Below are positions 1-64,000 of a DNA stretch of 64,000 nt, in pieces. Source of the stretch: Pontibacter kalidii (GTDB lineage Bacteria > Bacteroidota > Bacteroidia > Cytophagales > Hymenobacteraceae); the NCBI RefSeq assembly GCF_026278245.1, contig NZ_CP111079.1, positions 4,917,020 to 4,981,019 on the forward strand, read 5' to 3'. Numbering within the stretch: position 1 is the first letter of the stretch; each line of letters opens with the position of its first letter. The notes below the pieces were generated by a model, which saw nothing but the letters and a program-made list of their open reading frames with translations, was not told where the DNA came from and made no database searches. Both the position numbers and the translations under genes were made by a program.

Positions 1-1
1 A

Positions 2-127
2 CTCTACTGCCGCCCCTGCGGCCTGCACGGCTACAAGGCCTGCCCGCAAGGCCATTTTAAGTGCGCCCGCGAGATCCGGAATGAGCAGCTGCTGGAGGTG
101 TTGAGAGTTAGAGAGTTTAGGAGTTAG
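2..127 (+). CDS. C-terminal end of a family 9 glycosyltransferase (heptosyltransferase-like), cut by the window edge
   Basis: Only the last 41 codons are inside the window. They read through a cysteine-rich tail (YCRPCGLHGYKACPQGHFKC) that closely resembles the end of the complete family 9 glycosyltransferase at 11058-12044, which has the same CxxC...C...GHFKC spacing. By family such enzymes add heptose or related sugars to lipopolysaccharide core in the cytoplasm. The last dozen residues are encoded by a low-complexity GTTAGAGAG-like tract, so the C-terminus probably runs into repeat DNA past the conserved end. The assignment rests only on this tail. Confidence 0.7.
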   Translation, partial: LYCRPCGLHGYKACPQGHFKCAREIRNEQLLEVLRVREFRS

Positions 128-142
128 AGGGTTTGGGAGTGG
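107..142. repeat. Low-complexity GTTAGAGAGTT tract
   Basis: An irregular run of units like GTTAGAGAG and TTTAGGAGTTAGAG overlaps the end of the glycosyltransferase fragment. Similar tracts occur at 5735-5815, 7836-7881, 32879-32915 and 54702-54724, each next to a gene end or in a short spacer. Confidence 0.6.
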
Positions 143-309
143 GAATAATACAATGCTTTGCGTTTAAGTAGCCAGGACTCTCAGTATCAGAGCCCCCTCA
201 TTCGCTCATTCAAAACTCACCCCCGCCACACACTATACTTGCCCCACCTGCAGTTTTATACTATATTAGATGTATAAAGCACCCGCTAAACCCTACAAAA
301 TAAAACTAC

Positions 310-1611
310 ATGAAATACGAGCCAATCGGGCAGGAGCTGTTTATCAATCACCGCCACAACTTCGTCAAGCAGCTCAAGCCTTCGTCCATCGCCATATTTC
401 ACTCCAACGATGTAATGCCCACCAACGCCGACGGCACCATGCCCTTCCGGCAGAACAGCGACCTGTTTTACCTCTCAGGCGTGGACCAGGAGGAAAGTAT
501 ACTTTTGCTCTTCCCCGATAGCAAGGACGAGCGCATGCAGGAGATCCTGTTCATCCGCGAAACCAACGACCATATCCTCACCTGGGAAGGATATAAGCTG
601 ACCAAGGAGCAGGCGCGGGAGACATCGGGTATCCCGACCGTTTACTGGACGCACCAGTTCGAGCAGGTGCTGCACACGCTTATCTACGAGGCCGAACACC
701 TGTATCTGAACACCAACGAGCACCTGCGCGCCGTGGTGGAAGTAGAGACCCGCGACGCCCGCTTCATCAAAAAAGTAAAGGAGCAGTTCCCGCTGCACAA
801 GTATGAACGCAGCGCCCCCATTATGCATCAGCTTCGGGCTATAAAGTCAGTACGGGAGGTGGAGTTGATACAGCAGGCCTGCAACATTACCGACAAAGCT
901 TTCCGCAGGCTGCTGGGCTTTATTAAGCCGGGTGTGATGGAATATGAGATCGAGGCGGAGATATACCACGAGTTCCTGCGCAACCGCTCCAGAGGGCCAG
1001 CCTACGAGCCAATAATTGCCTCCGGCGAGAACGCCTGCATCCTGCACTACACCGACAACAGCCGCGAGTGCAATGACGGCGACCTGGTGCTGATGGACTT
1101 CGGGGCGGAGTACGCCAACTATGCCGCCGACCTGACGCGCACCGTGCCGGTAAACGGCAGGTTCACCAAAAGGCAGCGCGAGGTATACGAGGCGGTGCTG
1201 ACGGTGATGAAAACCGCCATGCACATGCTGGTGCCCGGCAACACCCTGGACCAATACCACAAGTTTGTAGGCACCGTGATGGAGAACGAGCTGATTAAGC
1301 TCGGGCTGCTGAACGAGAGCGACGTGCGCAACCAGGACCCGGAGAGGCCACTGTATAAGAAGTACTTCATGCACGGCACCTCGCACCACCTGGGGCTGGA
1401 CGTGCACGATGTGGCCAATAAGTTTCGCCCCTTTCAGGAGGGTATGGTGTTTACCTGCGAGCCCGGCATCTACATCCGGGAGGAGGGAATAGGCATACGC
1501 CTGGAGAACGATATCCTGGTTACGCACAACGGGCCAAAAGACCTCATGCAGCATATACCCTTGGAGGCAGAGGATATCGAGCGGCTGATGCGGGGTGGGG
1601 CTCAAGACTAA
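310..1611 (+). CDS. pepP: Xaa-Pro aminopeptidase (aminopeptidase P, M24B)
   Basis: A 433-residue cytoplasmic metallopeptidase expected to remove N-terminal residues that precede proline. The N-terminal third (about 1-150) is the creatinase-like AMP_N domain, with the early motif ANADGTMPFRQNSDLFYLSG. The C-terminal pita-bread domain (about 180-415) carries the five dinuclear metal ligands in order: Asp in LMDFGAEY, Asp in ADLTRT, His in HGTSHHLGLDVHD, Glu in TCEPGIYI and Glu in IRLENDILV. Length matches the family. No signal peptide is visible. It stands alone, with about 180 bp before it and 370 bp after it. Confidence 0.93.
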   Translation: MKYEPIGQELFINHRHNFVKQLKPSSIAIFHSNDVMPTNADGTMPFRQNSDLFYLSGVDQEESILLLFPDSKDERMQEILFIRETNDHILTWEGYKLTKEQARETSGIPTVYWTHQFEQVLHTLIYEAEHLYLNTNEHLRAVVEVETRDARFIKKVKEQFPLHKYERSAPIMHQLRAIKSVREVELIQQACNITDKAFRRLLGFIKPGVMEYEIEAEIYHEFLRNRSRGPAYEPIIASGENACILHYTDNSRECNDGDLVLMDFGAEYANYAADLTRTVPVNGRFTKRQREVYEAVLTVMKTAMHMLVPGNTLDQYHKFVGTVMENELIKLGLLNESDVRNQDPERPLYKKYFMHGTSHHLGLDVHDVANKFRPFQEGMVFTCEPGIYIREEGIGIRLENDILVTHNGPKDLMQHIPLEAEDIERLMRGGAQD

Positions 1612-1982
1612 GACGTACGGATAGCTTAAGGGAGAAAAGTGGAAGCTGACGGCCTTTTTTGCTGTACTTACTCTATATTTTTGGCCCTTGAGTCAAAAAA
1701 AAATCAACTGTACAACCTTGCGGGTTGGTTTCAGTTTGAAGTATAGAAATGCGTACTGTCCAGTCCACGATGCCAGAAACCTGTGCAATTTAGATGGTGG
1801 TGTACAGTGGGTTATGTTCAACCCGGATAAATGAGAGCCTATGGGCGAACATTTACTTTTCCTGAAAAAGCATGTCAGACGGCTGCCTCAACTAGGGGCG
1901 GTGGGCAGAAATTTTTCTGCACAAAATAAACTCGTTTCGAAACATGCACGTATTGTCATATCAACATATACTTTGTAGAATC
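1612..1982. other. Intergenic spacer with no recognisable gene
   Basis: About 370 bp separate the aminopeptidase from the OmpA-like gene. The stretch has a nine-A run near 1698 and AAGTATA-type words near 1739 and 1967. I see no good TAnnTTTG box; TATACTTTG at 1967 has one base too many between TA and TTTG. A leader for the abundant outer-membrane protein may lie here, but nothing proves it. Confidence 0.4.
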
Positions 1983-3461
1983 ATGCAAACACATTTATCA
2001 AGATTTAAGAAACTTGCTTTCGCACTCGTGTTCCTGCTTATAGCAGGGCCGGATGTATTTGCGCAAAGCTCTGATCAAAAGACAAACCTGCAAATATACG
2101 GAAGCGCCTTACAGTATAAAGGCGATATCACAGGCGATGATGGCTTTAGCGACCTAGAATGGGGCGGAGGCCTATCGCTGAACCGTTACCTGAGCCCGTC
2201 TTTTGATGCAGGTCTGCACCTGACGTACGGCAGCACCGAGGAGGCTGGTGAAGGCTTGTATAATGGTGGTAAGTTTGATGCACAGATGGGTACCGCGATG
2301 CTGGGCCTGCGCCTTAAAATGTATGGTACCATCCTGAAAGAAGATGCCTTTATTGGTCCATACCTGCAGGTTGCGGGTGGTGGCGCCTGGGCTAAGACCG
2401 ATGCCACTGCTCCGGCTGGCGGTCCTGCCGTTCATAACGACGATAAGTTCTTCACCATGGCTGGCAGAGCCGGTGCGGGTATCCGTTTCCGTTTCTCTGA
2501 TGCCGTTAGTGCCTTTGTGGAGACAAACTACATGATCATCGGCCAGGATAAGATCGACGGCTATGATGTGGGCGATAACGATCAGTTCCTGATGCACAAC
2601 GTAGGCCTTGGCTTTAACCTTGGTAAGGCCAAAGACACTGACGGCGACGGCGTGCCAGACAGACGCGACGACTGCCCTGACACCCCAACTGGTGTGCAGG
2701 TAGACAAGAACGGTTGCCCTATTGACACAGACGGTGACGGTGTACCGGATTACCAGGATGAGTGCCCAAGTGAGGCTGGCGTGGCTAACCTGAATGGTTG
2801 CCCTGACCGCGACGGTGACGGCATTGCAGACAAAAACGACCAGTGCCCTGATGAGGCCGGTACTGCCGCTACAAACGGTTGCCCAGACTCTGACAACGAC
2901 GGCGTTGCCGACGCACAGGATAAGTGCCCTGACACTCCTGCCGGCGTACAGGTTGGCCCAGATGGCTGCCCGGTAGATTCTGACGGTGACGGTGTTCCGG
3001 ATAACGAGGACGCTTGCCCTAACTCAGCAGGTACTGCTGAAACCAAAGGCTGCCCTGAGCTGGATGAGGCTACTAAGAAACTGATCGAAGAGAAAGTACG
3101 CTTCGAGTTCGACAGAGCCAGAGTGCAGGATAGCTACAAGCAGCTGCTCGATAGCATCACCATGGCCCTGCAGAAATACCCAGACCATGTGCTGCTGATC
3201 AAAGGCCATGCGGACCATATCGGTTCTGAGGAGTATAACCAGGCGCTGTCTGAGCGCAGAGCCGAGGCTGTGAAGGAGTATCTGATCCAGCAAGGTGTAC
3301 AGAATCCGGACCGACTGGTAACCAAAGGCTACGGCGAAACACAGCCACTCGTTAAAGTGAACGAGCGTCTGTCTAAGCGCAGAACGGAGAAAGAGCGTGC
3401 CAGAAACAGAAGGGTAGGCTTCGAGATGAACACGCCAGACATGCAATTAGACCTGGAGTAA
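1983..3461 (+). CDS. OmpA family outer-membrane protein with thrombospondin type 3 repeats
   Basis: A signal peptide (LAFALVFLLIAGPDVFAQ) is followed by an outer-membrane beta-barrel-like region to about residue 215. Then come five acidic calcium-binding TSP3 repeats (about 216-358; DTDGDGVPD and DRDGDGIADKND types ending in CP). A C-terminal OmpA peptidoglycan-binding domain follows, with RFEFDRARV, IKGHADHIGSEEYNQALSERRA and a final NRRVGFEM. It should anchor the outer membrane to the cell wall. The ATG at 1983 is preferred because it starts directly before the charged signal-peptide region; the upstream in-frame ATG at 1944 adds 13 atypical residues. A strong terminator follows 16 bp after the stop, so it is monocistronic. 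Confidence 0.92.
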   Translation: MQTHLSRFKKLAFALVFLLIAGPDVFAQSSDQKTNLQIYGSALQYKGDITGDDGFSDLEWGGGLSLNRYLSPSFDAGLHLTYGSTEEAGEGLYNGGKFDAQMGTAMLGLRLKMYGTILKEDAFIGPYLQVAGGGAWAKTDATAPAGGPAVHNDDKFFTMAGRAGAGIRFRFSDAVSAFVETNYMIIGQDKIDGYDVGDNDQFLMHNVGLGFNLGKAKDTDGDGVPDRRDDCPDTPTGVQVDKNGCPIDTDGDGVPDYQDECPSEAGVANLNGCPDRDGDGIADKNDQCPDEAGTAATNGCPDSDNDGVADAQDKCPDTPAGVQVGPDGCPVDSDGDGVPDNEDACPNSAGTAETKGCPELDEATKKLIEEKVRFEFDRARVQDSYKQLLDSITMALQKYPDHVLLIKGHADHIGSEEYNQALSERRAEAVKEYLIQQGVQNPDRLVTKGYGETQPLVKVNERLSKRRTEKERARNRRVGFEMNTPDMQLDLE

Positions 3462-3476
3462 GACAACTGATAAATA

Positions 3477-3520
3477 ACGCAAAAAGCGCCGCAGACGAAA
3501 GCCTGCGGCGCTTTTTGCGT
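3477..3520 (+). terminator. Strong intrinsic terminator after the OmpA-like gene
   Basis: A perfect 18-bp stem (ACGCAAAAAGCGCCGCAG pairing with its complement) encloses an 8-nt loop. The descending arm contains five Ts followed by GCGTTAATT. Confidence 0.85.
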
Positions 3521-3561
3521 TAATTCTAAAGAGATCCCCACCCAAAGGTTGAGATGACAAA

Positions 3562-3733
3562 TAGCAGCGGCTATAGAAATGATACCCAGTCCTTGGGTTA
3601 AGCGCCTATGCGAGTTTTTCCGGTGCCGAACGATAGTGAGGCAGCCCAAGGTACGAGGGCAGGAAAAGCTCCCAGCGCGATGCCCGAGGACGAGCCCTCT
3701 CGGGCTTGAAAGAGCCAAAGTATGAAATGAAAC
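3562..3733 (-). repeat. Mosaic intergenic repeat, copy A core (reverse orientation)
   Basis: On the minus strand this reads GTTTCATTTC, TTTGGCTC, then a GAGAGGGCTCGTC-like block, GGCATCGCGCTG, a variable middle and CCCAAGGACTGGG..TATAGCCGCTGC. The same blocks in the same order occur at 16241-16410, 30086-30290 and 45021-45210. No conserved reading frame is evident. The flank continues into hairpin cassettes that are also shared with copy B. Confidence 0.75.
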
Positions 3734-4140
3734 TATGGGTTTGTGGGAACTAGAGGATCAGCGGTAGCTAGAAAGTATAGCTTGTGTCTAGTGGAAGGAA
3801 GCAGCGGCACATTGAAGGCATAAGCGGACGCTTGCGCCAGCAAAGTATAAAGTATAGCAGCAAGTATAAAAGTATGGCTTATGCGGATTTGGAAATCCGC
3901 ATAAGCTTTGGTTCCGGACAAGGATGTCCGGAACAGCGGGAAGTATAAAGTATAGCCAAAGTTAAAATCCTGCTCAACCCTTCATCCTCAAAATCCTGAT
4001 TCAGACAAGTATAAAAGTATAGCCGAAGCAAGTATGGCTTTTCAAGCCAGTCGGGTCGAAAAGCCAACATCATAGTAGGACACGAGTTGCAAACTCGCGC
4101 CAGCGGGGGAAGGCTTATACTTCTGAAACAGTTATAGAGT
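3734..4140. repeat. AAGTATA-rich spacer with hairpin cassettes (flank of copy A)
   Basis: Non-coding. It holds about seven exact AAGTATA words and several perfect or near-perfect hairpins: GGCATAAGCG/CGCTTGCGCC near 3818-3839, a 14-bp stem with a 2-nt loop at 3877-3906, a 10-bp stem with a 4-nt loop at 3911-3934 (GTTCCGGACA), an 8-bp stem at 4036-4065 (GGCTTTTC) and CGAGTT-gca-AACTCG at 4083-4097. Much of this matches the reverse complement of 16000-16240. I see no gene. Confidence 0.7.
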
Positions 4141-4186
4141 TAAAGTATAAACCCCGCCCTTATGTGAGAGCGGGGTTTATACTTTA
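4141..4186 (-). terminator. Terminator of pyrB with AAGTATA in both arms
   Basis: A 17-bp perfect stem (TAAAGTATAAACCCCGC and complement) with a 12-nt loop lies just past the pyrB stop. The outer stem consists of AAGTATA paired with TATACTT. Confidence 0.75.
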
Positions 4187-4205
4187 AGCATGTCTATACT
4201 TCACA

Positions 4206-5129
4206 TTACCCTTTCTGAGCAAGCAAGTACAGCACGGCCATGCGTACGGCCACGCCGTTCTCCACCTGGTTAAGTATGATGGAGTGGTGCGAGTCGGCGG
4301 CATCGGAGCTGAGTTCTACGCCGCGGTTTATCGGGCCCGGGTGCATCAGCACGATCTCCTTGTTGAGGCTGTCGAGCAGCTTTTTGTCGATACCGTAGTA
4401 TAAAGTATACTCGCGCAGCGAGGGGAAGTACTTCATCTGCTGGCGCTCCAGCTGTATGCGCAGCACGTTGGCCACGTCGCACCACTCCAGCGCCTTGCGC
4501 ACGTTGGTCTCCACCTTCACGCCCAGCTGTTGGATATACTTTGGCAGCAGCGTGATCGGGCCGCATACCATCACCTCGGCGCCCTGCATCTGCAGCGCAA
4601 AAATGTTGGAGAGCGCTACCCGCGAGTGCAGGATGTCGCCGATGATCACCACCTTCTTGCCGGCCACCTCGCCTAAGCGCTCCCGGATGGAGAAAGAATC
4701 CAGCAAAGCCTGGGTGGGGTGCTCGTGGGTGCCGTCGCCGGCGTTCACGATGTTGGCCGGGATGTGCTTGCTCAAAAAGTGCGGTGCCCCGGGGCTGGAG
4801 TGGCGCATCACGATCATGTCCACCTTCATGGCCAGGATGTTGTTCACCGTATCGAGCAGGGTTTCGCCTTTCTTTACGGAGCTGCCGCTGCTGCTGAAGT
4901 TGATCACGTCGGCAGAGAGGCGCTTTTCGGCCAGCTCAAAAGAGAGACGCGTGCGCGTGGAGTTCTCGAAAAATACGTTGGCGATGGTGATGTCGCGCAG
5001 CGAGGGCACTTTCTTAATGGGCCTGTTCAGTACATCCTTAAAATTATCGGCAGTCTCAAAAATGAGCTGGATGTCTTGTGGGGTGATGTCTTTGATACCT
5101 AACAGGTGCCGGACGCTGAGCTCTTGCAT
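4206..5129 (-). CDS. pyrB: Aspartate carbamoyltransferase catalytic subunit
   Basis: A 307-residue cytosolic enzyme that joins carbamoyl phosphate and aspartate, the first committed step of pyrimidine synthesis. The carbamoyl-phosphate motif FFENSTRTRLSFE, the SSVKKGETLLDT loop, the MRHSSPGAPHFL segment, GDGTHEHPTQALLD and LMHPGPINRGVE are all present. The start at 5129 (MQELSVRHLLGI) fits the family; the upstream extension would run through the 3' end of pyrR. The pyrR stop lies 14 bp upstream, so the two are co-transcribed. A terminator follows. Confidence 0.95.
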   Translation of the reverse strand: MQELSVRHLLGIKDITPQDIQLIFETADNFKDVLNRPIKKVPSLRDITIANVFFENSTRTRLSFELAEKRLSADVINFSSSGSSVKKGETLLDTVNNILAMKVDMIVMRHSSPGAPHFLSKHIPANIVNAGDGTHEHPTQALLDSFSIRERLGEVAGKKVVIIGDILHSRVALSNIFALQMQGAEVMVCGPITLLPKYIQQLGVKVETNVRKALEWCDVANVLRIQLERQQMKYFPSLREYTLYYGIDKKLLDSLNKEIVLMHPGPINRGVELSSDAADSHHSIILNQVENGVAVRMAVLYLLAQKG

Positions 5130-5143
5130 GTATGAGTAAGTGT

Positions 5144-5692
5144 TTATTCGTCGGTTTTGGTAATTAGCCAGATGGCGTCTTCTTCGGCCTGCTGCCCCTT
5201 CCACTCCACCAGCACCCGCTGGCTCAGCAGCGAGTTCACCTTGCGGCCCACGTACGTTGGCTGAATGGGCAGGTGGCGCGTGTAGAGGCGATCTATAAGC
5301 ACCAGCAGCTCCACGCTGGCCGGGCGGCCGTAGGCAATCATCGCGTCCAGAGCGGCGCGCACCGAGCGGCCGGTGTAGAGCACGTCATCCACCAAAATCA
5401 CGTTTTTGCCCTCCACCAAAAAATCAATCTTGGTGGCGTTGGCCGTGATGGGCGTGTCGCGTCGGCGGAAGTCGTCGCGGTGAAAGGTGGTGTCCAGAAG
5501 GCCGATAGGAACTTGCTTGCCAAGTATACTGCTTAGGGTGCTCTGGATGCGCTGCGCCACATACTTGCCGCGCGGCTGCAGGCCCAGGATCACAGAATCA
5601 GAAAAGTCGCCATGGTTCTCAATGAGCTGGTGGCACAGGCGCATCACCATGATATCGAGCAGTTGGTGGTTTACGATGAGTCTTTTCTGCAT
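5144..5692 (-). CDS. pyrR: PyrR bifunctional pyrimidine regulator / uracil phosphoribosyltransferase
   Basis: A 182-residue type I phosphoribosyltransferase with the PRPP-binding motif VILVDDVLYTGRSVRAAL and the early segment VILGLQPRGKYVAQRI. By family it binds pyr mRNA or acts as a uracil phosphoribosyltransferase. The start at 5692 (MQKRLIVNHQ) matches homologues; an in-frame ATG seven codons earlier is possible. It precedes pyrB directly, as in classical pyr operons. I did not find an anti-antiterminator leader, and the upstream 115 bp is mostly low-complexity repeat. Confidence 0.93.
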   Translation of the reverse strand: MQKRLIVNHQLLDIMVMRLCHQLIENHGDFSDSVILGLQPRGKYVAQRIQSTLSSILGKQVPIGLLDTTFHRDDFRRRDTPITANATKIDFLVEGKNVILVDDVLYTGRSVRAALDAMIAYGRPASVELLVLIDRLYTRHLPIQPTYVGRKVNSLLSQRVLVEWKGQQAEEDAIWLITKTDE

Positions 5693-5734
5693 AGCCGGGA
5701 TAATTGAATGCAAATATAGAAAGGATTGGGGGAG

Positions 5735-5815
5735 TTGGAAAGGTAGAGAGTTAAAGAGTAAAAAAAGTTAGAGAGTTGGGGAGTTAAAGCGTTAGGGCGT
5801 TAGAAAGTTAAAACG
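5735..5815. repeat. Low-complexity GTTAGAGAG/GTTAAAG tract
   Basis: About 80 bp of imperfect units such as GTAGAGAGTTAAAGAGT, GTTAGAGAGTTGGGGAGTT and GTTAGGGCGTTAGAAAGTT fills the gap between pyrR and the next gene. It reaches the stop codon of that minus-strand gene. Confidence 0.7.
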
Positions 5816-7307
5816 TGATCTTATTGATGGAGAATGCCTGCCGGGTGCCCTTTCCCTTCGTTTTGATGTGCTGGAATCCGAAGGCCGCCATGCTATTGCC
5901 GTACCAGCGGATCAGGCCGGGGTACTCGACCAACTGTATCTTCTCGTTTTCATCAAAGGGCAGCAGCTCCAGTTCTGTCTTTTCCTCGTTGTAGCGGTTG
6001 TCGTCCATCAGCTGGTACACGATCCTGGTGTCTTCGGGGTAAGCCATCACCACGCGCCCGTCGGCCAGCTGCTGCACCTCCACCACGTGCCGCAGGAAAT
6101 AGGTGGTGATACCTGTTAAAGGCATGGCGTTGTCCCAGAGCAGCTGGCCTTTTTTATCGAAGCCCAGGGCTACGGCGTGGCTGCGTTTAAACCCATCCTC
6201 TAACTTGTAAGGCCTGAGGCTGCTCGGAGTCATACTTAGGATACTGTTGCGCTCGCTGCCGTGCTGTGGGTAGTATGCCTCTGCTGCCAGTATGTAGCCG
6301 TAGGGGGTTTCGATGAGGTCGTGGAGGAGCAGGCGGTAGTTCAGGCCTGAGCCACGGCCGGACCTCAGGCGCTGTTCCTGGCGGCGGCGGGCGCGCTCCT
6401 CGCGGCGGGGCTTCATGTACTTGAGGAAATTGTTAAGCTCGAGGATGCTGTAAAAGTTGCCCTCCACCACCTGTGAAGCCATCAGGGTGGCAAAGAAGCC
6501 CTGGGAGTAGCGCAGGTCGCGGGTGCCGTAGGTGCCGATGAGCAGTTTTCGGGTCGTGTCGCCGGGGGTCACCTCGGCGTTCAGCAGGCTCTTATCCTCC
6601 TTCTGAAGTATGAAGTAGCTCTTGAGCAGCTTCCCATTGGCGTCAAAGCTCTTTACCTGCAGTCTTGAGATGCGCCCGTTCGACTCCGAGATCACCACAT
6701 CCAGCTGGTTTTGCCCGTGGTCGGCCAGCATGTCCGTGAACGAAGACTCATCGCCATAAAGAGAAGGCAAGGGCGTTATCTCGGCGGTTTTAGGGTTCAG
6801 GTGCAGCAGGAGTGACTTGCCGTCTTTGCGGTTGCGCCCGATGAGAAAGAAGTTGTCCTGAAGCACCCTGTACTCATAGATCTGATCCAGTTGCTCAATC
6901 TCAAACTTTTTATGCCAGATATCACCGGTGTTATGGCTCAGGCGCACAAAGTTATAATCGCGCAGGTTATCCCCACCATATACCAGGTACGTATGCGGGC
7001 CAACCGTATAAGAGCGGATGTAGTCGTTGTCGGGGGCGAGGGCGGCGGTATCGGTCCATACCTCCTGCAGCTGGCTGTTATACTTGGTGAAGTGGAAGGA
7101 GGCCTCGGTTTCCCAAAGGTTGCTGGTTTTGTGGTACACCAGCAGGCTGCTGTCGGGTAGGGCGATCACCTCCACGTCCACGTCCTCGGCCTTGAGCGGC
7201 AGCTCCAGCCGCACGGGCTGTGTGGGCAGCTCCTGCGCCAGCAGGGGCACAAGTATAAACGAGAACAGCAGGGCGAGCAGGTGGCGGATGTGTGGCATAG
7301 CGTACAA
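5808..7307 (-). CDS. Secreted protein of unknown function, 499 residues
   Basis: Not recognised. A signal peptide is clear (RHLLALLFSFILVPLLAQ), so the protein is exported. The body has many short beta-like segments with repeated W/Y and D residues, which would fit a beta-propeller-like fold but is unproven. A basic stretch (RREERARRRQEQRLRSGRG) lies near residues 302-320. Translation may start at 7307 or at the second Met three codons later. The final residues are encoded close to a low-complexity tract. It has no close operon partner. Confidence 0.75.
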   Translation of the reverse strand: MYAMPHIRHLLALLFSFILVPLLAQELPTQPVRLELPLKAEDVDVEVIALPDSSLLVYHKTSNLWETEASFHFTKYNSQLQEVWTDTAALAPDNDYIRSYTVGPHTYLVYGGDNLRDYNFVRLSHNTGDIWHKKFEIEQLDQIYEYRVLQDNFFLIGRNRKDGKSLLLHLNPKTAEITPLPSLYGDESSFTDMLADHGQNQLDVVISESNGRISRLQVKSFDANGKLLKSYFILQKEDKSLLNAEVTPGDTTRKLLIGTYGTRDLRYSQGFFATLMASQVVEGNFYSILELNNFLKYMKPRREERARRRQEQRLRSGRGSGLNYRLLLHDLIETPYGYILAAEAYYPQHGSERNSILSMTPSSLRPYKLEDGFKRSHAVALGFDKKGQLLWDNAMPLTGITTYFLRHVVEVQQLADGRVVMAYPEDTRIVYQLMDDNRYNEEKTELELLPFDENEKIQLVEYPGLIRWYGNSMAAFGFQHIKTKGKGTRQAFSINKITF

Positions 7308-7342
7308 GGGGTTAATACTATCCGGTGAGGGAAAAGTATAAA

Positions 7343-7381
7343 AATAGCAGCTATTTCATTTTACTGTAAATAGCTGCTATT
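7343..7381 (-). terminator. Terminator after the EVE-domain gene
   Basis: A 14-bp perfect stem (AATAGCAGCTATTT and complement) with an 11-nt loop is followed on the minus strand by TTTTATACTTTTCC. It lies just past the minus-strand EVE gene. Confidence 0.65.
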
Positions 7382-7409
7382 CGTTGTTCTATGCCTTGGT
7401 TTTTGCGGC

Positions 7410-7820
7410 TTAGTTGCCCAGTGCCAGCAGCACGTCGAACTCCTCGGCCTTTAGCGGCATAACCGAGAGGCGCGACTGGCGCAGCAACGCGATGTCCTGC
7501 AGGCGCTCGTCTTTTTTGATCTGCTCCAGAGTAACGGGGTCCTTAAAGTCGCGGAAGGGTACCAGGTCTACCACCACCCACTTGCCTTTGTCGTCTTTGG
7601 CAGTTGGGTCCGGGTAAGCGGCTTTATCCACTTTGGCAATGCCCACGATGGCCTTCTCGGAAACGCTGTGGTAGAACAGCACGAGATCACCGGGTTGCAT
7701 TTGCTGCATGTTGTTACGGGCCTGGTAATTGCGAACGCCGTCCCACATGGTGCGCCCCTCTTGCACAAACTTTGCCCAGGAATAGGTTTCAGGTTCTGAT
7801 TTTACTAACCAGTGTTGCAT
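7410..7820 (-). CDS. EVE domain-containing protein
   Basis: A complete 136-residue EVE domain (PUA-like fold). Family hallmarks are the start HWLVKSEPETYSW, WDGVRNYQARN, MQPGDLVLFYHS and IVGIAKVDKAAYPDPTA. EVE proteins are thought to read modified bases in nucleic acids; the ligand cannot be told from sequence. Length is typical of the stand-alone family. The upstream spacer (7836-7881) is a GTTAGAGAG tract and a terminator follows, so it is probably transcribed alone. Confidence 0.92.
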   Translation of the reverse strand: MQHWLVKSEPETYSWAKFVQEGRTMWDGVRNYQARNNMQQMQPGDLVLFYHSVSEKAIVGIAKVDKAAYPDPTAKDDKGKWVVVDLVPFRDFKDPVTLEQIKKDERLQDIALLRQSRLSVMPLKAEEFDVLLALGN

Positions 7821-7835
7821 TGGTGTAAGGGTGAA

Positions 7836-7881
7836 AAGAGTTAGAAAGTTAGAGAGTTAGAAAGTTTGGGAGTTAGAGAGC
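7836..7881. repeat. Low-complexity GTTAGAAAGTTAGAGAG tract
   Basis: Units such as GAGTTAGAAAGTTAGAGAG and GTTTGGGAGTTAGAGAG lie just upstream of the EVE gene start, the same family as the tracts at 107 and 5735. Confidence 0.65.
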
Positions 7882-8012
7882 CGCCTTGCATCTTTATAAA
7901 CCGAGTGTTAACGGAAAGCAGCAGCAGAAAAGCTCTGATCAGCCCTCTGGTGTTGTTAGACAGTTTCTCAAACGATTTCATCTTTGGCTAGAAGTATGAC
8001 GTATGGGTGGAG

Positions 8013-8423
8013 TTAATTCTTCTTGATCGTGACCTTTTGCTTCCGGCGCTGGTAGCGGATAAGGTCATCGGCGAGCAGCGCCAGCAGCACTCCGCTGATC
8101 ATGCCTCCCCAGAAAGCGTCCAGCATGTCGGCAAGTATAAGTATAAAAACAAGGACCTGTAAGCCGGCCTTCAGCTGAAATTTACGTTCCGGGCTCAGGT
8201 CGGAGTAAGTTTTTAGGAGCCCGGCAATTTTTGAGCTGTAGCCTGCTGAGCGCCTGAAAAATCGCTGCACCTCCATCTCGAACTGCACCAGCAGCAGGCC
8301 CAGCACCACCCCCCCGAAAAAACTGATGAAAAGATCGGCTACCGCGAGCACCATGAACAGCAGCAACAGCAGCATGGCCGTCCTGGTTCGGGTCGATTTG
8401 GATAGCTTCTCGTAGTTGAGCAT
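8013..8423 (-). CDS. Small inner-membrane protein of unknown function
   Basis: A 136-residue protein with two hydrophobic blocks (AMLLLLLFMVLAVADLFISFFGGVVLGLLLV and VLVFILILADMLDAFWGGMISGVLLALLA), each long enough for one or two membrane passes. A basic loop (QRFFRRSAGYSSK) lies between them and a basic tail (RYQRRKQKVTIKKN) follows. The two blocks look like an internal duplication, both with a V/ILAD...F/L-G-G pattern. No family recognised and no operon partner. Confidence 0.65.
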   Translation of the reverse strand: MLNYEKLSKSTRTRTAMLLLLLFMVLAVADLFISFFGGVVLGLLLVQFEMEVQRFFRRSAGYSSKIAGLLKTYSDLSPERKFQLKAGLQVLVFILILADMLDAFWGGMISGVLLALLADDLIRYQRRKQKVTIKKN

Positions 8424-8620
8424 GGGCTTTTTTGTTATGGTGTTCTTTTAAAATATGAAGTTGCCAGAATCACCAGGGCAACAAAAGCTGCGAGCAGAAA
8501 TAAGGGCAGGGATTTCTTTAGTCTCCTTTCTATGGCTAAGAGTATACTTGCGGGTTAACGAAGGAGTTATATTTATGCAAGTATAATTTATACTTATAAA
8601 GTATAGTTAACGTTCAGGAT

Positions 8621-9013
8621 TTATTCTATGCGCTTCACTTTTAATAAGTCATTGCTCAAAGAAACGATCTGGATGCGGTATTCGGTGGGCGGGGTGCTTC
8701 CCTCGGCCATGCGTACCTGTACCAGGTCTTTCTGCAGCTGCTCCCACTCGCCCTCCTCTTCCTGCAGGCCATCGGTAGGGGCTATCTCGAAGCGTTTGAA
8801 TACCCCTCCCGGCTCTATGCTGAAACCGGTGCGGCCCCGCGACGGCGGAAAGTCATAGGTGTTGGGCCGGTACACCCATAGCCCCTCTTCGTCTTCCTCA
8901 AAAGAGTGCAGCCATACTTTCCCGGCCAGCTGCGCAGCCACTTTATCGTTTTTCTTGCACGTTACCGCCATAAATAGCAGGCAAAGCAGGCAAAGCACAG
9001 ACGTATATCTCAT
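8621..9013 (-). CDS. Putative lipoprotein, lipocalin-like
   Basis: A 130-residue protein with a lipoprotein signal peptide ending in the lipobox MAVTC (Cys at 19). The mature part begins with KVWLHSFEEDEEGLWVYRP and ends with beta-strand-like segments (EYRIQIVSLSNDLLKVKRIE). That is the pattern of small lipocalin-like Bacteroidota lipoproteins, but the family assignment is tentative. It probably sits in the envelope. AAGTATA words flank both ends. Confidence 0.65.
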   Translation of the reverse strand: MRYTSVLCLLCLLFMAVTCKKNDKVAAQLAGKVWLHSFEEDEEGLWVYRPNTYDFPPSRGRTGFSIEPGGVFKRFEIAPTDGLQEEEGEWEQLQKDLVQVRMAEGSTPPTEYRIQIVSLSNDLLKVKRIE

Positions 9014-9188
9014 AAGTATAAATCAGGTTTATATGCTAAGGTAGGGAATTATGGCGGTATATGTAAGTATAAACATACAACTATTCTGCCCCTTGGTTGC
9101 TAACGGCAAGGGCTGATGATTATTACGAAAGAAAGTATGCAGCGGGCAAGGCGGGCGTCGGAAAGGACCAAGGTTCGGGCGCTTTTCC

Positions 9189-9196
9189 TATCTTTG
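9189..9196 (+). promoter_or_regulatory. TAnnTTTG -7 box (TATCTTTG) before the PolX-like gene
   Basis: An exact Bacteroidota -7 motif lies 24 bp before the TTG start at 9221. It supports a promoter and a short leader here. No convincing TTTG -33 element is visible at the usual distance. Confidence 0.5.
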
Positions 9197-9220
9197 TAAC
9201 ACACCGACAAGACGCAGGCT

Positions 9221-10924
9221 TTGGAAAACAAGAAGATCATAAAACAGTTTAAGCTGGCAGCCGAGCTCATGGAGCTCCACGACGAGAATCCGTTCAAGAT
9301 TCGCTCCTACACCAACGCGGTGGGGGCGCTGGAACTGGTGGAGGAACCGCTGGAAACGCTGGCGCAGGCGCAGCTAGAAAGTATACAGGGCGTTGGCAAG
9401 GGCATCGCGGCCAAGATTGTGGAGATAAACGAGAAAGGCACCTTTGCCGAGCTCGACCAGATGCTGCAGGTAACGCCGCCGGGCGTGGTGGAGATGCTGC
9501 GCATCAAAGGCATCGGCCCGAAGAAAGTGCGTAACCTCTGGAAAGAGCTGGGTGCCGAAACGGTGGAGGAGCTGCTGGAGGCCTGCGAACTGGACAAGGT
9601 GAGCAAGCTAAAAGGCTTCGGCGCTAAAACGCAGGAGAACATCAAGCAGGCGCTGCTCTTTACCCAGCAGAATCGGGGCAAATTATTGTACGCCGAGGCC
9701 GAGCTAGTGGCCGAGCAGCTATTGCAAAGTATAAAAAATGCCGTGCCGGAGGCGCAGGTAGAGCTGGCAGGAGAAATGCGCCGCCGCATGGAGATCATCA
9801 CCGTGCTGCAGTTTATACTTGCCACTGATGCCCCGGCGCAGGCACATGAGGCACTGCAAGGTATAACGGAGCTGCAGGAAGACCAGAAAAACTCCGGCCC
9901 CTTTGCCTGGCGCGGTGCACTGGCCGAAAGCGGCATGCCGGTGGAGGTGAAGCTGGTGCCGGAAGAGCGTTTTGCCAATGAACTGCTGCTGACTTCTTCG
10001 AGCGTGGAGCACCTGGCGCAGCTGTTTACGGGCAGCACCAACCTGCTGACAGTGGTGCGCGAGCAGGGCTATGCCTCGGAAGCGGATATTTATAAATCGG
10101 CAGGTATGGCTTACGTAGCGCCGGAATTGCGCGAAGGCACGAACGAGCTGGAACTGGCGCTGCAAAACAAGCTGCCCCAGCTGCTGGAGCTCTCCGACCT
10201 CAAGGGCATCCTGCACAACCACAGCACTTACTCCGATGGCGCCCATACCCTGGAGCAGATGGCCACCTACTGCCGCGACATGGGCTACGAGTACCTGGGC
10301 ATTTCGGACCACAGCAAGACAGCCGCTTACGCCGGTGGCCTGCGCGAGGGCGATGTGCTGCGCCAGCAAAAGGAGATCGACGAGCTGAACAAGAAACTGG
10401 CCCCGTTCAGGATCTTCAAAGGTATTGAGTCGGATATCCTGGGCGACGGCTCGCTGGACTACGACGCGGACATCCTCAAGACGTTTGACTTTATCGTGGC
10501 CAGCATCCACAGCACCCTGAACATGGATGAGCAACGGGCTACGGCGCGTTTGATCACAGCCATCGAAAACCCTTATACCACCATGCTGGGCCACCCCACC
10601 GGCCGCCTGCTGCTGCGCCGTGAAGGCTACCCGATCAACCACAAAATGGTGATCGACGCCTGCGCGGCCAACAACGTGATCATCGAGATAAACTCCAACC
10701 CGTGGCGCTTAGATCTAGACTGGCGCTACGTGCAGTATGCGCTGGAACGCGGCGTGATGCTAAGTATAAATCCCGACGCCCACCACACCAGCGGCTACGA
10801 CGACATGAAGTATGGCGTGCTGGTTGGCCGGAAAGGTGGCCTGACGAAAGAGATGACCTTCAACGCCAAGCCATTGGAGGAAGTGGAAAAGCATTTCAGG
10901 GAGCGGAAGGAGAAGATAAAGTAG
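9221..10924 (+). CDS. PolX-like protein with degenerate polymerase palm and intact PHP domain
   Basis: 567 residues. The N-terminus (ELMELHDENPFKIRSYTNAV and two helix-hairpin-helix segments, IQGVGKGIAAKIVEI and IKGIGPKKVRNLW) is of family X DNA polymerase type. In the palm (about 180-200) the usual AGSxRR...ETxxDxD pattern is replaced by AGEMRRRMEIITVLQF, so the catalytic aspartates are missing. The C-terminal PHP domain (about 327-567) keeps its metal ligands: HNHSTYSDG, GISDHSKT, GIESD, SIHS, GHPTGR and NPDAHHT. It is therefore more likely a nuclease or phosphoesterase than a polymerase. The start is TTG: an in-frame stop lies eight codons upstream with no ATG between, and this start gives the family N-terminus. 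Confidence 0.85.
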   Translation: MENKKIIKQFKLAAELMELHDENPFKIRSYTNAVGALELVEEPLETLAQAQLESIQGVGKGIAAKIVEINEKGTFAELDQMLQVTPPGVVEMLRIKGIGPKKVRNLWKELGAETVEELLEACELDKVSKLKGFGAKTQENIKQALLFTQQNRGKLLYAEAELVAEQLLQSIKNAVPEAQVELAGEMRRRMEIITVLQFILATDAPAQAHEALQGITELQEDQKNSGPFAWRGALAESGMPVEVKLVPEERFANELLLTSSSVEHLAQLFTGSTNLLTVVREQGYASEADIYKSAGMAYVAPELREGTNELELALQNKLPQLLELSDLKGILHNHSTYSDGAHTLEQMATYCRDMGYEYLGISDHSKTAAYAGGLREGDVLRQQKEIDELNKKLAPFRIFKGIESDILGDGSLDYDADILKTFDFIVASIHSTLNMDEQRATARLITAIENPYTTMLGHPTGRLLLRREGYPINHKMVIDACAANNVIIEINSNPWRLDLDWRYVQYALERGVMLSINPDAHHTSGYDDMKYGVLVGRKGGLTKEMTFNAKPLEEVEKHFRERKEKIK

Positions 10925-11057
10925 GTAAAGGTCAACCTACTTCAAGCTTTCAGCCTGCGAAAGAATTGCTGTAGTCTATAAAACCCGTAAGCTGAAAGCT
11001 TACCTCAAGTATAGCCACAAGTTGAAAACTTGCGGCAGCGTTTGCTTAAAGTATAAC
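10925..11057. repeat. Short hairpin cassettes in the spacer before the glycosyltransferase
   Basis: Two perfect hairpins with 3-nt loops flank an AAGTATA word: GTAAGCT-gaa-AGCTTAC at 10987-11003 and CAAGTT-gaa-AACTTG at 11018-11032. The second is related to hairpins at 4083-4097 and 16056-16071. Confidence 0.6.
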
Positions 11058-12044
11058 ATGCCAAAAATCCTCATACTACGTTTTTCCTCCATTGGCGATA
11101 TCGTGCTCACCACGCCTGTTATCCGCTGCATCAAGCAGCAGGTGCCGGGGGCGGAGGTGCATTATGTCACCAAAAAAGCCTTCCAAAGTATACTTGCTAA
11201 CAACCCGTACGTGGACAAAGTGCATGTGCTGGGCGAGAAGTTGGGCGACCTGGTGCAGGAGCTGAAAGCCGAGAACTTCGACTATGTGGTAGATTTGCAC
11301 AACAATCTGCGCACGCGCATTATCAAAACAAGACTAGGCAAGCCAAACCGCAGCTTCAACAAGCTTAACTACGAGAAGTGGCTGATGGTGAACTTCAAAC
11401 TAAACCGCCTACCTGACGTGCACATTGTGCAACGCTATTTAGATGCTGCCGCTGCGCTGGGTGTGAAAGACGACGGCGGTGGCCTGGACTACTTTATACC
11501 TGCCCCGGATGAGGTGGATGTCCATACCTTGCCGGAAGGATTTCAGAACGGCTACGTAGCCTTTGCCATTGGGGCGCAGCACTACACCAAGCGCCTGCCC
11601 ACGGAGCGTATCATAGAGCTGTGCGACCGCCTGCAGCAGCCGGTTATACTTTTGGGAGGTAAGGAGGATGCCGCCACCGGCGAAGAAATCGCTGCGCACT
11701 TCCACAATCGATCAACGAACAACAAGCAACGGACAACGATCTTCAACGCCTGCGGCAAGTATAACCTGAACGGCTCGGCCTCGTTGGTGAGGCAAGCGGA
11801 GAAAGTGGTAAGCCACGATACAGGCCTGATGCACATTGCGGCAGCTTTCCGGAAAGAGATTATCAGTGTGTGGGGCAATACCATTCCGGAGTTTGGCATG
11901 TACCCCTTCCGGACCAGGTATAAAGTGCTGGAAGTGCACGGCCTCAGTTGTCGCCCTTGCTCCAAAATCGGCTACAGCAAGTGCCCCAAAGGCCATTTTA
12001 AATGCATGCGGGATATATCGTTTGAGGATCTGAAAATCAGTTAA
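11058..12044 (+). CDS. Family 9 glycosyltransferase (ADP-heptose:LPS heptosyltransferase-like)
   Basis: 328 residues from the ATG at 11058. The N-terminus ILILRFSSIGDIVLTTPVIR is the classic heptosyltransferase Rossmann start. The C-terminal half has AFAIGAQHYTKRLP, VILLGGKED and the acceptor-side HDTGLMHIAAAF, then WGNTIPEFGMYP. A cysteine cluster ends the protein (SCRPCSKIGYSKCPKGHFKC), as in the fragment at window position 2-127. It should act on the cytoplasmic face of the inner membrane on LPS core or a related glycan. An ATG 12 codons earlier lies inside hairpin repeat DNA and was not chosen. A 135-residue gene follows after 15 bp. Confidence 0.9.
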   Translation: MPKILILRFSSIGDIVLTTPVIRCIKQQVPGAEVHYVTKKAFQSILANNPYVDKVHVLGEKLGDLVQELKAENFDYVVDLHNNLRTRIIKTRLGKPNRSFNKLNYEKWLMVNFKLNRLPDVHIVQRYLDAAAALGVKDDGGGLDYFIPAPDEVDVHTLPEGFQNGYVAFAIGAQHYTKRLPTERIIELCDRLQQPVILLGGKEDAATGEEIAAHFHNRSTNNKQRTTIFNACGKYNLNGSASLVRQAEKVVSHDTGLMHIAAAFRKEIISVWGNTIPEFGMYPFRTRYKVLEVHGLSCRPCSKIGYSKCPKGHFKCMRDISFEDLKIS

Positions 12045-12059
12045 AGAGAAAATAAGACT

Positions 12060-12467
12060 ATGCCTAAATATAACTTAACCTGGCAGGGAACGGATGTGCA
12101 ATTGCTGGAGGCGCTGCTTCTGGCATCCGGTGAAGAAAGTGGTGCGCCGCTGCCTGAAGTTCTGCTCATGGCCGACGCCCTGGACGGTACCGTGCTCTCA
12201 CAGAAAGAAGTGGAGCAGGGGCTGGAGAAACTGATGTCGGTGGGCTACGTGGCGATACAGAAGAACAAGCTGCTGCTAACTCCCGCCTTTCTGCATGACT
12301 ATGAAAGTATAGACGGTACTGAGGATGAGCAGCAGGCGCTGGTGCAGTTGCTGCAAACCAAAGAGCTCAAGGCCGAGAACTTCGACGAGCCCAAAATCCT
12401 GATCAAGAAGTATAAACTCAAAAATCAGTACCAGGCTTACCTGGAGCAGTTCGGAGGGGAAGAGTAG
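12060..12467 (+). CDS. Conserved-looking small cytoplasmic protein, possible winged helix
   Basis: A 135-residue acidic protein, not recognised. The order (LLEALLLAS...PLPEVLLMADALDG..LSQKEVEQGLEKLMSVGYVAIQKNKLLLT) would fit a small winged-helix domain: helices, then a beta-hairpin around GYVAIQKNKLLLT. The C-terminus is helical and charged. It starts 15 bp after the glycosyltransferase and is followed by a terminator, so the two are probably co-transcribed. Function unknown. Confidence 0.65.
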   Translation: MPKYNLTWQGTDVQLLEALLLASGEESGAPLPEVLLMADALDGTVLSQKEVEQGLEKLMSVGYVAIQKNKLLLTPAFLHDYESIDGTEDEQQALVQLLQTKELKAENFDEPKILIKKYKLKNQYQAYLEQFGGEE

Positions 12468-12487
12468 GAGATTTGAAAATGCTTCTT

Positions 12488-12530
12488 AAAGCAAAAGCCG
12501 CTGAAGTATACATCCAGCGGCTTTTGCTTT
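12488..12530. terminator. Bidirectional terminator with AAGTATA in the loop
   Basis: A 16-bp perfect stem (AAAGCAAAAGCCGCTG and complement) encloses an 11-nt loop that starts AAGTATA. It sits between the plus-strand gene ending at 12467 and serS, which ends at 12580 on the minus strand. Confidence 0.75.
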
Positions 12531-12579
12531 ATTTGATTCGGAGCATCTTCATATCTCCAAACCTTCTCATTTCCAAATC

Positions 12580-13854
12580 TTAAGAAATCTTCTCAAACCC
12601 TAAGTAGGAGTGCAACACCTTTGGCATATTAATGCCATCCGGTGTCTGGTTATTCTCCAGTATGGCGGCTACAATGCGTGGCAGGGCCAGAGCGCTACCG
12701 TTTAAGGTGTGCAGCAGCTGTGTTTTGCCCGATTCCGTTTTGTAGCGCAGCTTCAGGCGGTTGGCCTGGTAAGTCTCAAAGTTTGAGGCGGAACTTACCT
12801 CCAGCCAGCGGCCCTGGGCGGCAGAGTATACTTCCATGTCGTAGGTGAGGGCAGAAGTGAAGCCCATGTCGCCGCCGCACAGGCGCAGCACGCGGTAAGG
12901 CAGCTCCAGTTTCTGCAACAGTCCCTGTATGTAGCTGCTCATCTCCTCCAGCGCCTCATACGATTTCTCTGGCAACGTTACCTGCACAATCTCCACCTTG
13001 TCGAACTGGTGCAAACGGTTCAGGCCACGCACATCGGCTCCCCACGAGCCGGCCTCGCGGCGGAAGCATGGTGTATGGCCCGTGTTTTTGATGGGCAGTT
13101 GCTCTACCGGAACAATTTCATCGCGGTACATGTTCGTAATAGGAACCTCCGCTGTAGGGATCAGGTACAGGTTGTCTGCCGTGGCATGATACATCTGGCC
13201 GTCCTTGTCGGGCAACTGGCCTGTGCCGTAGCCAGACGCCTCGTTTACCACAATCGGTGGCTGCACCTCCATGTAACCGGCCTTCATGGCCTCATCCAGG
13301 AAAAAGTTGATAAGCGCGCGCTGCAAGCGTGCTCCCTGCTTCTTGTAGAACGGAAAACCAGCCCCGGAAACTTTATTACCCAACTCAAAGTCAATGATAT
13401 CGTACTTCTGAATTAGTTCCCAGTGCGGCTGCGCGCCTTCGTGCAACTTAGGTATCTGGCCATGCTCCAGCACTACCTCGTTGTCTTCGGCACTTTTGCC
13501 AAACGGCACGCTCTCGTGCGGCAGGTTCGGCAGCTTGTACAGGGCTTTCTGGATTTCCTCCTCTATAGAGGAGAGTTGCTCAGCTAAGGATTTTGTCTGC
13601 AGCTTCAGTCCGGAGGTTTCGGCTTTGGCGGCCTCGGCCTTTTCGCGTTCCCCGTTCTTCATCAGCAGGCCAATCTCCTTTGAGAGGGAGTTGGCGCGGC
13701 TCTGAAGTGTATCGTGCTCGTTCTGGATCTGACGTCGCTGCTGGTCGAGCTCCAGCAAAGCGGCAACTTCCTGGTCCGCGTTTTTGTAGTTTTTCTTGTT
13801 CAGGCCTGCAATTACGTGCTCGGTCTGCTCTCTTAAAACTGTTAGCTGTAGCAT
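12580..13854 (-). CDS. serS: Seryl-tRNA synthetase
   Basis: A 424-residue class II synthetase that charges tRNA-Ser in the cytosol. The N-terminal region (about 25-110) is the long antiparallel coiled coil that grips the tRNA variable arm (LLELDQQRRQIQNEHDTLQSR onward). Class II motifs follow: VQPPIVVNEASGYGTGQLP, IPTAEVPITNMYRDE, motif 2 FRREAGSWGADVRGLNRLHQFDKVE, and motif 3 with NGSALALPRIVAAILENNQ near the end. Length is normal. A TATTTTTG box lies about 25 bp upstream on the minus strand. Confidence 0.97.
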   Translation of the reverse strand: MLQLTVLREQTEHVIAGLNKKNYKNADQEVAALLELDQQRRQIQNEHDTLQSRANSLSKEIGLLMKNGEREKAEAAKAETSGLKLQTKSLAEQLSSIEEEIQKALYKLPNLPHESVPFGKSAEDNEVVLEHGQIPKLHEGAQPHWELIQKYDIIDFELGNKVSGAGFPFYKKQGARLQRALINFFLDEAMKAGYMEVQPPIVVNEASGYGTGQLPDKDGQMYHATADNLYLIPTAEVPITNMYRDEIVPVEQLPIKNTGHTPCFRREAGSWGADVRGLNRLHQFDKVEIVQVTLPEKSYEALEEMSSYIQGLLQKLELPYRVLRLCGGDMGFTSALTYDMEVYSAAQGRWLEVSSASNFETYQANRLKLRYKTESGKTQLLHTLNGSALALPRIVAAILENNQTPDGINMPKVLHSYLGFEKIS

Positions 13855-13876
13855 AATTAAGTATAATGTATAAACA

Positions 13877-13884
13877 CAAAAATA
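13877..13884 (-). promoter_or_regulatory. TAnnTTTG -7 box (TATTTTTG) before serS
   Basis: On the minus strand TATTTTTG lies about 22 bp upstream of the serS ATG, an exact -7 match. No clear -33 element is visible. Confidence 0.45.
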
Positions 13885-13999
13885 GAGCTTTTTAACTATT
13901 TAGCGGCTTTTACGAAATCTTTTAAACAAAAATTGAAACTTTTTATCTAAAACAACCGGTAATATTTGTTAATTAAGAGGCATTGCAATAACATTGCGG

Positions 14000-14007
14000 T
14001 ACATTTG
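14000..14007 (+). promoter_or_regulatory. TAnnTTTG -7 box (TACATTTG) before rho, long leader
   Basis: TACATTTG matches the -7 consensus and lies in the AT-rich region between serS and rho. If used, it gives an untranslated leader of roughly 125 nt before the rho ATG at 14141, long enough for regulation. Only weak -33 candidates are visible. Confidence 0.45.
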
Positions 14008-14140
14008 AAGAAGGCCATAGTTCCCGTGCCTCTCTGACTCTTTCGCAACCTATTCTTTTTCCTGAAATAAACGAAAATCTCTCGCTTTGTTCGCTCACCG
14101 CGATACCTGGCAAGTTAAGTTAACTACCATACCATTATTT

Positions 14141-15922
14141 ATGTATAAAATTGAAGAATTGAAAGATAGGCTTCTTTCAGAGCTCAAAGAGATTGCTGAG
14201 CACTTAGGTGTTAAGAACTTTAAGAAGCTCAGCAAACAAGACCTCATTTACAAGATACTCGATCAGCAAGCCGTTTCCCCTTCAGAAACCATCTCAAAAA
14301 AATACAATCCTGTAAAACAAGCCGAATCTGCTGGTAGTGAAGAGTCTGCTGATGTTGCAGTTGCTGTAGAAGTGGAAGAGGCTCCTGCCAGGCCTGAAAA
14401 ACGTCCCCGCATGCAAGCCGCTGCCAGAAGCGAAGAGAGAACCCCGGTTGCTGTGCCAGCCGAGGCTCCTGCCAAAGACCACGGCGCCCAGGGGCAGCGC
14501 GAGCGCGTTCGCCGCGACAATAACAGAGATGAGAACCGCACCGACGCCCGCGACACCCGCACGGAGGCGCGTGAAAACCGCACCGAAACCCGTGAGAACC
14601 GGTCTGAGGCGCGTGATAACCGCGGCAACGATAACAGGGGAGAAAGAGAGAGCCGCAACGATAATCGTGGAAACGATAACCGCGGCAATGATAATCGTGG
14701 TAACGACAACAGGGATAACCGTGGCGACAACCGCAGCAGCGACCGTAGCGATAACACGCGCCGTAGCAGTCAGCAGAATGCCGCCAACACCAATAACTTT
14801 AAAGAGTTTGATGGTATCATCCTGAACGAGGGTGTGCTGGAACTGATGCAGGATGGCTACGGCTTCCTGCGCTCTACCCACTACAACTACCTGGCCTCCC
14901 CGGATGATATTTACGTTTCTCCTTCGCAGATCAAATTATTTGGTCTCAAAACGGGTGACACCGTGAAAGGTCAGATCCGTCCGCCGAAAGAAGGGGAGAA
15001 GTACTTCGCCCTGCTGAAAGTGGAGACCGTGAACGGACGTACCACCGAGGAGATCCGCGACCGTATCCCGTTCCAGCACCTGACGCCACTCTTCCCGGAG
15101 GAGCGCCTGAAACTGACAACCCGCCCAAGCCAGCTATCCACCCGTATCCTGGACTTGTTTGCCCCTATCGGTAAAGGCCAGCGTGGTATGATCGTGGCAC
15201 AGCCGAAAACAGGTAAAACCGTGCTGTTGAAGGAAATTGCCAACGCTATTTCGGAAAACCACCCGGAAGTATACCTGATGATCCTGCTGATCGACGAGCG
15301 CCCTGAGGAGGTAACTGACATGGCCCGCAGCGTAAAGGCAGAGGTGATTGCCTCTACCTTTGACGAGCAGGCCGAGCGCCACGTCAAAGTATCGAGCATT
15401 GTTCTCGACAAGGCCAAGCGCATGGTAGAGTGCGGCCACGACGTGGTGATCCTGCTGGACTCCATCACGCGTCTGGCACGTGCCTATAACACGGTGGTTC
15501 CTTCTTCCGGTAAGATCTTATCAGGTGGTGTGGATGCCAACGCACTGCACAAGCCGAAGCGCTTCTTCGGCGCTGCCCGTAACGTAGAGAACGGCGGCTC
15601 GCTTACCATTATCGCCACAGCCCTGATCGATACAGGTTCTAAGATGGATGAGGTAATCTTTGAGGAATTCAAGGGTACCGGTAACATGGAACTGCAGCTG
15701 GACCGCAAACTGGCCAACCGCAGAGTGTACCCGGCCATCGACGTTCCGGCTTCCGGTACGCGCCGCGAGGACCTGCTCATGGACCGCGACGAACTGAACC
15801 GTATCTGGATCCTGCGCAAGTTCATGTCCGACATGAATTCGATCGAAGCCATGGAGTTCCTGAAAGAAAGAATGAAGGGCACCAAGAGCAACGAAGAGTT
15901 CCTGATCTCGATGAACGGATAA
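14141..15922 (+). CDS. rho: Transcription termination factor Rho with a large disordered insert
   Basis: 593 residues from [20 protein letters not shown]. The N-terminal Rho_N helices (about 1-45) are followed by an acidic linker and then, at about 125-210, a low-complexity insert of NDNRG, ENRTE and DNRSS units. The RNA-binding CSD follows ([33 protein letters not shown]). The ATPase core has Walker [30 protein letters not shown], the Walker [17 protein letters not shown], the Q-loop [22 protein letters not shown] and the R-loop. It forms the hexameric helicase that ends transcription. The 14141 ATG is preferred over an in-frame ATG 18 codons upstream. A terminator follows. Confidence 0.96.
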
Positions 15923-15949
15923 AGAGAGGAGTTAGCTTAACATACACTG

Positions 15950-15986
15950 ACAGCCTGCCAGACTTCGTGTTTGGCAGGCTGTTTTG
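15950..15986 (+). terminator. Intrinsic terminator after rho
   Basis: An 11-bp perfect stem (ACAGCCTGCCA and complement) with a loop of about 11 nt is followed by TTTTGTTTT. Confidence 0.8.
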
Positions 15987-16004
15987 TTTTGGTCATACTT
16001 CAGT

Positions 16005-16240
16005 ATGCTATTTCTGGCGCAAGCGTCCGCTTGTGCCTTTACTTAATTTATGGTGCAAGTCTTAAGACTTGTATCCTACCATGGCGTCGGGTCTGTGACT
16101 CGACTGGCTTCAAAAGCCATACTTTATACTTACTGCTATACTTTATACTTGCCAGCTTATACTTTCCTAGCCGCTGCTTCCTGTTTTTGACACAAGCTAT
16201 ACTTTCTAGCGTCCGTTCATCCTCTAGACTTACAAGCCTA
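16005..16240. repeat. Hairpin-cassette flank of repeat copy B
   Basis: Non-coding and rich in TATACTT. Its reverse complement matches 3765-4100 in pieces. Hairpins include GGCGCAAGCG/CGCTTGTGCC near 16017-16038, the 16-bp palindrome CAAGTCTTAAGACTTG at 16056-16071, GTCGGGT..ACTCGAC near 16086 and TGGCTT-caa-AAGCCA at 16105-16119. Confidence 0.65.
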
Positions 16241-16410
16241 CTGTTTCATTTCTGGCTTTGGCTCCCTCTAGCCCGGGAGGGCTCGTCTTCCCGCATCGCG
16301 CTGTGTTCCCTCCTGCCTCCGCTGCGCTACGGCTGCTCAACAAGTTGAGCACCGGATCTCACAAGGCGCTCAACCCAAAGACTGGGATCATATTCGATAG
16401 CCGCTGCCTT
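16241..16410 (+). repeat. Mosaic intergenic repeat, copy B core
   Basis: Carries TTTCATTTCTGGCTTTGGCT, GCCCGGGAGGGCTCGTC, GCATCGCGCTGTG, GCTGCTCAACAAGTTGAGCACCG and AAGGCGCTCAACCC followed by GACTGGGATC and TTCGATAGCCGCTGC. Order and spacing match copies at 30086 and 45021 and the inverted copy at 3562. Confidence 0.8.
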
Positions 16411-16762
16411 CTGCAACTGTCCCCTTGAGGGGACTACAGGGGTGTAATCGTTACCAGAACTCCCTCTCCTGTTCTTAGGAGAGGGCTGGGGTGAGGTTAA
16501 ATTCCCCTCTCGGGAGGGGCTAGGGGTGGGTTTATACCTGTAGGGACAGGTCGCGACCTGTCCGTGCGAGAACAGCAACTATGAAACTTATACTTTAGCT
16601 AAAGCAATTTCAGGCTCCCTTAGACAAGTCTCAGATCCCGGACTTGTTTTGGGGGAGGGGCAGGGGGGGAGCCCCGGTACTATCGCCAGACACTCGCAGG
16701 AGCTGCGCACGCTGCGAGGTCTTTAGACTAGATAAAGAGAATAGATAATTCTTCCTCCCTGC
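16411..16762. repeat. Spacer with further repeat families, no gene
   Basis: Contains CTGTCCCCTTGAGGGGACTA (start 16417; relatives at 19158 and, inverted, near 19245-19272), a TTCTTAGGAGAGGGCTGGGG block (relative at about 46730) and the perfect 20-bp palindrome GGACAGGTCGCGACCTGTCC at 16544-16563 (second copy at 46650-46669). The run before the next stop codon holds no gene I can support. Confidence 0.6.
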
Positions 16763-17236
16763 CTACCACCAAAAACTATAATCCGGCCTTGCCAGCAGGT
16801 AAAAAGTATAAGTGGCGACAAAACCGAAGAGGATGTGCGCAAAAATGAGGGAGGTGAGGTAGCTGCGGAGCGTGATGAGCGGCGGGCGCGGGTGCATCAT
16901 GAAAAAGAAATACCATATTACCATCGCAACCAGCCCGTGCGCCAACCCGAATAACAGTCCCCAGGAGGCTGTGGGCACACCTACGCCCGAATTCCAGAGC
17001 GCCAGGTAAGTCACGGCAAAGAAAATTCCCGCGGCATAGTGTGCAATTGTGCCCGCTACTTTCGTGCCGGTGAGCTCTGAAAGGCTGCCATCGGGGTGGG
17101 TGCGGTTCAGCAACATAGTGCCCAGGATGCGCACCACCTTCATCACGCGGTGCGTGGCAAACGAGAGCAGGTACAGAAAGGCAGTCATGGCGGCGGTGCC
17201 GGCTATGCCCGCCACTACGGCGTCTAAGAACTTCAT
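16763..17236 (-). CDS. Four-pass membrane protein of unknown function
   Basis: 157 residues, mostly hydrophobic, with about four transmembrane segments (AVVAGIAGTAAMTAFLYLL; IAHYAAGIFFAVTYLALW; WGLLFGLAHGLVAMVIWYFFF; LIFAHILFGFVATYTFYLLA). Histidines in membrane or boundary positions (THRVM, IAHYAAG, LAHGLVA, MMHPRP, IFAHILFG) could bind a cofactor or metal, but that is speculation. It starts 42 bp after the UbiA-like gene and lies on the same strand, so it probably belongs to that cluster. No family named. Confidence 0.7.
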   Translation of the reverse strand: MKFLDAVVAGIAGTAAMTAFLYLLSFATHRVMKVVRILGTMLLNRTHPDGSLSELTGTKVAGTIAHYAAGIFFAVTYLALWNSGVGVPTASWGLLFGLAHGLVAMVIWYFFFMMHPRPPLITLRSYLTSLIFAHILFGFVATYTFYLLARPDYSFWW

Positions 17237-17278
17237 GGGCGTTGTGCTTTGTAGTTATTCGCTACTACGGAACCAGGT

Positions 17279-18160
17279 TTAAGTCGGCCATGTCCGGGCT
17301 AGTAACATCAACACAAAAGCTCCACTAAGGCACAAAGAAGAGAGCTTGTTCATCTGCATGGTATTCTCAAAGTTAACCTCGCTGCGGTCGTGCTGCGCGC
17401 GCAATACCCATCCGCCAAAAAAGTATAAAACAGGCGCGGTGCAGAGCAGGAAGATGAAAATGTTGCCTACCTGCCCCGTGCTGAAGTATAACCATAGCAG
17501 CAGCGCCGTACCCGCCAGCAAACTGACAGCGGCAAACAGATAGGTTCCGTTGATACCCAACAGCAGGCTGAGGGTGCGGTCGCCGCGGCGGCTGTCCTCC
17601 TCGTGCTGGTAGATCTGGGTAAGGGGGTAGGAGCCGCATAGGAAGAGCGTGCTTACCAGCGCAAACCAAACATTTGGCGGCTGCAGCACTTGCTGTAGCT
17701 GCAGCCCTGTGCCTATCTGCACCATCCCGTACGTAAACGCCCCTTGAAAAAACGTGACTACAACTGTGCTCAGGATCGGGTACTTCTTCAGGCGGATGCC
17801 CTCGTAACTATAGGCTTTGGAGATGAGCAGGTACAGCGCCACCAAACTGGCGAACAGCGGTGAGAGCAGCAAACTGAAAAGTATGGCCAGCACATCAAAG
17901 AGCAGGACCAGGTGCATGAGTTGCCGGTTGGGTTTGGGAGGTCTTTTTAGGCCGCCTATACTTCCCTCGTCGCGGTCGTAGTAAGAGTTATAGCCGTTGC
18001 TGGCGGGGTATACCAGCACGTGCAGCACCAGGAACACCGCCACCGCCCGCCATACCTCCACATGGGGCAGCGTGCTCAGCGCAAACCAGAAGATCGGCAT
18101 CAGGTATACCGAAAACGGGATGCGCATCAGCGTCAGGGCAGTGCTATACTTGCTGTTCAA
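17279..18160 (-). CDS. UbiA family prenyltransferase
   Basis: A 293-residue polytopic membrane protein. The first Asp-rich motif NGYNSYYDRDEGS (about 55-67) and the second, QIYQHEEDSRRGDRTLS, are the Mg-prenyl-diphosphate sites of intramembrane aromatic prenyltransferases. About eight hydrophobic segments are visible. Family members attach a prenyl chain to quinone precursors, chlorophyllide, heme or glycerol phosphate; the substrate cannot be told here. It lies between a SAM-dependent methyltransferase (59 bp upstream) and a four-pass membrane protein, and the three may form one operon for a prenylated, methylated product. Confidence 0.85.
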   Translation of the reverse strand: MNSKYSTALTLMRIPFSVYLMPIFWFALSTLPHVEVWRAVAVFLVLHVLVYPASNGYNSYYDRDEGSIGGLKRPPKPNRQLMHLVLLFDVLAILFSLLLSPLFASLVALYLLISKAYSYEGIRLKKYPILSTVVVTFFQGAFTYGMVQIGTGLQLQQVLQPPNVWFALVSTLFLCGSYPLTQIYQHEEDSRRGDRTLSLLLGINGTYLFAAVSLLAGTALLLWLYFSTGQVGNIFIFLLCTAPVLYFFGGWVLRAQHDRSEVNFENTMQMNKLSSLCLSGAFVLMLLARTWPT

Positions 18161-18219
18161 TTGCGAGGTTCGTTTATCGTTGTTTGTTGTCCGCAGTGCA
18201 CACTCCAGTAGTCACTCAT

Positions 18220-19008
18220 TCAAAATTCCTCCGGATACCCGATCAGGTATATCACGTCTTTTCCCGGGCCGGCACCGGTGCGGCCGGAGCGCCAGGTATA
18301 GTTTGTTGTTTGTACTTCTGATGCCATGCGCTGCAGCTGCTCCGGCGTATAGATGCGTAGCAGCGACACTGTTCCGTCCCAGATAATCCCCAATGGTATA
18401 AGTGGTAGGATATACGTGAAAAAGAGCCTGCTGAGCCGGAACGGCCGGATGAAGGGCGTTACCAGAAGTATAACCAACGGGAAGAACAACCACAGTAGCA
18501 GCAGCTCCAGCCAGCTTTTCCTGGCCCCCTCAAAAATGCCGATGGCGGCGCGCTTGTCGGCGGCGTCCTGAAGGATAGCTTTGGCCAGGTGCGGCGGAAA
18601 ATGGTGGAAGGAGGAGAAGATGGTGCGCACACCTTTTATACTTTGGGGCACAGCCGTGGCATCTACGGGCTCAGGTATAAAACTGATGGCGCCGTCTGCG
18701 CTCTCCTGCAGGTATCGGTACGCGTCGAGGTTAGGGTAAAGGTCGGAGAGCGTGACGCGGACGGTGTTGCCCATGCGTTGGCTCAGCTGCTCCCGGATGG
18801 CGGCTATACCGCCCCCTGCCCCGGAGCAAAGGTCTGTGATGTGGCGCTGGTGGGTGCGCTCCAGCAGTTCCTGCAGCAGCGGCAGCGCGGCTTCGTAGGC
18901 ATTCAGCCGCGTAATCATAAAGCGCAGGAAGTCGAGCATGCCCTGCCGGATAACGTGCGGGAACCAGCGCTGGTCTTCGAGCTCGAAAAGTTGGAGGCGG
19001 ATGTTCAA
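18220..19008 (-). CDS. SAM-dependent methyltransferase-like protein with membrane segment
   Basis: 262 residues. The SAM-binding motif I is ITDLCSGAGGGIAAIR (about 57-72), followed by VTLSDLYPN with the acidic residue at the end of strand 2, and then FSSFHHFPPHLAKAILQDAA. A strongly hydrophobic stretch (LELLLLWLFFPLVILLVTPF...LFFTYILPLIPLGII) around 167-210 should anchor it in the membrane. It is first in a minus-strand cluster with a UbiA-like prenyltransferase, so a lipid or quinone substrate is plausible. Substrate unknown. Confidence 0.8.
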   Translation of the reverse strand: MNIRLQLFELEDQRWFPHVIRQGMLDFLRFMITRLNAYEAALPLLQELLERTHQRHITDLCSGAGGGIAAIREQLSQRMGNTVRVTLSDLYPNLDAYRYLQESADGAISFIPEPVDATAVPQSIKGVRTIFSSFHHFPPHLAKAILQDAADKRAAIGIFEGARKSWLELLLLWLFFPLVILLVTPFIRPFRLSRLFFTYILPLIPLGIIWDGTVSLLRIYTPEQLQRMASEVQTTNYTWRSGRTGAGPGKDVIYLIGYPEEF

Positions 19009-19384
19009 GGGCTGTTTTTTGCTGAGTTACTCCTGAGCAGCATCAAAGGTTTTCCATGCGCCTAAAAGTATGGGCGCAAGTATGATGTCTTATACTATCC
19101 TATAACTTTTCAGGAAAGGGTAACAAAGACTGTAAGGTAATAGAAGCATGCAGAGACTGTCCCCTTGAGGGGACCACAGGGGGGTAAAACTACGGAGGGG
19201 GCTGCTTGTCTGCGCAAAAACGGGTGAATCTGCAGGTGTAAACACCCCTATAGTCCCCTCAAGAGGACTGTCTACTATACCTGAAGGCACCCTGTTGCCT
19301 AAGGAACAGCCTAATCTGTGAAAGTTATGACACAGGCGCAAGTATAAAAGCAGCCGGGCTATACTTGCGCCAAGGTATAAAATA
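19009..19384. repeat. Spacer with an inverted-repeat element, no gene
   Basis: At 19157-19187 GACTGTCCCCTTGAGGGGAC plus CACAGGGGGGT faces a degenerate inverted copy at 19241-19272, with about 53 bp between. A related single copy is at 16416-16445. TATACTT-type words flank the region. No gene is seen. Confidence 0.6.
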
Positions 19385-19888
19385 TTACAGCAGGCCCTGC
19401 TCGCCGGCGCCCACCCGCAGCCCGTCGCCGGTGTTGCTGAAGAACTGCCAGTACTCTGCGGCAGGTTTTTCCGGCTCCGGCAACACGGAGAGGGTAGAGC
19501 CGTCACTGAAGTATAACAGCAGGCCCCCGTTGTCCTGTTGCTCCGCGCGCTCCACCACCAGGTTCGGGTTGTCGTTCACCAGTTCCATCAGGCGCTGGTC
19601 CAGCATGCTGGAGCCGGGCTTTTTCCAGTCCCAAACCGGGGTTGGCAGTCCCGCCTCGCGCTTGCGGATGTACATCTCGCTTTGCTTTATCAGGCCGCCG
19701 TCAGTCAGTTGCAGCTCCCAGGGGCAGTTAACGGCAAGGGTCATCTCACCCACATCCAGCACCAGGCCCTGCGGCGTGGTGTAGTGGGTGTGGCCAAAGT
19801 GGAAGTATACGACTTTCTCGGTGCGGGTGGTCTTGTTGAGTGGGAGCCCGATGGTCTGGTTAAAGGCCTGTTGAAGTGTATCTTGCAT
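19385..19888 (-). CDS. Small cytoplasmic protein of unknown function
   Basis: 167 residues from MQDTLQQAFNQTIGL; this start is preferred because the longer frame begins in the promoter region. There is no signal peptide. The pattern (KVVYFHFGHTHY..GLVLDVGEMTLAVNCPWEL...LLLYFSDGSTLSVLPE) has alternating strands as in small beta-sandwich domains of unknown function. It is not near partner genes. The last codons run close to AAGTATA-type repeat DNA. Confidence 0.65.
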   Translation of the reverse strand: MQDTLQQAFNQTIGLPLNKTTRTEKVVYFHFGHTHYTTPQGLVLDVGEMTLAVNCPWELQLTDGGLIKQSEMYIRKREAGLPTPVWDWKKPGSSMLDQRLMELVNDNPNLVVERAEQQDNGGLLLYFSDGSTLSVLPEPEKPAAEYWQFFSNTGDGLRVGAGEQGLL

Positions 19889-19920
19889 TTTTGTGAAGAT
19901 CTTAGGTGCGACTTGTGGAA

Positions 19921-19928
19921 CAAATATA
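19921..19928 (-). promoter_or_regulatory. TAnnTTTG -7 box (TATATTTG)
   Basis: On the minus strand TATATTTG lies about 32 bp upstream of the ATG at 19888, an exact -7 match. The nearest TTTG is only 12 bp away, so the -33 element is uncertain. Confidence 0.45.
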
Positions 19929-19991
19929 GCCAGCACACGTCAAAGTATACTTGTTCTAACAATATTTGCGAAGTAATACAGGGTGTACTTC

Positions 19992-20020
19992 TTGGAAGTT
20001 GTGTACAAAAAGTATCTTTG
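19992..20020 (+). promoter_or_regulatory. Promoter of the PBP1A gene (TTG-N18-TATCTTTG)
   Basis: TATCTTTG at 20013-20020 matches TAnnTTTG, with TTG at 19992-19994, 18 bp upstream. The start codon follows 51-60 bp later. Confidence 0.6.
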
Positions 20021-20080
20021 TGATCGTTTTGTATTAAGTGCGATTGGGAATTTAACCGGAACAGCCGCTATTTGCTAAAG

Positions 20081-22414
20081 ATGCCGAAGGAGCAAGAGAA
20101 AGTACAAGAGCCTAAAACATCATCATCCATAGCCCATAAGGTAATAAGCTTTACCTGGAAAATATTTTTCCTGGGGATTGCTGTGGTGGTGGGCTACCTG
20201 CTGAGCGTGGAGCACAACGTGCTGTATCTGTTTGGCGCATCCCCGAGCCTGGACAGGCTGGAGAACCCGCGCTCCGACCAAGCCTCCGAGCTGTATACTT
20301 CCGACGGCAAGCTGATCGGCAAGTACTTCCGGGAGAACCGCAGCCCCGTAACCTACAAAGAGCTGTCGCCGCAACTGGTGCAGGCGCTGCTTGCCACCGA
20401 GGATATCCGCTTTTATGAGCATGCCGGCATCGACCCGGAGGCGATCGTATCGGCGTTGTACGGCACCTTTCAGGGGGAGGCGCGCGGGGCGAGCACTATT
20501 ACCCAGCAGTTGGCCAAGAACCTCTACAAAACCCGCACCGACGACTCCAAAGGCGTGCTGGGCCACGTTCCCGGACTCAGCATCGTGATCTCCAAAACCA
20601 AGGAGTGGCTTACGGCCATTAAGCTGGAGCAACGCTACACCAAAGAGGAGATCCTGACGATGTACCTGAACACGGTGGACTTTGGCTCCAACTCCTTTGG
20701 TATAAAGGTAGCGGCCAAGACTTTCTTCAACACCTCACCGGAGAAGCTGAAGATGGAAGAAGCCGCCGTGCTGGTGGGGCTGCTGAAGGCCCCGACCTAC
20801 TACAGCCCCCGCTTTAACCCCGAAAACGCCACCCGCCGCCGCAACGTGGTGCTGGGGCAGATGGTAAAGTACGGCTACCTGGATAAGACCGAAGCAGACT
20901 CGCTGAGCCAGGAGCCGCTGGTGCTGGATTACAACGTGGAGAACCATTACGACGGCCCTGCGACCTATTTCAGGGGAGCCGTGGCCGATTACCTGCAGGA
21001 GTGGTGCAAGGACAACGGTTACGACCTCTACCGCGACGGGCTGAAAGTATACACGACCATCGACTCCAGGATGCAGGCCCACGCCGAGGCAGCCATGGAG
21101 GAGCAGATGCGTAAGCTGCAGCGCCGCTTCGATAACCACTGGAAAGGCAAGAACCCGTGGGTGGATGAGAAGAACCGCGAGATACCAGGCTTTATCGAGA
21201 CAACCATCAAGCGCACCGCCTATTATAAGCGCCTGCAAAAGAAGTACGGCGACGATATACAGGCGATAAACAAGGAACTGAACCGCCCGCGCGAGATGAA
21301 GGTCTTTACCTGGGACAACGACTCGCTGGAGAAGACCGTGACGATGAGCCCGCTGGATTCGCTGGCTTACTACAAGCACTTCCTGCATGGCGGCATGATG
21401 ACCATGGATCCCTTTTCAGGGCACATCAAGGCCTGGGTGGGGGGCATCAACTACAAGTATTTTAAGTACGACCACGTGAAACAGGCGCGCCGCCAGCCGG
21501 GCTCCACCTTCAAGCCGTTCGTTTATGTGGCCGCTATAGACAACGGTTACTCGCCCTGCGACAAGATCGTGGACCAGCGCGTCACCATCAACTACGTGGA
21601 AAAGGGCGAGAAGAAAAGCTGGTCGCCGAATAATGCCGACTGGGAGTATACGGGCGCCCCGATGACGCTTCGCCGGGGGATGGGCAAATCGGTGAACTCT
21701 GTAACGGCCCAGCTGACTGAGAAGATAGGATGGGAAACGGTGGTAAAGTACGCCCACAAGCTGGGCATCAAGAGCCCGCTGCAGGCGGTGCCCTCGATAG
21801 GCCTTGGTCCAAGCGACGTGTCTGTCTTCGAGATGGTAGGCGCCTACAGTACTTTTCCCAACTACGGGTTCCATACCGAGCCGATGTTCATCACCCGCAT
21901 CGAGGACCAGAACGGCAACCTGCTGCACCAGTTCACGCCCAAGCAGGAGAAAGTGCTGAGTGAGGAGACCGCTTTCCTGATGATGCACATGCTGAAGGGA
22001 GGCATGGAGGAGCCGGGCGGCACCTCGCAGGCACTGTGGGAGTACGACCTCTGGAAGGGCAATGAGATAGGTGGCAAAACCGGTACCAGCTCCAACCACT
22101 CTGACGGTTGGTTTATGGGCGTAACCAAAGACCTGGTGACGGGCGTGTGGGTTGGCGGCGAGGACCGCAGCATCCACTTCCGTACCTCACAGCTGGGCGA
22201 GGGCTCTAAAACAGCGCTGCCGGTGTTTGGGCTATACATGGAGCGTATTTACCAGGACAAGGACCTGGGCTATACCATGGGCCGCTTCCCGAAGCCTACC
22301 GTAAAGATCAGCAAGAAGTATAACTGCACCACCGTGCTGCCGAAGCAAACCATGCCAGACTCCACGCAGATGGACTCTATACTGGAACTGCTGAATGTGG
22401 GGGATATTCTGTAA
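20081..22414 (+). CDS. Penicillin-binding protein 1A (bifunctional transglycosylase/transpeptidase)
   Basis: 777 residues from the ATG at 20081; a TTG three codons earlier is an alternative. One N-terminal membrane anchor (ISFTWKIFFLGIAVVVGYLL) places it in the inner membrane facing the periplasm. The GT51 domain shows ATEDIRFYEHAGID, GASTITQQLAKNLY and KLEQRYTKEEILTMYLN. The transpeptidase domain has the SxxK serine in PGSTFKPF, SxN in GKSVNSV and KTGTS near the C-terminus. It polymerises and cross-links peptidoglycan. Length is normal for class A PBPs. Upstream is a good promoter; downstream is an unusually perfect hairpin terminator. Confidence 0.95.
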   Translation: MPKEQEKVQEPKTSSSIAHKVISFTWKIFFLGIAVVVGYLLSVEHNVLYLFGASPSLDRLENPRSDQASELYTSDGKLIGKYFRENRSPVTYKELSPQLVQALLATEDIRFYEHAGIDPEAIVSALYGTFQGEARGASTITQQLAKNLYKTRTDDSKGVLGHVPGLSIVISKTKEWLTAIKLEQRYTKEEILTMYLNTVDFGSNSFGIKVAAKTFFNTSPEKLKMEEAAVLVGLLKAPTYYSPRFNPENATRRRNVVLGQMVKYGYLDKTEADSLSQEPLVLDYNVENHYDGPATYFRGAVADYLQEWCKDNGYDLYRDGLKVYTTIDSRMQAHAEAAMEEQMRKLQRRFDNHWKGKNPWVDEKNREIPGFIETTIKRTAYYKRLQKKYGDDIQAINKELNRPREMKVFTWDNDSLEKTVTMSPLDSLAYYKHFLHGGMMTMDPFSGHIKAWVGGINYKYFKYDHVKQARRQPGSTFKPFVYVAAIDNGYSPCDKIVDQRVTINYVEKGEKKSWSPNNADWEYTGAPMTLRRGMGKSVNSVTAQLTEKIGWETVVKYAHKLGIKSPLQAVPSIGLGPSDVSVFEMVGAYSTFPNYGFHTEPMFITRIEDQNGNLLHQFTPKQEKVLSEETAFLMMHMLKGGMEEPGGTSQALWEYDLWKGNEIGGKTGTSSNHSDGWFMGVTKDLVTGVWVGGEDRSIHFRTSQLGEGSKTALPVFGLYMERIYQDKDLGYTMGRFPKPTVKISKKYNCTTVLPKQTMPDSTQMDSILELLNVGDIL

Positions 22415-22467
22415 AGTATAAACTGCGGGTGTTGCCGTCAGCAATGGCACTAAAAGCACCTGCAAAG

Positions 22468-22518
22468 CATCAAAGAAGAAGGGCCGGCTAAAGTATAGCC
22501 GGCCCTTCTTCTTTGATG
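22468..22518. terminator. Perfect 22-bp hairpin terminator with AAAGTAT loop
   Basis: The arms 22468-22489 and 22497-22518 (beginning CATCAAAGAAGAAGGGCCGG) are exact complements. The 7-nt loop is AAAGTAT, which with the next A contains the word AAGTATA. It serves convergent genes: PBP1A on plus and the TIGR01777 gene on minus. Confidence 0.85.
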
Positions 22519-22529
22519 GAATGGTTTCT

Positions 22530-23447
22530 TTAGTCTTCCTCTTCCTCATAAAACGAATCCAAGGCATCCTCCAGGTAGTTATACTCAAACGTGAAGCCGG
22601 TCTGCAGCACCTTGTTGGCGCTTACGCGCTGGCTGGCCAGCACCACCTCGCTCATCTCGCCCATCATCAGGTTAATAGCAAAGGCAGGCACCTTGGGCAG
22701 CACCAGGGGCTTATTCATGGCCTCTGCCAGCTCTTTTGTAAATTCTTTGTTGGTAACCGGGTGCGGCGCTACGGCATTGTACACCCCCTCAAACTGCGTG
22801 TCCTCAATGGCGCGGATAAACAGGCGGCACAGGTCATCAATATGAATCCAGGACATGTACTGCTTGCCGGATCCAAGCGGAGCGCCCGCCATCATCTTCA
22901 CGGGCCGGGCCATCAGGGGCAGGGCGCCTCCCTTTATGCTCAGCACGATGCCCAGCCGCAGGATAACCGTGCGCAGACCCAGGTCGCGCATCTGCCAGGC
23001 TGCTGCCTCCCAGGCCTTGCATACTTCCGCCAGGAAATCATCGCCGTAGGTGCTCTCCTCAGACACTAACTGGTCCCCGGAGTCGCCGTAGATATCCTTA
23101 CCCGACACAGAAATGAAGCCTTTGACGTGGTGCTCCGACTGGCTCAGGCACTTGTGGAGCAGGTTTAAACTGTCCACGCGGCTGTGCAGCAGCTCTTTCT
23201 TGCGCTCATCGGTCCACTTTTCAGCGGCGATGCTGGCGCCAGCCAGGTTCACGATGTAGTCGGCATAGGTGAGGGCGCTCTCATCAATATGGCCTGCCTT
23301 TACATCCCATTTAAAAGTTTTGTAGGTAGATACCTTGTCGGGGTCGCGGCTAAGGTGCGCCACCTCGTAGCCCTGGTCTATCAGCAGCTCCGATAAACGC
23401 ATCCCTACTAATCCCGAGCCTCCTGTTATGAGTATTTTTCCTGGCAT
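22530..23447 (-). CDS. TIGR01777 family oxidoreductase (YfcH-like epimerase)
   Basis: 305 residues of extended short-chain dehydrogenase type. The nucleotide-binding start is KILITGGSGLVGMRLSELL. The family-typical NLAGASIAAEKWTDERKKEL and the SVSGKDIYGD segment carrying the active-site Tyr region follow, then LRLGIVLSIKGGALPLM. The DUF1731 C-terminal part (VTNKEFTKELAEAMNKPLVLP..FAINLMMGEMSEVVLASQRVSANKVLQTGF) completes the family architecture. The substrate is unknown. A TAAGTTGC box upstream is only a poor promoter match. Confidence 0.92.
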   Translation of the reverse strand: MPGKILITGGSGLVGMRLSELLIDQGYEVAHLSRDPDKVSTYKTFKWDVKAGHIDESALTYADYIVNLAGASIAAEKWTDERKKELLHSRVDSLNLLHKCLSQSEHHVKGFISVSGKDIYGDSGDQLVSEESTYGDDFLAEVCKAWEAAAWQMRDLGLRTVILRLGIVLSIKGGALPLMARPVKMMAGAPLGSGKQYMSWIHIDDLCRLFIRAIEDTQFEGVYNAVAPHPVTNKEFTKELAEAMNKPLVLPKVPAFAINLMMGEMSEVVLASQRVSANKVLQTGFTFEYNYLEDALDSFYEEEED

Positions 23448-23568
23448 AAGCTTGTGTTTGTTGGCACAGTAAGTTCACCTATACGCAACTTAGGTATATT
23501 TAAGTTTTCTTATATTACTTTGGAATGTAAGAAGTCGGCGCTGGAAGGCGTGCCAGCAGGGGCAGGGG

Positions 23569-24234
23569 TTAACGTTTGGTGCGGATGTGGCCCAGAAACT
23601 CCGTGCGGTATTGCTCCTGCTCAAACAAGCCTGAGTATTCCGCCGTAATGGTGCTGCTGCTCACATCGTTCACACCGCGGCTCATCACGCACAGGTGGTC
23701 GGCCTCTATCAGCACGGCCACGTTCTCTGTCTGCAGCGCCTGCTTCAACTCGTTGGCTATCTGCATGGTCATGCGCTCCTGCACCTGCGGGCGGCGGGCA
23801 TAGTAGTGCACAATGCGGTTGAGTTTAGAAAGCCCGATTACGTGCTCGTTCGGGATATAGGCCACGTGTGCCTTTCCAATAATCGGGACAAAGTGGTGCT
23901 CGCAGGAGGAGTACACCGTAATGTCGCGCTCCACCAGCATTTTGTTATACTTATACTTGTTCTCGAAGCGGCGCGCGTGCGGCTTATTGTCCGGGTGCAG
24001 GCCGCTGAAGATCTCCTTCACGTACATCTTGGCCACACGGTGCGGCGTGCCCTTTAGGCTGTCGTCCTTCAGGTCCAGGCCCAGCGTGTGCATGATCTCG
24101 CGGAAGTGCCCCTCAATGATGGTGATTTTCTCGTCGTCGGAAAGGTCAAACGCGTCAGCGCGCATGGGCGTCTCCAAAGAGCTCATCACGTGGTCGTCCA
24201 TCGCCTCTTCGTTCTCCAGGTCGTGGTTATCCAT
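23569..24234 (-). CDS. folE: GTP cyclohydrolase I
   Basis: 221 residues from the ATG at 24234, which overlaps the queD stop codon by eight bases (ATGGATAA); an ATG ten codons earlier would overlap more. Family motifs: KGTPHRVAKMYVKEIFSG, the zinc site SSCEHHFVPIIGKAHVAYIP with its Cys and His, GLSKLNRIVHYYARRPQVQERMT and EADHLCVMSRGV with the second Cys. It turns GTP into dihydroneopterin triphosphate, feeding folate, and via QueD the 7-deazaguanine route. The coupling to queD fits the latter. The N-terminal 30 residues are acidic and not conserved. Confidence 0.95.
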   Translation of the reverse strand: MDNHDLENEEAMDDHVMSSLETPMRADAFDLSDDEKITIIEGHFREIMHTLGLDLKDDSLKGTPHRVAKMYVKEIFSGLHPDNKPHARRFENKYKYNKMLVERDITVYSSCEHHFVPIIGKAHVAYIPNEHVIGLSKLNRIVHYYARRPQVQERMTMQIANELKQALQTENVAVLIEADHLCVMSRGVNDVSSSTITAEYSGLFEQEQYRTEFLGHIRTKR

Positions 24235-24634
24235 TATATTCCACAAAGTTTCTTTCAGTTTCATACAGTTGTACTGCTAATTCGTAATCGGGGCTGATCT
24301 TGCCACGTAGTTTGTTCCAGATCACTACCGCTATGTTCTCGGCGGTTGGGTTCAGCTCCCGGAACTCGGCAGTATCCAGGTTCAGGTTCCGGTGGTCAAA
24401 CTTGCTAATCACCTCCTCCTTTACCAGGTCGCTCAGCTTCTTCATGTCGTACACATACCCGGTCTCGGGGTCTACAGGGCCCGTCAGCTTCACGATCAGC
24501 TCATAGTTGTGCCCATGGTAGTGGGGGTTGTTGCACAGTCCGAAAACCGCGCTGTTCTGCTCCTCCGTCCAGGCGGGGTTGTGCAGCCTGTGCGCGGCGT
24601 TGAAGTGTTCCTTCCGGCAAACGGTTACTCTCAT
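24227..24634 (-). CDS. queD: 6-carboxytetrahydropterin synthase
   Basis: 135 residues. Zinc ligands are His in FNAAHRL and the pair in HYHGHNYE, and the catalytic Cys is in FGLCNNPHYHG; FDHRNLNLD and TAENIAVVIW are also family typical. QueD converts dihydroneopterin triphosphate from FolE into carboxytetrahydropterin on the way to queuosine or other 7-deazaguanines. It is the first gene of the queD-folE operon and has a near-ideal promoter 80 bp upstream. A 6-pyruvoyltetrahydropterin synthase role is the alternative. Confidence 0.93.
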   Translation of the reverse strand: MRVTVCRKEHFNAAHRLHNPAWTEEQNSAVFGLCNNPHYHGHNYELIVKLTGPVDPETGYVYDMKKLSDLVKEEVISKFDHRNLNLDTAEFRELNPTAENIAVVIWNKLRGKISPDYELAVQLYETERNFVEYNG

Positions 24635-24711
24635 AGTGCTTTAAACAGCTATTGGTCGGTAAAGTTTGGCTCCATCCCCGATCACTTCTGACTGCGAGTG
24701 CCATAAGTTTG

Positions 24712-24742
24712 CAAAGTTAGCGTTGCTTGCCCTAATCCCAAA
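24712..24742 (-). promoter_or_regulatory. Consensus promoter for queD-folE (TTTG-N19-TAACTTTG)
   Basis: On the minus strand TTTG (24742-24739) lies 19 bp before TAACTTTG (24719-24712). This is one of the two best matches in the window to the Bacteroidota housekeeping sigma consensus. Confidence 0.75.
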
Positions 24743-24846
24743 CCAAAAGGGTTCTAAATTAATTCGTTTTGCCTTCGCCCATCTGCCGCCTATTCTTTAA
24801 CTTCGTGTATCAATCAAACCTATCGGAGTACAAAAACAGGAGCCGT

Positions 24847-25548
24847 ATGAGAGGATGTATACTTGCCATTTTTATGTTGGTGGCCGGCGTTTGCCAGGCG
24901 CAGTCGGTGCAGGTAAAAGAGGTGGAGCAGGAGGTGCTGGGCGTGGCAAGGCGCGGACAGCAGCTCTCGGTGCAGCTGGACCCTAAAACCGTGGAGCGAT
25001 CCTGGAAGGATTACCTGGGCGAGGAGGCCGGTCGGGTAAAGGTGTCAAAGGGCGTGATAACAGTAGACGCAGCCAAGCTGGAGGTTATCTCAAAGGAGCC
25101 CATGCGCCTTTACTCGGTGGTAAGCAGCGATGCCATGGGCAGCAACGTGTGGTGGACGCTGGACCTGGGGACTGATTACCTGAACAAGACTGCCACCCCC
25201 AAGGAATATGCCGCCGCAGAGAAATTCATGCGGGCCTTCGCCCAAAAACTGTACCGCGAGGATGTGTTCCGGCAGATAAATGCCGCAGAGGACGTGTTGA
25301 AGGCCACCAAGGCAGAGCAGGACCGTGTGGTGAAGGAGGCCAACAGCATACAGTTAAGTATAGAGCGCAACAAGCAGCGCCGTAAGGAGCTGGAGGCCGA
25401 GTTGGTGCGCAACGCCGAGGAGCTAAAGCAACTGGAGCAGGAGGTGCAGGTGAACCAGCAGAAGCAGGAGCTGAGCCGCCTGCGCGTGCAGGACATGGAG
25501 AAAGCCGTAGATGCCGTCCGGGCCAAGCTGCTGCAGGTGGGTAAGTAG
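24847..25548 (+). CDS. Exported coiled-coil protein of unknown function
   Basis: 233 residues from the ATG at 24847, directly before a signal peptide (CILAIFMLVAGVCQAQ). An upstream start at 24769 would put 26 odd residues ahead of it. The mature part begins with a small alpha/beta region (VLGVARRGQQLSVQLDP to WWTLDLGTDYL, about 30-110). A long helical, charged coiled coil follows (about 120-230: DVLKATKAEQDRVVKEANSI and onward). It is probably periplasmic. Function unknown. Confidence 0.75.
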   Translation: MRGCILAIFMLVAGVCQAQSVQVKEVEQEVLGVARRGQQLSVQLDPKTVERSWKDYLGEEAGRVKVSKGVITVDAAKLEVISKEPMRLYSVVSSDAMGSNVWWTLDLGTDYLNKTATPKEYAAAEKFMRAFAQKLYREDVFRQINAAEDVLKATKAEQDRVVKEANSIQLSIERNKQRRKELEAELVRNAEELKQLEQEVQVNQQKQELSRLRVQDMEKAVDAVRAKLLQVGK

Positions 25549-25602
25549 TAGGGTTATACTTTTTTGACTTTCCTAAAAGCGATAACTTAAAAAGTTTGTG
25601 CG

Positions 25603-26070
25603 ATGCCTCATTCTCTTCTAATCCTAACAATGCTATTCCTTGCTTCATTTTCTCATCCGGAAAATCCCTGGCAATCAGCAATCAGTGATGCACCTGAAAC
25701 CATTGTTATGGAAAACGAAGAGGAGATTACCCTGCACAAAGTATGGAAGTATAAGACCTTCAACAGGCTCCCGCACATGTTCGCGGATGGAAGCGGCATT
25801 TACAGCGTAGAGCCATTTACGACATTAGATTTTAGAGATAAGAGCACCTTTCGCTACAATACCCACAAGAAGCGCAGAATGCGCAGCGCCTCTTATAAAA
25901 TCAGTGACAATGCCATTGTAATGGAGCAATTCGGCGAGTAGGTGAAGTTTAAGGTTTCTAAGCTGACAGCAGACGAATTAGTGCTAACAGTTAGCATAGA
26001 GATTGAAGAGGGGGAGGTTGATATTAAGGGCGATATGGTGGAGTTAGTATACATCGCTACTATTCCGTAA
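25603..26070 (+). pseudogene. Secreted lipocalin-like protein interrupted by an in-frame TAG
   Basis: The first frame gives 112 residues with a signal-peptide-like start (SLLILTMLFLASF), then strands such as TLDFRDKSTFRYN and KISDNAIVMEQFGE, and stops at TAG 25939-25941. The same frame continues without a break for 42 codons to TAA at 26068, with family-like sequence (VKFKVSKLTADELVLTVSIE). The joined 154-residue product looks like one small lipocalin-like domain. So this is either a recent nonsense mutation, a sequencing error or, less likely, readthrough. The truncated protein would lack the last strands. A hairpin with a T-run follows at 26111. Confidence 0.65.
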
Positions 26071-26104
26071 TTATTCGAATCGCCTAAGCTAAGGAAGGAT
26101 TTAT

Positions 26105-26139
26105 ACTTGTAGAGACGCAACACCTTGCGTCTCTTTTTT
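26105..26139 (+). terminator. Terminator of the TAGAGACGCA hairpin type
   Basis: AGAGACGCAA-cacc-TTGCGTCTCT (10-bp perfect stem) followed by TTTTTTAT. The stem resembles a TAGAGACGCA repeat seen in many bacterial genomes; a partial relative (GCGTCTCTAC) lies near 26636. Confidence 0.7.
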
Positions 26140-26209
26140 ATGGCTTGTGCATCGTATGGGCAAGGTAAAGCCGTAGCATAAGCTATGAATCTTGATGAAC
26201 TATGTTTAG

Positions 26210-26563
26210 TTAAGGGGTTATGAACTTGTAGTTATACTGTGGAAAGTCGCTGCTGCCATTTAAAGCTTTTATGCTGCTAATAACCTTCTCAAGCTGTTGC
26301 CTTGAGCCTTTCAATGTATACTGTTCATCCTGATATACTACTTCTATTCCTGAAATTAATGCTTCGAAATAGACCAAGCCCCTAAAGTCATATTCATAGT
26401 TAATGATTTGGTTTATTTTTCTTACCTCCCTTAAGATTGATTCATTCACAAAACCGCTGCTCGGGTGCCAGCTGTCACCCAACTCTTTCACTTCAACCTT
26501 GTCTTCTGGTTGAAACAGCTTTAGAAATAGCTTAAGAGGTATGTCTTCTAAAATCAATTTCAT
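26210..26563 (-). CDS. Hypothetical protein, AT-rich gene
   Basis: 117 residues, no signal peptide, not recognised. The DNA is clearly more AT-rich than its neighbours and codon choice differs, which suggests transfer or relaxed selection. The sequence alternates helices and strands (KLILEDIPLKLFLKLFQPED; IEVVYQDEQYTLKGSRQQLEKVISSI). It could be an immunity or accessory protein, but nothing nearby shows that. Confidence 0.55.
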   Translation of the reverse strand: MKLILEDIPLKLFLKLFQPEDKVEVKELGDSWHPSSGFVNESILREVRKINQIINYEYDFRGLVYFEALISGIEVVYQDEQYTLKGSRQQLEKVISSIKALNGSSDFPQYNYKFITP

Positions 26564-26664
26564 ACTTTCGAATTCAGCCCGACAAGGTATAAAGCAGAAG
26601 TATAAGTATAACCCGCAGGAGATGCAAAGTACGGCGCGTCTCTACAATCAGGGCAGAAACCTAC

Positions 26665-27246
26665 CTACAGCTTCATCCAGCGCTGTATCTCCTTTTCGGC
26701 GAATTTCTCATCGCGCCAGCCTACAAACTTGGTGTTCGATGATTTGTTGTAGTTCGAGAACCAGATCTGAAGGATGGCCTTGGCGCCCGGGTAATTCTTG
26801 CTCAGGCTCTCGTAGCTGGTGGCGTCGACCCTGCGCTCGCTTGGCCGCGACGGTACGGCTACAATGATGTGGCGCAGCTCCCCGTAGTTTTCGAGCTGTA
26901 TCAGGCCTACCGGAATCACCTCCATCTCCGTGCCCGGCTCCCGCCGCTCCGCCAGCACCAATACCTCCAGCCCTCTGCCATCTTTGTCTATCTCCGTGGA
27001 AGGTATAAAGCCCAGGTTGCCCGGGTAGGGGAGGAAATCTACCTCACGCTCATGGCCCGCGTTCAGGTCCGGCACAAACTCCCGCTGCTCCCTGTCATAC
27101 ACCAGCCTGCGGGTATTTCCTGCGGGCGTCTCCACCACAGCCTGCAGTTGCTTGTTTGCCGAGTAGGTGGGCAGCTCGGCGTAGTCGGTTTTGCAGGAGG
27201 CCAGGAACAGCAGCAAGGGTAGCAAGTATAAAGTATGGCGTTTCAT
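26665..27246 (-). CDS. Lipoprotein related to soluble inorganic pyrophosphatase, active site altered
   Basis: 193 residues from MKRHTLYLLPLLLFLASC; Cys18 is the lipobox cysteine. The body follows family I pyrophosphatase: VVETPAGNTRRLVYDRE, YPGNLGFIPST, GRGLEVLVL, PGTEMEVIPVGLIQLEN and IIVAVP. The metal-binding aspartates differ: the usual DGDPLD is DGRGLE (89-94), and the later D...D pair falls in NYGELRH. It may therefore be inactive or act on something else in the envelope. The start at 27246 is chosen because the signal peptide begins there. A lipoprotein variant of this family is unusual. Confidence 0.75.
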   Translation of the reverse strand: MKRHTLYLLPLLLFLASCKTDYAELPTYSANKQLQAVVETPAGNTRRLVYDREQREFVPDLNAGHEREVDFLPYPGNLGFIPSTEIDKDGRGLEVLVLAERREPGTEMEVIPVGLIQLENYGELRHIIVAVPSRPSERRVDATSYESLSKNYPGAKAILQIWFSNYNKSSNTKFVGWRDEKFAEKEIQRWMKL

Positions 27247-27340
27247 GGTGCGGAAAAGCTTGAGGTTACACTGCAAATATAAGAAGCGTCGGCGGCAGGG
27301 TAAAGTATGGCTGGCTGCCCAAGTAGAAGTATAGGCACAA

Positions 27341-27371
27341 AAAAAGGAGCCGAGGTCGTCGGCTCCTTTTT
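27341..27371 (-). terminator. Terminator of rplS
   Basis: A 13-bp perfect stem (AAAAAGGAGCCGA and complement) with a 5-nt loop lies after the rplS stop on the minus strand; the descending arm ends in a run of Ts. Confidence 0.8.
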
Positions 27372-27407
27372 GCAAAAACTATGGAAAACTTATGAAAACA
27401 GGTATTC

Positions 27408-27761
27408 TTATCTTCTTTCCTTGATACGAGCCGCCTTGCCCTGAAGCCCTCTCAGGTAGTACAGTCTTGCTCTTCTTACTTTACCTCTTCTTACCAGCTC
27501 GATTTTTTCGATGGAAGGTGAAAGAAGTGGGAAGATACGCTCTAAGCCGATCTGGTTAGATACTTTTCTTACAGTGAACGTTTCTCCGTTTGTGTTCACG
27601 TTCTTACGCTGAATCACAACACCCTGGAACTGCTGAATACGCTCTTTGTTACCCTCACGGATTTTCACGTGAATGTTTATAGTATCACCCGCCTGGAAAG
27701 TTGGGAAAGAGGCGCGCTTGTCAGTAGATTCCTGCTCAATGAATTTAATTAGTTCGCTCAT
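27408..27761 (-). CDS. rplS: Ribosomal protein L19
   Basis: A 117-residue 50S protein at the 30S-50S interface. Family signatures are [73 protein letters not shown] and the basic end KAARIKERR. It is last in the rpsP-rimM-trmD-rplS series. About 170 bp separate it from trmD, and TATCTTTG in that gap suggests an extra promoter of its own. Confidence 0.97.
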
Positions 27762-27805
27762 GATGGCTATGTTCTCTTAAAGTATCTTCTTCAAATTTCG
27801 GACTG

Positions 27806-27813
27806 CAAAGATA
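27806..27813 (-). promoter_or_regulatory. TAnnTTTG -7 box (TATCTTTG) before rplS
   Basis: On the minus strand TATCTTTG lies about 45 bp before the rplS ATG in an AT-rich gap, giving rplS a likely separate promoter. The -33 element is not clear. Confidence 0.5.
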
Positions 27814-27935
27814 TGTAAATATTTATTACATAAGAACATTTGCAGAAAAAAAATATAGTTTCTAGCGGCCACCTCAGCAAAATTTTGCCTATGACCCTCC
27901 TCGTTTCTTTTCCGACCGGCCTTCACCGGTTCTGC

Positions 27936-28613
27936 TTACTCGCTTAGCAGGTCGGGACGGCGCTGTTTGGTGCGCTCCACGGCTTGCTCAAAGCGCCACT
28001 GCTCGATCCTTGGTGTGTCGCCCGACATCAGGATGTCCGGCACTGTGAGGCCTTTGTACTCGGCGGGCCGGGTATACACGGGTGGGGCCAGCAAACCATC
28101 CTGGAAAGAGTCTGTCAGTGCCGAGGTCTCGTCGTTCAGCACACCCGGAATGATGCGGATAATGGCGTCTGCCAGTACGGCTGCACCCAGTTCCCCTCCG
28201 GAGAGTACATAGTCCCCGATGCTGATCTCGTGCGTCACGAAATGCTGCCGTACGCGCTCATCCACACCCTTGTAGTGGCCGCAAAGTATGATCACGTTCT
28301 CCAGCAGCGAAAACTGGTTGACAATGCCCTGGTTCAGCGTCTGTCCGTCCGGCGTCATGTAGATGATGGCATCATACGTTCGCGCGGCCTGCAGTTCCGA
28401 GATGCACTTGTCAATCGGCTCGATCATCATCACCATCCCGGCACCGCCCCCAAAGGCATAGTCATCAATCTGGCCATGCTTGTTTACGGCATACTGGCGC
28501 AGGTCGTGGATGTGGATCTCCACCAGGCCTTTTTGCTGCGCCCGCTTCAGGATAGAATGGCTGAAGGGGCTTTCCAGCAGGTCGGGCTGGCACGTGATGA
28601 TGTCGAAGCGCAT
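27936..28613 (-). CDS. trmD: tRNA (guanine-N1-)-methyltransferase
   Basis: 225 residues of the SPOUT class with a trefoil knot. Motifs: start [79 protein letters not shown] and the C-terminal [27 protein letters not shown]. It methylates G37 of tRNAs and thereby limits frameshifting. Its start codon overlaps the rimM stop by one base (TAATG), so translation is coupled. Confidence 0.97.
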
Positions 28614-29200
28614 TATTTTTTCTCCTCCTCAGTGTCCTCTGCGTCAAAGTCATCAGCTTCGTCGGGTCCGGATGGCTGCGTGTATACTTCCAGCAGGCCT
28701 TCCGGCAGGCTCACGTGCAGTTGCTTTGCTTCGTGGTCGGCACGCAGGAAGATCTCATCCATCACCGGTACCAGCATCTCCTGGTCCAGGTACTCCATAA
28801 CCATCAGCTGCTGCTGCGGCAGGTCGTAGAACTCCTTCACAGTACCCAGTGCCCCATGCTGCTCGTCTACCACCTGATAACCGATCACGTCGTGGAAGTA
28901 GAACTGGCCTTCCTCCAACTCAGGTAACTCTCCAAGCGGCAGGTAAAGCGAGGTGTTGCGCAGCGCCTCGGCCTGTTCGATGGTGTTCACATCCTCGAAC
29001 TTGATAATGAAGCGTCCTTTCTGCACCGGCTCCATGGTCGTTATAAAAAAAGGAATCAGTCTTCCCTTTTGCTCCAGGAAAACTGATTCCAGATCTTCAT
29101 AATCTTCGGGGTAGTCTACGTCAAAAAACGCGACCACCTGCCCCTTGGTGCCATGGGTCTTGACGATATAGCCTAATAGGAAGCATTCATCAACATGCAT
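28613..29200 (-). CDS. rimM: 16S rRNA processing protein RimM
   Basis: 195 residues. The N-terminal barrel starts [21 protein letters not shown], and the PRC-barrel part has [40 protein letters not shown] and [30 protein letters not shown]. The last 25 residues are an acidic tail. RimM binds S19 and helps mature the 30S head. It lies between rpsP and trmD as in many bacteria: 11 bp after rpsP and one base overlapping trmD. Confidence 0.95.
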
Positions 29201-29211
29201 GGCACACCAAA

Positions 29212-29760
29212 TTATGCTTGCTCTTCAGTAGACTCGCCTTCACCGCCTTCCGCAGGGGCTTCAGTAGCCTCTTCTGCAGCAGGAGCGTTCGCAGCAGCTT
29301 TCTCAGCCTCACGCTGACGGATAGCCTCTGCACGAGCCTCTTTCACTTTACGCTCAGCCTCCAGAGCGGCTGCACGCTTGGCTTCTTTCTCAGAACCTAC
29401 CTTCTGGCGTTTCTCCTCGATCTTAGCCTCTTTCGTTTCTTTCCACTCGTTAAAACGAGCATCAGCAGTTTCCTGAGAGATGGCGCCTTTCGCAACACCG
29501 ATCTGCAGGTGTTTCTTGAACAGGATGCCTCTGTAAGAAAGCATAGCTTTTACGGTGTCAGTTGGCTGTGCACCGTTCATTACCCACTGGAACGCCTTGT
29601 CTTCGTTGAAGTCGATGAAGGCTGGAACAGTGTTCGGGTTGTAAGTACCCAGTTTCTCGATAAATTTACCATCACGTGGTGCTCGAGCGTCTGCTACTAC
29701 GATATCGTAGATAGCGGCTTTCTTGCGGCCTCTGCGGGCCAGTCTGATTTTTACTGCCAT
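29212..29760 (-). CDS. rpsP: Ribosomal protein S16 with long C-terminal extension
   Basis: 182 residues. The first 80 are canonical S16 ([62 protein letters not shown]). The rest is a charged helical tail ([20 protein letters not shown] onward) ending in an acidic, Ala/Glu-rich segment ([20 protein letters not shown]). Such tails are common in Bacteroidota S16. It is the first gene of the translation operon; a TAATTTTG box and a leader stem-loop lie upstream. Confidence 0.96.
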
Positions 29761-29781
29761 TTTAAAATGTGTTTTTTCAGT

Positions 29782-29799
29782 CGGCGGAACCCGTCCGCC
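29782..29799 (-). promoter_or_regulatory. Stem-loop in the rpsP leader
   Basis: GGCGGA-acccg-TCCGCC forms a compact GC-rich hairpin in the short leader between the TAATTTTG box (29814-29821) and the rpsP ATG. It could be a site for ribosomal-protein feedback; no test is possible here. Confidence 0.35.
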
Positions 29800-29813
29800 A
29801 GTTTTTAGAACCG

Positions 29814-29821
29814 CAAAATTA
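29814..29821 (-). promoter_or_regulatory. TAnnTTTG -7 box (TAATTTTG) for the rpsP operon
   Basis: An exact -7 match on the minus strand, about 54 bp upstream of the rpsP ATG. No strong -33 motif is seen. Confidence 0.5.
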
Positions 29822-29929
29822 GGGAAATAATTTCTGATTATCTATAGCCCTCTGTTATTTATTAATGACTTGTGCCTCAGTGATAAGTATAAAGCCTAGA
29901 TAGCGATTTACAGGCAGTCTTGTTTTGGC

Positions 29930-30085
29930 CATTTTTAGCAGGGGTTTGCTGCTTTGTGCGCTTCTGTACTGGTGTGGTTGTAAAGCGACTGGCCGGAATT
30001 TATCCTTCCGGTCTATACTTTCATAGCCGCTGCTTACCGCAACTGGACACAAACTATACTTACCTACCACTGCTGATCCTGCAGT
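29930..30085. repeat. Variable flank of repeat copy C
   Basis: Non-coding. It includes a CCGGAA..TTCCGG hairpin near 29993-30020 followed by CTATACTT, then AGCCGCTGCTTACCGCAACT and ACACAAACTATACTTAC. These correspond to the reverse complement of the AAGTATAGCTTGTGTC and GGAAGCAGCGG blocks in copy A. Confidence 0.55.
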
Positions 30086-30290
30086 CTTACAACCTGCTCG
30101 TTTCATTTCTGGCTTTGGCTCCCTCCAGCCCGGGAGGGCTCGTCCTGGGGTAGGGGCCCTCGATAAGGGCATCGCGCTGTCTATTGAAGCTGCTCCTCGC
30201 TGGCGCTCCGGGCTGCTGAGCAAGCTCAGCACCGCAACAATAGAAGGCGCTCAACCCAAGGACTGGGATCAGTTCGATAGCCGCTGCTGA
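30086..30290 (+). repeat. Mosaic intergenic repeat, copy C core
   Basis: Carries GCTCGTTTCATTTCTGGCTT, CCAGCCCGGGAGGGCTCGTC, GGCATCGCGCTGTCTATTGA, GCTGCTGAGCAAGCTCAGCA and AAGGCGCTCAACCCAAGGAC ending TTCGATAGCCGCTGC. The block from the ATCGCGCTGTCTATTG motif through ACAATAGAAGGCGCTCA is nearly identical to copy D (45085-45170). Confidence 0.8.
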
Positions 30291-30379
30291 CGAAGCCTCA
30301 GCCAAGTCCCCCTTTGAAGGGGATAGGGGGATGTTAATCTTCTGCAGACGATTCCTCTACTAGGAGGAGTAGCAAGCAT
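30291..30379. other. End of the copy C spacer
   Basis: Includes CCCCCTTTGAAGGGGATAGG (30308), another short GC-rich inverted block of the type seen at 16417. No gene. Confidence 0.4.
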
Positions 30380-30410
30380 AAAAAAGCCCTCCGCAGTGGG
30401 AGGGCTTTCA
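30380..30410 (-). terminator. Terminator of the desaturase gene
   Basis: A 10-bp perfect stem (AAAGCCCTCC and complement) with a 6-nt loop, followed on the minus strand by a T-run, lies just past the desaturase stop. Confidence 0.8.
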
Positions 30411-30417
30411 AGTATGA

Positions 30418-31188
30418 TTAAGCGTTGGCTTTTACTCTTGGAGGCTTGGCAGCCTTTACTTTCACAGGCTTCAGCTTGATAATGCTTAGCTTGTCGAGCG
30501 TCCAGATCACCGGCCAGGTAGGGTCCACCTCCCACCATTTCACACCGAAGTTCACGCGGTTAGGCAGCTTGTGGTGGTTGTTTTGGAACAACTCGCCGCC
30601 CGTCAGGAAGTCAAAGAAAAGTGAGTTTCTGGATTTGTCGTTGTTGTCGAAGTTCTGATAGCCATACTTGTGGCCGCTCCAGTTCACGATGGCGCCGTGC
30701 ACCGGGCCCATCAAAAAGTGTAGCGGCAGCAACAGGAACATCCACCACTGCGTGGCAAAGGCGATGTAGAACAGCACATAACCTACACCCCAGCCAATGC
30801 GGGAGAAGTAAGAGTCTCCGATTCTTTCCAGCAGCGGCCACACCGGGTAGTTGCCTTCGAAGCGGCGCTCCGGCTCCACGCGGTTGTTGAGCACGTTGTT
30901 GTAAATCTCCTTAGTCTTCCACATCATCGTGAAGGCGTTGTTGGAGAAGTGCGGCGAGTGTGGGTCGCGCTCCGTATCGGAGAAGGCGTGGTGCATGCGG
31001 TGCAGGATAGCGTAAGCGCGCGGCGACAGGAACGAGGAGCCCTGCGCGATGTAAGTGAGCAGGTAAAATGCTTTCTCCCAGAACGGGTTCATGGTAAACA
31101 TTTTATGTGCTGCGTAGCGGTGCAGGTAAAAGGTCTGCACAAAAAGCGACAGGTACCAGTGCACCACAAAAAAGATAAGTATGGCCAT
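30418..31188 (-). CDS. Acyl-CoA/fatty-acid desaturase (membrane di-iron type)
   Basis: 256 residues. The three histidine boxes that hold the di-iron centre are present: HRYAAH (HxxxxH, about 23-28), HRMHH (HxxHH, about 63-67) and NNHHKLPNR near 205. Membrane segments flank them (MAILIFFVVHWYLSLFVQTF; GYVLFYIAFATQWWMFLLLPLHFLMG). It should insert a cis double bond in membrane acyl chains. The C-terminal tail is basic (KPVKVKAAKPPRVKANA). A TAGCTTTG box lies 78 bp upstream; it is monocistronic. Confidence 0.9.
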   Translation of the reverse strand: MAILIFFVVHWYLSLFVQTFYLHRYAAHKMFTMNPFWEKAFYLLTYIAQGSSFLSPRAYAILHRMHHAFSDTERDPHSPHFSNNAFTMMWKTKEIYNNVLNNRVEPERRFEGNYPVWPLLERIGDSYFSRIGWGVGYVLFYIAFATQWWMFLLLPLHFLMGPVHGAIVNWSGHKYGYQNFDNNDKSRNSLFFDFLTGGELFQNNHHKLPNRVNFGVKWWEVDPTWPVIWTLDKLSIIKLKPVKVKAAKPPRVKANA

Positions 31189-31265
31189 TAATGTATCGGG
31201 TATAAAGTGATTTGATTCTTCTCCTGCGGCAGTAAACGCGCTTTAAAAACACGCCTTGCTATACG

Positions 31266-31273
31266 CAAAGCTA
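31266..31273 (-). promoter_or_regulatory. TAnnTTTG -7 box (TAGCTTTG) before the desaturase
   Basis: An exact -7 match on the minus strand, about 78 bp before the ATG. The -33 element is not evident. Confidence 0.45.
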
Positions 31274-31353
31274 CAACACGAAATTAAAAGTAAAATAGTA
31301 ATGGTGGGGTAAAAGTTCAGAAACTGATGAAGATCATCTTTTCTGTATGCCTC

Positions 31354-32055
31354 TTAGGAGCAACAGCCATCGTCGCAGGAGCTGTTCAGGTCTGAAGTCT
31401 TGGCTTTCTCCCAGGCCTCTTTCCCCTCTTTGTAGGCAAAATACGCGATGCCCGCCGAGCCGATCAGGTCAACATAGCCGATATGGAAAAGCTCATACAG
31501 GCCGCTGGCCAGCAGAAGTATAACCGACAGCTGCAGGCAGGCCCTGGTGCAATGTGCGTCCGCGATAATCGGGGCAGAGTTCAGTTTGTTGCCAACGTCT
31601 AGTTTATACCGCATCAGAAAGAACATGGTAAAGATGGAAATGAGGGAAACGATGATGCCTACTACCGTAGTTTCCGGTTGCGCCCCCTGTATGGCTTTTA
31701 AAGCGCTGCCGACTATCAGGCTTGCTGCCAGCAGGAAAAAGCTGGTTCCGGTAATCTTCAGCGCCTGCCTCTCAAATCTGTCGCGTTGCTGCAAGGGGCG
31801 CTGCCGCATGCGCCACACCATGTGCGCAATACCCACGCCTGAGATTACCTCTACAAAGCTGTCCAAACCGAAGCCTAACAGGGAGAGGGTGTCATCCTCC
31901 AAGCCAAAGTATACTGATACCAGCCCTTCAGCCAGGTTGTAGATAATAGTGATGATACTAAGTATGAAGGCTGCCTGTAGTAGCCTTGAGACGGTTGCCA
32001 GGGACTCTCGCTCCCTAAACCCGGTTTCTGATGTTTCCGTTTGCGGATTGGTCAT
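31354..32055 (-). CDS. Cation diffusion facilitator-like transporter
   Basis: 233 residues from MTNPQTETSE; a start 15 codons earlier is less likely. About five or six membrane segments. The pattern GLDSFVEVISGVGIAHMVWRM and, later, ADAHCTRACLQLSVILLLASGLYE resembles the metal-binding D/H pairs of the CDF family. The C-terminus ends in a Cys-rich tail, SSCDDGCCS, that could bind a soft metal. It should export Zn or another divalent cation from the cytoplasm. It ends short of a typical CDF cytoplasmic domain. The RluA gene lies on the same strand 51 bp upstream. Confidence 0.75.
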   Translation of the reverse strand: MTNPQTETSETGFRERESLATVSRLLQAAFILSIITIIYNLAEGLVSVYFGLEDDTLSLLGFGLDSFVEVISGVGIAHMVWRMRQRPLQQRDRFERQALKITGTSFFLLAASLIVGSALKAIQGAQPETTVVGIIVSLISIFTMFFLMRYKLDVGNKLNSAPIIADAHCTRACLQLSVILLLASGLYELFHIGYVDLIGSAGIAYFAYKEGKEAWEKAKTSDLNSSCDDGCCS

Positions 32056-32106
32056 AAGCAGGTAACGTATCCGGGGGCAAAATAGCTCCGTTAAGTGCAA
32101 CCTTGG

Positions 32107-32778
32107 TTACTTGAACGGGGCCCACACGGGCGCGGCAGGGGGCGGGGCACTTACTGTAACCTGTGTCTTTAGCGTGGGGTGCGTAAACTGCAGCCGGCGG
32201 GCGTGCAGGGCGATACTTTTGTCTGGAAGCGGTTGGGAAGCGCCATACTTTAGATCGCCTAGTATAGGGCAGCGCATGGAAGACAACTGCACCCGTATCT
32301 GGTGTGGTCTGCCGGTGATGGGGTTTACCTCCAGCAGAAACTTGCCCTGTTGCGTGCTCAGTAGTTTGTAGTTAAGCTCGGAGCGGGAGCCGGCGGTGTT
32401 CTCTTTGGCGTAAGCTTTGGTTATGTTGCGGGAGCTGTCTTTCACGAGCCAGTGCACCAGGGTGCCCTGCTCCTGCTGCGGGCGGTTTTGGACCACAGCC
32501 CAATAGGTTTTAGTGGTTTTCTTGCTGCGGAAGAGCTCGTTCAGACGCGCCAGGGCCTTGGAGGTTTTGGCCAGTAGCACTACACCACTCACGGGCCTGT
32601 CGAGGCGGTGCACCACGCCTATAAAGACATTACCCGGCTTGTTATACTTCTCCCTGATGTACTCTTTCGCCAGGTCGGCCAGCGTTACGTCGCCTGTCTC
32701 GTCGCCATGCACCAGCAGGCCCGCAGGCTTGTTTACCGCCAGCACATGGTTATCCTCAAAAAGTACTTCTATACTCAT
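32107..32778 (-). CDS. RluA family pseudouridine synthase
   Basis: 223 residues. The catalytic motif HRLDRPVSGVVLLAKTSKA (about 58-76) contains the active-site Asp. The N-terminal VLFEDNHVLAVNKPAGLLVHGDE and the C-terminal VNPITGRPHQIRVQLSSMRCPILGD are standard. No S4 domain is present, so it is the short RluA/RluC catalytic form. It makes pseudouridine in rRNA or tRNA; the site is unknown. Confidence 0.92.
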   Translation of the reverse strand: MSIEVLFEDNHVLAVNKPAGLLVHGDETGDVTLADLAKEYIREKYNKPGNVFIGVVHRLDRPVSGVVLLAKTSKALARLNELFRSKKTTKTYWAVVQNRPQQEQGTLVHWLVKDSSRNITKAYAKENTAGSRSELNYKLLSTQQGKFLLEVNPITGRPHQIRVQLSSMRCPILGDLKYGASQPLPDKSIALHARRLQFTHPTLKTQVTVSAPPPAAPVWAPFK

Positions 32779-32878
32779 AAGTATAAGTCAGGGAGTAGTA
32801 AGAAGGAATAAGTATAAAGTGTAGATACGGATAGGGAAATATGTTAGAAAGCTGGAAGGCTATACTTCAAAAATGTGT

Positions 32879-32915
32879 CAAAGCATAACTTTCTAACTCT
32901 TTAACTCCTAAACTT
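32879..32915. repeat. Low-complexity AACTTTCTAACTCTTTAACTCC tract
   Basis: This is the reverse complement of the GTTAGAGAG-type tract; it abuts the panB stop codon on the minus strand. It is the same family as 107, 5735, 7836 and 54702. Confidence 0.6.
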
Positions 32916-33733
32916 TAGTACGCTTCCTTCTCGCTCGGGAAGTCCTTGCTCTTTACATCCTTTACATAGTTCTGAACCGCATCCGTCATGATGCTGTGCA
33001 GGTCAGCATAGCGGCGCAGGAAGCGCGGCTTAAACTCTTTATTGATGCCCAGCATGTCGTGCACCACCAGCACCTGCCCATCCACGTGCGGGCCAGCGCC
33101 TATGCCGATGATCGGAATCTGTAGCGTCTCTGCTACACGCTTGGCCAACTCTGAGGGGATCTTCTCCAGAACGATAGAGAAACAACCTAGCTCCTGCAGC
33201 AGCAGCGCATCGTCAATCAGTTTCTGCGCCTCTGCCTCCTCTTTGGCGCGCACAGTATAGGTGCCGAACTTATAAATAGACTGCGGCGTAAGGCCCAGGT
33301 GGCCCATCACCGGCACGCCCGCGCTAAGGATACGCGTAATAGATTCCTTTATCTCGGCGCCACCCTCCAGCTTTATGCCATGCGCCCCGGACTCCTTCAT
33401 GATGCGGATCGTGGAACGCAGCGCCTCCGAAGAATTTCCCTGGTATGACCCGAAAGGCAGATCCACCACCACAAAAGCCCTGCTCACCCCTCTTATAACG
33501 GAAGAGGCATGGTAGATCATCTGGTCCAGCGTAATGGGCAGCGTGGTCTCGTGGCCCGCCATTACGTTAGAGGCAGAGTCGCCTACCAACAGCACGTCTA
33601 CCCCGGCGGCGTCTAGGATAGTGGCCATGGAGTAATCGTAGGCGGTAAGCATGGAGATCTTCTCGCCACGCTCCTTCATGTTCTGTAACTGGTGCGTGGT
33701 AACTTTCTTTATATCGTTTTTGTGTACAGACAT
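32915..33733 (-). CDS. panB: 3-methyl-2-oxobutanoate hydroxymethyltransferase (ketopantoate)
   Basis: 272 residues; a TIM-barrel enzyme of pantothenate/CoA synthesis that transfers a hydroxymethyl group from methylene-THF to ketoisovalerate. Motifs: [79 protein letters not shown] and [22 protein letters not shown]. Length is normal. No other pan genes are in the window. TAGCTTTA upstream is one base off a -7 box. Confidence 0.95.
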
Positions 33734-33784
33734 GGCTCTTGGTGGATTTAGATTGTAAAGCTATAAAATCTAGAAACAAAAACA

Positions 33785-33803
33785 GCCACCTTTTGTTGGT
33801 GGC
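33785..33803 (-). terminator. Likely terminator of lptD
   Basis: GCCACC-ttttgtt-GGTGGC, followed on the minus strand by TGTTTTTGTTTC, lies 12 bp past the lptD stop. Confidence 0.55.
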
Positions 33804-33813
33804 CGTCCTGGTT

Positions 33814-36504
33814 TTAGTAGTTGTATCCGGTTCTGCTGCGTTTGGTCAGCTTCAGGTCCTGCAGCAGGGCAGAGCGGGCGTTTATTGTTAGGTTATAGCC
33901 GCGCTGGAGGCCGAATGGCACCCAGCCGATGCTCATGTCCCAGCAGTGCAGGTCGCGGTAAATCTGCACGTTGGCGTAGGAGATGTTCTGGTTCGAGATG
34001 TCGTAGGTGGCGTTGTAGGTTACTTTCCACTTCTCCGTCACGTTCAGGGAACCGTCTATACCCACGGTCTGTGTCAGGTTCGTACGGCCTGTCAGCCCGA
34101 AAGAGCGGTTATAGCTCATGGTATAGTTCAGGTTCAGCGTCCACGGAATCTTAAAGTCCACGTACTCCGGCAGCAAGGGGTCGAACGGCTCCCGCTCCAG
34201 CGACGGCAGGTTGTCCGGCGTCGGCGCCTCCGAGCGTATGGCCTCCGGGTTCAGGCTGGCTGTCAGGTTCAGGCCCGCATTCGTGATTCTTCCCAACCGT
34301 CCTCTGGATAGATCAAAGTAGTACCTGTCAATGTCCCGGCCTGTGCTGTCGTTCTTCTGGTACGGGTCCAGTGTCGCGTTGAAGTTCATGTTGATGAACC
34401 GGAAAAGCTTCGTGTTCAGGGACATTCTGATATCTGCCAGCTTCAGCGAGTCGCGGGCAAAGTCGTAGCCGGAGGAAAGGCGCAGGTTATCGATTATACT
34501 TACTTTCTCCGTCTTCACCTCCGCTGTGTCACTCTTGGCCCTCACCTTCATTTCTATACTGTTATCGATGCTGAAGTTAAGGGCGGAACTGAGGCCGGTG
34601 GCTGGTAAGCCGCTCCTGAAACGGCCCAGGTCGCGGTATTGGGCCTGGTTTAAGTTAGGGTCCACACCGACCAGGGTGCGCTGGTAAAAGCCGAAGCGCT
34701 CATCGGCAAAGTCAGGACGAAAGTTGTAGCTGATGCTAGGTCTGACCAGGTGGCGGATAGCCTCCACTTTGCCGCCGGGCTTAAAGTTTACCGTGCCGTA
34801 AACAGTAGTGCTCAGGTTAGCGCCGGCGCTGTACTGGTACACGCGGCCAAAGTTGGTGGTGTCGATGTCCACGCGCTGCGAGTCCGGGTTGAAGTTGAAC
34901 GTATACTTCTCATCGAGCCAGGTTTCGCTGTAGTTCACGCTGGGGCTGAAGTTAAAGAAGCGGGCAATCTTGTAGTTGCCCAGGCCGATGCCGAACGCGT
35001 GCACGGCCTGTTTCTGCCCACTCTCCCACAGGCGCTGCAGGTTGTTAAAGTCGACGTCAATCGTATCGGCAGGGGCCGACTCCAGCAGCGGAAAGTCGGA
35101 GCGGGTGCGGGCGGGCTGCAGGTTCGAGATCGTGTTGGATGCCCGCACGTTGTAAGAAAGCGTGAACTTCTCGTACCACTTGTTTGTGGCGGGAGCATCA
35201 GAAAACAGCTCGGACACGGATACCTGCGACATGCTGAAGTTAAGGTCCGGGAGCACGAAGTTCATCGTCCCCGTTTGGGTGCTCTGCCCCTGGCTTGCCT
35301 TTACAGTATAACTGAAAGGGGAGTTGGGGATGGTTTTCTGGTAAGAAATATTCGAGTTAAAAGTTGGCGACAGGTACTGCGCGGAGCTGTTATAATTAAT
35401 GCGCTGGTGCAAGGCACTACCGGCATTCACGCTGGCGCTGAAAGAGCCGCGGCCCGGCTTGGTAACGGGGCTGTGGCTCCAGTTGATCCAGAAGGTCTGC
35501 CTGGATGAAGGCAGCTGGCTCAGAGGGTTGTCTGTCGTTCTGGATCGCTCGATGTCCGCCTCGTCATTCTTAAAGTTATCATACGTGAAGCGGAAGTTGC
35601 CGCGGTAGGCGTAGCGTTTCACATAATCGGTGCTGGCCTCAGCGTTCCATCCTCCCAAAGAGTAGATATCACCCGTGAGCCTGGTGCCCATGTATTCGTT
35701 CCAGGCAAAGTAGTAGCCGCCATTATTGAGGTAGAAGCCCCGGGCGTTCTCGCCGTAGCTGGGCACAATCACGCCGGAGGCGCGCTTGGCCTTCGGCGTA
35801 GGGAAGAGGCCGAACAGGAAGCCCAGCGGCGTGGGTATGTCGCCGATCACGAGGTTAAAGGGGCCGGCCATTACCTTATCGTTGGGGATGGCCTTTATCT
35901 TGTCTGCACTGATGTAGAAGTGGGGGTGCTCCAGGTTACAGGTGGTATACTTGTTGTGCAGGCCGAAAAACTCGTTGTTTTCGTTACGTTTAACCACCTC
36001 CGAGTGTATGTATCCCTCGCCTTGCTGCGTTACTACCTCAGATATGCGGCCCCTGCGGGTTTTGTAGTTGTAGGCAATGCGCTTGGCTGCGTAAGTCTCA
36101 GCGCCCTGCGTAAAAACCGGGGTGCCGGTTTCTTTGCCTGTCGAGTCGGGGAGGGTGGTAGCGGTAAGGGTGTTGGTTTCGTAGTTGATCTGGATGTAGG
36201 CGGCCTCCAGGTTCATGTCGCCGTAGTTTATCTTGGCCTCGCCGTAGAGGTGCACCACCTTGTTGTCTACCTCAAACTGCATGGAGTCTCTGGCAGAGTA
36301 TTTGATGGTGGTGGCGATATCACCCTTCGGGGCGGCCAGGTTCAGGGAGTCCAGCCCGGCCACGAGAGCCGTATCTGGCGAAGCTATCGTGGGGGTGTCT
36401 TGTGGTACTACAGCAGGGGCGGTCACCTCCTGGGCAAAGGCCGGCGGGGAGGGGAGCAAGCTGAACTGTAGCAGTAGTAAAAAAATAAAAATGTAGTGGC
36501 GCAA
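33814..36504 (-). CDS. lptD: LptD-like LPS assembly outer-membrane protein
   Basis: 896 residues with a signal peptide (IFIFLLLLQFSLLPSPPAFAQ). An OstA/LptA-like N-terminal domain follows at about 60-230 (MQFEVDNKVVHLYGEAKINYGDMNLEAAYIQINYE, then YNYKTRRGRISEV). Next is the barrel: PTPLGFLFGLFPTPKAKRASGVIVPSYGE and many aromatic-ended amphipathic strands, ending in LQDLKLTKRSRTGYNY. It should deliver LPS to the outer leaflet. This is the large Bacteroidota form, longer than E. coli LptD. It is divergent from the amidase gene 73 bp away. Confidence 0.88.
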   Translation of the reverse strand: MRHYIFIFLLLLQFSLLPSPPAFAQEVTAPAVVPQDTPTIASPDTALVAGLDSLNLAAPKGDIATTIKYSARDSMQFEVDNKVVHLYGEAKINYGDMNLEAAYIQINYETNTLTATTLPDSTGKETGTPVFTQGAETYAAKRIAYNYKTRRGRISEVVTQQGEGYIHSEVVKRNENNEFFGLHNKYTTCNLEHPHFYISADKIKAIPNDKVMAGPFNLVIGDIPTPLGFLFGLFPTPKAKRASGVIVPSYGENARGFYLNNGGYYFAWNEYMGTRLTGDIYSLGGWNAEASTDYVKRYAYRGNFRFTYDNFKNDEADIERSRTTDNPLSQLPSSRQTFWINWSHSPVTKPGRGSFSASVNAGSALHQRINYNSSAQYLSPTFNSNISYQKTIPNSPFSYTVKASQGQSTQTGTMNFVLPDLNFSMSQVSVSELFSDAPATNKWYEKFTLSYNVRASNTISNLQPARTRSDFPLLESAPADTIDVDFNNLQRLWESGQKQAVHAFGIGLGNYKIARFFNFSPSVNYSETWLDEKYTFNFNPDSQRVDIDTTNFGRVYQYSAGANLSTTVYGTVNFKPGGKVEAIRHLVRPSISYNFRPDFADERFGFYQRTLVGVDPNLNQAQYRDLGRFRSGLPATGLSSALNFSIDNSIEMKVRAKSDTAEVKTEKVSIIDNLRLSSGYDFARDSLKLADIRMSLNTKLFRFINMNFNATLDPYQKNDSTGRDIDRYYFDLSRGRLGRITNAGLNLTASLNPEAIRSEAPTPDNLPSLEREPFDPLLPEYVDFKIPWTLNLNYTMSYNRSFGLTGRTNLTQTVGIDGSLNVTEKWKVTYNATYDISNQNISYANVQIYRDLHCWDMSIGWVPFGLQRGYNLTINARSALLQDLKLTKRSRTGYNY

Positions 36505-36541
36505 CTTCTTCAGAGTTCCCTAAAAGTTTACTTAATTTGTA

Positions 36542-36549
36542 CAAAGTTA
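36542..36549 (-). promoter_or_regulatory. TAnnTTTG -7 box (TAACTTTG) before lptD
   Basis: An exact -7 match on the minus strand, about 38 bp before the lptD ATG, within the 73-bp divergent region. Confidence 0.5.
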
Positions 36550-36577
36550 TTGTTTTAGCTTTTAACTAACGAGCGTT

Positions 36578-37360
36578 GTGAAAAATATTGTTACTGTATC
36601 AATTCTGGCTTTTGTTTTTTTGCTGTGCTCCTCTAACACCCTTGAATTTAAGAAAGAGTACAAAGTTCGCACAGTTGTGATTGATGCCGGCCATGGCGGC
36701 AAAGACGTAGGGTGCAACGGTAAATTCTCGCATGAGGCCATTGTCGCGCTCGATATTGCCAAGCAGGTAGGTGCCCTGATAGAGAAGAACGTGCCTGGGG
36801 TGAAAGTTGTTTACACCCGCACTGAGGATAAGTTTGTGGAACTGATAGACCGCGCCGGCATAGCCAACAAGAATAACGCTGACCTCTTCATATCCATCCA
36901 CCTGAACGCGGGCCCGCCCACTGCTTACGGCACCGAGACCTATACCATGGGGCTTCATACTTCCAACGGGAACCTGGAGGTCGCCAAGCGTGAGAACTCC
37001 GTAATCCTGCACGAGGAGAACTATGAGGCCAATTACAATGGCTTCGACCCGAACTCCCCGCAAAGTCATATTTTGTTTGCCCTGCACCAGAGCGCCTACA
37101 TGGATAACAGCCTTCGCTTCGCCGAAAAAGTGGAACGCGAGTTCAGCACCCGTGCCGGCCGCAAAAGCCGCGGTGTGAAGCAGGCAGGCTTTCTGGTCCT
37201 CTGGAAATCATATATGCCGAGCGTGCTGATCGAGTGCGGCTTCCTGACCAACCCTACAGAAGAAAAATTTCTTAACGATAAGACCGGGCAATCGTATATT
37301 GCATCAGGTATATATCGTGCCTTCCGGGAGTATAAGCAAGAGATGGAGGCGATGAACTAA
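36578..37360 (+). CDS. N-acetylmuramoyl-L-alanine amidase (amidase_3)
   Basis: 260 residues with a GTG start and a hydrophobic start (IVTVSILAFVFLLCSS) as signal peptide. Zinc ligands of amidase_3 are seen: His in VIDAGHGGKDVG, Glu in FSHEAIVALD, His in SIHLNAGP and the catalytic Glu in PSVLIECGFLTNP. It cleaves the peptide from muramic acid in the periplasm, mainly at septation. It is 12 bp before the MCE gene and divergent from lptD, so the three form an envelope block. The start is GTG: no better in-frame ATG precedes the signal peptide. Confidence 0.93.
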   Translation: MKNIVTVSILAFVFLLCSSNTLEFKKEYKVRTVVIDAGHGGKDVGCNGKFSHEAIVALDIAKQVGALIEKNVPGVKVVYTRTEDKFVELIDRAGIANKNNADLFISIHLNAGPPTAYGTETYTMGLHTSNGNLEVAKRENSVILHEENYEANYNGFDPNSPQSHILFALHQSAYMDNSLRFAEKVEREFSTRAGRKSRGVKQAGFLVLWKSYMPSVLIECGFLTNPTEEKFLNDKTGQSYIASGIYRAFREYKQEMEAMN

Positions 37361-37372
37361 GCACACCCCTAC

Positions 37373-38446
37373 GTGAAAATATCAAAGGAACTTAAAGTTG
37401 CGCTGCTGGGAATTGCGGCACTGGTTATCCTATACTTCGGGTTCATGTACCTGAAAGGGTCAGACGTGTTCTCTGACTATCGCCGGTACTATGTTGTTTA
37501 CAATAACGTAGACGGACTTACGCCTTCTAATCCTATATTTCTGAATGGTATACCGGTAGGAACGGTGCGCGACATGAAGCTCCTGACCGATCAGGATAAC
37601 AAAATCCGGGTGGAACTGGAGGTGATGAAGGAGTTGCAGGTAGGAGATTCCACCATTGCCGCCATCGGCAGCTCCGACATCCTGGGAAGCAAAGCCATTA
37701 CCTTATACTTAGGCAACAGCTCCACGCTGTATGAGGGCGGCGAAACGCTTATCCCATTCACGCAAAGCAGCATCACGGAGATGATCTCAACCAAGACAGT
37801 ACCGATCATCGATAAGGTGGATACCACGCTGGCACGGATAAACCGCCTGCTCGATGCGGAGGCAAAAGGCAACATCCAGGATATCCTGGCCAATACGGCA
37901 GCCTCCACAAAAGCTGTAAACGATCTGCTGCGCGCCAACCAACAGAACATCAACCAGATCACCGGCAACATAAACGATCTGACCAACTCCATGAAGTCGA
38001 CGCAGCGCCACATAGACCGCCTGGCGCTGAACATAGCTGAGATTACCGACACCCTGAAGCAAGTGGAGATTAACCAACTGGTGAACAACGCCAATGAGGC
38101 AGTAAAGGAGATGCAGGCTGCGGCAGCCCAGCTAAACTCGACCGAGGGCTCCTTGGGCAAGCTGATGTACGACGAGCAGCTGTATGAGAACATGAACCGC
38201 TCCACGCAGGCACTGAACCTGCTGCTGCGCGATATACAGGCCTATCCGAAACGCTACGTCAGCTTCTCTGTGTTTGGCCGCAAAGACAAGTATAAAGTAG
38301 ACGAGACCGGCCGTGTGATCACCCTGGAGGAGGTGAAGGAGCTGCAGGATCAATACCCGGAGGAGTTCAGGACCGTGCCCGATACGGTTTATGTGCCTGT
38401 GCCTAAAGGGGATAATGTGAAGGCGGACACACCCGGCAATAAATAA
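37373..38446 (+). CDS. MlaD/MCE family lipid-transport protein
   Basis: 357 residues with a GTG start, one N-terminal membrane anchor (VALLGIAALVILYFGFMYL) and an MCE domain (about 38-120: YVVYNNVDGLTPSNPIFLNGIPVGTVRDM and STIAAIGSSDILGSKAITLYLG). A long helical region (about 130-280) of coiled-coil type follows, and then a short basic tail. It should form a periplasmic ring moving phospholipids between membranes. It is co-transcribed with the amidase (12 bp). No MlaE/F genes are in the window. Confidence 0.92.
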   Translation: MKISKELKVALLGIAALVILYFGFMYLKGSDVFSDYRRYYVVYNNVDGLTPSNPIFLNGIPVGTVRDMKLLTDQDNKIRVELEVMKELQVGDSTIAAIGSSDILGSKAITLYLGNSSTLYEGGETLIPFTQSSITEMISTKTVPIIDKVDTTLARINRLLDAEAKGNIQDILANTAASTKAVNDLLRANQQNINQITGNINDLTNSMKSTQRHIDRLALNIAEITDTLKQVEINQLVNNANEAVKEMQAAAAQLNSTEGSLGKLMYDEQLYENMNRSTQALNLLLRDIQAYPKRYVSFSVFGRKDKYKVDETGRVITLEEVKELQDQYPEEFRTVPDTVYVPVPKGDNVKADTPGNK

Positions 38447-38467
38447 GCAAGCTACATGTGAAAATTG

Positions 38468-38475
38468 TATATTTG
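38468..38475 (+). promoter_or_regulatory. TAnnTTTG -7 box (TATATTTG) before the carboxylase gene
   Basis: An exact -7 match 69 bp before the carboxylase ATG. A small hairpin (38479-38502) lies at the expected transcript start. Confidence 0.5.
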
Positions 38476-38478
38476 TAG

Positions 38479-38502
38479 AATCCGCTTTTATGGGCGGATT
38501 TT
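38479..38502 (+). terminator. Short hairpin after the MCE gene
   Basis: AATCCGC-N8/9-GCGGATT followed by TTCGCATTTT: a weak terminator, or part of the leader from the TATATTTG promoter just upstream. Confidence 0.45.
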
Positions 38503-38544
38503 CGCATTTTATACTTTCCTGAAAACTAATCAACCTAACCCTGG

Positions 38545-40173
38545 ATGGATATCGAATTCAACAAAAACGAGGACGCACTGAAGCAGCTGGTCTTCCAGCT
38601 GAATAGTAGACTGAAGAAAGTACACCTGGGCGGTGGTGAGAAGCGCATCGAGAAGGAGCACCAAAAAGGCAAAATGACGGCCCGCGAGCGTATAGACTAC
38701 CTGCTGGATGAAGGCAGCGAGTTCCTGGAGATCGGGGCTTTTGCCGGAGACGGCATGTATGAGGAGGTGGGTGGCTGCCCGAGCGGCGGCGTGGTTACCG
38801 GCATTGGCTACATTAAGGGCCGCCAGTGCGTGGTGGTGGCCAACGATGCCACCGTAAAAGCGGGGGCCTGGTTCCCGATTACGGCCAAGAAGAACCTGCG
38901 CGCCCAGGAAATCTCCATTGAGAACAAACTGCCCATCGTTTACCTGGTGGATAGCGCCGGCGTGTTTCTGCCGATGCAGGATGAGATCTTCCCGGATAAG
39001 GAGCACTTTGGCCGCATTTTCCGCAATAACGCCGTGATGAGCTCAATGGGCATCGTGCAGATTGCCGCCATTATGGGCAGCTGTGTGGCAGGAGGCGCTT
39101 ACCTGCCTATCATGAGCGACGAGGCCCTGATTGTGGAGGGCACCGGGTCGGTTTTCCTGGCCGGATCATACTTAGTGAAGTCCGCTATCGGCGAAAGTAT
39201 AGACAACGAAACGCTGGGTGGCGCGACCACGCACTCGGAGATATCAGGCGTTACCGACTACAAGTGCAAAGACGACCAGGAGGCGCTGGACCATATCCGC
39301 AACATTTTTGACAAGATGGGCGACAAGCCGGTGGCCGGCTTCAGCCGCGTGGCGCCTGCCGCGCCAAGGCTGGATGAGAAAGAGATCTACGGGCTGCTGC
39401 CATCCGACCGCGTGAAGCCTTACGACATGATGGACATCATCCTGCGCCTGGTGGATAACTCGGAGTTTGAGCCCTACAAAGAGCTTTACGGGCAGACGCT
39501 GATCTGTGGATTGGCCCGCATAGACGGCTGGGCCGTGGGCATTGTGGCCAACCAGCGCAAGATCGTGAAGAGCAAGAAAGGCGAGATGCAGATGGGCGGC
39601 GTTATCTACTCCGACTCTGCTGACAAGGCCGCGCGCTTTATCATGAACTGCAACCAAAAGAAGATACCGCTGGTGTTTCTGCAGGACGTGTCTGGTTTTA
39701 TGGTAGGCAGCAAGTCGGAGCACGGCGGCATTATCAAAGACGGAGCCAAAATGGTGAGCGCCATGGCCAACTCGGTGGTGCCGAAGTTTACGATCCTGAT
39801 TGGCAACAGCTACGGGGCCGGCAACTACGCCATGTGCGGCAAGGCCTATGACCCGCGCCTGATCTACTCCTGGCCAACGGCGCAGCTAGCCGTGATGAGT
39901 GGTGCCGCAGCGGCCAACACGCTGCTGCAGATAGAGGTCTCGTCTAAGAAGGCGAAGGGGGAGGAGGTAAGCCCGGAGGCGGAGAAGGAGCTGCTGGAGC
40001 GCATCACCAACAAGTATAACGAGGAGCTCTCACCCTACTATTCCGCTGCCCGCCTGTGGATAGACGGCATCATCGACCCGCTGGAGACGCGCAAGGTCAT
40101 CTCGATGGGCATCGAGGCGGCTAACCATGCGCCTATCGAAAAGCCCTACAACGTGGGCGTGATCCAAACCTGA
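38545..40173 (+). CDS. Propionyl/methylmalonyl-CoA carboxylase beta (carboxyltransferase) subunit
   Basis: 542 residues with two crotonase-like carboxyltransferase halves. Features: RIEKEHQKGKMTARERIDYLLD, GIGYIKGRQCVVVANDATVKAGAWFP, ENKLPIVYLVDSAGVFLPMQ and MGSCVAGGAYLPIMSDEALIVEGTGS in the first half. The second half has AVGIVANQRKIVK, IPLVFLQDVSGFMVG and GNSYGAGNYAMCGKAYDPRLIYSWPTAQLAVMSG. It carboxylates an acyl-CoA, most likely propionyl-CoA, with a biotinylated alpha subunit not in this window. With MeaB and the mutase it fits the methylmalonyl-CoA route. A methylcrotonyl-CoA role is the alternative. Confidence 0.9.
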   Translation: MDIEFNKNEDALKQLVFQLNSRLKKVHLGGGEKRIEKEHQKGKMTARERIDYLLDEGSEFLEIGAFAGDGMYEEVGGCPSGGVVTGIGYIKGRQCVVVANDATVKAGAWFPITAKKNLRAQEISIENKLPIVYLVDSAGVFLPMQDEIFPDKEHFGRIFRNNAVMSSMGIVQIAAIMGSCVAGGAYLPIMSDEALIVEGTGSVFLAGSYLVKSAIGESIDNETLGGATTHSEISGVTDYKCKDDQEALDHIRNIFDKMGDKPVAGFSRVAPAAPRLDEKEIYGLLPSDRVKPYDMMDIILRLVDNSEFEPYKELYGQTLICGLARIDGWAVGIVANQRKIVKSKKGEMQMGGVIYSDSADKAARFIMNCNQKKIPLVFLQDVSGFMVGSKSEHGGIIKDGAKMVSAMANSVVPKFTILIGNSYGAGNYAMCGKAYDPRLIYSWPTAQLAVMSGAAAANTLLQIEVSSKKAKGEEVSPEAEKELLERITNKYNEELSPYYSAARLWIDGIIDPLETRKVISMGIEAANHAPIEKPYNVGVIQT

Positions 40174-40237
40174 GATTATACCGCGGCGGTGAATCAAAAC
40201 TAACGGAAGACGTGTTATAAATTTATACTTTGCGGGC

Positions 40238-40270
40238 AGCCCCTTTAAGGGGGCTCCTGTAATTTTAGTT
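40238..40270 (+). terminator. Possible terminator after the carboxylase gene
   Basis: AGCCCCTTTAAGGGGGCT is a near-palindrome followed by CTGTAATTTTAGTTTTT. The T-run is some distance from the stem. Confidence 0.45.
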
Positions 40271-40276
40271 TTTATT

Positions 40277-40285
40277 ACGGAGGAG
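40277..40285 (+). promoter_or_regulatory. Strong Shine-Dalgarno before the GTG start at 40288
   Basis: ACGGAGGAGAA lies directly ahead of GTG. A full GGAGGAG is rare in this window, where most genes lack a clear ribosome site, and it supports the GTG start. Confidence 0.6.
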
Positions 40286-40287
40286 AA

Positions 40288-41136
40288 GTGACAAAAGGAG
40301 AAATTAAGGCGCTGATCTCGCTGCTGGACGATAGCGATTTTGAGGTGGCGTCGTATGTGGAGAAGCAGATTGCTTATTTAGGCGAAGGTATCATTCCGTT
40401 TCTGGAGGAGGAGTGGGAAGAAACTCTGAGCACAGACCTGCAAAAGAAGATTGAAGACCTGATACACAACCTGCAGTTCGACGGGCTGACCAAGCGCCTG
40501 CTGGACTGGAAGAACAAGGGGGCTGAGAACCTGCTGGAGGGCATGTTTCTGGTGAACTCCTACTTGTATCCGGACGTAGATTTCGCCGCCATCAACAAAG
40601 CCATAGACCAGCTGTACTTTGATGCCTGGACGCACATGAAGGACGAGATGCACCCCTACGACCAGGTGAAGTCGCTCAATAACGTGCTGTTCCGGGAGAA
40701 GCGCTTTTCGGCCAATACCAAGAACTTTCACTCGCCGGCCAACTCTATGCTACACCTGGTGCTGGAGACCAAGCGGGGCAACCCGCTTACGCTCTGCGTA
40801 ATCTACATGACGCTGGCGCAACGCCTGAACATGCCGGTATACGGCGTAAACCTGCCCAACCTGTTTATACTTACCTATAAGCTAGGGGATCTGCAGTTCT
40901 ACATCAACGTGTACAACAAGGGCCTCATCCTCAGCAAAGCCGACATCGATAACTACATTCTGCAGCTGAGCCTGAACCCTGTGGATATCTTCTACGAGCC
41001 CTGTGCCAACATCGACATCGTGAAGCGCGCGCTCCGCAACCTGGCCTTCTCGTTCGAGAAGATGGACGATCCGGAGAAAGCCACCGAGGTGAATAAACTG
41101 CTGGACGCTATGATGGATGAAGGTGCCGGGATCTGA
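40288..41136 (+). CDS. Transglutaminase-like (SirB1-type) protein
   Basis: 282 residues with a GTG start and a strong GGAGGAG site before it. The N-terminal region is helical (EIKALISLLDDSDFEVASYVEKQIAYLGEGIIPFLEEEWEE) and resembles a HEAT-like part. The core (about 90-220: FREKRFSANTKNFHSPANSMLHLVLETKRGNPLTLCVIYMTLAQRLNMPVYGVNLPNLFIL) matches the transglutaminase core 2 / SirB1 family. The typical catalytic Cys/His are not obvious, so it may be non-enzymatic. Function unknown. It ends before a very strong terminator. Confidence 0.85.
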   Translation: MTKGEIKALISLLDDSDFEVASYVEKQIAYLGEGIIPFLEEEWEETLSTDLQKKIEDLIHNLQFDGLTKRLLDWKNKGAENLLEGMFLVNSYLYPDVDFAAINKAIDQLYFDAWTHMKDEMHPYDQVKSLNNVLFREKRFSANTKNFHSPANSMLHLVLETKRGNPLTLCVIYMTLAQRLNMPVYGVNLPNLFILTYKLGDLQFYINVYNKGLILSKADIDNYILQLSLNPVDIFYEPCANIDIVKRALRNLAFSFEKMDDPEKATEVNKLLDAMMDEGAGI

Positions 41137-41145
41137 TCTTAATGT

Positions 41146-41192
41146 ATAAAGGCAGCGGCCGCTCTTACTATAAGAGCGGCCGCTGCCTTTAT
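41146..41192. terminator. 22-bp perfect hairpin between convergent genes
   Basis: Arms 41146-41167 and 41171-41192 (ATAAAGGCAGCGGCCGCTCT and the next two bases, with complement) pair exactly around a 3-nt loop. It lies between the SirB1-like gene (+) and the thioredoxin-like gene (-). Confidence 0.8.
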
Positions 41193-41214
41193 ATCTTATA
41201 CTACTAAAGTAAGT

Positions 41215-41796
41215 TTAGTATTTCTTGATCAAACAGCCCGTGGCGCGCTTATCGCCGGCGGAAACAGGGCGGTTAGCCAGAATTTCGTCAATCACGCTGC
41301 GGAGGTAGAAGTTCTTCACCCCGCTTTCCATCTGTGGGTTATCATCAATTGCCCCTTTATACTTGAGTGTAAACTCGCCGTCCGTGTTGTGCAGCACGAA
41401 CACCTCCGGAGTTTTAGTGGCACCGAACTGGCGGCTCACCTTCTGCCCTTCGTCTGCCAGGTATGGGCTATAGTTTCTGCTGGCCATCTCCTGCAGGGTT
41501 TCGCCCGCATCGCCGGCGCCGGGGTTGATGAACACAAACTGCACGCCCTTCGAACCATAGTTGCTGGCCAGCGTTACCAGGCGGCTTTCGTAGAGCTTGG
41601 CATACGGGCATTGGTTGTTGGTGAACACCAGCACTACGGTCTTGGCATCGGCCATTTCGCTTAGCGTTACGCTTTGGTTGTCGGTGCCCTGTAGCGTGAA
41701 GTCAGCCACTTTATCACCCACTTTGTATCCCCCGGATTGGGCAAAAACGCCTACCGAAAGCAGCAGGGATGTGAGTAAAGGGAATAACTGTTTCAT
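41215..41796 (-). CDS. Exported thioredoxin-fold (redoxin-like) protein
   Basis: 193 residues with a signal peptide (LFPLLTSLLLSVGVFAQ). The redoxin core is YKVGDKVADFTLQGTDNQSVTLSEM, then VVLVFTNNQCPYAKLYESRL, and cis-Pro in GATKTPEVFVL. There is a single Cys in the active-site position (NNQCPYAK, not CxxC). A second Cys is near the C-terminus (RATGCLIKKY). So it is more like a peroxiredoxin or thiol sensor of the periplasm than a disulfide exchanger. Neighbours give no clue. Confidence 0.85.
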   Translation of the reverse strand: MKQLFPLLTSLLLSVGVFAQSGGYKVGDKVADFTLQGTDNQSVTLSEMADAKTVVLVFTNNQCPYAKLYESRLVTLASNYGSKGVQFVFINPGAGDAGETLQEMASRNYSPYLADEGQKVSRQFGATKTPEVFVLHNTDGEFTLKYKGAIDDNPQMESGVKNFYLRSVIDEILANRPVSAGDKRATGCLIKKY

Positions 41797-41808
41797 GTCT
41801 ATCTGTGT

Positions 41809-42465
41809 TTAGTCTGTGGGAACGGGTTGCTTGTCTATGCAGTAGGTGAGGATGTGGTTTTGCACCACCTCAAAGCTAATACGGTACAATTTAGAAAAAT
41901 TTTCAGTATTCACATGGCCTTGCAGCATATTTGGGCTCCCGGTAGGCGCTATGGCCAGGTTCTCCTTAAATATCAGTTGCTTACGACTGTAGAGTTTGTA
42001 TAACGTTTCCTTGGCGCTCCAGTACAGGCAGGTATTTTGCTCACTTGCCAGCGTTTGGCTCTTCTCATTATCGGTCAAAAACTTATCCTGCACGCGCAGC
42101 GCCTTCGGTGATACCAGTTCAATATCTATGCCAACCTCGTGCTCATCAGAAAGTATAACGGCGGCAAGCTGCGGCGAGTGCGAAATAGATACATGGAAGC
42201 GGGAGTCGGGGAAGTATGGCTTGCCGTACTGGTTGCGCAGCAGCTGGATGGGGCGTGTGGTAAACTCCTGCAGCAACCTGTACACCAGCACCCGGCTGGC
42301 CAGCCACTCCCGCTGCCGCTTGGGGTGCACCTGCTCCAGGCCCTCCTCCACAGCCACATAAGCGGGCAGCGCGGCCCGCAGTTCCTCCACCGGCTCGGTC
42401 AGCTCCCAGAGGCCCAGTCTCGTGTGCCCGTCCAGTTGTTTGATGTATAGCAGCGGCATAAGCAA
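41809..42465 (-). CDS. 4'-phosphopantetheinyl transferase (Sfp type)
   Basis: 218 residues. Motifs are FHVSISHSPQLAAVILSDEHEVGIDIELV with the Mg-binding Asp-x-Glu (about 105-122) and LYWSAKETLYKLYSRKQLIFKENLAI. It transfers the phosphopantetheine arm from CoA to acyl or peptidyl carrier proteins in the cytoplasm. A start two codons later is possible. It lies 12 bp upstream of the thioredoxin-like gene on the same strand and is likely co-transcribed. Confidence 0.92.
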   Translation of the reverse strand: MLMPLLYIKQLDGHTRLGLWELTEPVEELRAALPAYVAVEEGLEQVHPKRQREWLASRVLVYRLLQEFTTRPIQLLRNQYGKPYFPDSRFHVSISHSPQLAAVILSDEHEVGIDIELVSPKALRVQDKFLTDNEKSQTLASEQNTCLYWSAKETLYKLYSRKQLIFKENLAIAPTGSPNMLQGHVNTENFSKLYRISFEVVQNHILTYCIDKQPVPTD

Positions 42466-42566
42466 TAAAGTATGATTACAGCGTTTTTAAAGTATGGCAC
42501 GGCTGTTTAGCTGTATTTGTTGTAAATTTAGGCTAAAATTACAGAACACCCGAGAGGATAGGCGGC

Positions 42567-43487
42567 ATGGCAAGCAAAGTACAAGTTGAGAAGGTGGCAA
42601 CCCTGACCGGGCACCGCGACAGTGTGTATACATTGGTGCAGGCAGCGGAGGAGCATCTGTTCTTCTCGGCCGCCGGCGATGGCATGGTGGTGGCCTGGAA
42701 CATGCAGGCGCCCGACACCGGAGACCTGGTGGCGCGGGTAAACGCATCTGTGTACGCGCTGTGCTACCTGCCGGAGCGCCACCTGCTGCTCATCGGGCAG
42801 AACCGGGAGGGTGTGCAGGTGATCGACCTAGAGAGCAAGCAAATACTGAAGTCGGTGCCGCTGCCCAAGGTGCCCATTTTCGATATACTTCATACTTCGG
42901 AGGCGGGCAAAATATTTGCAAGTATGGGCAGCGGGGGCGTGGCGGTGCTGGATGCGGAGACGTTCGAGCTGCAGACCATCATCCGGAAAGCCGACAAAAG
43001 CGCGCGCAGCCTGGCCTACAACAAGTATAGCCATGAGCTGGCCGTGGGCTATAGCGACCATAAGATCCGTATTTTCGACGCTGAAAATATGGAACTGAAG
43101 TATGAGCTGACCGCGCATACCAACTCCGTGTTTACAGTGGCCTACTCGCCCGACGGCAAGCTGCTTTTGAGCGGTGGCCGCGATGCGCACCTGCGGGTGT
43201 GGGAAGTAGAGCAGCATTATACCGAGCGGGGATACCTGATCGCGCACATGTACACCATCAACCACATTACCTACAGCCCGGGCGGCGAGTATTTTGCCAC
43301 CTGCAGCATGGATAAATCCATAAAACTGTGGGACGCGCAAACCTTTAAGTTGCTGAAAGTGATTGATAAAGTGCGTCATGCGAGCCACGGCACCTCGGTA
43401 AATAAATTATTTTGGTCGGCTCACCAGAATCAGTTAGTTTCGTGTAGCGATGACCGCACCATTTCGGTTTGGGATATAAATTTTTGA
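42567..43487 (+). CDS. WD40 repeat protein
   Basis: 306 residues forming a probable seven-bladed propeller. Repeats are visible as VATLTGHRDSVYTLVQ..FFSAAGDGMVVAWNM, ELTAHTNSVFTVAYSPDGKLLLSGGRDAHLRVWEV, MYTINHITYSPGGEYFATCSMDKSIKLWDAQ and SAHQNQLVSCSDDRTISVWDINF. There is no signal peptide, so it is cytoplasmic. It is the first gene of an operon with a DivIVA-domain gene (3 bp away) and folB. WD40 propellers usually bind protein partners; the operon suggests a link to DivIVA-type polar or division scaffolds. Confidence 0.9.
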   Translation: MASKVQVEKVATLTGHRDSVYTLVQAAEEHLFFSAAGDGMVVAWNMQAPDTGDLVARVNASVYALCYLPERHLLLIGQNREGVQVIDLESKQILKSVPLPKVPIFDILHTSEAGKIFASMGSGGVAVLDAETFELQTIIRKADKSARSLAYNKYSHELAVGYSDHKIRIFDAENMELKYELTAHTNSVFTVAYSPDGKLLLSGGRDAHLRVWEVEQHYTERGYLIAHMYTINHITYSPGGEYFATCSMDKSIKLWDAQTFKLLKVIDKVRHASHGTSVNKLFWSAHQNQLVSCSDDRTISVWDINF

Positions 43488-43490
43488 GTT

Positions 43491-44474
43491 ATGAAGATTA
43501 CACCGTTAGAGATCAGGCAAAAGACGTTTGAAAAGGCATTTAGAGGACTGGATAAGGATGAGGTAAATGCATTTTTGCTGACGCTCTCGCAGCAGTGGGA
43601 AAAGCTGCAGGATGAGAACAAGGACCTGCGCATGAAGCTGGACGCGGCGCATCGCGAAACACAGAAGCTGCGCGAGGTGGAGTCATCGCTCTACAAGACA
43701 TTAAAAACCGCCGAAGACACCGGGAACAGCATACTGGAGCAGGCCAAAAAATCGGCTGAGCTGCAGGCCCGCGAGTCGGACCTGAAGGCCGACGAGATGA
43801 TGAACCGCGCCCGCAACGAGGCCCGCCAGATGCTGGAGGAGGCCCAGCGCCAGTCGGAGCGGGTGATCGCCGAGATGCAGCAGCACGTGAAATCGCTCGA
43901 CCAGGAGTGCCGCCAGATGGAAGGCTACCTCGACCACCTGGTGCGTGACCTGCGCCACCTGGCTAGCGAGACGCTGGAAAACGCCGAGAAGGCCAAGGCA
44001 AAACCTAAAGCCGGCACACACAGTATTCTTTCAAAAGCAGCCAATACCGAGGTTAGCCCTTCGGAGTTGCTCAAAAACCTGAAAGATATGGATAAGACAT
44101 CAGATAACACCACATACCAGTTGCCGCAATCAACGGCCTCTAATGCACCCGTAGTTGTGGCTAGCGCCGCCGCTACCCACGACACCATCGGTGACCCGGC
44201 GCCAGACGTAACGCAGCCGCATCCGGAGGTGCCAAACCCAACGACTCCAGTGCCTGACGTGCCTTCGCCGGAGATACCGCAGCCAGCCCCAGACTACCCG
44301 GGCCGTGTGCCTGCCCCGGACATTGAGCAGCCGGTACCGGAGATTCAGCCGGTGCAGCCAGACAAGCCGGAGATCCAGCCACCGATGACGGAGCCGTCGC
44401 GTAACTCCTTTGTTACCAATGGCGCTGCCGTTAAGCCGGCATCAGGAGGCTCTTTCTTCGACGAGATAGGCTAA
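43491..44474 (+). CDS. DivIVA-domain coiled-coil protein with Pro-rich tail
   Basis: 327 residues. The start KITPLEIRQKTFEKAFRGLDKDEVNAFLLTLSQQWEKL is the membrane-recognising DivIVA/GpsB N-terminus. A long coiled coil runs to about 155 (ENKDLRMKLDAAHRETQKLREV and onward). The C-terminal 100 residues are disordered, with PEV/PDV/PEI-P units such as VPNPTTPVPDVPSPEIPQPA. It should sit at curved membrane or septum and recruit partners. It is 3 bp behind the WD40 gene and 7 bp ahead of folB. Confidence 0.9.
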   Translation: MKITPLEIRQKTFEKAFRGLDKDEVNAFLLTLSQQWEKLQDENKDLRMKLDAAHRETQKLREVESSLYKTLKTAEDTGNSILEQAKKSAELQARESDLKADEMMNRARNEARQMLEEAQRQSERVIAEMQQHVKSLDQECRQMEGYLDHLVRDLRHLASETLENAEKAKAKPKAGTHSILSKAANTEVSPSELLKNLKDMDKTSDNTTYQLPQSTASNAPVVVASAAATHDTIGDPAPDVTQPHPEVPNPTTPVPDVPSPEIPQPAPDYPGRVPAPDIEQPVPEIQPVQPDKPEIQPPMTEPSRNSFVTNGAAVKPASGGSFFDEIG

Positions 44475-44481
44475 GCAGCGG

Positions 44482-44838
44482 ATGGGGCAGATCGCGCTGG
44501 AGGGCATGGAGTTCTTTGCCTTCCATGGGTTTTACGACGAGGAGCAGAAGATCGGCAACAAGTATGGCATCGACCTGATCATTAACACCGACCTGCGCCG
44601 CGCCGCCGAATCCGATAACCTGGGAGAAACAGTGAATTATGAGGTGCTGTATGCGCTGGTGCTGGAGGAGATGAAGACTCCAGCCCGCCTACTGGAGCAC
44701 TTGGGCCACCGCATCATCGATAAAGTGTATGAGCGGTTCCCGTTTGTGCAGTCCGTGAAGGTAAATGTGTACAAGTTTAATCCCCCGCTCGGCGGCATCT
44801 GCAAATGGGCCAAGGTTACTTTAGAGGAGGCCAGGTAA
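44482..44838 (+). CDS. folB: Dihydroneopterin aldolase
   Basis: 118 residues. Start IALEGMEFFAFHGFYDEEQKIGNKYGIDL is typical, with the catalytic region NYEVLYALVLEEMKTPARLLEHLGHRII and the end VKVNVYKFNPPLGGICKWAKVTL. It cleaves dihydroneopterin to the hydroxymethyl-pterin of folate synthesis. It forms an operon with WD40 and DivIVA genes; this is probably not a functional link but shared transcription. It complements FolE elsewhere in the window. Confidence 0.95.
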   Translation: MGQIALEGMEFFAFHGFYDEEQKIGNKYGIDLIINTDLRRAAESDNLGETVNYEVLYALVLEEMKTPARLLEHLGHRIIDKVYERFPFVQSVKVNVYKFNPPLGGICKWAKVTLEEAR

Positions 44839-44859
44839 AAGACTTACTTATTGATAAAG

Positions 44860-44897
44860 AGCAGTCGGTTCAGTGATGGATCGGCTGCTTTTGTTTT
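44860..44897 (+). terminator. Terminator of the WD40-DivIVA-folB operon
   Basis: AGCAGTCG pairs with CGGCTGCT (one G-T pair) across a loop of about 14 nt, and TTTTGTTTT follows. Confidence 0.6.
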
Positions 44898-44924
44898 AGC
44901 AGGATTTTATACTTGCTGCTCCTA

Positions 44925-45020
44925 TAGCCTCCTTGGCGCAAGTGTCCCTTGTGCCTTGATTAGCCGCTGCTTCCTACAATTTGGAACTAGCTTTACTTAC
45001 TAGCTGCTGCTCATCCACGG
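44925..45020. repeat. Variable flank of repeat copy D
   Basis: Starts with GGCGCAAGTGTCCCTTGTGCC at about 44935, related to the hairpins at 16017 and 3818, then AGCCGCTGCTTCCTACAATT. No gene. Confidence 0.55.
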
Positions 45021-45210
45021 CTTTACAACCTGCTCGTTTCATAGTATACTTTGGCTCCCTCATGGCCGGGAGGCCTCGTCCTTTGGCATCGCGCTGTCTA
45101 TTGAAGCTGCTCCTCGCTGCCGCTCCGGGCTGCTGAGCAAGCTCAGCACCGCAACAATAGAAGGCGCTCACCCCAAGGACTGGGATCGGATTCGATAGCT
45201 ACCGCTGACG
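45021..45210 (+). repeat. Mosaic intergenic repeat, copy D core
   Basis: Carries CTTTACAACCTGCTCGTTTC, TTTGGCTCCCTC, GGCATCGCGCTGTCTATTGA, GCTGCTGAGCAAGCTCAGCA and AAGGCGCTCACCCCAAGGAC followed by TTCGATAGC. It is closest to copy C. TATACTT is inserted where B and C have TTCTGGC. Confidence 0.8.
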
Positions 45211-45283
45211 GAGCTTGAACAGAGCTCCCCTCCTTGGCTAAGGAGGGGCAGGGGTGGTTGGACCCGGTGCTACAGAATTCCTA

Positions 45284-46495
45284 GTGCTCCTCCAAATTAT
45301 ATCATAGAACTAAAACAGAATTTCTTGCCTTCTACTTAAAACCATGAACGAGGCAAGATGGGCAAGCTAAAAGAAAAGATTGCGTTAAGTTCGGCAGAGG
45401 AGGCAGAGCTCAAGCGTCTGGTAAGCAAGGGCAAGCACGCTGTGCGCAAGGTGAAACGGGCGCAGATACTGCTCAGGCTGCACGAGGGGCACAAGCATGT
45501 AGACATCGCCCAAGCGGTAGGCGTGAGTCTGGCAACGGTGTACAATATCCACGACCGTTACCTGGCCACCAGGCTTCATGCCGTAGAGGAGAAGCCCCGG
45601 CCTGGCCAGCCGCGCAAAGTAACCCCCGAAGTGGAGGCGGCTGTCACCCGCATCGCCTGCAGTCAGGTGCCAGGGGGCCACTCCCGCTGGACAGTCTCGC
45701 TCATAAACGAGAGGGTGGTGAAGCTGGGCTACGAGCTCAATGATGAGACGGTGCGGCTGGTTTTAAAAAAAGCAGGCTTAAGCCCTGGCTCAGGAAGCAG
45801 TGGTGCATCGGCCAGGTAGATGGCTAGTACCTGGCCAACATGGAGGATGTGCTGGAGCTCTACGGGCAGGAGCCCAGCGAAGGCAAGGCCAGGGTATGCT
45901 TTGATGAGCGGCCCTGCCAGCTACTGAACGACGTGGTGGAGCCGTTGCCCCTGAAGGAAGGCAAGCCAGGCAGGACTATGAGTATGCGCGCAAGGGCACG
46001 GCTGTTATCCTGCTGGCCTATGACATAGACACGGGGCAGCGGTACGTGCAGGTAAGGGGGGGCGCACCAAGCAGGATTATGCCCAGTTTATGGAGTGGCT
46101 GGCAAAGGAGCATTACGCGCACGTGGAGCAGGTAGCACTAGTGCAGGACAATCTTAACACCCACAGCTACGGCTCATTCTACGAGAATCTGCCCGCTGCC
46201 GACGCCAGGGAGCTGGCCCGCAAGTTCTGCTTCCATTTCACGCCAAAGCATGGAAGCTGGCTCAACATGGCTGAGATAGAGTTCTCGGTGCTGGCCAGGG
46301 AGTGCCTAAACAGGAGGATTGGCAGCATGGAGGAACTGGAAGAAGAGGTGCTGATATGGTGTGAGAAGCGTAACAGAAAAGCATCTAAAATCCATTGGAG
46401 CTTTACCGTCAACACCGCCAGAGAAAAGCTGGCAAAACAATACCAGAAAGTAAATACAGACAACCCTTTGTCTAAGAATTAAATTGGAGAATCAC
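45284..46495 (+). mobile_element. Decayed IS630-family insertion sequence
   Basis: A 1212-bp element flanked by TA at 45282-45283 and 46496-46497, the target duplication of the IS630/Tc1 type. Imperfect terminal inverted repeats start GTGCTCCTCCAAATT on the left and GTGATTCTCCAATTT (reverse complement) on the right. It carries one transposase interrupted several times. It sits at the far edge of repeat copy D. Confidence 0.85.
45358..46482 (+). pseudogene. IS630-family transposase, broken
   Basis: The N-terminal part (45358-45780; KVKRAQILLRLHEGHKHVDI and VGVSLATVYNIHDRYL) is a helix-turn-helix region. Near 45780 the frame shifts to the one that reads PWLRKQWCIGQVDG, which is stopped by TAG at 45825-45827 and continues as YLANMEDVLELYGQEP...CFDERPCQL. 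A second shift near 45975 restores YEYARKGTAVILLAYDIDTG. A third, in a seven-G run near 46057, leads to RTKQDYAQFMEWL...LVQDNLNTHSYGSF and LNMAEIEFS. All three catalytic acids (D, D, E) survive, but in different frames. A programmed frameshift could explain one break, not all four. Confidence 0.85.
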
Positions 46496-46497
46496 TA

Positions 46498-46882
46498 GTT
46501 GCTCTTCGGGATTTATAATCCCGAAGCACTTAATATGAAGATTTGCAATCCGACTTTTAGTTTTTCGCCGCAGTTCTACAGCTGGCAAAGTGTTAAATCA
46601 AATTGCAAATCCGAAAGAGCGGACGCCAGGGGTGGGTTTATACTTGTAGGGACAGGTCGCGACCTGTCCGCACGATACCGGCGGCTATAAAACTCATACT
46701 TTAATATGAGCAAGTAAGCTCCCTTTCCTGTTTTTAGGAGAGGGTGGGAGGGAGGTGAAAATTTCCCTCCTTAGTCAAGTCTCGGATCCCGAACTTGCTT
46801 CGGGAGAGGGAGGGAGTGGTTGAACCTTGTACTGCAAAATTCCTGCCTCAGTGGTTATGCTTTGTAGGCACCAAGGAGCTGT
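46498..46882. repeat. Spacer with repeat fragments, no gene
   Basis: Contains CTTCGGGATT-tat-AATCCCGAAG (46504-46526), GATT-TGC-AATC, the 20-bp palindrome GGACAGGTCGCGACCTGTCC at 46650-46669 (other copy at 16544) and a GTTTTTAGGAGAGGGTGGGA block (relative at about 16470). GAGTGGTTGAACC and GCAAAATTCCT near 46830 resemble the DNA left of the IS630, at 45255-45281. Confidence 0.6.
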
Positions 46883-47887
46883 CTATACCAACCGCAACAG
46901 CTCGGCCGCCGCGGCGAAGGCCGATTTCCTGCCAGCCTTCACCTCTTCGGCTATACCTGGCAACAGCTGCTTTACCTGCCCATGTGCATAAAAATTGTCT
47001 TCCAGCCCCTGGCGTATGGCCTCATACATCCACTGCAGGTTCTGGTCGTGACGTTTTTTCTCGAAGAAGCCATTGCCCTTGGTAAGTGCCAGGTACTCGA
47101 CAATGGTTTTCCAGATGGTGTCGAGACCGGTATTCTGTAAGGCCGAACAGGTGCTCACTTTGGGCATCCAGCCGGAGGCAGCCACCGGGTAGAGGTGCAA
47201 AGCGCTCTGGTACTCGGCGCGGGCACCTTTGGCTTTGCTAACGTTCTCCCCATCGGCCTTGGTGATGGCAATGGCATCGGCCATCTCCATGATGCCGCGT
47301 TTGATACCCTGTAGCTCGTCGCCGGCGCCGGCCAGCATCAGCAGCAGGAAAAAGTCTACCATGGCATGTACCGCCGTTTCGGATTGGCCTACGCCCACGG
47401 TCTCCACAAAAATAGCGTCGAAGCCTGCCGCCTCGCAAAGCAGAATGCTCTCGCGGGTGCTGCGGCTCACGCCTCCCAGCGACTTGCCTGCCGGCGAAGG
47501 GCGGATAAAGGCTTGTGGATTGATGGAGAGGGAGTCCATGCGGGTTTTATCACCGAGGATGCTGCCGCCGGAGCGCTGGCTGGTGGGGTCGATAGCCAGC
47601 ACGGCCAGCTTTTTTCCCTGCTCCTTGATCAGGTAATTGCCGAAGGCCTCGATGAACGTGCTTTTTCCCACGCCCGGCACGCCGGTTATGCCAATACGAA
47701 TGGAGTTGCCGGCATGCGGCAGCACCTGGCTGATGACCTCTTGTGCCAGTTCCAGGTCAGAGGCAAGGCGGCTTTCCACCAGCGTGATGGCGCGGCTCAG
47801 CATCACGCGGTCACCAGCTAAAATGCCTTCAACATATTTCTGGGAGCTAAATCGTTTGGCCAAGGGGATGGGGTTTGGTGTTCGCAA
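46883..47887 (-). CDS. meaB: Methylmalonyl-CoA mutase-associated GTPase MeaB
   Basis: 334 residues. G1 GVPGVGKST (about 70-78), AIDPTSQRSGGSILGDKTRM, FIRPSPAGKSLGGVSRSTRESILLCEAAGFDAIFVETVGVGQSE and the TKAD guanine motif are standard for the MeaB/ArgK family. It chaperones adenosylcobalamin into the mutase and guards it. The mutase genes are 7-13 kb away in the window, so it is not in the same operon but serves the same route. A TAATTTTG box lies about 15 bp upstream. Confidence 0.95.
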   Translation of the reverse strand: MRTPNPIPLAKRFSSQKYVEGILAGDRVMLSRAITLVESRLASDLELAQEVISQVLPHAGNSIRIGITGVPGVGKSTFIEAFGNYLIKEQGKKLAVLAIDPTSQRSGGSILGDKTRMDSLSINPQAFIRPSPAGKSLGGVSRSTRESILLCEAAGFDAIFVETVGVGQSETAVHAMVDFFLLLMLAGAGDELQGIKRGIMEMADAIAITKADGENVSKAKGARAEYQSALHLYPVAASGWMPKVSTCSALQNTGLDTIWKTIVEYLALTKGNGFFEKKRHDQNLQWMYEAIRQGLEDNFYAHGQVKQLLPGIAEEVKAGRKSAFAAAAELLRLV

Positions 47888-48109
47888 ATCATACTCTTTT
47901 ACAAAATTAAGATTTAAAGGTTGCCCCGCCAGTTAAAGTGACGCAACGGCTCTAAAAGCATGAATAACTATACTTTCTATGCATCGTGTAGCTCTGTGGT
48001 GTGGTTGGCATGGAAAAAATTATACCTGATCATGAACCTAAAGGCTATACTTTAAGTTGGGCATGCAAGTATAGTTCTTATCATCCCGAATTTGTATATT
48101 TCCAATTTA

Positions 48110-49510
48110 ATGAGATTGCCTTTTACGAGGAAACCCTGGCTGCTGGCTCTTGTCTGCACGGCTATGCATACTGCTGTATTGGCACAATCAGAGCACAGCA
48201 GTACTGAAGCCACAGGGCGTGGAGGTGTTGCCAGCACCTTTGTCAATGATTACCAGGCTATCGGAATCAATCCTGCCAACCTCGGCCGCAGTAGCCATAC
48301 TTTATCCTTTACCTTTCTGGAAGGAGGGTTAGGCGTCAGTTCAAGGGCCTTTACGCCTGATATCATCCGTGATTTCAGAAGCAGTTCCGCTACAGAAGGA
48401 GAGCTAGGCATAGCGAAAAGGAGAAACTATGCCAAGGCGTTCGCCTCGGATGACGTGCTGCATGTGGGCGCAGACCTGAGTACGTTTGCCATTGCGGTGA
48501 ATCTGCCAAAGCTCGGAGGCTTTGCCATTAGTAACCGGCAGCGCATGTTAGGGCACGCCGGTTTTAACAAGAACTTCTCCGAACTTCTGTTTTTAGGACA
48601 GGATGCTCCTATCGTGAAAGAGGCAGGGAATGAACTGGTGTATGTTTCCGACGTCTTCGAAGGAACAAAGCTGAAGGTGTCGTGGCTGCAGGAGTGGAAC
48701 ATTGCTTTCGGTCGCCAGCTCATCAACCTGCCAGGGGTTAGCATTTCGGGTGGTGTAGGATACCGCTACGTTCGTGGGCTGGCGCTGGGCGAATTTCAGG
48801 TGCAAAACGGGCAGGTGAAAGCACATGGTTCGGTTACGCCTACACTGGCCAGAGGAAATGAATCCTACATAGAGAATCCGCTATCAGCCCTCACCGAAGC
48901 AGGGAAAGCGCTAACACCTGTAGGACAGGGGCATGGTTTTGATTTTGGACTTTCTGCAGTCATAGCGAAAGATGTGAAGGTGGCCGTCTCTGTCACGGAC
49001 ATGGGTTCGGTGCGCTGGACTGAGAACCTGTTTGTGGGAGAGGACAGAGGATTTGCGCTGTCTGACATTAAGAGCAGCGACAGCTATACGTTTGACCACG
49101 TGATCGACATGGCAGAGCAGGTTGTGAATACGGCTATGGAGTTTACTCCGCAGGACGAACTGACAACAAAGCTGCCCACGCGCCTCCGGCTCGGAGCGGG
49201 CATGAAAGTAGCCAGTAATGTGGAGCTTGGCGTAGATTACGTGCATGCCCTGAATGACGCAGCCGGCAACCTGACGCAGGATTTTGTGGGACTTGGAGTA
49301 GATGTGATGCCGACGCGGTTCCTGCGCCTAAGTTCGGGCGTGTCGACCGGTGCGGGCGAGAAAGTTAACCTACCTATCGGAGTGACCTTTGTGACGCCGG
49401 TTTACGAATTCGGCCTGAGCACCCGCGATATCACTGCCCCTCTATCCAACGAAAACCCGGGAGCCTCACTTGCTTTCGCTTTTCTCCGCTTTAAAGTAGG
49501 GCCGCTGTAG
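48110..49510 (+). CDS. DUF5723-like secreted protein, probable outer-membrane type
   Basis: 466 residues from the ATG at 48110, preceding a signal peptide (PWLLALVCTAMHTAVLAQ). The early motif GRGGVASTFVNDYQAIGINPANLG resembles Bacteroidota FadL-like or PorV-like proteins annotated DUF5723. Repeated aromatic-ended strands continue (LRLGAGMKVASNVELGVDYVHALND and the final SLAFAFLRFKVGPL), as expected of a beta-barrel. A role in the outer membrane is likely; the substrate is unknown. TATATTTC lies just upstream, one base off a -7 box. A terminator follows. Confidence 0.8.
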   Translation: MRLPFTRKPWLLALVCTAMHTAVLAQSEHSSTEATGRGGVASTFVNDYQAIGINPANLGRSSHTLSFTFLEGGLGVSSRAFTPDIIRDFRSSSATEGELGIAKRRNYAKAFASDDVLHVGADLSTFAIAVNLPKLGGFAISNRQRMLGHAGFNKNFSELLFLGQDAPIVKEAGNELVYVSDVFEGTKLKVSWLQEWNIAFGRQLINLPGVSISGGVGYRYVRGLALGEFQVQNGQVKAHGSVTPTLARGNESYIENPLSALTEAGKALTPVGQGHGFDFGLSAVIAKDVKVAVSVTDMGSVRWTENLFVGEDRGFALSDIKSSDSYTFDHVIDMAEQVVNTAMEFTPQDELTTKLPTRLRLGAGMKVASNVELGVDYVHALNDAAGNLTQDFVGLGVDVMPTRFLRLSSGVSTGAGEKVNLPIGVTFVTPVYEFGLSTRDITAPLSNENPGASLAFAFLRFKVGPL

Positions 49511-49563
49511 CAACCCAAGTGCTGCGGGAGCAATGTCCCGAAGTGCAATAACCGGTTTTCAGT

Positions 49564-49601
49564 AAAAGGGCCGGCTTCTGAGAAAAGAAGCCGGCCCTTT
49601 T
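49564..49601. terminator. Bidirectional terminator
   Basis: A 16-bp perfect stem (AAAAGGGCCGGCTTCT and complement) with a 6-nt loop between convergent genes, with T-runs on both sides. Confidence 0.85.
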
Positions 49602-49616
49602 GCTGAAATTTATACT

Positions 49617-50738
49617 TTACTTACCTAAGCCCTGCGCAAAGTTAGGCAGTCCGAGGTCGCTTTTCTGCTTGCCCAGGTGAAAGCCCTCGTCCACATAGTT
49701 GGCCGCCTCGCCTTTGGCATTCGGGTTTTGGATCACGCCGAGGTAGGAGTTGTCCTGGCGGGCCACGTAGATCTTGCCGTCCGGCCCCACCTGCAGCGCC
49801 CCAATGCGCGGGCTTTTAGAGGTGCCCACCACTACCGCTGACTTGGCTATGGCGTCTGCTCCTCCCGCTTTCAGATCGAACTGCACGATCTGCGCCTTGC
49901 CACCGCCCACACCATTTGCTGTGCCATACAGTTTGCTGCCGTCCGGCGAGAAGACCACACCATAGGCTTCCTCAAACCCCTTCAGCAGGATAGGATCGGA
50001 TACTTTACCGGTGCTACGGTCGAAGTGCAGGATCTCAAAGTTGCTGTCGGCATCCCACAGGGCAGAGGCCAGTTTGGTGCCATCCGGCGAGGCGTTCAGG
50101 TAGCCGATCGCCTTACGGTTAGCACCGCCATGTACCGTGCCCACCAGACTTAGTATTGGCCTCGTCTCCACGCCATCCTTGTTCACCAGAAAGGCCATGT
50201 AGCCGTTGCTGTTCCAGCGGTGCGCTATTACCCACCAATCGCGGTTGTTGCTGTGGCGCACTGCTGTCAGTTTCTCGGTGGCCGGGGCGATGAGGAAGTT
50301 GTTGCGCGAGGTGATATCGCCCTTGCCTTCCTGCTTCGTCATATCCACCACCGTATAGCGCAGACCATCGGATTGCGCCTGGATATCGGTGGTAAAGATA
50401 TAGTAGATGCTCTCGCTGCCGGGCTTGGGGAGTATAAGGGCCGACTGCGTGGAGGACTTGCCGCCCATCAGACCGTTGCCGTTGGGCATCACGCGATGCT
50501 CCCGGTTCCAGACGGTGATGCCGTTGGTGTAGAAGAGCAGGTTGCCCGCCGCGTCGGAGATTGTGGCACTGCCTTCTTCGGTAAAAAGCCTGCTGTTAGT
50601 GGCAGTGGCGGAATCGCCTTTAAAGATGATACCGGCCCCTTTGCCGAAGTACCAGTTGTTGCGCTCGCCCTGCGCCAGTGCGGCAAAGCTGCTGAGGGTA
50701 AGTATGGCGGCCGCTGCCAGTTGTCTGAGTCTGATCAT
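49617..50738 (-). CDS. Secreted beta-propeller-like protein
   Basis: 373 residues from MIRLRQLAAAAILTLSSFAALAQ, a clear signal peptide; the longer frame is rejected. The N-terminal part (NNWYFGKGAGIIF, EGSATISDAAGNLLFYTNGITVWNREHRVMPNGNGLMGGKSSTQSALILPKPGSESIYYIFT) is the pattern that opens many Bacteroidota gliding/T9SS type-B proteins. Propeller-like repeats follow (GYLNASPDGTKLASALWDADSNFEILHFDR; GVVFSPDGSKLYGT). Unlike those proteins it ends without a recognisable sorting domain. Function unknown. Confidence 0.8.
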   Translation of the reverse strand: MIRLRQLAAAAILTLSSFAALAQGERNNWYFGKGAGIIFKGDSATATNSRLFTEEGSATISDAAGNLLFYTNGITVWNREHRVMPNGNGLMGGKSSTQSALILPKPGSESIYYIFTTDIQAQSDGLRYTVVDMTKQEGKGDITSRNNFLIAPATEKLTAVRHSNNRDWWVIAHRWNSNGYMAFLVNKDGVETRPILSLVGTVHGGANRKAIGYLNASPDGTKLASALWDADSNFEILHFDRSTGKVSDPILLKGFEEAYGVVFSPDGSKLYGTANGVGGGKAQIVQFDLKAGGADAIAKSAVVVGTSKSPRIGALQVGPDGKIYVARQDNSYLGVIQNPNAKGEAANYVDEGFHLGKQKSDLGLPNFAQGLGK

Positions 50739-50832
50739 ATCAAAAGGTAAACGTTTTATGGCAGTGTAAAGTACAAAAGGAGTGCCAAGTGAAATTCGTC
50801 GGAGCAAAAACATAGCCCCTGCCATAAACGAA

Positions 50833-50856
50833 AAAAGCAGGTATTACCCTGCTTTT
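50833..50856 (-). terminator. Terminator of the small lipoprotein gene
   Basis: AAAAGCAGG-tattac-CCTGCTTTT, with a T-run on the minus strand, lies 19 bp past the lipoprotein stop. Confidence 0.7.
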
Positions 50857-50874
50857 CCTTTTCTTCAGATTTCA

Positions 50875-51111
50875 TTACTGCGTTGTTGTGGCGGTGTCTT
50901 CCTCTCCGGCCAGCACATCGTTTATGGTGGCTGAGTCGGCGCCTGTGCCGGGTTTATCGCCATCAATCGGAGCCCCGGTTTCCTGTGTTTCCCCGGTTGT
51001 AGACTCGGGCGGCATTTCTGTGTTTCCGCCGTGCTCGCCGCCGCAGGAGATAAGCAGCAAAGAAGCTGAGAAGAGTACCGCGGCAGTGTATTTTATACTT
51101 TTGATCAACAT
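50875..51111 (-). CDS. Small disordered lipoprotein
   Basis: 78 residues. The signal peptide ends LLISC (lipobox Cys at 23). The rest is acidic, Gly/Thr/Glu/Pro-rich and disordered (GGEHGGNTEMPPESTTGETQ) with no fold visible. It is probably a surface or periplasmic tether. A terminator follows, which supports it as a real gene despite its size. Confidence 0.65.
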   Translation of the reverse strand: MLIKSIKYTAAVLFSASLLLISCGGEHGGNTEMPPESTTGETQETGAPIDGDKPGTGADSATINDVLAGEEDTATTTQ

Positions 51112-51204
51112 TGTTTCCTAGCTTTAGTTCTTTGAGATTGTACGTCCTAAACCATGTTTTTGATTTTCGGCAATCAAATCTGGTGATAAGGCACACTTGT
51201 GAAA

Positions 51205-51232
51205 AGAAAAGAGGCGCAAACTATTGCGCCTC
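51205..51232 (-). terminator. Terminator of the trehalase gene
   Basis: GAGGCGCAA-acta-TTGCGCCTC, followed on the minus strand by TTTTCTTTTC, lies just past the trehalase stop. Confidence 0.7.
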
Positions 51233-51257
51233 CTCAAGCATAGGTTTAATGATAGTC

Positions 51258-52877
51258 TTAGTGCTGCAGTTCCAACTCCTTTAGATCTGCCTCCAGCAGT
51301 TGCGGGTGCAGCGAGAAGAGCTTGAGCAGTACACCGTTCGTCCAGCCGAAGCCGTCTTGGTTCGGGTATTCGCCGCCGCCGGCCTGGAGGCTGATGTCGG
51401 TTACGTTATACTTCTCCATAAGCTTGCCGGTGTTGCGGAATACCGTCACGTTCAGCTCTGCCCAACGTTGCGCTACAGTATCGGCCAGCCTGTCGTGTTT
51501 ATAGTTGCGGAGCGCCTGTATACTCATCCACTGCAGCGGGGCCCATCCGTTTGGGGCGTCCCACTGCTGGCCGGTGCGGTGCAAGGTAGAGACCAGGCCA
51601 CCAGCGTGCAGGAAGTCTGCCTCCAGTTTTTGCGCCACCGCAGCTGCCTGCTTCTTTTTAGCCATGCAAAAGTACAGCGGGAATACAGCGGCCAGCGAAG
51701 GAATATCGGTGGTGGCACCTTTTACGAAATCATAGTCGTAGAAGAAATCAGCCTCATCACTCCAGTTATACTTTAGCACGGCGTCGCGGCGTGCTTTGGC
51801 GCGGCGCTCAAATTCCCTGGCTTCGGCTCTGTCGCCATTTAGCACGGCCATCTCCTGTAGTGTCAGTTCCACGTGGTAGAGCAGTGCGTTCAGGTCTACG
51901 GGGATGATCTCGGTCGTATGGATGGTGTTCAGGTTCTGGGCATCGGCAAACCAGCGGCTGCTAAAGTCCCAGCCCGATTCGGCGGCTGCGCGAATGTTGC
52001 GGTATATTTCTTCCGGGCTTCTGCCCGACTCCTGCGCCAGCTCCACATCCTCGCGGTATGACTCGGGGCGCGGCTCCGGTTCATCGTCCCAGTAGCGGTT
52101 CAGGATACTGCCATCCGGCATGCGCACTACGCGGCGGTGCGAAGGGTTAGCGGTTGACAGCTGCTCTGCGCCATCCATCCAGAAATCATACTCCTTGCTC
52201 AGAGCAGGGGCATAGGTTTTGAGCACCTCACGGCCTTTCTGCTGCGTCAGCACCCGCAGCATGAGCGCATAGAATGGCGGCTGTGAGCGGCTGAGGTAGT
52301 AGGTGCGGTTTCCGTTTGGTATGTGGCCAACCGTGTTGATGAGGTGCGTGAAATTATCGACCATACTTTGGATGAGCTCCGTTTCGCCGCTGGCCTGCAG
52401 GCCGAGCATGGTAAAGAAGCTATCCCAGTAATAGATCTCCCGGAAACGCCCTCCCGGCACAATGTACTTCTTCGGCAGCGGAATAAGGGAGCCGCCGTCG
52501 GCACCGGGCTCGCGGGTAAGTACAGGCCAGAGGCGCTCGATATGCTGTGTTACCGAAAGGCTGGTGTCGGTAATGAAGCCGGTGTCCGGTGGAGTGGGCA
52601 TCTGGAAATATGACTTCACAAAAGCCTCCAGGCTAAAGCCTTGCTGGTTTTTCTGTTGCTGATAGGTCTCTAAGATCTGCTTAGGCGGCGCCAGCGGCAC
52701 GGCATCCGGAAAGGTTTTGGAGTCCGGGAACACATGCTGCAGCTGTACCTGCTCAAACAGCTCGCCTAGGTCCTGCTCCGGCCGGTACAACTCCTGTGCC
52801 CGCAGCGGCTGTATAACGAAGGTAAACGGTAGTAGTAACAGAAGGCTAAAAGTTAAGGTGCTAAAAGTATACTTCAT
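51258..52877 (-). CDS. treA: Periplasmic trehalase (GH37)
   Basis: 539 residues with a signal peptide to about 27 (SLLLLLPFTFVIQPLRAQ). Trehalase signature 1 is PGGRFREIYYWDSFF (141-155) and signature 2 is QQWDAPNGWAPLQW (about 440). Catalytic-region residues DSFF, NGNRTYYLSRSQPP and GWDFSSRWF follow GH37. It splits trehalose into two glucoses in the periplasm. Length and export match TreA rather than cytosolic TreF. No sugar transporter is adjacent, so it appears to be monocistronic. Confidence 0.93.
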   Translation of the reverse strand: MKYTFSTLTFSLLLLLPFTFVIQPLRAQELYRPEQDLGELFEQVQLQHVFPDSKTFPDAVPLAPPKQILETYQQQKNQQGFSLEAFVKSYFQMPTPPDTGFITDTSLSVTQHIERLWPVLTREPGADGGSLIPLPKKYIVPGGRFREIYYWDSFFTMLGLQASGETELIQSMVDNFTHLINTVGHIPNGNRTYYLSRSQPPFYALMLRVLTQQKGREVLKTYAPALSKEYDFWMDGAEQLSTANPSHRRVVRMPDGSILNRYWDDEPEPRPESYREDVELAQESGRSPEEIYRNIRAAAESGWDFSSRWFADAQNLNTIHTTEIIPVDLNALLYHVELTLQEMAVLNGDRAEAREFERRAKARRDAVLKYNWSDEADFFYDYDFVKGATTDIPSLAAVFPLYFCMAKKKQAAAVAQKLEADFLHAGGLVSTLHRTGQQWDAPNGWAPLQWMSIQALRNYKHDRLADTVAQRWAELNVTVFRNTGKLMEKYNVTDISLQAGGGEYPNQDGFGWTNGVLLKLFSLHPQLLEADLKELELQH

Positions 52878-52945
52878 ATCCTGCTTTGTTTATATATGAG
52901 TGATTCATTACTCATACGTAATACAGAAGCAAGGCGGCAAGTATA

Positions 52946-53341
52946 CTACTCGAACGGGTAACGCACAAACGAAACCTGGCTCATGGCATCTTTTTCATAC
53001 CTGGCTACAGCAAATTCTTGGTATCGTGCTTCAAAGTTCGTGTCGCCAGGGTACACCTCGGTAGGTACTGGCCTATCTTTCAGGAAGAAGTATACTTTGG
53101 TGTTGCCATACTTGGTGTGCGGCATGTAGTCTCCGTAGGTCTGCATCTGCTCCCAAAGCGTGTCGTCCACTGTAACCGCATAGATCCTGACCACAGGGCC
53201 GGTGTTATTCTCGTTGCGGTACATGGCCACTTCTTTAAAATTCCCTTCCAAGTCATCTACACTGGGTAAGGACATGGTATCATAAATGAACCAGCCAACA
53301 AGGACAACAGAGAGGGCAATGAGGATGTGCTTTAATTTCAT
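52946..53341 (-). CDS. Membrane-anchored protein of unknown function
   Basis: 131 residues with one N-terminal hydrophobic segment (HILIALSVVLVGWFIYDTM) that would anchor it or serve as an uncleaved signal. The soluble part (VAMYRNENNTGPVVRIYAVTVDDTLWEQMQTYGDYMPHTKYGNTKVYFFLKDR) is a small alpha/beta unit of unknown type. It is upstream of the trehalase gene on the same strand by about 70 bp, so it may be co-transcribed. Confidence 0.65.
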   Translation of the reverse strand: MKLKHILIALSVVLVGWFIYDTMSLPSVDDLEGNFKEVAMYRNENNTGPVVRIYAVTVDDTLWEQMQTYGDYMPHTKYGNTKVYFFLKDRPVPTEVYPGDTNFEARYQEFAVARYEKDAMSQVSFVRYPFE

Positions 53342-53567
53342 GGGGTGAAGTACGTCATTCTGCAGGTATAAACCAGTGGGAGGGGGGATTGTTTGTTTTT
53401 ATCATTCTGACAGCTTACAAACCTGATGTAGGAGATACTGGCCTTGTCTACTTGCCTAATCTACTAACTATTTCTATCACCTTTTTTGCTCTAGTTGAAG
53501 TAATGTTTTAGGAGAATAATAGCATATTTTGAATAGATTGTAGTGGAATTATTTAAAATGGTTGTAC
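53342..53567. other. AT-rich intergenic region
   Basis: No gene is seen. The stretch leads into a strong promoter for the low-GC lipoprotein gene. Confidence 0.5.
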
Positions 53568-53597
53568 TTTGTTTTTATAGGTGATCTACTATATTTG
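53568..53597 (+). promoter_or_regulatory. Consensus promoter (TTTG-N18-TATATTTG)
   Basis: TTTG at 53568-53571 and TATATTTG at 53590-53597 match both Bacteroidota elements at a standard distance. The ATG follows 41 bp later. Confidence 0.75.
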
Positions 53598-53638
53598 CAC
53601 AAATTTTCAATCAAATTAATTAATCTGAAAACAAACGT

Positions 53639-54499
53639 ATGAAACAAAGATTTACAACTGGTGTACTCATGATGCTCGCTGTTTTTGCCCTTTCATTCAC
53701 ATCATGTAAGGACGATAAGGAAGAGGTGAAGCCTACGGTAGAAGAGACGGAGATTGCCTGCAAAATGACAAGCCTTGCTTTTGATGGAGAAGAACCGGTT
53801 ACGCTTAAATACAATGAGCAAGGAAACATCAGCGGGGTAAGCCTGACCTTGAGTAATGGTGACGGTACCTCCAATACTTACACTACTACTTATATTTATG
53901 ATGGTAAACATCAATTAATAAGACAGGAGAGCTACACAGATGGGAAAATGAATGAGTATACCACTTATGAATATGAGAACGGGCTACAGATTTCTGCTAA
54001 AAACTACGAGTACATAGAAGGAAGTGCCGAAGGAGACCTTTTGACTACCAGAACTTATAAGTATGATGCTGAGAAACGAGCAGTAGAAATAACTGTTACC
54101 TACCCAAGCACAGAAGATAACTACTTTGGAGGCAGAAATATCACCTCCAAGATTACTTACGACAGCAATGGCAATATTGAAAAGATAGATCGCTACAACG
54201 ACGGAGTTTTAGTGAGCAGCGCAGTTTACACAGGTTATGATGACAAGCTTAATCCGTATTCAGTGGTGAAAGGCCTTTTGACGATTGATGAGGAAGTGCT
54301 AAGTAAGAATAATCCGGGCAAGAGAGCAGCGTCTTATTTCATTGATAGTGATGGCGACGGAGTTATGGAAGATAACGGAGGTTCCGTGAGTACCTTTACC
54401 TATGAGTACAACAGCGAAGGGTACCCGGTTAAAATCACTAAAGTATATGAGGGCTCTGATGACCCAGATGTGACTACTTATTCTTATGAATGTAAATAG
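53639..54499 (+). CDS. Low-GC lipoprotein with YD/RHS-like repeats
   Basis: 286 residues. The signal peptide ends FTSC (lipobox, about 23). The mature part has repeated strand units of the type YNEQGNISGVSL, TYIYDGKHQLIRQESYTDGK, YKYDAEKRAVEI, YDSNGNIEKIDRYNDG and YEYNSEGYPVKI, related to YD/RHS or DUF4595-like repeats. It is probably anchored in the outer membrane. Base composition is well below the window average, with AT-ending codons, which suggests recent acquisition. It has its own strong promoter and terminator. Confidence 0.8.
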   Translation: MKQRFTTGVLMMLAVFALSFTSCKDDKEEVKPTVEETEIACKMTSLAFDGEEPVTLKYNEQGNISGVSLTLSNGDGTSNTYTTTYIYDGKHQLIRQESYTDGKMNEYTTYEYENGLQISAKNYEYIEGSAEGDLLTTRTYKYDAEKRAVEITVTYPSTEDNYFGGRNITSKITYDSNGNIEKIDRYNDGVLVSSAVYTGYDDKLNPYSVVKGLLTIDEEVLSKNNPGKRAASYFIDSDGDGVMEDNGGSVSTFTYEYNSEGYPVKITKVYEGSDDPDVTTYSYECK

Positions 54500-54540
54500 G
54501 GAGCTAAGAAATAGTAGCTCAGTTTGCCGTTAAATAAAAA

Positions 54541-54580
54541 CTAAAAAGGCTCTCCTGATTTTCAAGGAGAGCCTTTTTAG
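54541..54580 (+). terminator. Terminator of the low-GC lipoprotein gene
   Basis: A 16-bp perfect stem (CTAAAAAGGCTCTCCT and complement) with an 8-nt loop and a T-run. Confidence 0.85.
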
Positions 54581-54659
54581 TTTATGTAAAATGAAGGCTG
54601 AGAATAAGTTTAAGAAATGTTTGGTCAGCCGGCTCATGATAGGCGGCAGCGTAAATATT

Positions 54660-54693
54660 AAATCCGCAGTTGAACCAAATCAACTGCGGATTT
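54660..54693 (-). terminator. Terminator of the mutase large-subunit gene
   Basis: AAATCCGCAGTTGA-accaaa-TCAACTGCGGATTT, a 14-bp perfect stem, lies just past the minus-strand stop codon at 54716. Confidence 0.75.
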
Positions 54694-54701
54694 ATACTTT
54701 T

Positions 54702-54724
54702 AACTCCCAAACTCTCTAACTCTT
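54702..54724. repeat. Low-complexity AACTCCCAAACTCTCTAACTC tract
   Basis: The reverse complement of a GTTAGAGAGTTTGGGAGTT unit. It covers the stop codon and last residues of the mutase gene. Confidence 0.6.
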
Positions 54725-56860
54725 CACTTGCTCCATTAGCTTCTCCAGAATGTGCTGCGCTGCGACGGAGATGATCGTTCCCGGACCGAACACACCCGAA
54801 GCACCGGCTTTAAACAGGAAGTCGTAGTCCTGGGCCGGAATCACGCCGCCCACGATGACTAAAATATCTTCGCGGCCGAGCTGGCGGAGCTCTTCGATAA
54901 GTTGCGGCACCAGCGTTTTGTGGCCGGCTGCCAGCGAAGATACGCCCACTACGTGCACGTCGTTTTCGGCGGCCTGCATGGCTACTTCGGCAGGCGTCTG
55001 GAAAAGTGGCCCAATGTCCACGTCGAAGCCGAGGTCGGCGAAGGAAGTGGCGATTACTTTGGAGCCGCGGTCGTGGCCATCCTGGCCCATTTTGGCGACC
55101 ATGATGCGTGGCCGGCGGCCTTCGAGTCCCTCAAACTGATCGGCCAGGGCTTTGGCGCGCTGGAAGTTTTCGTCGTCGGTTATTTCTGCTGAATACACTC
55201 CTGATATGGCTCTGATGACTGCTTTATGTCTGCCGTATACTTTCTCCAGGGCATCGGAAATTTCGCCTAAGGTAGCGCGGTGTCTGGCGGCTTCAACTGC
55301 CAGGTCCAAAAGGTTCTCCTGCCCGGATTGTGCTGCTGCGGTTAAGGCCTCTAATGCCTTTGCTACAGCCGCTCCGTTACGTGTTTCTTTTACATGAGCC
55401 AGGCGGCGCAACTGCGACTCTCGTACAGCGGTGTTGTCGATGTCGAGGATCTCGATTTCCTGCTCGTGCTCTGGTTTATACTTGTTCACCCCCACAATAA
55501 TATCTTTGCCGGCGTCGATGCGGGCCTGCTTGCGGGCAGCAGCTTCCTCGATGCGCATTTTTGGAAGACCAGTCTCAATAGCTTTGGCCATGCCGCCCAG
55601 TTCTTCCACTTCTTCAATCAATGCCCAGGCGCGATGTGCCAGTTCGTGCGTCAATGCCTCTACATAGTAGGAGCCGCCCCAGGGGTCTACCACTTTGCTG
55701 ATGTTAGTTTCCTGCTGCAGGTAGATCTGCGTATTACGGGCAATGCGGGCCGAGAAGTCGGTAGGCAGGGCAATGGCTTCGTCCAGGGCGTTGGTGTGTA
55801 AACTTTGTGTGCCGCCCAGTGCAGCAGCGAGTGCCTCCACGCAGGTACGCGTTACATTGTTGAACGGGTCCTGCTCGGTCAGGCTCCAGCCCGAAGTCTG
55901 GCAGTGGGTGCGCAACGCCAGCGATTTTGGGTTCTTCGGGTTAAACTGTTTAATCAGCTTTGCCCAAAGCATACGCGCGGCGCGCATCTTGGCGATCTCC
56001 ATGAAGTGGTTCATGCCAATGGCCCAGAAGAAAGACAGACGCGGTGCGAAATCATCGATATCCATCCCTGCTTTCAAGCCGGTGCGCACGTACTCCAAGC
56101 CGTCAGCCAAGGTATAAGCCAGCTCCAGGTCGGCAGTAGCGCCGGCCTCCTGCATGTGATAACCCGAAATAGAAATGGAGTTAAAGCGTGGCATCTTCTG
56201 GGAAGTATAGGCAAAGATGTCGGCGATGATCTTCATACTTGGCTCCGGCGGGTAGATGTAGGTATTGCGCACCATGAACTCCTTCAGGATATCATTCTGG
56301 ATGGTGCCACTCAGTTGCTCCGGCTTCACGCCTTGCTCTTCTGCGGCCACAATGTAAAAGGCCATGATGGGCAGCACGGCCCCGTTCATGGTCATCGAAA
56401 CCGACATCTCGCTGAGCGGGATCTGGTCGAAGAGGATCTTCATGTCCTCCACCGAATCGATCGCTACACCGGCTTTGCCCACATCACCCACTACGCGGGG
56501 GTGGTCGGAGTCGTAGCCACGGTGCGTGGCCAGGTCAAAGGCTACCGAAAGGCCTTTTTGCCCGCCGGCCAGGTTGCGGCGGTAGAAGGCGTTGGATTCC
56601 TCGGCAGTAGAGAAACCGGCATACTGGCGAATGGTCCAGGGTTTTTGCACATACATGGTGCTGTAGGGCCCGCGCAGGTAAGGGGGCAGACCAGCAGCAA
56701 AATCGGTGTGCTCAAAGTGCGCGGCATCCTCTGCAGTATAAAAGCTCTTCACCTTTATCTGCTCCGGCGTTTTCCAGGGCTTCGGCTGCTGCGGGTCTTT
56801 CGGACCGTGCTCCGCGGCGGCTATTTTGCTTATAGCTATCTTCGAAAAATCAGGCTTCAT
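54716..56860 (-). CDS. mutB: Methylmalonyl-CoA mutase large (catalytic) subunit
   Basis: 714 residues. The TIM barrel holds the substrate ([99 protein letters not shown]). The C-terminal B12 domain has the base-off motif [30 protein letters not shown] with DxHxxG His. It isomerises methylmalonyl-CoA to succinyl-CoA. The small subunit is encoded upstream on the same strand, separated by two small genes, so the operon order is small subunit, NTF2-like, GNAT, large subunit. Confidence 0.97.
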
Positions 56861-56873
56861 GTGTTTCGTTTTG

Positions 56874-56934
56874 AATGAGTGATGGAGTGAATGAGTGAAT
56901 CTATTATCAATTCATTCGCTCATCAAAATTCAGT
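56874..56934. repeat. GAGTGAATGAGTG-type tract
   Basis: Irregular repeats (GAGTGATGGAGTGAATGAGT, CATTCGCTCATC). Similar tracts at 57469-57541, 57966-58014 and 58076-58112 separate all genes of the mutase operon; weaker ones are near 191, 18210 and 52896. Confidence 0.6.
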
Positions 56935-56942
56935 CATAATAT

Positions 56943-57455
56943 TTAGCTTACGGATAATCCGGGTTCTGTAACCAAGTCGAAGCGCTGTTCTATCAAAGGT
57001 TTACCAAAAGCCTCGGAAGGCTTCTCCTCCGTCAGCCTGAACCCGTAGCGCTCGTAGAGGGCGATGGCCGGCTCCTGCTCATGGGTGGTCCAGAGGTAGG
57101 ACGAAGTATAACCTTTCTCTCTGTAGAAGGCCATGTACAGTTCCATCAGCTTTTTGCCTAATCCGATACCGCGGTACTCCGGTTCCAGTAAGAAGAACCG
57201 CAGCTGGGCTGCGTTTCCGGGCCGGTGCGTGAGACAGATGGTTCCTACAATTTTGCCTTCGTGCTCTGCCAGCCATATCCGGTCTTTGTCGGGGTCGTAC
57301 TGGCTGTAGAACTCGTAGAGGCCGTAGGCCACGTAGCTCTCAAACTCCAGCCCATAGTTGCACTCGTTTTTGTAAATGGCACCGTGGCGGTACGTGATGT
57401 AGCCAAGGTCACCGGGTTTCAGTTCTGTTCTGAACGTAAGGTCACTCAGTTGCAT
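56943..57455 (-). CDS. GNAT family N-acetyltransferase
   Basis: 170 residues. The acetyl-CoA motif A is FFLLEPEYRGIGLGKKLMELYMAFYREKGY (Q/RxxGxG/A as YRGIGLGK), preceded by IWLAEHEGKIVGTICL and followed by the end ALYERYGFRLTEE. The substrate is unknown. It lies between mutase subunits and probably shares their transcript. Nothing in the fold ties it to the mutase, so it may be a chance insertion in the operon. Confidence 0.9.
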   Translation of the reverse strand: MQLSDLTFRTELKPGDLGYITYRHGAIYKNECNYGLEFESYVAYGLYEFYSQYDPDKDRIWLAEHEGKIVGTICLTHRPGNAAQLRFFLLEPEYRGIGLGKKLMELYMAFYREKGYTSSYLWTTHEQEPAIALYERYGFRLTEEKPSEAFGKPLIEQRFDLVTEPGLSVS

Positions 57456-57468
57456 TCTTTTAATTTTG

Positions 57469-57541
57469 TTTGAGTGATTGAGCGAATGTGTGAATGCGAT
57501 TTAAAATTTGCTCATTCACTCAAGCACTCATTCACTCATTT
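57469..57541. repeat. GAGTGATTGAGCGAATG-type tract
   Basis: A plus-strand run with GTGATTGAGCGAATGTGTGA and then CTCATTCACTCAAGCACTCA, so roughly palindromic overall. Related to the other tracts in the mutase operon. Confidence 0.6.
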
Positions 57542-57544
57542 ATT

Positions 57545-57955
57545 TTAACTCGCGTGTTCTGAAGTAACAACCCAGCGCCCGCCGATGTTTTTCCATACTT
57601 GCGATGATACGCCGCCCATCAGCCGCTTGCCGTCCAATTCAATCTTCCAGCGGAAAACAAAGTATACGGCCTCGTTGGATACTTGCTCGATGTGCAGCGG
57701 CTCGAAAGTATAAACGCCCATCTGGCGACGGTCCTGGAAGTCTTGCAGAAACATCTCGTATACTTCCTGGTAACCCTTTTCGGTGCCGTTTTTGCTGATC
57801 CAGAGCATCTGCGGCGAGTTCCAGTAAAAGGCCATGGCCGTTTCTAGGTCACCTTTGTTCCACGCGGAAATCTGGCCTTCCAACGCCTGCTTTACTTCTC
57901 GTACGGCATCGCCTTTGGGCATGGTAAAGGAAGTATGTATAGTGGCCGTGGGCAT
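57545..57955 (-). CDS. NTF2-like (SnoaL/DUF4440-type) protein
   Basis: 136 residues. The cone-shaped NTF2 fold is indicated by EVKQALEGQISAWNKGDLETAMAFYWNSPQMLWISKNGTEKGYQEVYEMFLQDF, then YFVFRWKIELDGKRLMGGVSSQVWKNIGGRWVVTSEHAS. The first dozen residues look extra; a start at the later Met (MPKGDAV) is possible. Substrate or partner unknown. It is in the mutase operon. Confidence 0.85.
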   Translation of the reverse strand: MPTATIHTSFTMPKGDAVREVKQALEGQISAWNKGDLETAMAFYWNSPQMLWISKNGTEKGYQEVYEMFLQDFQDRRQMGVYTFEPLHIEQVSNEAVYFVFRWKIELDGKRLMGGVSSQVWKNIGGRWVVTSEHAS

Positions 57956-57965
57956 AGTTTAGGTT

Positions 57966-58112
57966 CGATGGAGCGAATGAGTGCTAGAGAAAGTCAATTC
58001 CCACCAGTTCATTCGCCTCTTTACATTTAGTTTTTACATTTATAACGGAGTACAGGTGTAAGCGTGTGCGCATAGTGATTCACTCTGTCACTCAGTCAAA
58101 ACTCACTTAGTC
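57966..58112. repeat. GAGCGAATGAGTG / TCACTCTGTCACTCAG tracts
   Basis: Two more tracts of the same word family with about 60 bp between, just before the small mutase subunit stop codon. Confidence 0.5.
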
Positions 58113-59942
58113 ATTCCCGTGCAGTTTCCGATGGACAATCCGCATGATGTTGCTTACGTCGCAGTCCTCGAACAGGAACTCGTCGTAGCCATGGGCGATC
58201 ATTTCCTCTTTCAGGTGCTTGGGATCGTCGGCCAGCAGCACGAGCGGCTTGCCGTCGTGGTGGCGCAGCTTCGGGTTAAACTCGCGGGCATAAGCAGCCT
58301 CTGAGGTGGAAACAGCCACTACGTCGGCGGCGGCATGCAGCAACCGGTCCGAGGCCTCGGAAACGGAAGCATACTGCTCTACCTTCGTGTCGAAACCGGC
58401 GCAGGTGAAGAACTCCTGTGCAAAAGAGGCGTTTACCTGGCGCTGCTCCGAACTGCCGATTAGAGCTACAATAGCCTTCGGGCGGCGGTTTAGCTTGCGC
58501 AAATGCAGCTCAGTGGCCATGCGCATGACCTCGGTAGGGTAAGCGGCGCGGGTGGTGTCGAAATCAGCACTCTGTATCAGCTCTTCCGGGTCGAAGGAGA
58601 CTTTCTCTTTTGGGTTCGGATACTTGTTGGTGCCCACCAGCACATCGCGGCCGGTGGCTATGTTGCGGAACTTGCGGCGGCTCACATCGGTGATGGAGCC
58701 AAGTATAAATCCCTGTTTGTAAGCATCCTCAAAGCCACCCATACTTTCCACCTCTTTAAACAGGTCCCAGGCCTTTTGCGCCAGCGCGTTCGTCAGCGAC
58801 TCCAGGTAGTATGATCCGGCGGCCGGGTCTATGGCCTTGTCCAGGTAGGCCTCTTCCTTAAGTATGATGGATACATTGCGGGCAATGCGCTCCGAGAACG
58901 CATCCGAAGCTTTAAATGTGCTGTCGAAAGGCGATACGGTAAGCGAGTCACAGCCGGCGATTACGGCAGACATGGCCTCGGTGGTGGTGCGCAGCATGTT
59001 CACGTGCGGGTCCAGGGTGGTTTGGTACCAGCTGGAGGTAACGCTGTGGATGCGTAGCTTGGCGGCGAGTGCCGGCGCTGCCTGGTAGGCCTCTACCACG
59101 GCAGCCCACAGCAGGCGCAGGGCACGCAGCTTGGCTATTTCGAAAAAGTAATTGGTGCCCGAGGCCATCACGAATTGGGTGTTGCGCAGCACAGACTCCA
59201 GCGGCTCACCAGCCGTCGTTAGCCTGTCGAGGTAAGCCACAGCGGCACTTAATGCATAAGCAATCTCCTGGGTTATGGAAGCCCCGATGCTGCTAAAGCT
59301 GGTGCCATTGACGGTAACGCCGTAAAAGTCCGGACTATCCTTGGTTAGCTCCAGTATCTTTATAATGTCCCTGCTCTCTTCGTGATTTATGTCGCTTTGG
59401 ACCGAGATAGGGTCGAAGTTGATAAAGCCTTTCAGGTTGCGGTGCGACACGTTGCATCGCTCCAACTCCGTATACAGCCGTTGCAGGAAACAATCCGGTT
59501 GCTCCTTCACCTCGTAGCTGATGCTATACTTGCCCAGGTCTATTTTGCGAACCAGGTGCTCTACGTCGAACAGCTCCTGCTGGTGCACCACAAAGTAAAT
59601 CCCGTCGGCGCCTCGCTGCAGCGCATCGGCGGCGTTATCGATGGCATGTCTGCCGTTGCCATGCGCCTCCACCTGCTGCACATTCAGCCAGCTGTTGTCG
59701 CCGGTTTTATTGCCGCGCAAAAACGGGAAATCCCCGGGCTTCTGTTTGGTGAAAGGCAGGTTGGCAATATCTTCCCGGGTATAGTATGGCTTTATATCGA
59801 TGCCCTCGTAGGTGTGCCAAGTCAGGCTTTCCAGGGGCGTGTCGCGCAGGTCCTTGCGTGCTTTCTGCTCCCAATCAGCCGCTGTGCCCGGGGTGAACTC
59901 GGCAAACAGGCGCTGTTGGTTTTGCTGCTCGTCAGTCATCAT
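58107..59942 (-). CDS. mutA: Methylmalonyl-CoA mutase small subunit
   Basis: 611 residues. The mutase fold is kept (WEQKARKDLRDTPLESLTWHTYEGIDIKPYYTRED; ITQEIAYALSAAVAYLDRL; MLRTTTEAMSAVIAGCDSLTVSPFD; IDPAAGSYYLESLTNALAQKAWDLFKEVESMGG). The C-terminal B12-like domain lacks the DxHxxG His, as expected for the non-catalytic subunit. It pairs with the large subunit. A second Met one codon later is an alternative start. It opens the four-gene run and carries a GAGTGAAT-type tract near its end. Confidence 0.95.
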   Translation of the reverse strand: MMTDEQQNQQRLFAEFTPGTAADWEQKARKDLRDTPLESLTWHTYEGIDIKPYYTREDIANLPFTKQKPGDFPFLRGNKTGDNSWLNVQQVEAHGNGRHAIDNAADALQRGADGIYFVVHQQELFDVEHLVRKIDLGKYSISYEVKEQPDCFLQRLYTELERCNVSHRNLKGFINFDPISVQSDINHEESRDIIKILELTKDSPDFYGVTVNGTSFSSIGASITQEIAYALSAAVAYLDRLTTAGEPLESVLRNTQFVMASGTNYFFEIAKLRALRLLWAAVVEAYQAAPALAAKLRIHSVTSSWYQTTLDPHVNMLRTTTEAMSAVIAGCDSLTVSPFDSTFKASDAFSERIARNVSIILKEEAYLDKAIDPAAGSYYLESLTNALAQKAWDLFKEVESMGGFEDAYKQGFILGSITDVSRRKFRNIATGRDVLVGTNKYPNPKEKVSFDPEELIQSADFDTTRAAYPTEVMRMATELHLRKLNRRPKAIVALIGSSEQRQVNASFAQEFFTCAGFDTKVEQYASVSEASDRLLHAAADVVAVSTSEAAYAREFNPKLRHHDGKPLVLLADDPKHLKEEMIAHGYDEFLFEDCDVSNIMRIVHRKLHGND

Positions 59943-60029
59943 GCTTTTATTCTAATTTGGTGTAAAGATAGAGTTTTATACTTTACGAAGTATGGCCGCC
60001 AGGGTGCTATATCAGCAAAACCCTATACT

Positions 60030-60410
60030 TTAATCCAGCCGCTGCCGGTAGGCCTGGTACGCCCAGTAACCGAGCAGCAGCCAAAGTATAACTATAACGC
60101 CAGCCATGACATAATTGGGCTGGCGCTCGTGCATCCGCTCGCGGGCCTTTTGCCGGTAATAGTGCAGCAGCGGCGGCGGAATCAGCTTTATGGAGAGCCA
60201 GATGCCCAACGGCAACAGCAGCAGGTCGTCGAGGTAGCCCAGCAGCGGGATAAAGTCCGGAATCAGGTCGATGGGGCTGAAGGCATAGGCCACGGTAATC
60301 AGCACCATCACCTTGGCGGCAAAGGGCATGCGCGGGTCCTTGGAGGCGAGGTATAGGGTATAAATGTCCTCTTTCAGTTTGCGCACAAGCTCTTTCCATT
60401 TCCGAAGCAT
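60030..60410 (-). CDS. DUF1232 (YkvA-type) membrane protein
   Basis: 126 residues from MLRKWKELVRKLKEDIYTLYLA. The family motif is DPRMPFAAKVMVLITVAYAFSPIDLIPDFIPLLGYLDDLLLLPLGI (about 24-70), with SPIDLIPDFIP as hallmark. A second hydrophobic segment lies at the C-terminus (VMAGVIVILWLLLGYWAY). Function unknown. The longer upstream frame is rejected as it crosses the promoter region. Confidence 0.9.
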   Translation of the reverse strand: MLRKWKELVRKLKEDIYTLYLASKDPRMPFAAKVMVLITVAYAFSPIDLIPDFIPLLGYLDDLLLLPLGIWLSIKLIPPPLLHYYRQKARERMHERQPNYVMAGVIVILWLLLGYWAYQAYRQRLD

Positions 60411-60485
60411 GGTAGGTTGTACGGGAGATAGGGGCGTAAAGTAACCGGGAAGCTGAAACGGGCAGGAGTTAATACTTTGCAGAAG

Positions 60486-60516
60486 CAGCAATGGCAGCCG
60501 TTACAGCTGCCATTGC
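60486..60516 (-). terminator. Hairpin after the T9SS protein gene
   Basis: GCAATGGCAGC-cgttaca-GCTGCCATTGC, an 11-bp perfect stem. The T-run is weak, and it lies some 75 bp past the stop at 60592. Confidence 0.5.
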
Positions 60517-60591
60517 GGGGTTTATACTTACTTGAGCGAGTTGTAGTAGCTTACCAGCTGCACCAGGTCCGAGGCGTGGGTGATGATCTCC

Positions 60592-62004
60592 CTACCGCAC
60601 CACCAGTTTCCCGCTGCCCACAGGCCTGTAGCGGCTGTAGATAGTATAAAAGTATAAACCCCTGGAAAGCGAGGCGGGCTTAGCAAAATGGTTCTTGCCT
60701 GGCTTCAGTTTGAGGGTGCCTGCCCTTTTACCGGTGGCGTTGTACAGGTGCACAAACATGCCCGGCATATCGGGGGCCTCTACCATAAACTGATCGGCTA
60801 TAGGGTTTGGGTAAAGTATAAACCCGGCTTTTTTGAGCGCATCGTCTGATGCGGTGGGCTGCTGCTCGCCAACGTATAGGTAGACGAAATCCCAATCATC
60901 CTCTATGTAAGTACCCCAGTAGGTATCGGGCCAAAGTTCTCTGTTTAGATAATCTGTGCCACGGCCCCGGACGCCGATAAGGTATGGGGAAGCACGTTCC
61001 ATGGCGGGGGTGGGGGTAAAGGCGAGCGTCAGCGCAAATCCATTCACTGTATCCCGCACAGTGAGGGTCGCCTCCGTAAGGTTTAGCGTATCTATTTCGC
61101 TAAAGTATCTGGCAAACAGGGGCTGTTCTGTCTCCGCACTTCTTTGCAGGTAATATTCAAACTTTAGGGGCTGGTTTGGCCAAGTTTGAATGGAGCCGTC
61201 TTCTCTGACTTCTAGTCGATCTTTATTTAGCAGTGTCAGTTGCGGCTGCCCTCTCCGGTCACCCACGTGTAGCGTGATGTCTACTACGGTGGAACCCACT
61301 ACAATGCCATTTCGCTGCTCAGTAATATGCACGGAGGTCTCATACCGCCCTTGTATAGTAGGATTATCCCATCGGAGTTCCCCATATTCGTTAATGGTCA
61401 GCCCTTCCGGGTGTTGGTAGCCGGGAACAGCGACCACCTCTCCTGTTGAGGTTGCAGTTTTTGGGGCAACCAAGGTGTAAAATAGCTTATCTCCATCTGC
61501 ATCGTATGCCAAGAAATTCTGTGTCATGGCCTCTCCCACATAAGCCTCAAAAACGGGCATTCCGGCAAGGTTAACAGAGTGTCTATTGCTCATGAGGGCT
61601 CTGGCCCTTACTTCCGTATAAATGTAAGTTCTGGTGGTGTCTGATTGCTCCGGGAGGTTTACGATGTGACTGCTGCGACCGGGACCTATCCAGGCAACCG
61701 TGTAATCCCCTTCCTGCCCAAAAGTATAACTCCAGTGAAAAGTAGGCGTGTGATAGTTTCTGCTATAATGAACGTAGCTTGCCCAGGGTACTTCAACTAT
61801 GTTGCCGTCTCCCATGTGCATGTTCACAGTTACGTCATGCGCCTGGGACCAGGCCGAAGTATAAAGCTTGAGTGTGAAGTTATACTTTAGCGGATTCTGT
61901 TCGTCCACAGTGTAGCTAATGTGGCCACTCATTACATGAATAGCCTGCGCAAACATGGGCAGCAGGAGGAATGCTAAGCAGCTGAGTAACAATTTGGTTT
62001 TCAT
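60592..62004 (-). CDS. Secreted protein with T9SS type A sorting domain
   Basis: 470 residues from MKTKLLLSCLAFLLLPMFAQA, a signal peptide. The middle has PKD/Ig-like beta-rich sequence (HISYTVDEQNPLKYNFTLKLYTSAW; GEVVAVPGYQHPEGLTINEYGELRWDNP). The C-terminal domain (about 390-470) reads AGFILYPNPIADQFMVEAPDMPGMFVHLYNATGKRAG...SLSRGLYFYTIYSRYRPVGSGKLVVR, a type A sorting signal for the type IX secretion system. It should reach the cell surface or medium. Function of the cargo is unknown. The upstream 17 codons of the longer frame are rejected. Confidence 0.85.
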   Translation of the reverse strand: MKTKLLLSCLAFLLLPMFAQAIHVMSGHISYTVDEQNPLKYNFTLKLYTSAWSQAHDVTVNMHMGDGNIVEVPWASYVHYSRNYHTPTFHWSYTFGQEGDYTVAWIGPGRSSHIVNLPEQSDTTRTYIYTEVRARALMSNRHSVNLAGMPVFEAYVGEAMTQNFLAYDADGDKLFYTLVAPKTATSTGEVVAVPGYQHPEGLTINEYGELRWDNPTIQGRYETSVHITEQRNGIVVGSTVVDITLHVGDRRGQPQLTLLNKDRLEVREDGSIQTWPNQPLKFEYYLQRSAETEQPLFARYFSEIDTLNLTEATLTVRDTVNGFALTLAFTPTPAMERASPYLIGVRGRGTDYLNRELWPDTYWGTYIEDDWDFVYLYVGEQQPTASDDALKKAGFILYPNPIADQFMVEAPDMPGMFVHLYNATGKRAGTLKLKPGKNHFAKPASLSRGLYFYTIYSRYRPVGSGKLVVR

Positions 62005-62136
62005 AGGAGAGAGGTTTAGGTGGTTTAGGGACAATGTACATAGTATAAACGACATGTGTAAGTATAATATTGGAATATTTACAAAATTTTTGCCCTGCTG
62101 CTTTTGCGGTAGCCATGTGGCACGAACCTATGCCGC

Positions 62137-62167
62137 TTGGTTCATGTTTGGGAGGCTGGTACCTTTG
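62137..62167 (+). promoter_or_regulatory. Promoter (TTG-N20-TACCTTTG) of the split nucleotidase operon
   Basis: TACCTTTG at 62160-62167 matches TAnnTTTG, with TTG at 62137-62139. The ATG is 22 bp further on. Confidence 0.6.
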
Positions 62168-62189
62168 GGGCCGGATACTGACTAAGCGA

Positions 62190-62945
62190 ATGAACAACCA
62201 CTTTTCCAAAATCCTGGCTGTGTTGGCCCTCTCGTTGAGTGTGGCCGGCTGCCAGCGCGCTTGGGTAGCCTCGCCCTCGCTGGCCGAAACCGATGTGCCT
62301 GTAGACCAAAACATTGCTCCGGACCCGCAAATGGAGGCGCAGATTGCCCCTTATCGCGAAGAGGTTGTCAATAAGATGTCTGAAGTAGTGGGCACGGCGC
62401 CCGTAGCTTTAAGTAAAGGAGAGTATGAGTCGCCGCTGGGCAACTTTGTGGTGGACCTGCAGCTGGAGCAGGCGGCCCCGCTGTACAAAAAGCCCATCGA
62501 CCTGTCCCTGACAACCAACGGTGGCCTGCGCGTGCCGCTGCCGGAGGGAAAGATCACCACGGGCCATGTGTTTGAACTGATGCCCTTCGAGAATGAGCTG
62601 GTGGTGCTGACGCTGAGAGGGGAGACGGTGAAACAGCTGTTCGACTACGCCGCTGAACGCAAAAATGCCCCCATCGGCAACGCGACCTATACCGTGCAAA
62701 ACGGTAAGGCCACGGACATCAAAATCAACGAGAAGCCCTTAGACCCGAACCGGACTTATACCTTGGTGACCTCTGATTACCTGGCCGGCGGCGGCGATAA
62801 CCTGAACATGCTGAAAGAGGCGGTGCAAACCGAAAAGTTGGGCCTGCTGCTGCGCGAGGCCATCCTGCAGCAGATACGCCAACTCACAGCGACCGGAAAA
62901 CCGGTGACAGCCGAAACAGGCAAGCGTGTCACCATCCTCCCTTAA
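62190..62945 (+). CDS. Lipoprotein with 5'-nucleotidase C-terminal domain
   Basis: 251 residues from MNNHFSKILAVLALSLSVAGC, with lipobox LSVAGC. The rest is a UshA-type substrate-binding domain (SPLGNFVVDLQLEQA; LTTNGGLRVPLPEGKITTGHVFELMPFENELVVLTLRGETVKQLFDYAAE; LVTSDYLAGGGDNLNM). Classical UshA has this domain C-terminal to the metallophosphoesterase in one chain; here it is a separate lipoprotein encoded first. The catalytic part follows after 15 bp. The longer frame upstream is rejected because it crosses the promoter. Confidence 0.9.
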   Translation: MNNHFSKILAVLALSLSVAGCQRAWVASPSLAETDVPVDQNIAPDPQMEAQIAPYREEVVNKMSEVVGTAPVALSKGEYESPLGNFVVDLQLEQAAPLYKKPIDLSLTTNGGLRVPLPEGKITTGHVFELMPFENELVVLTLRGETVKQLFDYAAERKNAPIGNATYTVQNGKATDIKINEKPLDPNRTYTLVTSDYLAGGGDNLNMLKEAVQTEKLGLLLREAILQQIRQLTATGKPVTAETGKRVTILP

Positions 62946-62960
62946 AGTATACTTTAGAAG

Positions 62961-63893
62961 ATGAGAAGAAGAGACTTTCTTAAAACCACAGCAGTAGGGG
63001 CGGCTGGTGTCAGTCTGCTGGGCATTCCCTTCCAGGCCGAGGCGGCGCAACGTATAAACTTCACCATCCTGCACACCAATGACCAGCACTCGCGCATCGA
63101 CCCCTTCCCGGACGACGGCAGAAAGTATGGCGGCATGGGCGGTATGGCCCGCCGCGCTACGTTGATAGAGCAGATCCGCAAAGAGGAGCCCAACGTACTG
63201 CTCTTCGACAGCGGCGATATTTGGCAGGGCACGCCCTACTTTAACTTCTTTGGCGGAGAGCTGGAGTACAAACTGATGAGCCAGCTGAAGTACGACGCGG
63301 CCACGCTGGGTAACCACGACTTCGACAACGGCCTGAAGGGGCTGGAGAAAATGCTGCCGCACGCCCGGTTCCCGTTCCTGAGCGCCAACTACGACTTCAG
63401 CAAAACCATCCTCAAAAACCGGTTCGCGCCCTACAAGGTGTTCGAGAAGCAAAGTATAAAAATAGGCGTGTTTGGGCTGGGCATCGAGTTGGCAGGGCTG
63501 GTGAGCCAGAACAACTACGGCGAAACAGTATACCTGGACCCGCTGGCCACGGCCCGCGAAATGGTACAGGAACTGCGCCAGAACCAGGGGTGTAACCTGG
63601 TGGTGTGCCTTTCCCACCTGGGTTACAAATATGACGATGGCAAGATCGACGACGTAACACTGGCCCGGCAGGTGGAAGGCATCGACCTGATCCTGGGCGG
63701 CCACACCCATACGTTCCTGGACCAGCCGGAAGTAGTGCGGCACGCCTCCGGCCACGAAACACTTGTGAATCAGGTGGGTTGGTCGGGGATTTTCCTGGGG
63801 CGCCTGGATTTTAGTTTCAGCAAAAAAACAAGGCAAAAAACCGACGTAAGAACAGCCGTCTTGCCCGTGGACAGACCTGTAACAACTTCGTGA
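62961..63893 (+). CDS. Tat-exported metallophosphoesterase (5'-nucleotidase N-terminal domain)
   Basis: 310 residues. The twin-arginine start RRRDFLKTTAVGAAGVSLL predicts Tat export of a folded metalloprotein. Metal ligands in order: ILHTNDQHSRIDPF, LLFDSGDIWQGTPYF, TLGNHDFDNG, VVCLSHLGYK and ILGGHTHTFL. It should cleave nucleotide phosphates in the periplasm with the preceding lipoprotein providing substrate specificity. It is co-transcribed (15 bp gap). It ends before a strong promoter for a gene beyond the window. Confidence 0.92.
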   Translation: MRRRDFLKTTAVGAAGVSLLGIPFQAEAAQRINFTILHTNDQHSRIDPFPDDGRKYGGMGGMARRATLIEQIRKEEPNVLLFDSGDIWQGTPYFNFFGGELEYKLMSQLKYDAATLGNHDFDNGLKGLEKMLPHARFPFLSANYDFSKTILKNRFAPYKVFEKQSIKIGVFGLGIELAGLVSQNNYGETVYLDPLATAREMVQELRQNQGCNLVVCLSHLGYKYDDGKIDDVTLARQVEGIDLILGGHTHTFLDQPEVVRHASGHETLVNQVGWSGIFLGRLDFSFSKKTRQKTDVRTAVLPVDRPVTTS

Positions 63894-63958
63894 AAAAATA
63901 ATTTTTTGTTTACGGATTATTGATCAAATTTGTAACCCCCTGCCAATCAAAGGAGCCA

Positions 63959-63991
63959 TTTGTTACACCAAGCATATCTTATGTAGTTTTG
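63959..63991 (+). promoter_or_regulatory. Promoter (TTTG-N21-TAGTTTTG) for a gene beyond the window
   Basis: TTTG at 63959-63962 and TAGTTTTG at 63984-63991 match the Bacteroidota consensus, pointing out of the window. Confidence 0.6.
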
Positions 63992-64000
63992 GAAAATTGG

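Follow-up and report, generated by a model that had tools for sequence, protein, structure and literature searches.

AAGTATA, an abundant chromosomal word with lineage-specific dialects in Pontibacter, and its possible role in the recognition of self DNA

Pasteurellaceae genomes carry a self word, the USS, that is distributed genome-wide, is presumed to reflect uptake bias and is associated with pilus-dependent uptake; Chi sequences are another kind of word, one that varies between lineages. In Neisseriaceae, the portion of the literature drawn upon here describes DUS dialects that share a fixed core (CTG), are congruent with phylogeny, include a genome bearing two dialects and limit the exchange of genes (PMC3630211). 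Here we describe a word, AAGTATA (complement TATACTT), that pervades the chromosome of Pontibacter kalidii and is spelled differently among its congeners. Measured against that partial account of the DUS, the resemblances comprise thousands of copies, enrichment in spacers, phylogeny-congruent dialects, a fixed core (here TATA) and genomes with two dialects (PMC3630211). The Pontibacter word differs in having 7-8 bases, the DUS being longer, in belonging to the phylum Bacteroidota and in the lack of a credible pilus ATPase; with the USS it shares the character of a genome-wide self word, and differs in sequence and length. The likeness to the DUS is drawn from sequence alone, and transformation of the Neisseria type is a candidate here. 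Among the literature matches listed, none reported a Pontibacter word, uptake sequence or competence.

The window analysed, a 64,000-nucleotide stretch of this chromosome (1..64000), holds 146 exact copies of AAGTATA/TATACTT (79 on the plus and 67 on the minus strand) spread throughout its length, whereas 100 dinucleotide-preserving shuffles gave a mean of 4.7 (sd 2.1, largest 12); under a second-order Markov model no other 7-mer of the window is in such excess (146 versus 8.9). An earlier note on this DNA had counted about 30 copies by hand in positions 1-10000, where we find 34, and had called the excess on both strands extreme, which if anything understated it: the genome of 5,054,860 bp contains 8,861 copies (4,451 forward and 4,410 reverse, or 1.75 per kb), compared with 356 of the reversed-word control. 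Because base preferences fade within 1-3 bases on either side of the word, AAGTATA is no repeat family; its flanks are diverse, and the genome-wide count is neither near Markov expectation nor attributable to a few repeats. The seventh base may also be G (AAGTATG, 335 versus 62 expected), and the window contains 196 copies of AAGTATR (A or G at the end). By crude gene calls, 67 of the AAGTATA copies in the window are wholly intergenic and 75 wholly coding. A palindromic form, AAGTATACTT, in which plus and minus copies are offset by 3, occurs 164 times in the genome versus once for its reversed control, and in the window at 495..504, 11186-11195, 19943-19952, 52865-52874, 53088-53097 and 62945-62954.

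Words are clumped (variance/mean per kb of 1.51 versus 1.26 simulated) and not evenly spaced, a pattern that was looked for. The densest cluster in the window, 16 AAGTATR at 3718..4278, lies mostly in the spacer between an OmpA-domain gene and a convergent gene of the aspartate/ornithine carbamoyltransferase family; some of its words stand head to tail at 7-8 bp spacing. One clear terminator-like hairpin (4140..4187), with a perfect 18-bp stem formed by 4140-4157 and 4170-4187, bears one word per arm (4143-4149 on the plus strand, 4178-4184 on the minus). Smaller clusters comprise six AAGTATR at 16118..16204, downstream of the Rho gene and including five AAGTATA, all on the minus strand, and five AAGTATR at 42884..43104, within a WD40-repeat gene (42567-43487). 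Spacers between convergent genes are the richest in words (7.7 per kb, versus 4.2 in divergent and 3.6 in co-directional spacers), yet same-orientation pairs dominate: in a 444-kb sample of this genome, neighbours within 200 bp share orientation in 291 cases and oppose one another in 179, unlike the inverted pairs at Neisseria terminators. Same-orientation arrays show spacing peaks at 6-7 bp, with no helical periodicity obvious by eye. A phage match, sought for 20 kb of the window, was not found.

Strand preferences are slight, both along the replichores (406 AAGTATA on the G-rich strand versus 349 on the other, p=.04) and within genes (sense:antisense 233:188). A signal acting at the RNA level is rejected, since neither genes nor spacers consistently favour the sense orientation; co-directional spacers of the clade that spells the word AGGTATA have 10 sense versus 47 antisense copies, and the low p values in some pooled-locus tests come from pools in which the same spacer is repeated many times and whose directions conflict between groups. 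Two plasmids are poor in the word: that of P. kalidii (73.8 kb) has 20 copies versus 125.6 at the chromosomal rate, and a 200-kb plasmid of P. actiniarum has 80, the benchmark here being the P. kalidii chromosome and not its own.

Codon phases and ATA usage were counted in the 444-kb sample with crude gene calls. Its 421 coding copies use six codon phases, Lys-Tyr being the commonest with 103, of which codon usage alone accounts for 28; Ser-Ile has 80. The earlier note had read the word in genes as often Ser-Ile, held in place at the expense of a rare Ile codon. Its five named examples are present on the plus strand in the A-AGT-ATA phase: 9379..9385 and 10762..10768 in a PolX-like gene (9221-10924); 11186..11192 in a glycosyltransferase family 9 gene (11022-12044), as the left half of a palindromic site; 12305..12311 in an ORF (12060-12467); and 39195..39201 in a carboxyl transferase gene (38545-40173). 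The generalization holds only in part, given the 80 of 421 and the six phases in use, and the codon is not rare: among 6,872 Ile codons 1,424 are ATA, of which just 158 lie within a word. Synonymous codon shuffles yield 9.8 coding words for the window, where 75 are observed, and codon usage predicts 53 where 413 are observed; these controls, with the ATA frequency, rule out an account based on codon bias or rare codons. Protein-compatible sites are filled with AAGTATA at a frequency of.27 in this genome, versus.035 expected, and own-word occupancy reaches.39,.47 and.57 at loci of the A1, G and C dialects, respectively; elsewhere it is near expectation (39 versus 30.8 in word-poor Pontibacter, 17 versus 21.9 in other genera).

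Across 50 Pontibacter genomes, four spellings occur in the frame A-NN-TATA: AAGTATA (23 of 50), AGGTATA (12), AACTATA (6) and ATATATA, with two genomes carrying both AAGTATA and AACTATA. The first three were called when the word was at least 8-fold over its reversed form, a threshold of our own setting. The ATATATA dialect is confined to one genome, with 6,778 copies versus 358-1,304 in the other 49. Forty of the 50 genomes have some dialect; the ten without a strong one are word-poor genomes, in which a weak extra dialect is possible, the stretches read closely in word-poor genomes covering 40-120 kb each (about 13-22 kb for four named species). On a tree built from the PolX gene alone, with 38 rows and without the ATATATA genome, the AGGTATA species form a single clade (support 100/99), as do the AACTATA and mixed species together (100/100), so that on this tree the dialects are congruent with phylogeny around the fixed core TATA. 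The ancestral NN was probably AG. Other words were seen elsewhere in Bacteroidota, AGGCRAG at a locus of a metagenome-assembled genome (L046) and CCCTAGGG in another genus of the same family.

Aligned orthologous sites reveal how the word is kept and changed. Within a dialect it is retained 1.6-2 times as often as letter-permuted control words (.593 vs.306,.706 vs.353 and.677 vs.413). Aligned AAGTATA sites read AGGTATA in the AGGTATA clade at a frequency of.284 (control.036), and the G3>C change in the AACTATA clade reaches.083 (control.000); word-poor species also lie weakly above control (A2>G.052 vs.023; G3>C.020 vs.003). Respelling mostly tracks its cost to the protein, with frequencies of.50 for Lys>Arg,.59 for NAA>NAG,.69 for TTN>CTN and.32 for Ser>Gly, while Leu>Pro is not seen once in 867 aligned pairs (24 sites). 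Two classes fit poorly: of 233 pairs in the synonymous ACT>ACC phase (11 sites) only 7.7% had switched, and of 153 pairs at intergenic aligned sites (7 sites) none had. An origin of AAGTATA by insertion or from a mobile element is ruled out by a gap rate against word-poor species (.074) indistinguishable from control (.073) and by the absence of a common flank beyond 1-3 bases. For AACTATA an insertion origin is less clearly rejected, the gap rate against AAGTATA species being.157 versus.075 in the control. AAGTATA is created through point substitution, and a lineage's change of dialect brought the respelling of many sites that it shares with others. The suggestion that the DNA word is preserved for its own sake is strongly supported by its retention at orthologous sites, the coordinated change of dialect, the synonymous shuffles and the slightness of strand and sense bias: what is maintained is the DNA sequence, whichever strand it lies on, and it fills a large fraction of the sites that proteins allow.

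The word looks like a mark by which the cell could tell its own from foreign DNA. We propose, at a probability of roughly 0.4, that AAGTATA is the P. kalidii spelling of a genus-wide chromosomal signal, A-NN-TATA with lineage-specific NN (AG, GG, AC or TA), by which self DNA is recognised, probably for uptake. A sequence-specific reader would exist, its specificity having changed at least twice; less certainly, it would recognise self DNA in natural transformation, word-bearing DNA being preferentially taken up and recombined. Uptake bias and recombination would push words into positions of low harm and would explain the respelling, the erosion in word-poor species and the poverty of plasmids. 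Of the analogies offered by the earlier note, that with uptake sequences is the best on account of the dialects, which its author was in no position to see, and it is incomplete in its machinery. A type IV pilus/T2S ATPase found no credible match with the PF00437 profile in the 50 genomes: all have weak matches, exceeding the cut-off in three by 1 bit or less, and the best cover about 45-65 of 370 profile positions within an ORF of about 640-700 aa. ComEC is present in all 50, word-poor species included (two with an in-frame stop), and so is ruled out as a discriminating gene. The absence of an identified receptor, the presence of ComEC in word-poor species and the lack of a credible pilus ATPase count against uptake, and clumping is not predicted if one word per fragment suffices. 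The receptor would need to be independent of the type IV pilus, which is possible because a screen in Riemerella anatipestifer, also of the Bacteroidota, includes competence proteins beyond the known machinery, according to the part of that report used here (PMC8459023). The domain DUF5689, which a transformation protein of Riemerella contains, occurs in 22 of 50 genomes, is absent from that of P. kalidii and is ruled out as the reader, its presence not tracking the word; of three matches inspected among the 22, two were nuclease-domain proteins with a Por tail and the third lay in a SusCD operon. No reader protein was found among the families searched (PF00437, ComEC, DUF5689, PF01555, PF07669 and PF12705). 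A wider and more doubtful extension is a self-DNA code of Bacteroidota, in which the A..TATA frame would stay constant and the exchangeable dinucleotide would identify the lineage, like a password. Its receptor would be of an undescribed kind that does not belong to the pilus families, and other lineages would have words of their own.

An unlikely alternative is that an enzyme of modification or repair reads the word and biases mismatch repair or short-patch conversion, dialects marking changes in its specificity. The material consulted on HIP1 and other cyanobacterial iterated palindromes describes short words that occur roughly once per kb, besides alternative words and relatives poor in them, all paralleled here, and Elhai 2015 puts forward mismatch repair directed by methylation (PMC4390886); the density resembles that of HIP1, and the clumping of words and their dense occupancy of eligible sites look as though each site were acted upon independently. 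The likeness, also raised by the earlier note, fails on palindromy, AAGTATA being asymmetric where HIP1 is a palindromic octamer and HIPs are palindromes tied to methyltransferases (PMC4390886, same material). Neither methyltransferase family searched tracks the dialect classes: N6_N4_Mtase (PF01555) is found in 31 of 50 genomes and a dialect in 13 of the 19 that lack this family, while Eco57I (PF07669) is found in 47 of 50 with very uneven match strength. The poverty of two plasmids also speaks against it.

Less likely again is a Chi-like site, at which the single-stranded word would govern a helicase-nuclease of the AddAB/RecBCD type and label DNA as self while breaks are repaired. Like Chi it is short, asymmetric, over-represented and lineage-specific, and 1.75 per kb would suit such a mark; a PDDEXK_1 (PF12705) protein, predicted to represent an enzyme of this type, is encoded in all 50 genomes by an ORF of about 970-1,015 aa in most. 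That gene, however, is equally present in word-poor species, and unlike Chi the word has no strong strand bias, is densest in convergent spacers and occupies many of the eligible genic sites.

We consider improbable, and below both of these, a binding site for a protein of the nucleoid or of chromosome architecture, with each copy under its own selection. Near-symmetric strands, spacer enrichment and the same-orientation arrays with their 6-7 bp peaks would accord with it, but respelling thousands of sites singly would require selection at each, ten of 50 genomes live without a strong dialect, and a helical period is not apparent. An account by biased codons or composition, or by dispersed repeats, can practically be dismissed: it covers part of the Lys-Tyr words, and is contradicted by both codon controls, the enriched spacers, the diverse flanks and the dialect respelling.

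The pressure that maintains the word is strong, since each lineage's own word occupies 27-57% of protein-allowed sites and the respelling in part entails Ser>Gly replacements. If recognition of self DNA is indeed its role, the set of four spellings in one genus, the two-dialect genomes and the respelling at orthologous codons would offer a clean system for the study of change in a recognition code, and a handle on the specificity of DNA uptake and recombination in Bacteroidota.

The heptamer AAGTATA (TATACTT on the complementary strand), claimed in an earlier note to be over-represented on both strands, is indeed in large excess: both strands of the window hold 146 copies, against a mean of 4.7 and a maximum of 12 in 100 dinucleotide-preserving shuffles, and the 5,054,860-bp P. 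kalidii genome holds 8,861 (4,451 forward, 4,410 reverse), against 356 copies of the reversed word. The proposed count of 7-mers against a Markov model, run on the window with a second-order model, ranked AAGTATA first, and words containing it headed the 8-, 9- and 10-mer rankings. G is tolerated as the seventh base (AAGTATG, 335 versus 62 expected), while counts of the remaining 20 single-base variants are 0.6-2.7 times a Markov expectation that AAGTATA itself inflates. The eighth base is A in 59% of copies and T in 4%; comparison of the flanks of AAGTATA copies revealed no longer common flank.

Orthologues of the window's PolX-like gene defined 48 loci, 36 of them from Pontibacter, which assigns the window to that genus. 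Under class labels of our own, based on top-ranking 7-mers, these 36, mostly of ~21 kb, comprise 15 with AAGTATA, 12 with AGGTATA, three with AACTATA, two mixed (AAGTATA and AACTATA) and four without a dialect (P. ummariensis, P. pamirensis, P. silvestris and P. beigongshangensis). Whole-genome counts for 50 genomes of the genus agree with the locus classes: at a threshold of our choosing, at least 8-fold over the reversed word, AAGTATA qualified in 23, AGGTATA in 12 and AACTATA in six, G018 and G033 being entered twice for their two dialect words each. AACTATA reached 7.3-fold in G058, and G002 carries 6,778 copies of ATATATA, for which the reversed word is no useful control, versus 358-1,304 in the remaining 49 genomes. 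Dialects are carried by 40 of the 50; the ten without are G013, G028, G069, G071, G080, G084, G085, G086, G089 and G093, with below-threshold signals in G089 (AGGTATA, 5.7-fold) and G071 (AAGTATA, 4.0-fold).

All four words share the frame A-NN-TATA. Of its 16 possible spellings, the one proper to a dialect lineage is enriched there ~12- to 34-fold relative to dinucleotide expectation (two in mixed species), the others remaining mostly below 5-fold (maximum 7.2); on small counts, the spellings range from 0 to 5.4 times expectation in word-poor Pontibacter and from 0 to 4.6 in other genera and outgroups. In a search of 60 family genomes, the longer word AAGTATAAAC exceeded 130 copies per strand in 10 of 15 from the genus and reached at most 28 in the 45 from other genera. 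G084 (L103, L110-L113), which lacks an A-NN-TATA dialect, shows moderate enrichment of AGGTAGA and GAGTTAGA-type words, which could represent a further dialect. Elsewhere, a 19,655-bp locus of the Bacteroidetes MAG PH2015_13D_43_10 (L046) contains 48 copies of AGGCAAG, where 6.3 are expected, and 20 of AGGCGAG, distributed along its whole length, possibly an independent genome-wide word of another Bacteroidota lineage. A HIP-like palindrome, CCCTAGGG, occupies 18 places in 20 kb (z ~33) of L059, from another genus of the family, and ACCTAGGG is enriched in L054 (genome G004).

In a tree of the single gene PolX (38 rows), the AGGTATA species form one clade (support 100/99), as do AACTATA and mixed species (100/100), with word-poor species weakly placed. 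The AAGTATA species fall into a clade with 12 members (98/98) and a further four placed close to the AGGTATA species, a pattern that makes AAGTATA the plausible ancestral word and the remaining dialects derived.

Conservation at aligned sites of related genomes, a check suggested earlier, favours the word: across PolX loci AAGTATA is kept between AAGTATA species at.593 of sites, versus.306 for same-letter words, as are AGGTATA (.706 versus.353) and AACTATA (.677 versus.413) within their own dialects, although aligned pairs are non-independent, the same sites recurring in many species. Against AGGTATA species, AAGTATA retention drops to.107, below the control (.148), and.284 of sites read AGGTATA, versus.036 for the same change in control words; in word-poor species this A2>G change stands at.052 versus.023. 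G3>C occurs at.083 versus.000 in the AACTATA clade and at.020 versus.003 in word-poor species. Respelling is frequent in codon phases in which it leaves the protein unchanged or alters it mildly, namely Lys>Arg (.50, 10 sites), NAA>NAG (.59, five sites) and TTN>CTN (.69, eight sites); it also occurs at Ser>Gly (.32, 13 sites), with none at Leu>Pro (0/867 pairs, 24 sites); in reverse, Arg>Lys reaches.93 at three sites and Pro>Leu 0/227 pairs at six. Counting against so simple a reading, the share of pairs that switched in the synonymous ACT>ACC phase was just.077 (11 sites), and none of seven aligned intergenic sites switched. Amino-acid identity to the AGGTATA clade is.726 at word codons and.819 at others (control words,.784 and.819). 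The gap rate at AAGTATA against word-poor species equals that of controls, and AAGTATA words therefore arise by substitution; gaps at AACTATA exceed control.

Within genes, a 444-kb P. kalidii sample carries the word at 413 of 1,525 protein-compatible sites (413 of 1,523 under slightly different gene calls), versus 53 expected from codon usage, and at 103 of 154 in the Lys-Tyr phase; here and in the pools below, the word may itself have recruited some of the residues that make a site compatible. From crude ORF calls on pooled loci that contain homologous genes, AGGTATA and AACTATA loci carry their own words at 339 of 727 and 143 of 249 compatible sites. Foreign dialect words lie at.2-3.0 of expectation, the highest being AAGTATA in the AACTATA pool, which contains the mixed species L018; AAGTATA is near expectation in word-poor Pontibacter (39 versus 30.8) and other genera (17 versus 21.9). 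We regard a sequence-specific, genome-wide pressure with dialects as demonstrated.

Under the crude gene calls of the 444 kb, words number 7.7 per kb in convergent spacers, 4.2 in divergent and 3.6 in co-directional, with slight biases in coding orientation (233 sense, 188 antisense; p=.03) and strand (G-rich 406, other 349; p=.04). They are clumped beyond a coding/spacer-stratified simulation; neighbours within 200 bp, palindromes omitted, comprise 291 pairs in the same and 179 in opposite orientation. Neighbour distances in the window and sample loci L067-L085 peak at 6-7 bp, facing pairs exceeding divergent ones. Two word-free ~6-kb chromosomal stretches (L079:11010-17110, L071:8377-14425) are perhaps recently acquired DNA. 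The P. kalidii plasmid carries 20 copies in 73,841 bp, versus 125.6 at the chromosomal rate and its own expectations of 14.0 (second-order) and 7.9 (dinucleotides). A 200-kb stretch of a P. actiniarum plasmid has 80, ~4.4 times dinucleotide expectation, and is therefore not free of the word.

Among candidate readers, ComEC and PDDEXK_1 families occur in all 50 genus genomes, PF07669 in 47 (match strength uneven), PF01555 in 31 and DUF5689 in 22, and T2SSE/PilB gave only short partial matches; across these genomes, none of the six follows the word. Two dialect carriers each have a single in-frame stop within their ComEC-family match (G046:C76:160505-161305, G074:C1:2771217-2771876). L158:7829-11638 encodes a protein of 1,269 aa, probably an exported nuclease, that combines lamin-tail, DUF5689, Exo_endo_phos and Por sorting domains. 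As described in PMC8459023, competence of the phylum member Riemerella anatipestifer requires ComEC, DprA, ComF and RecA, together with four proteins that have no known counterparts in the machineries described so far; two of the four are predicted to be fimbrial or outer-membrane proteins. It is therefore possible that a receptor independent of pili operates here.

Architectural binding, a Chi-like function and repair-driven conversion predict much of what DNA uptake does and are possible alternatives; we place the probability that the word serves uptake at 0.4. Clumping and high occupancy would better fit uptake acting on short fragments, or additively over words. A putative reader that would favour word-bearing chromosomal DNA, with recombination spreading the words, best accounts for the coordinated respelling of shared sites in two derived lineages, the absence of dialects from some species and the scarcity of the word on plasmids; uptake-sequence dialects follow the same logic (PMC3630211).
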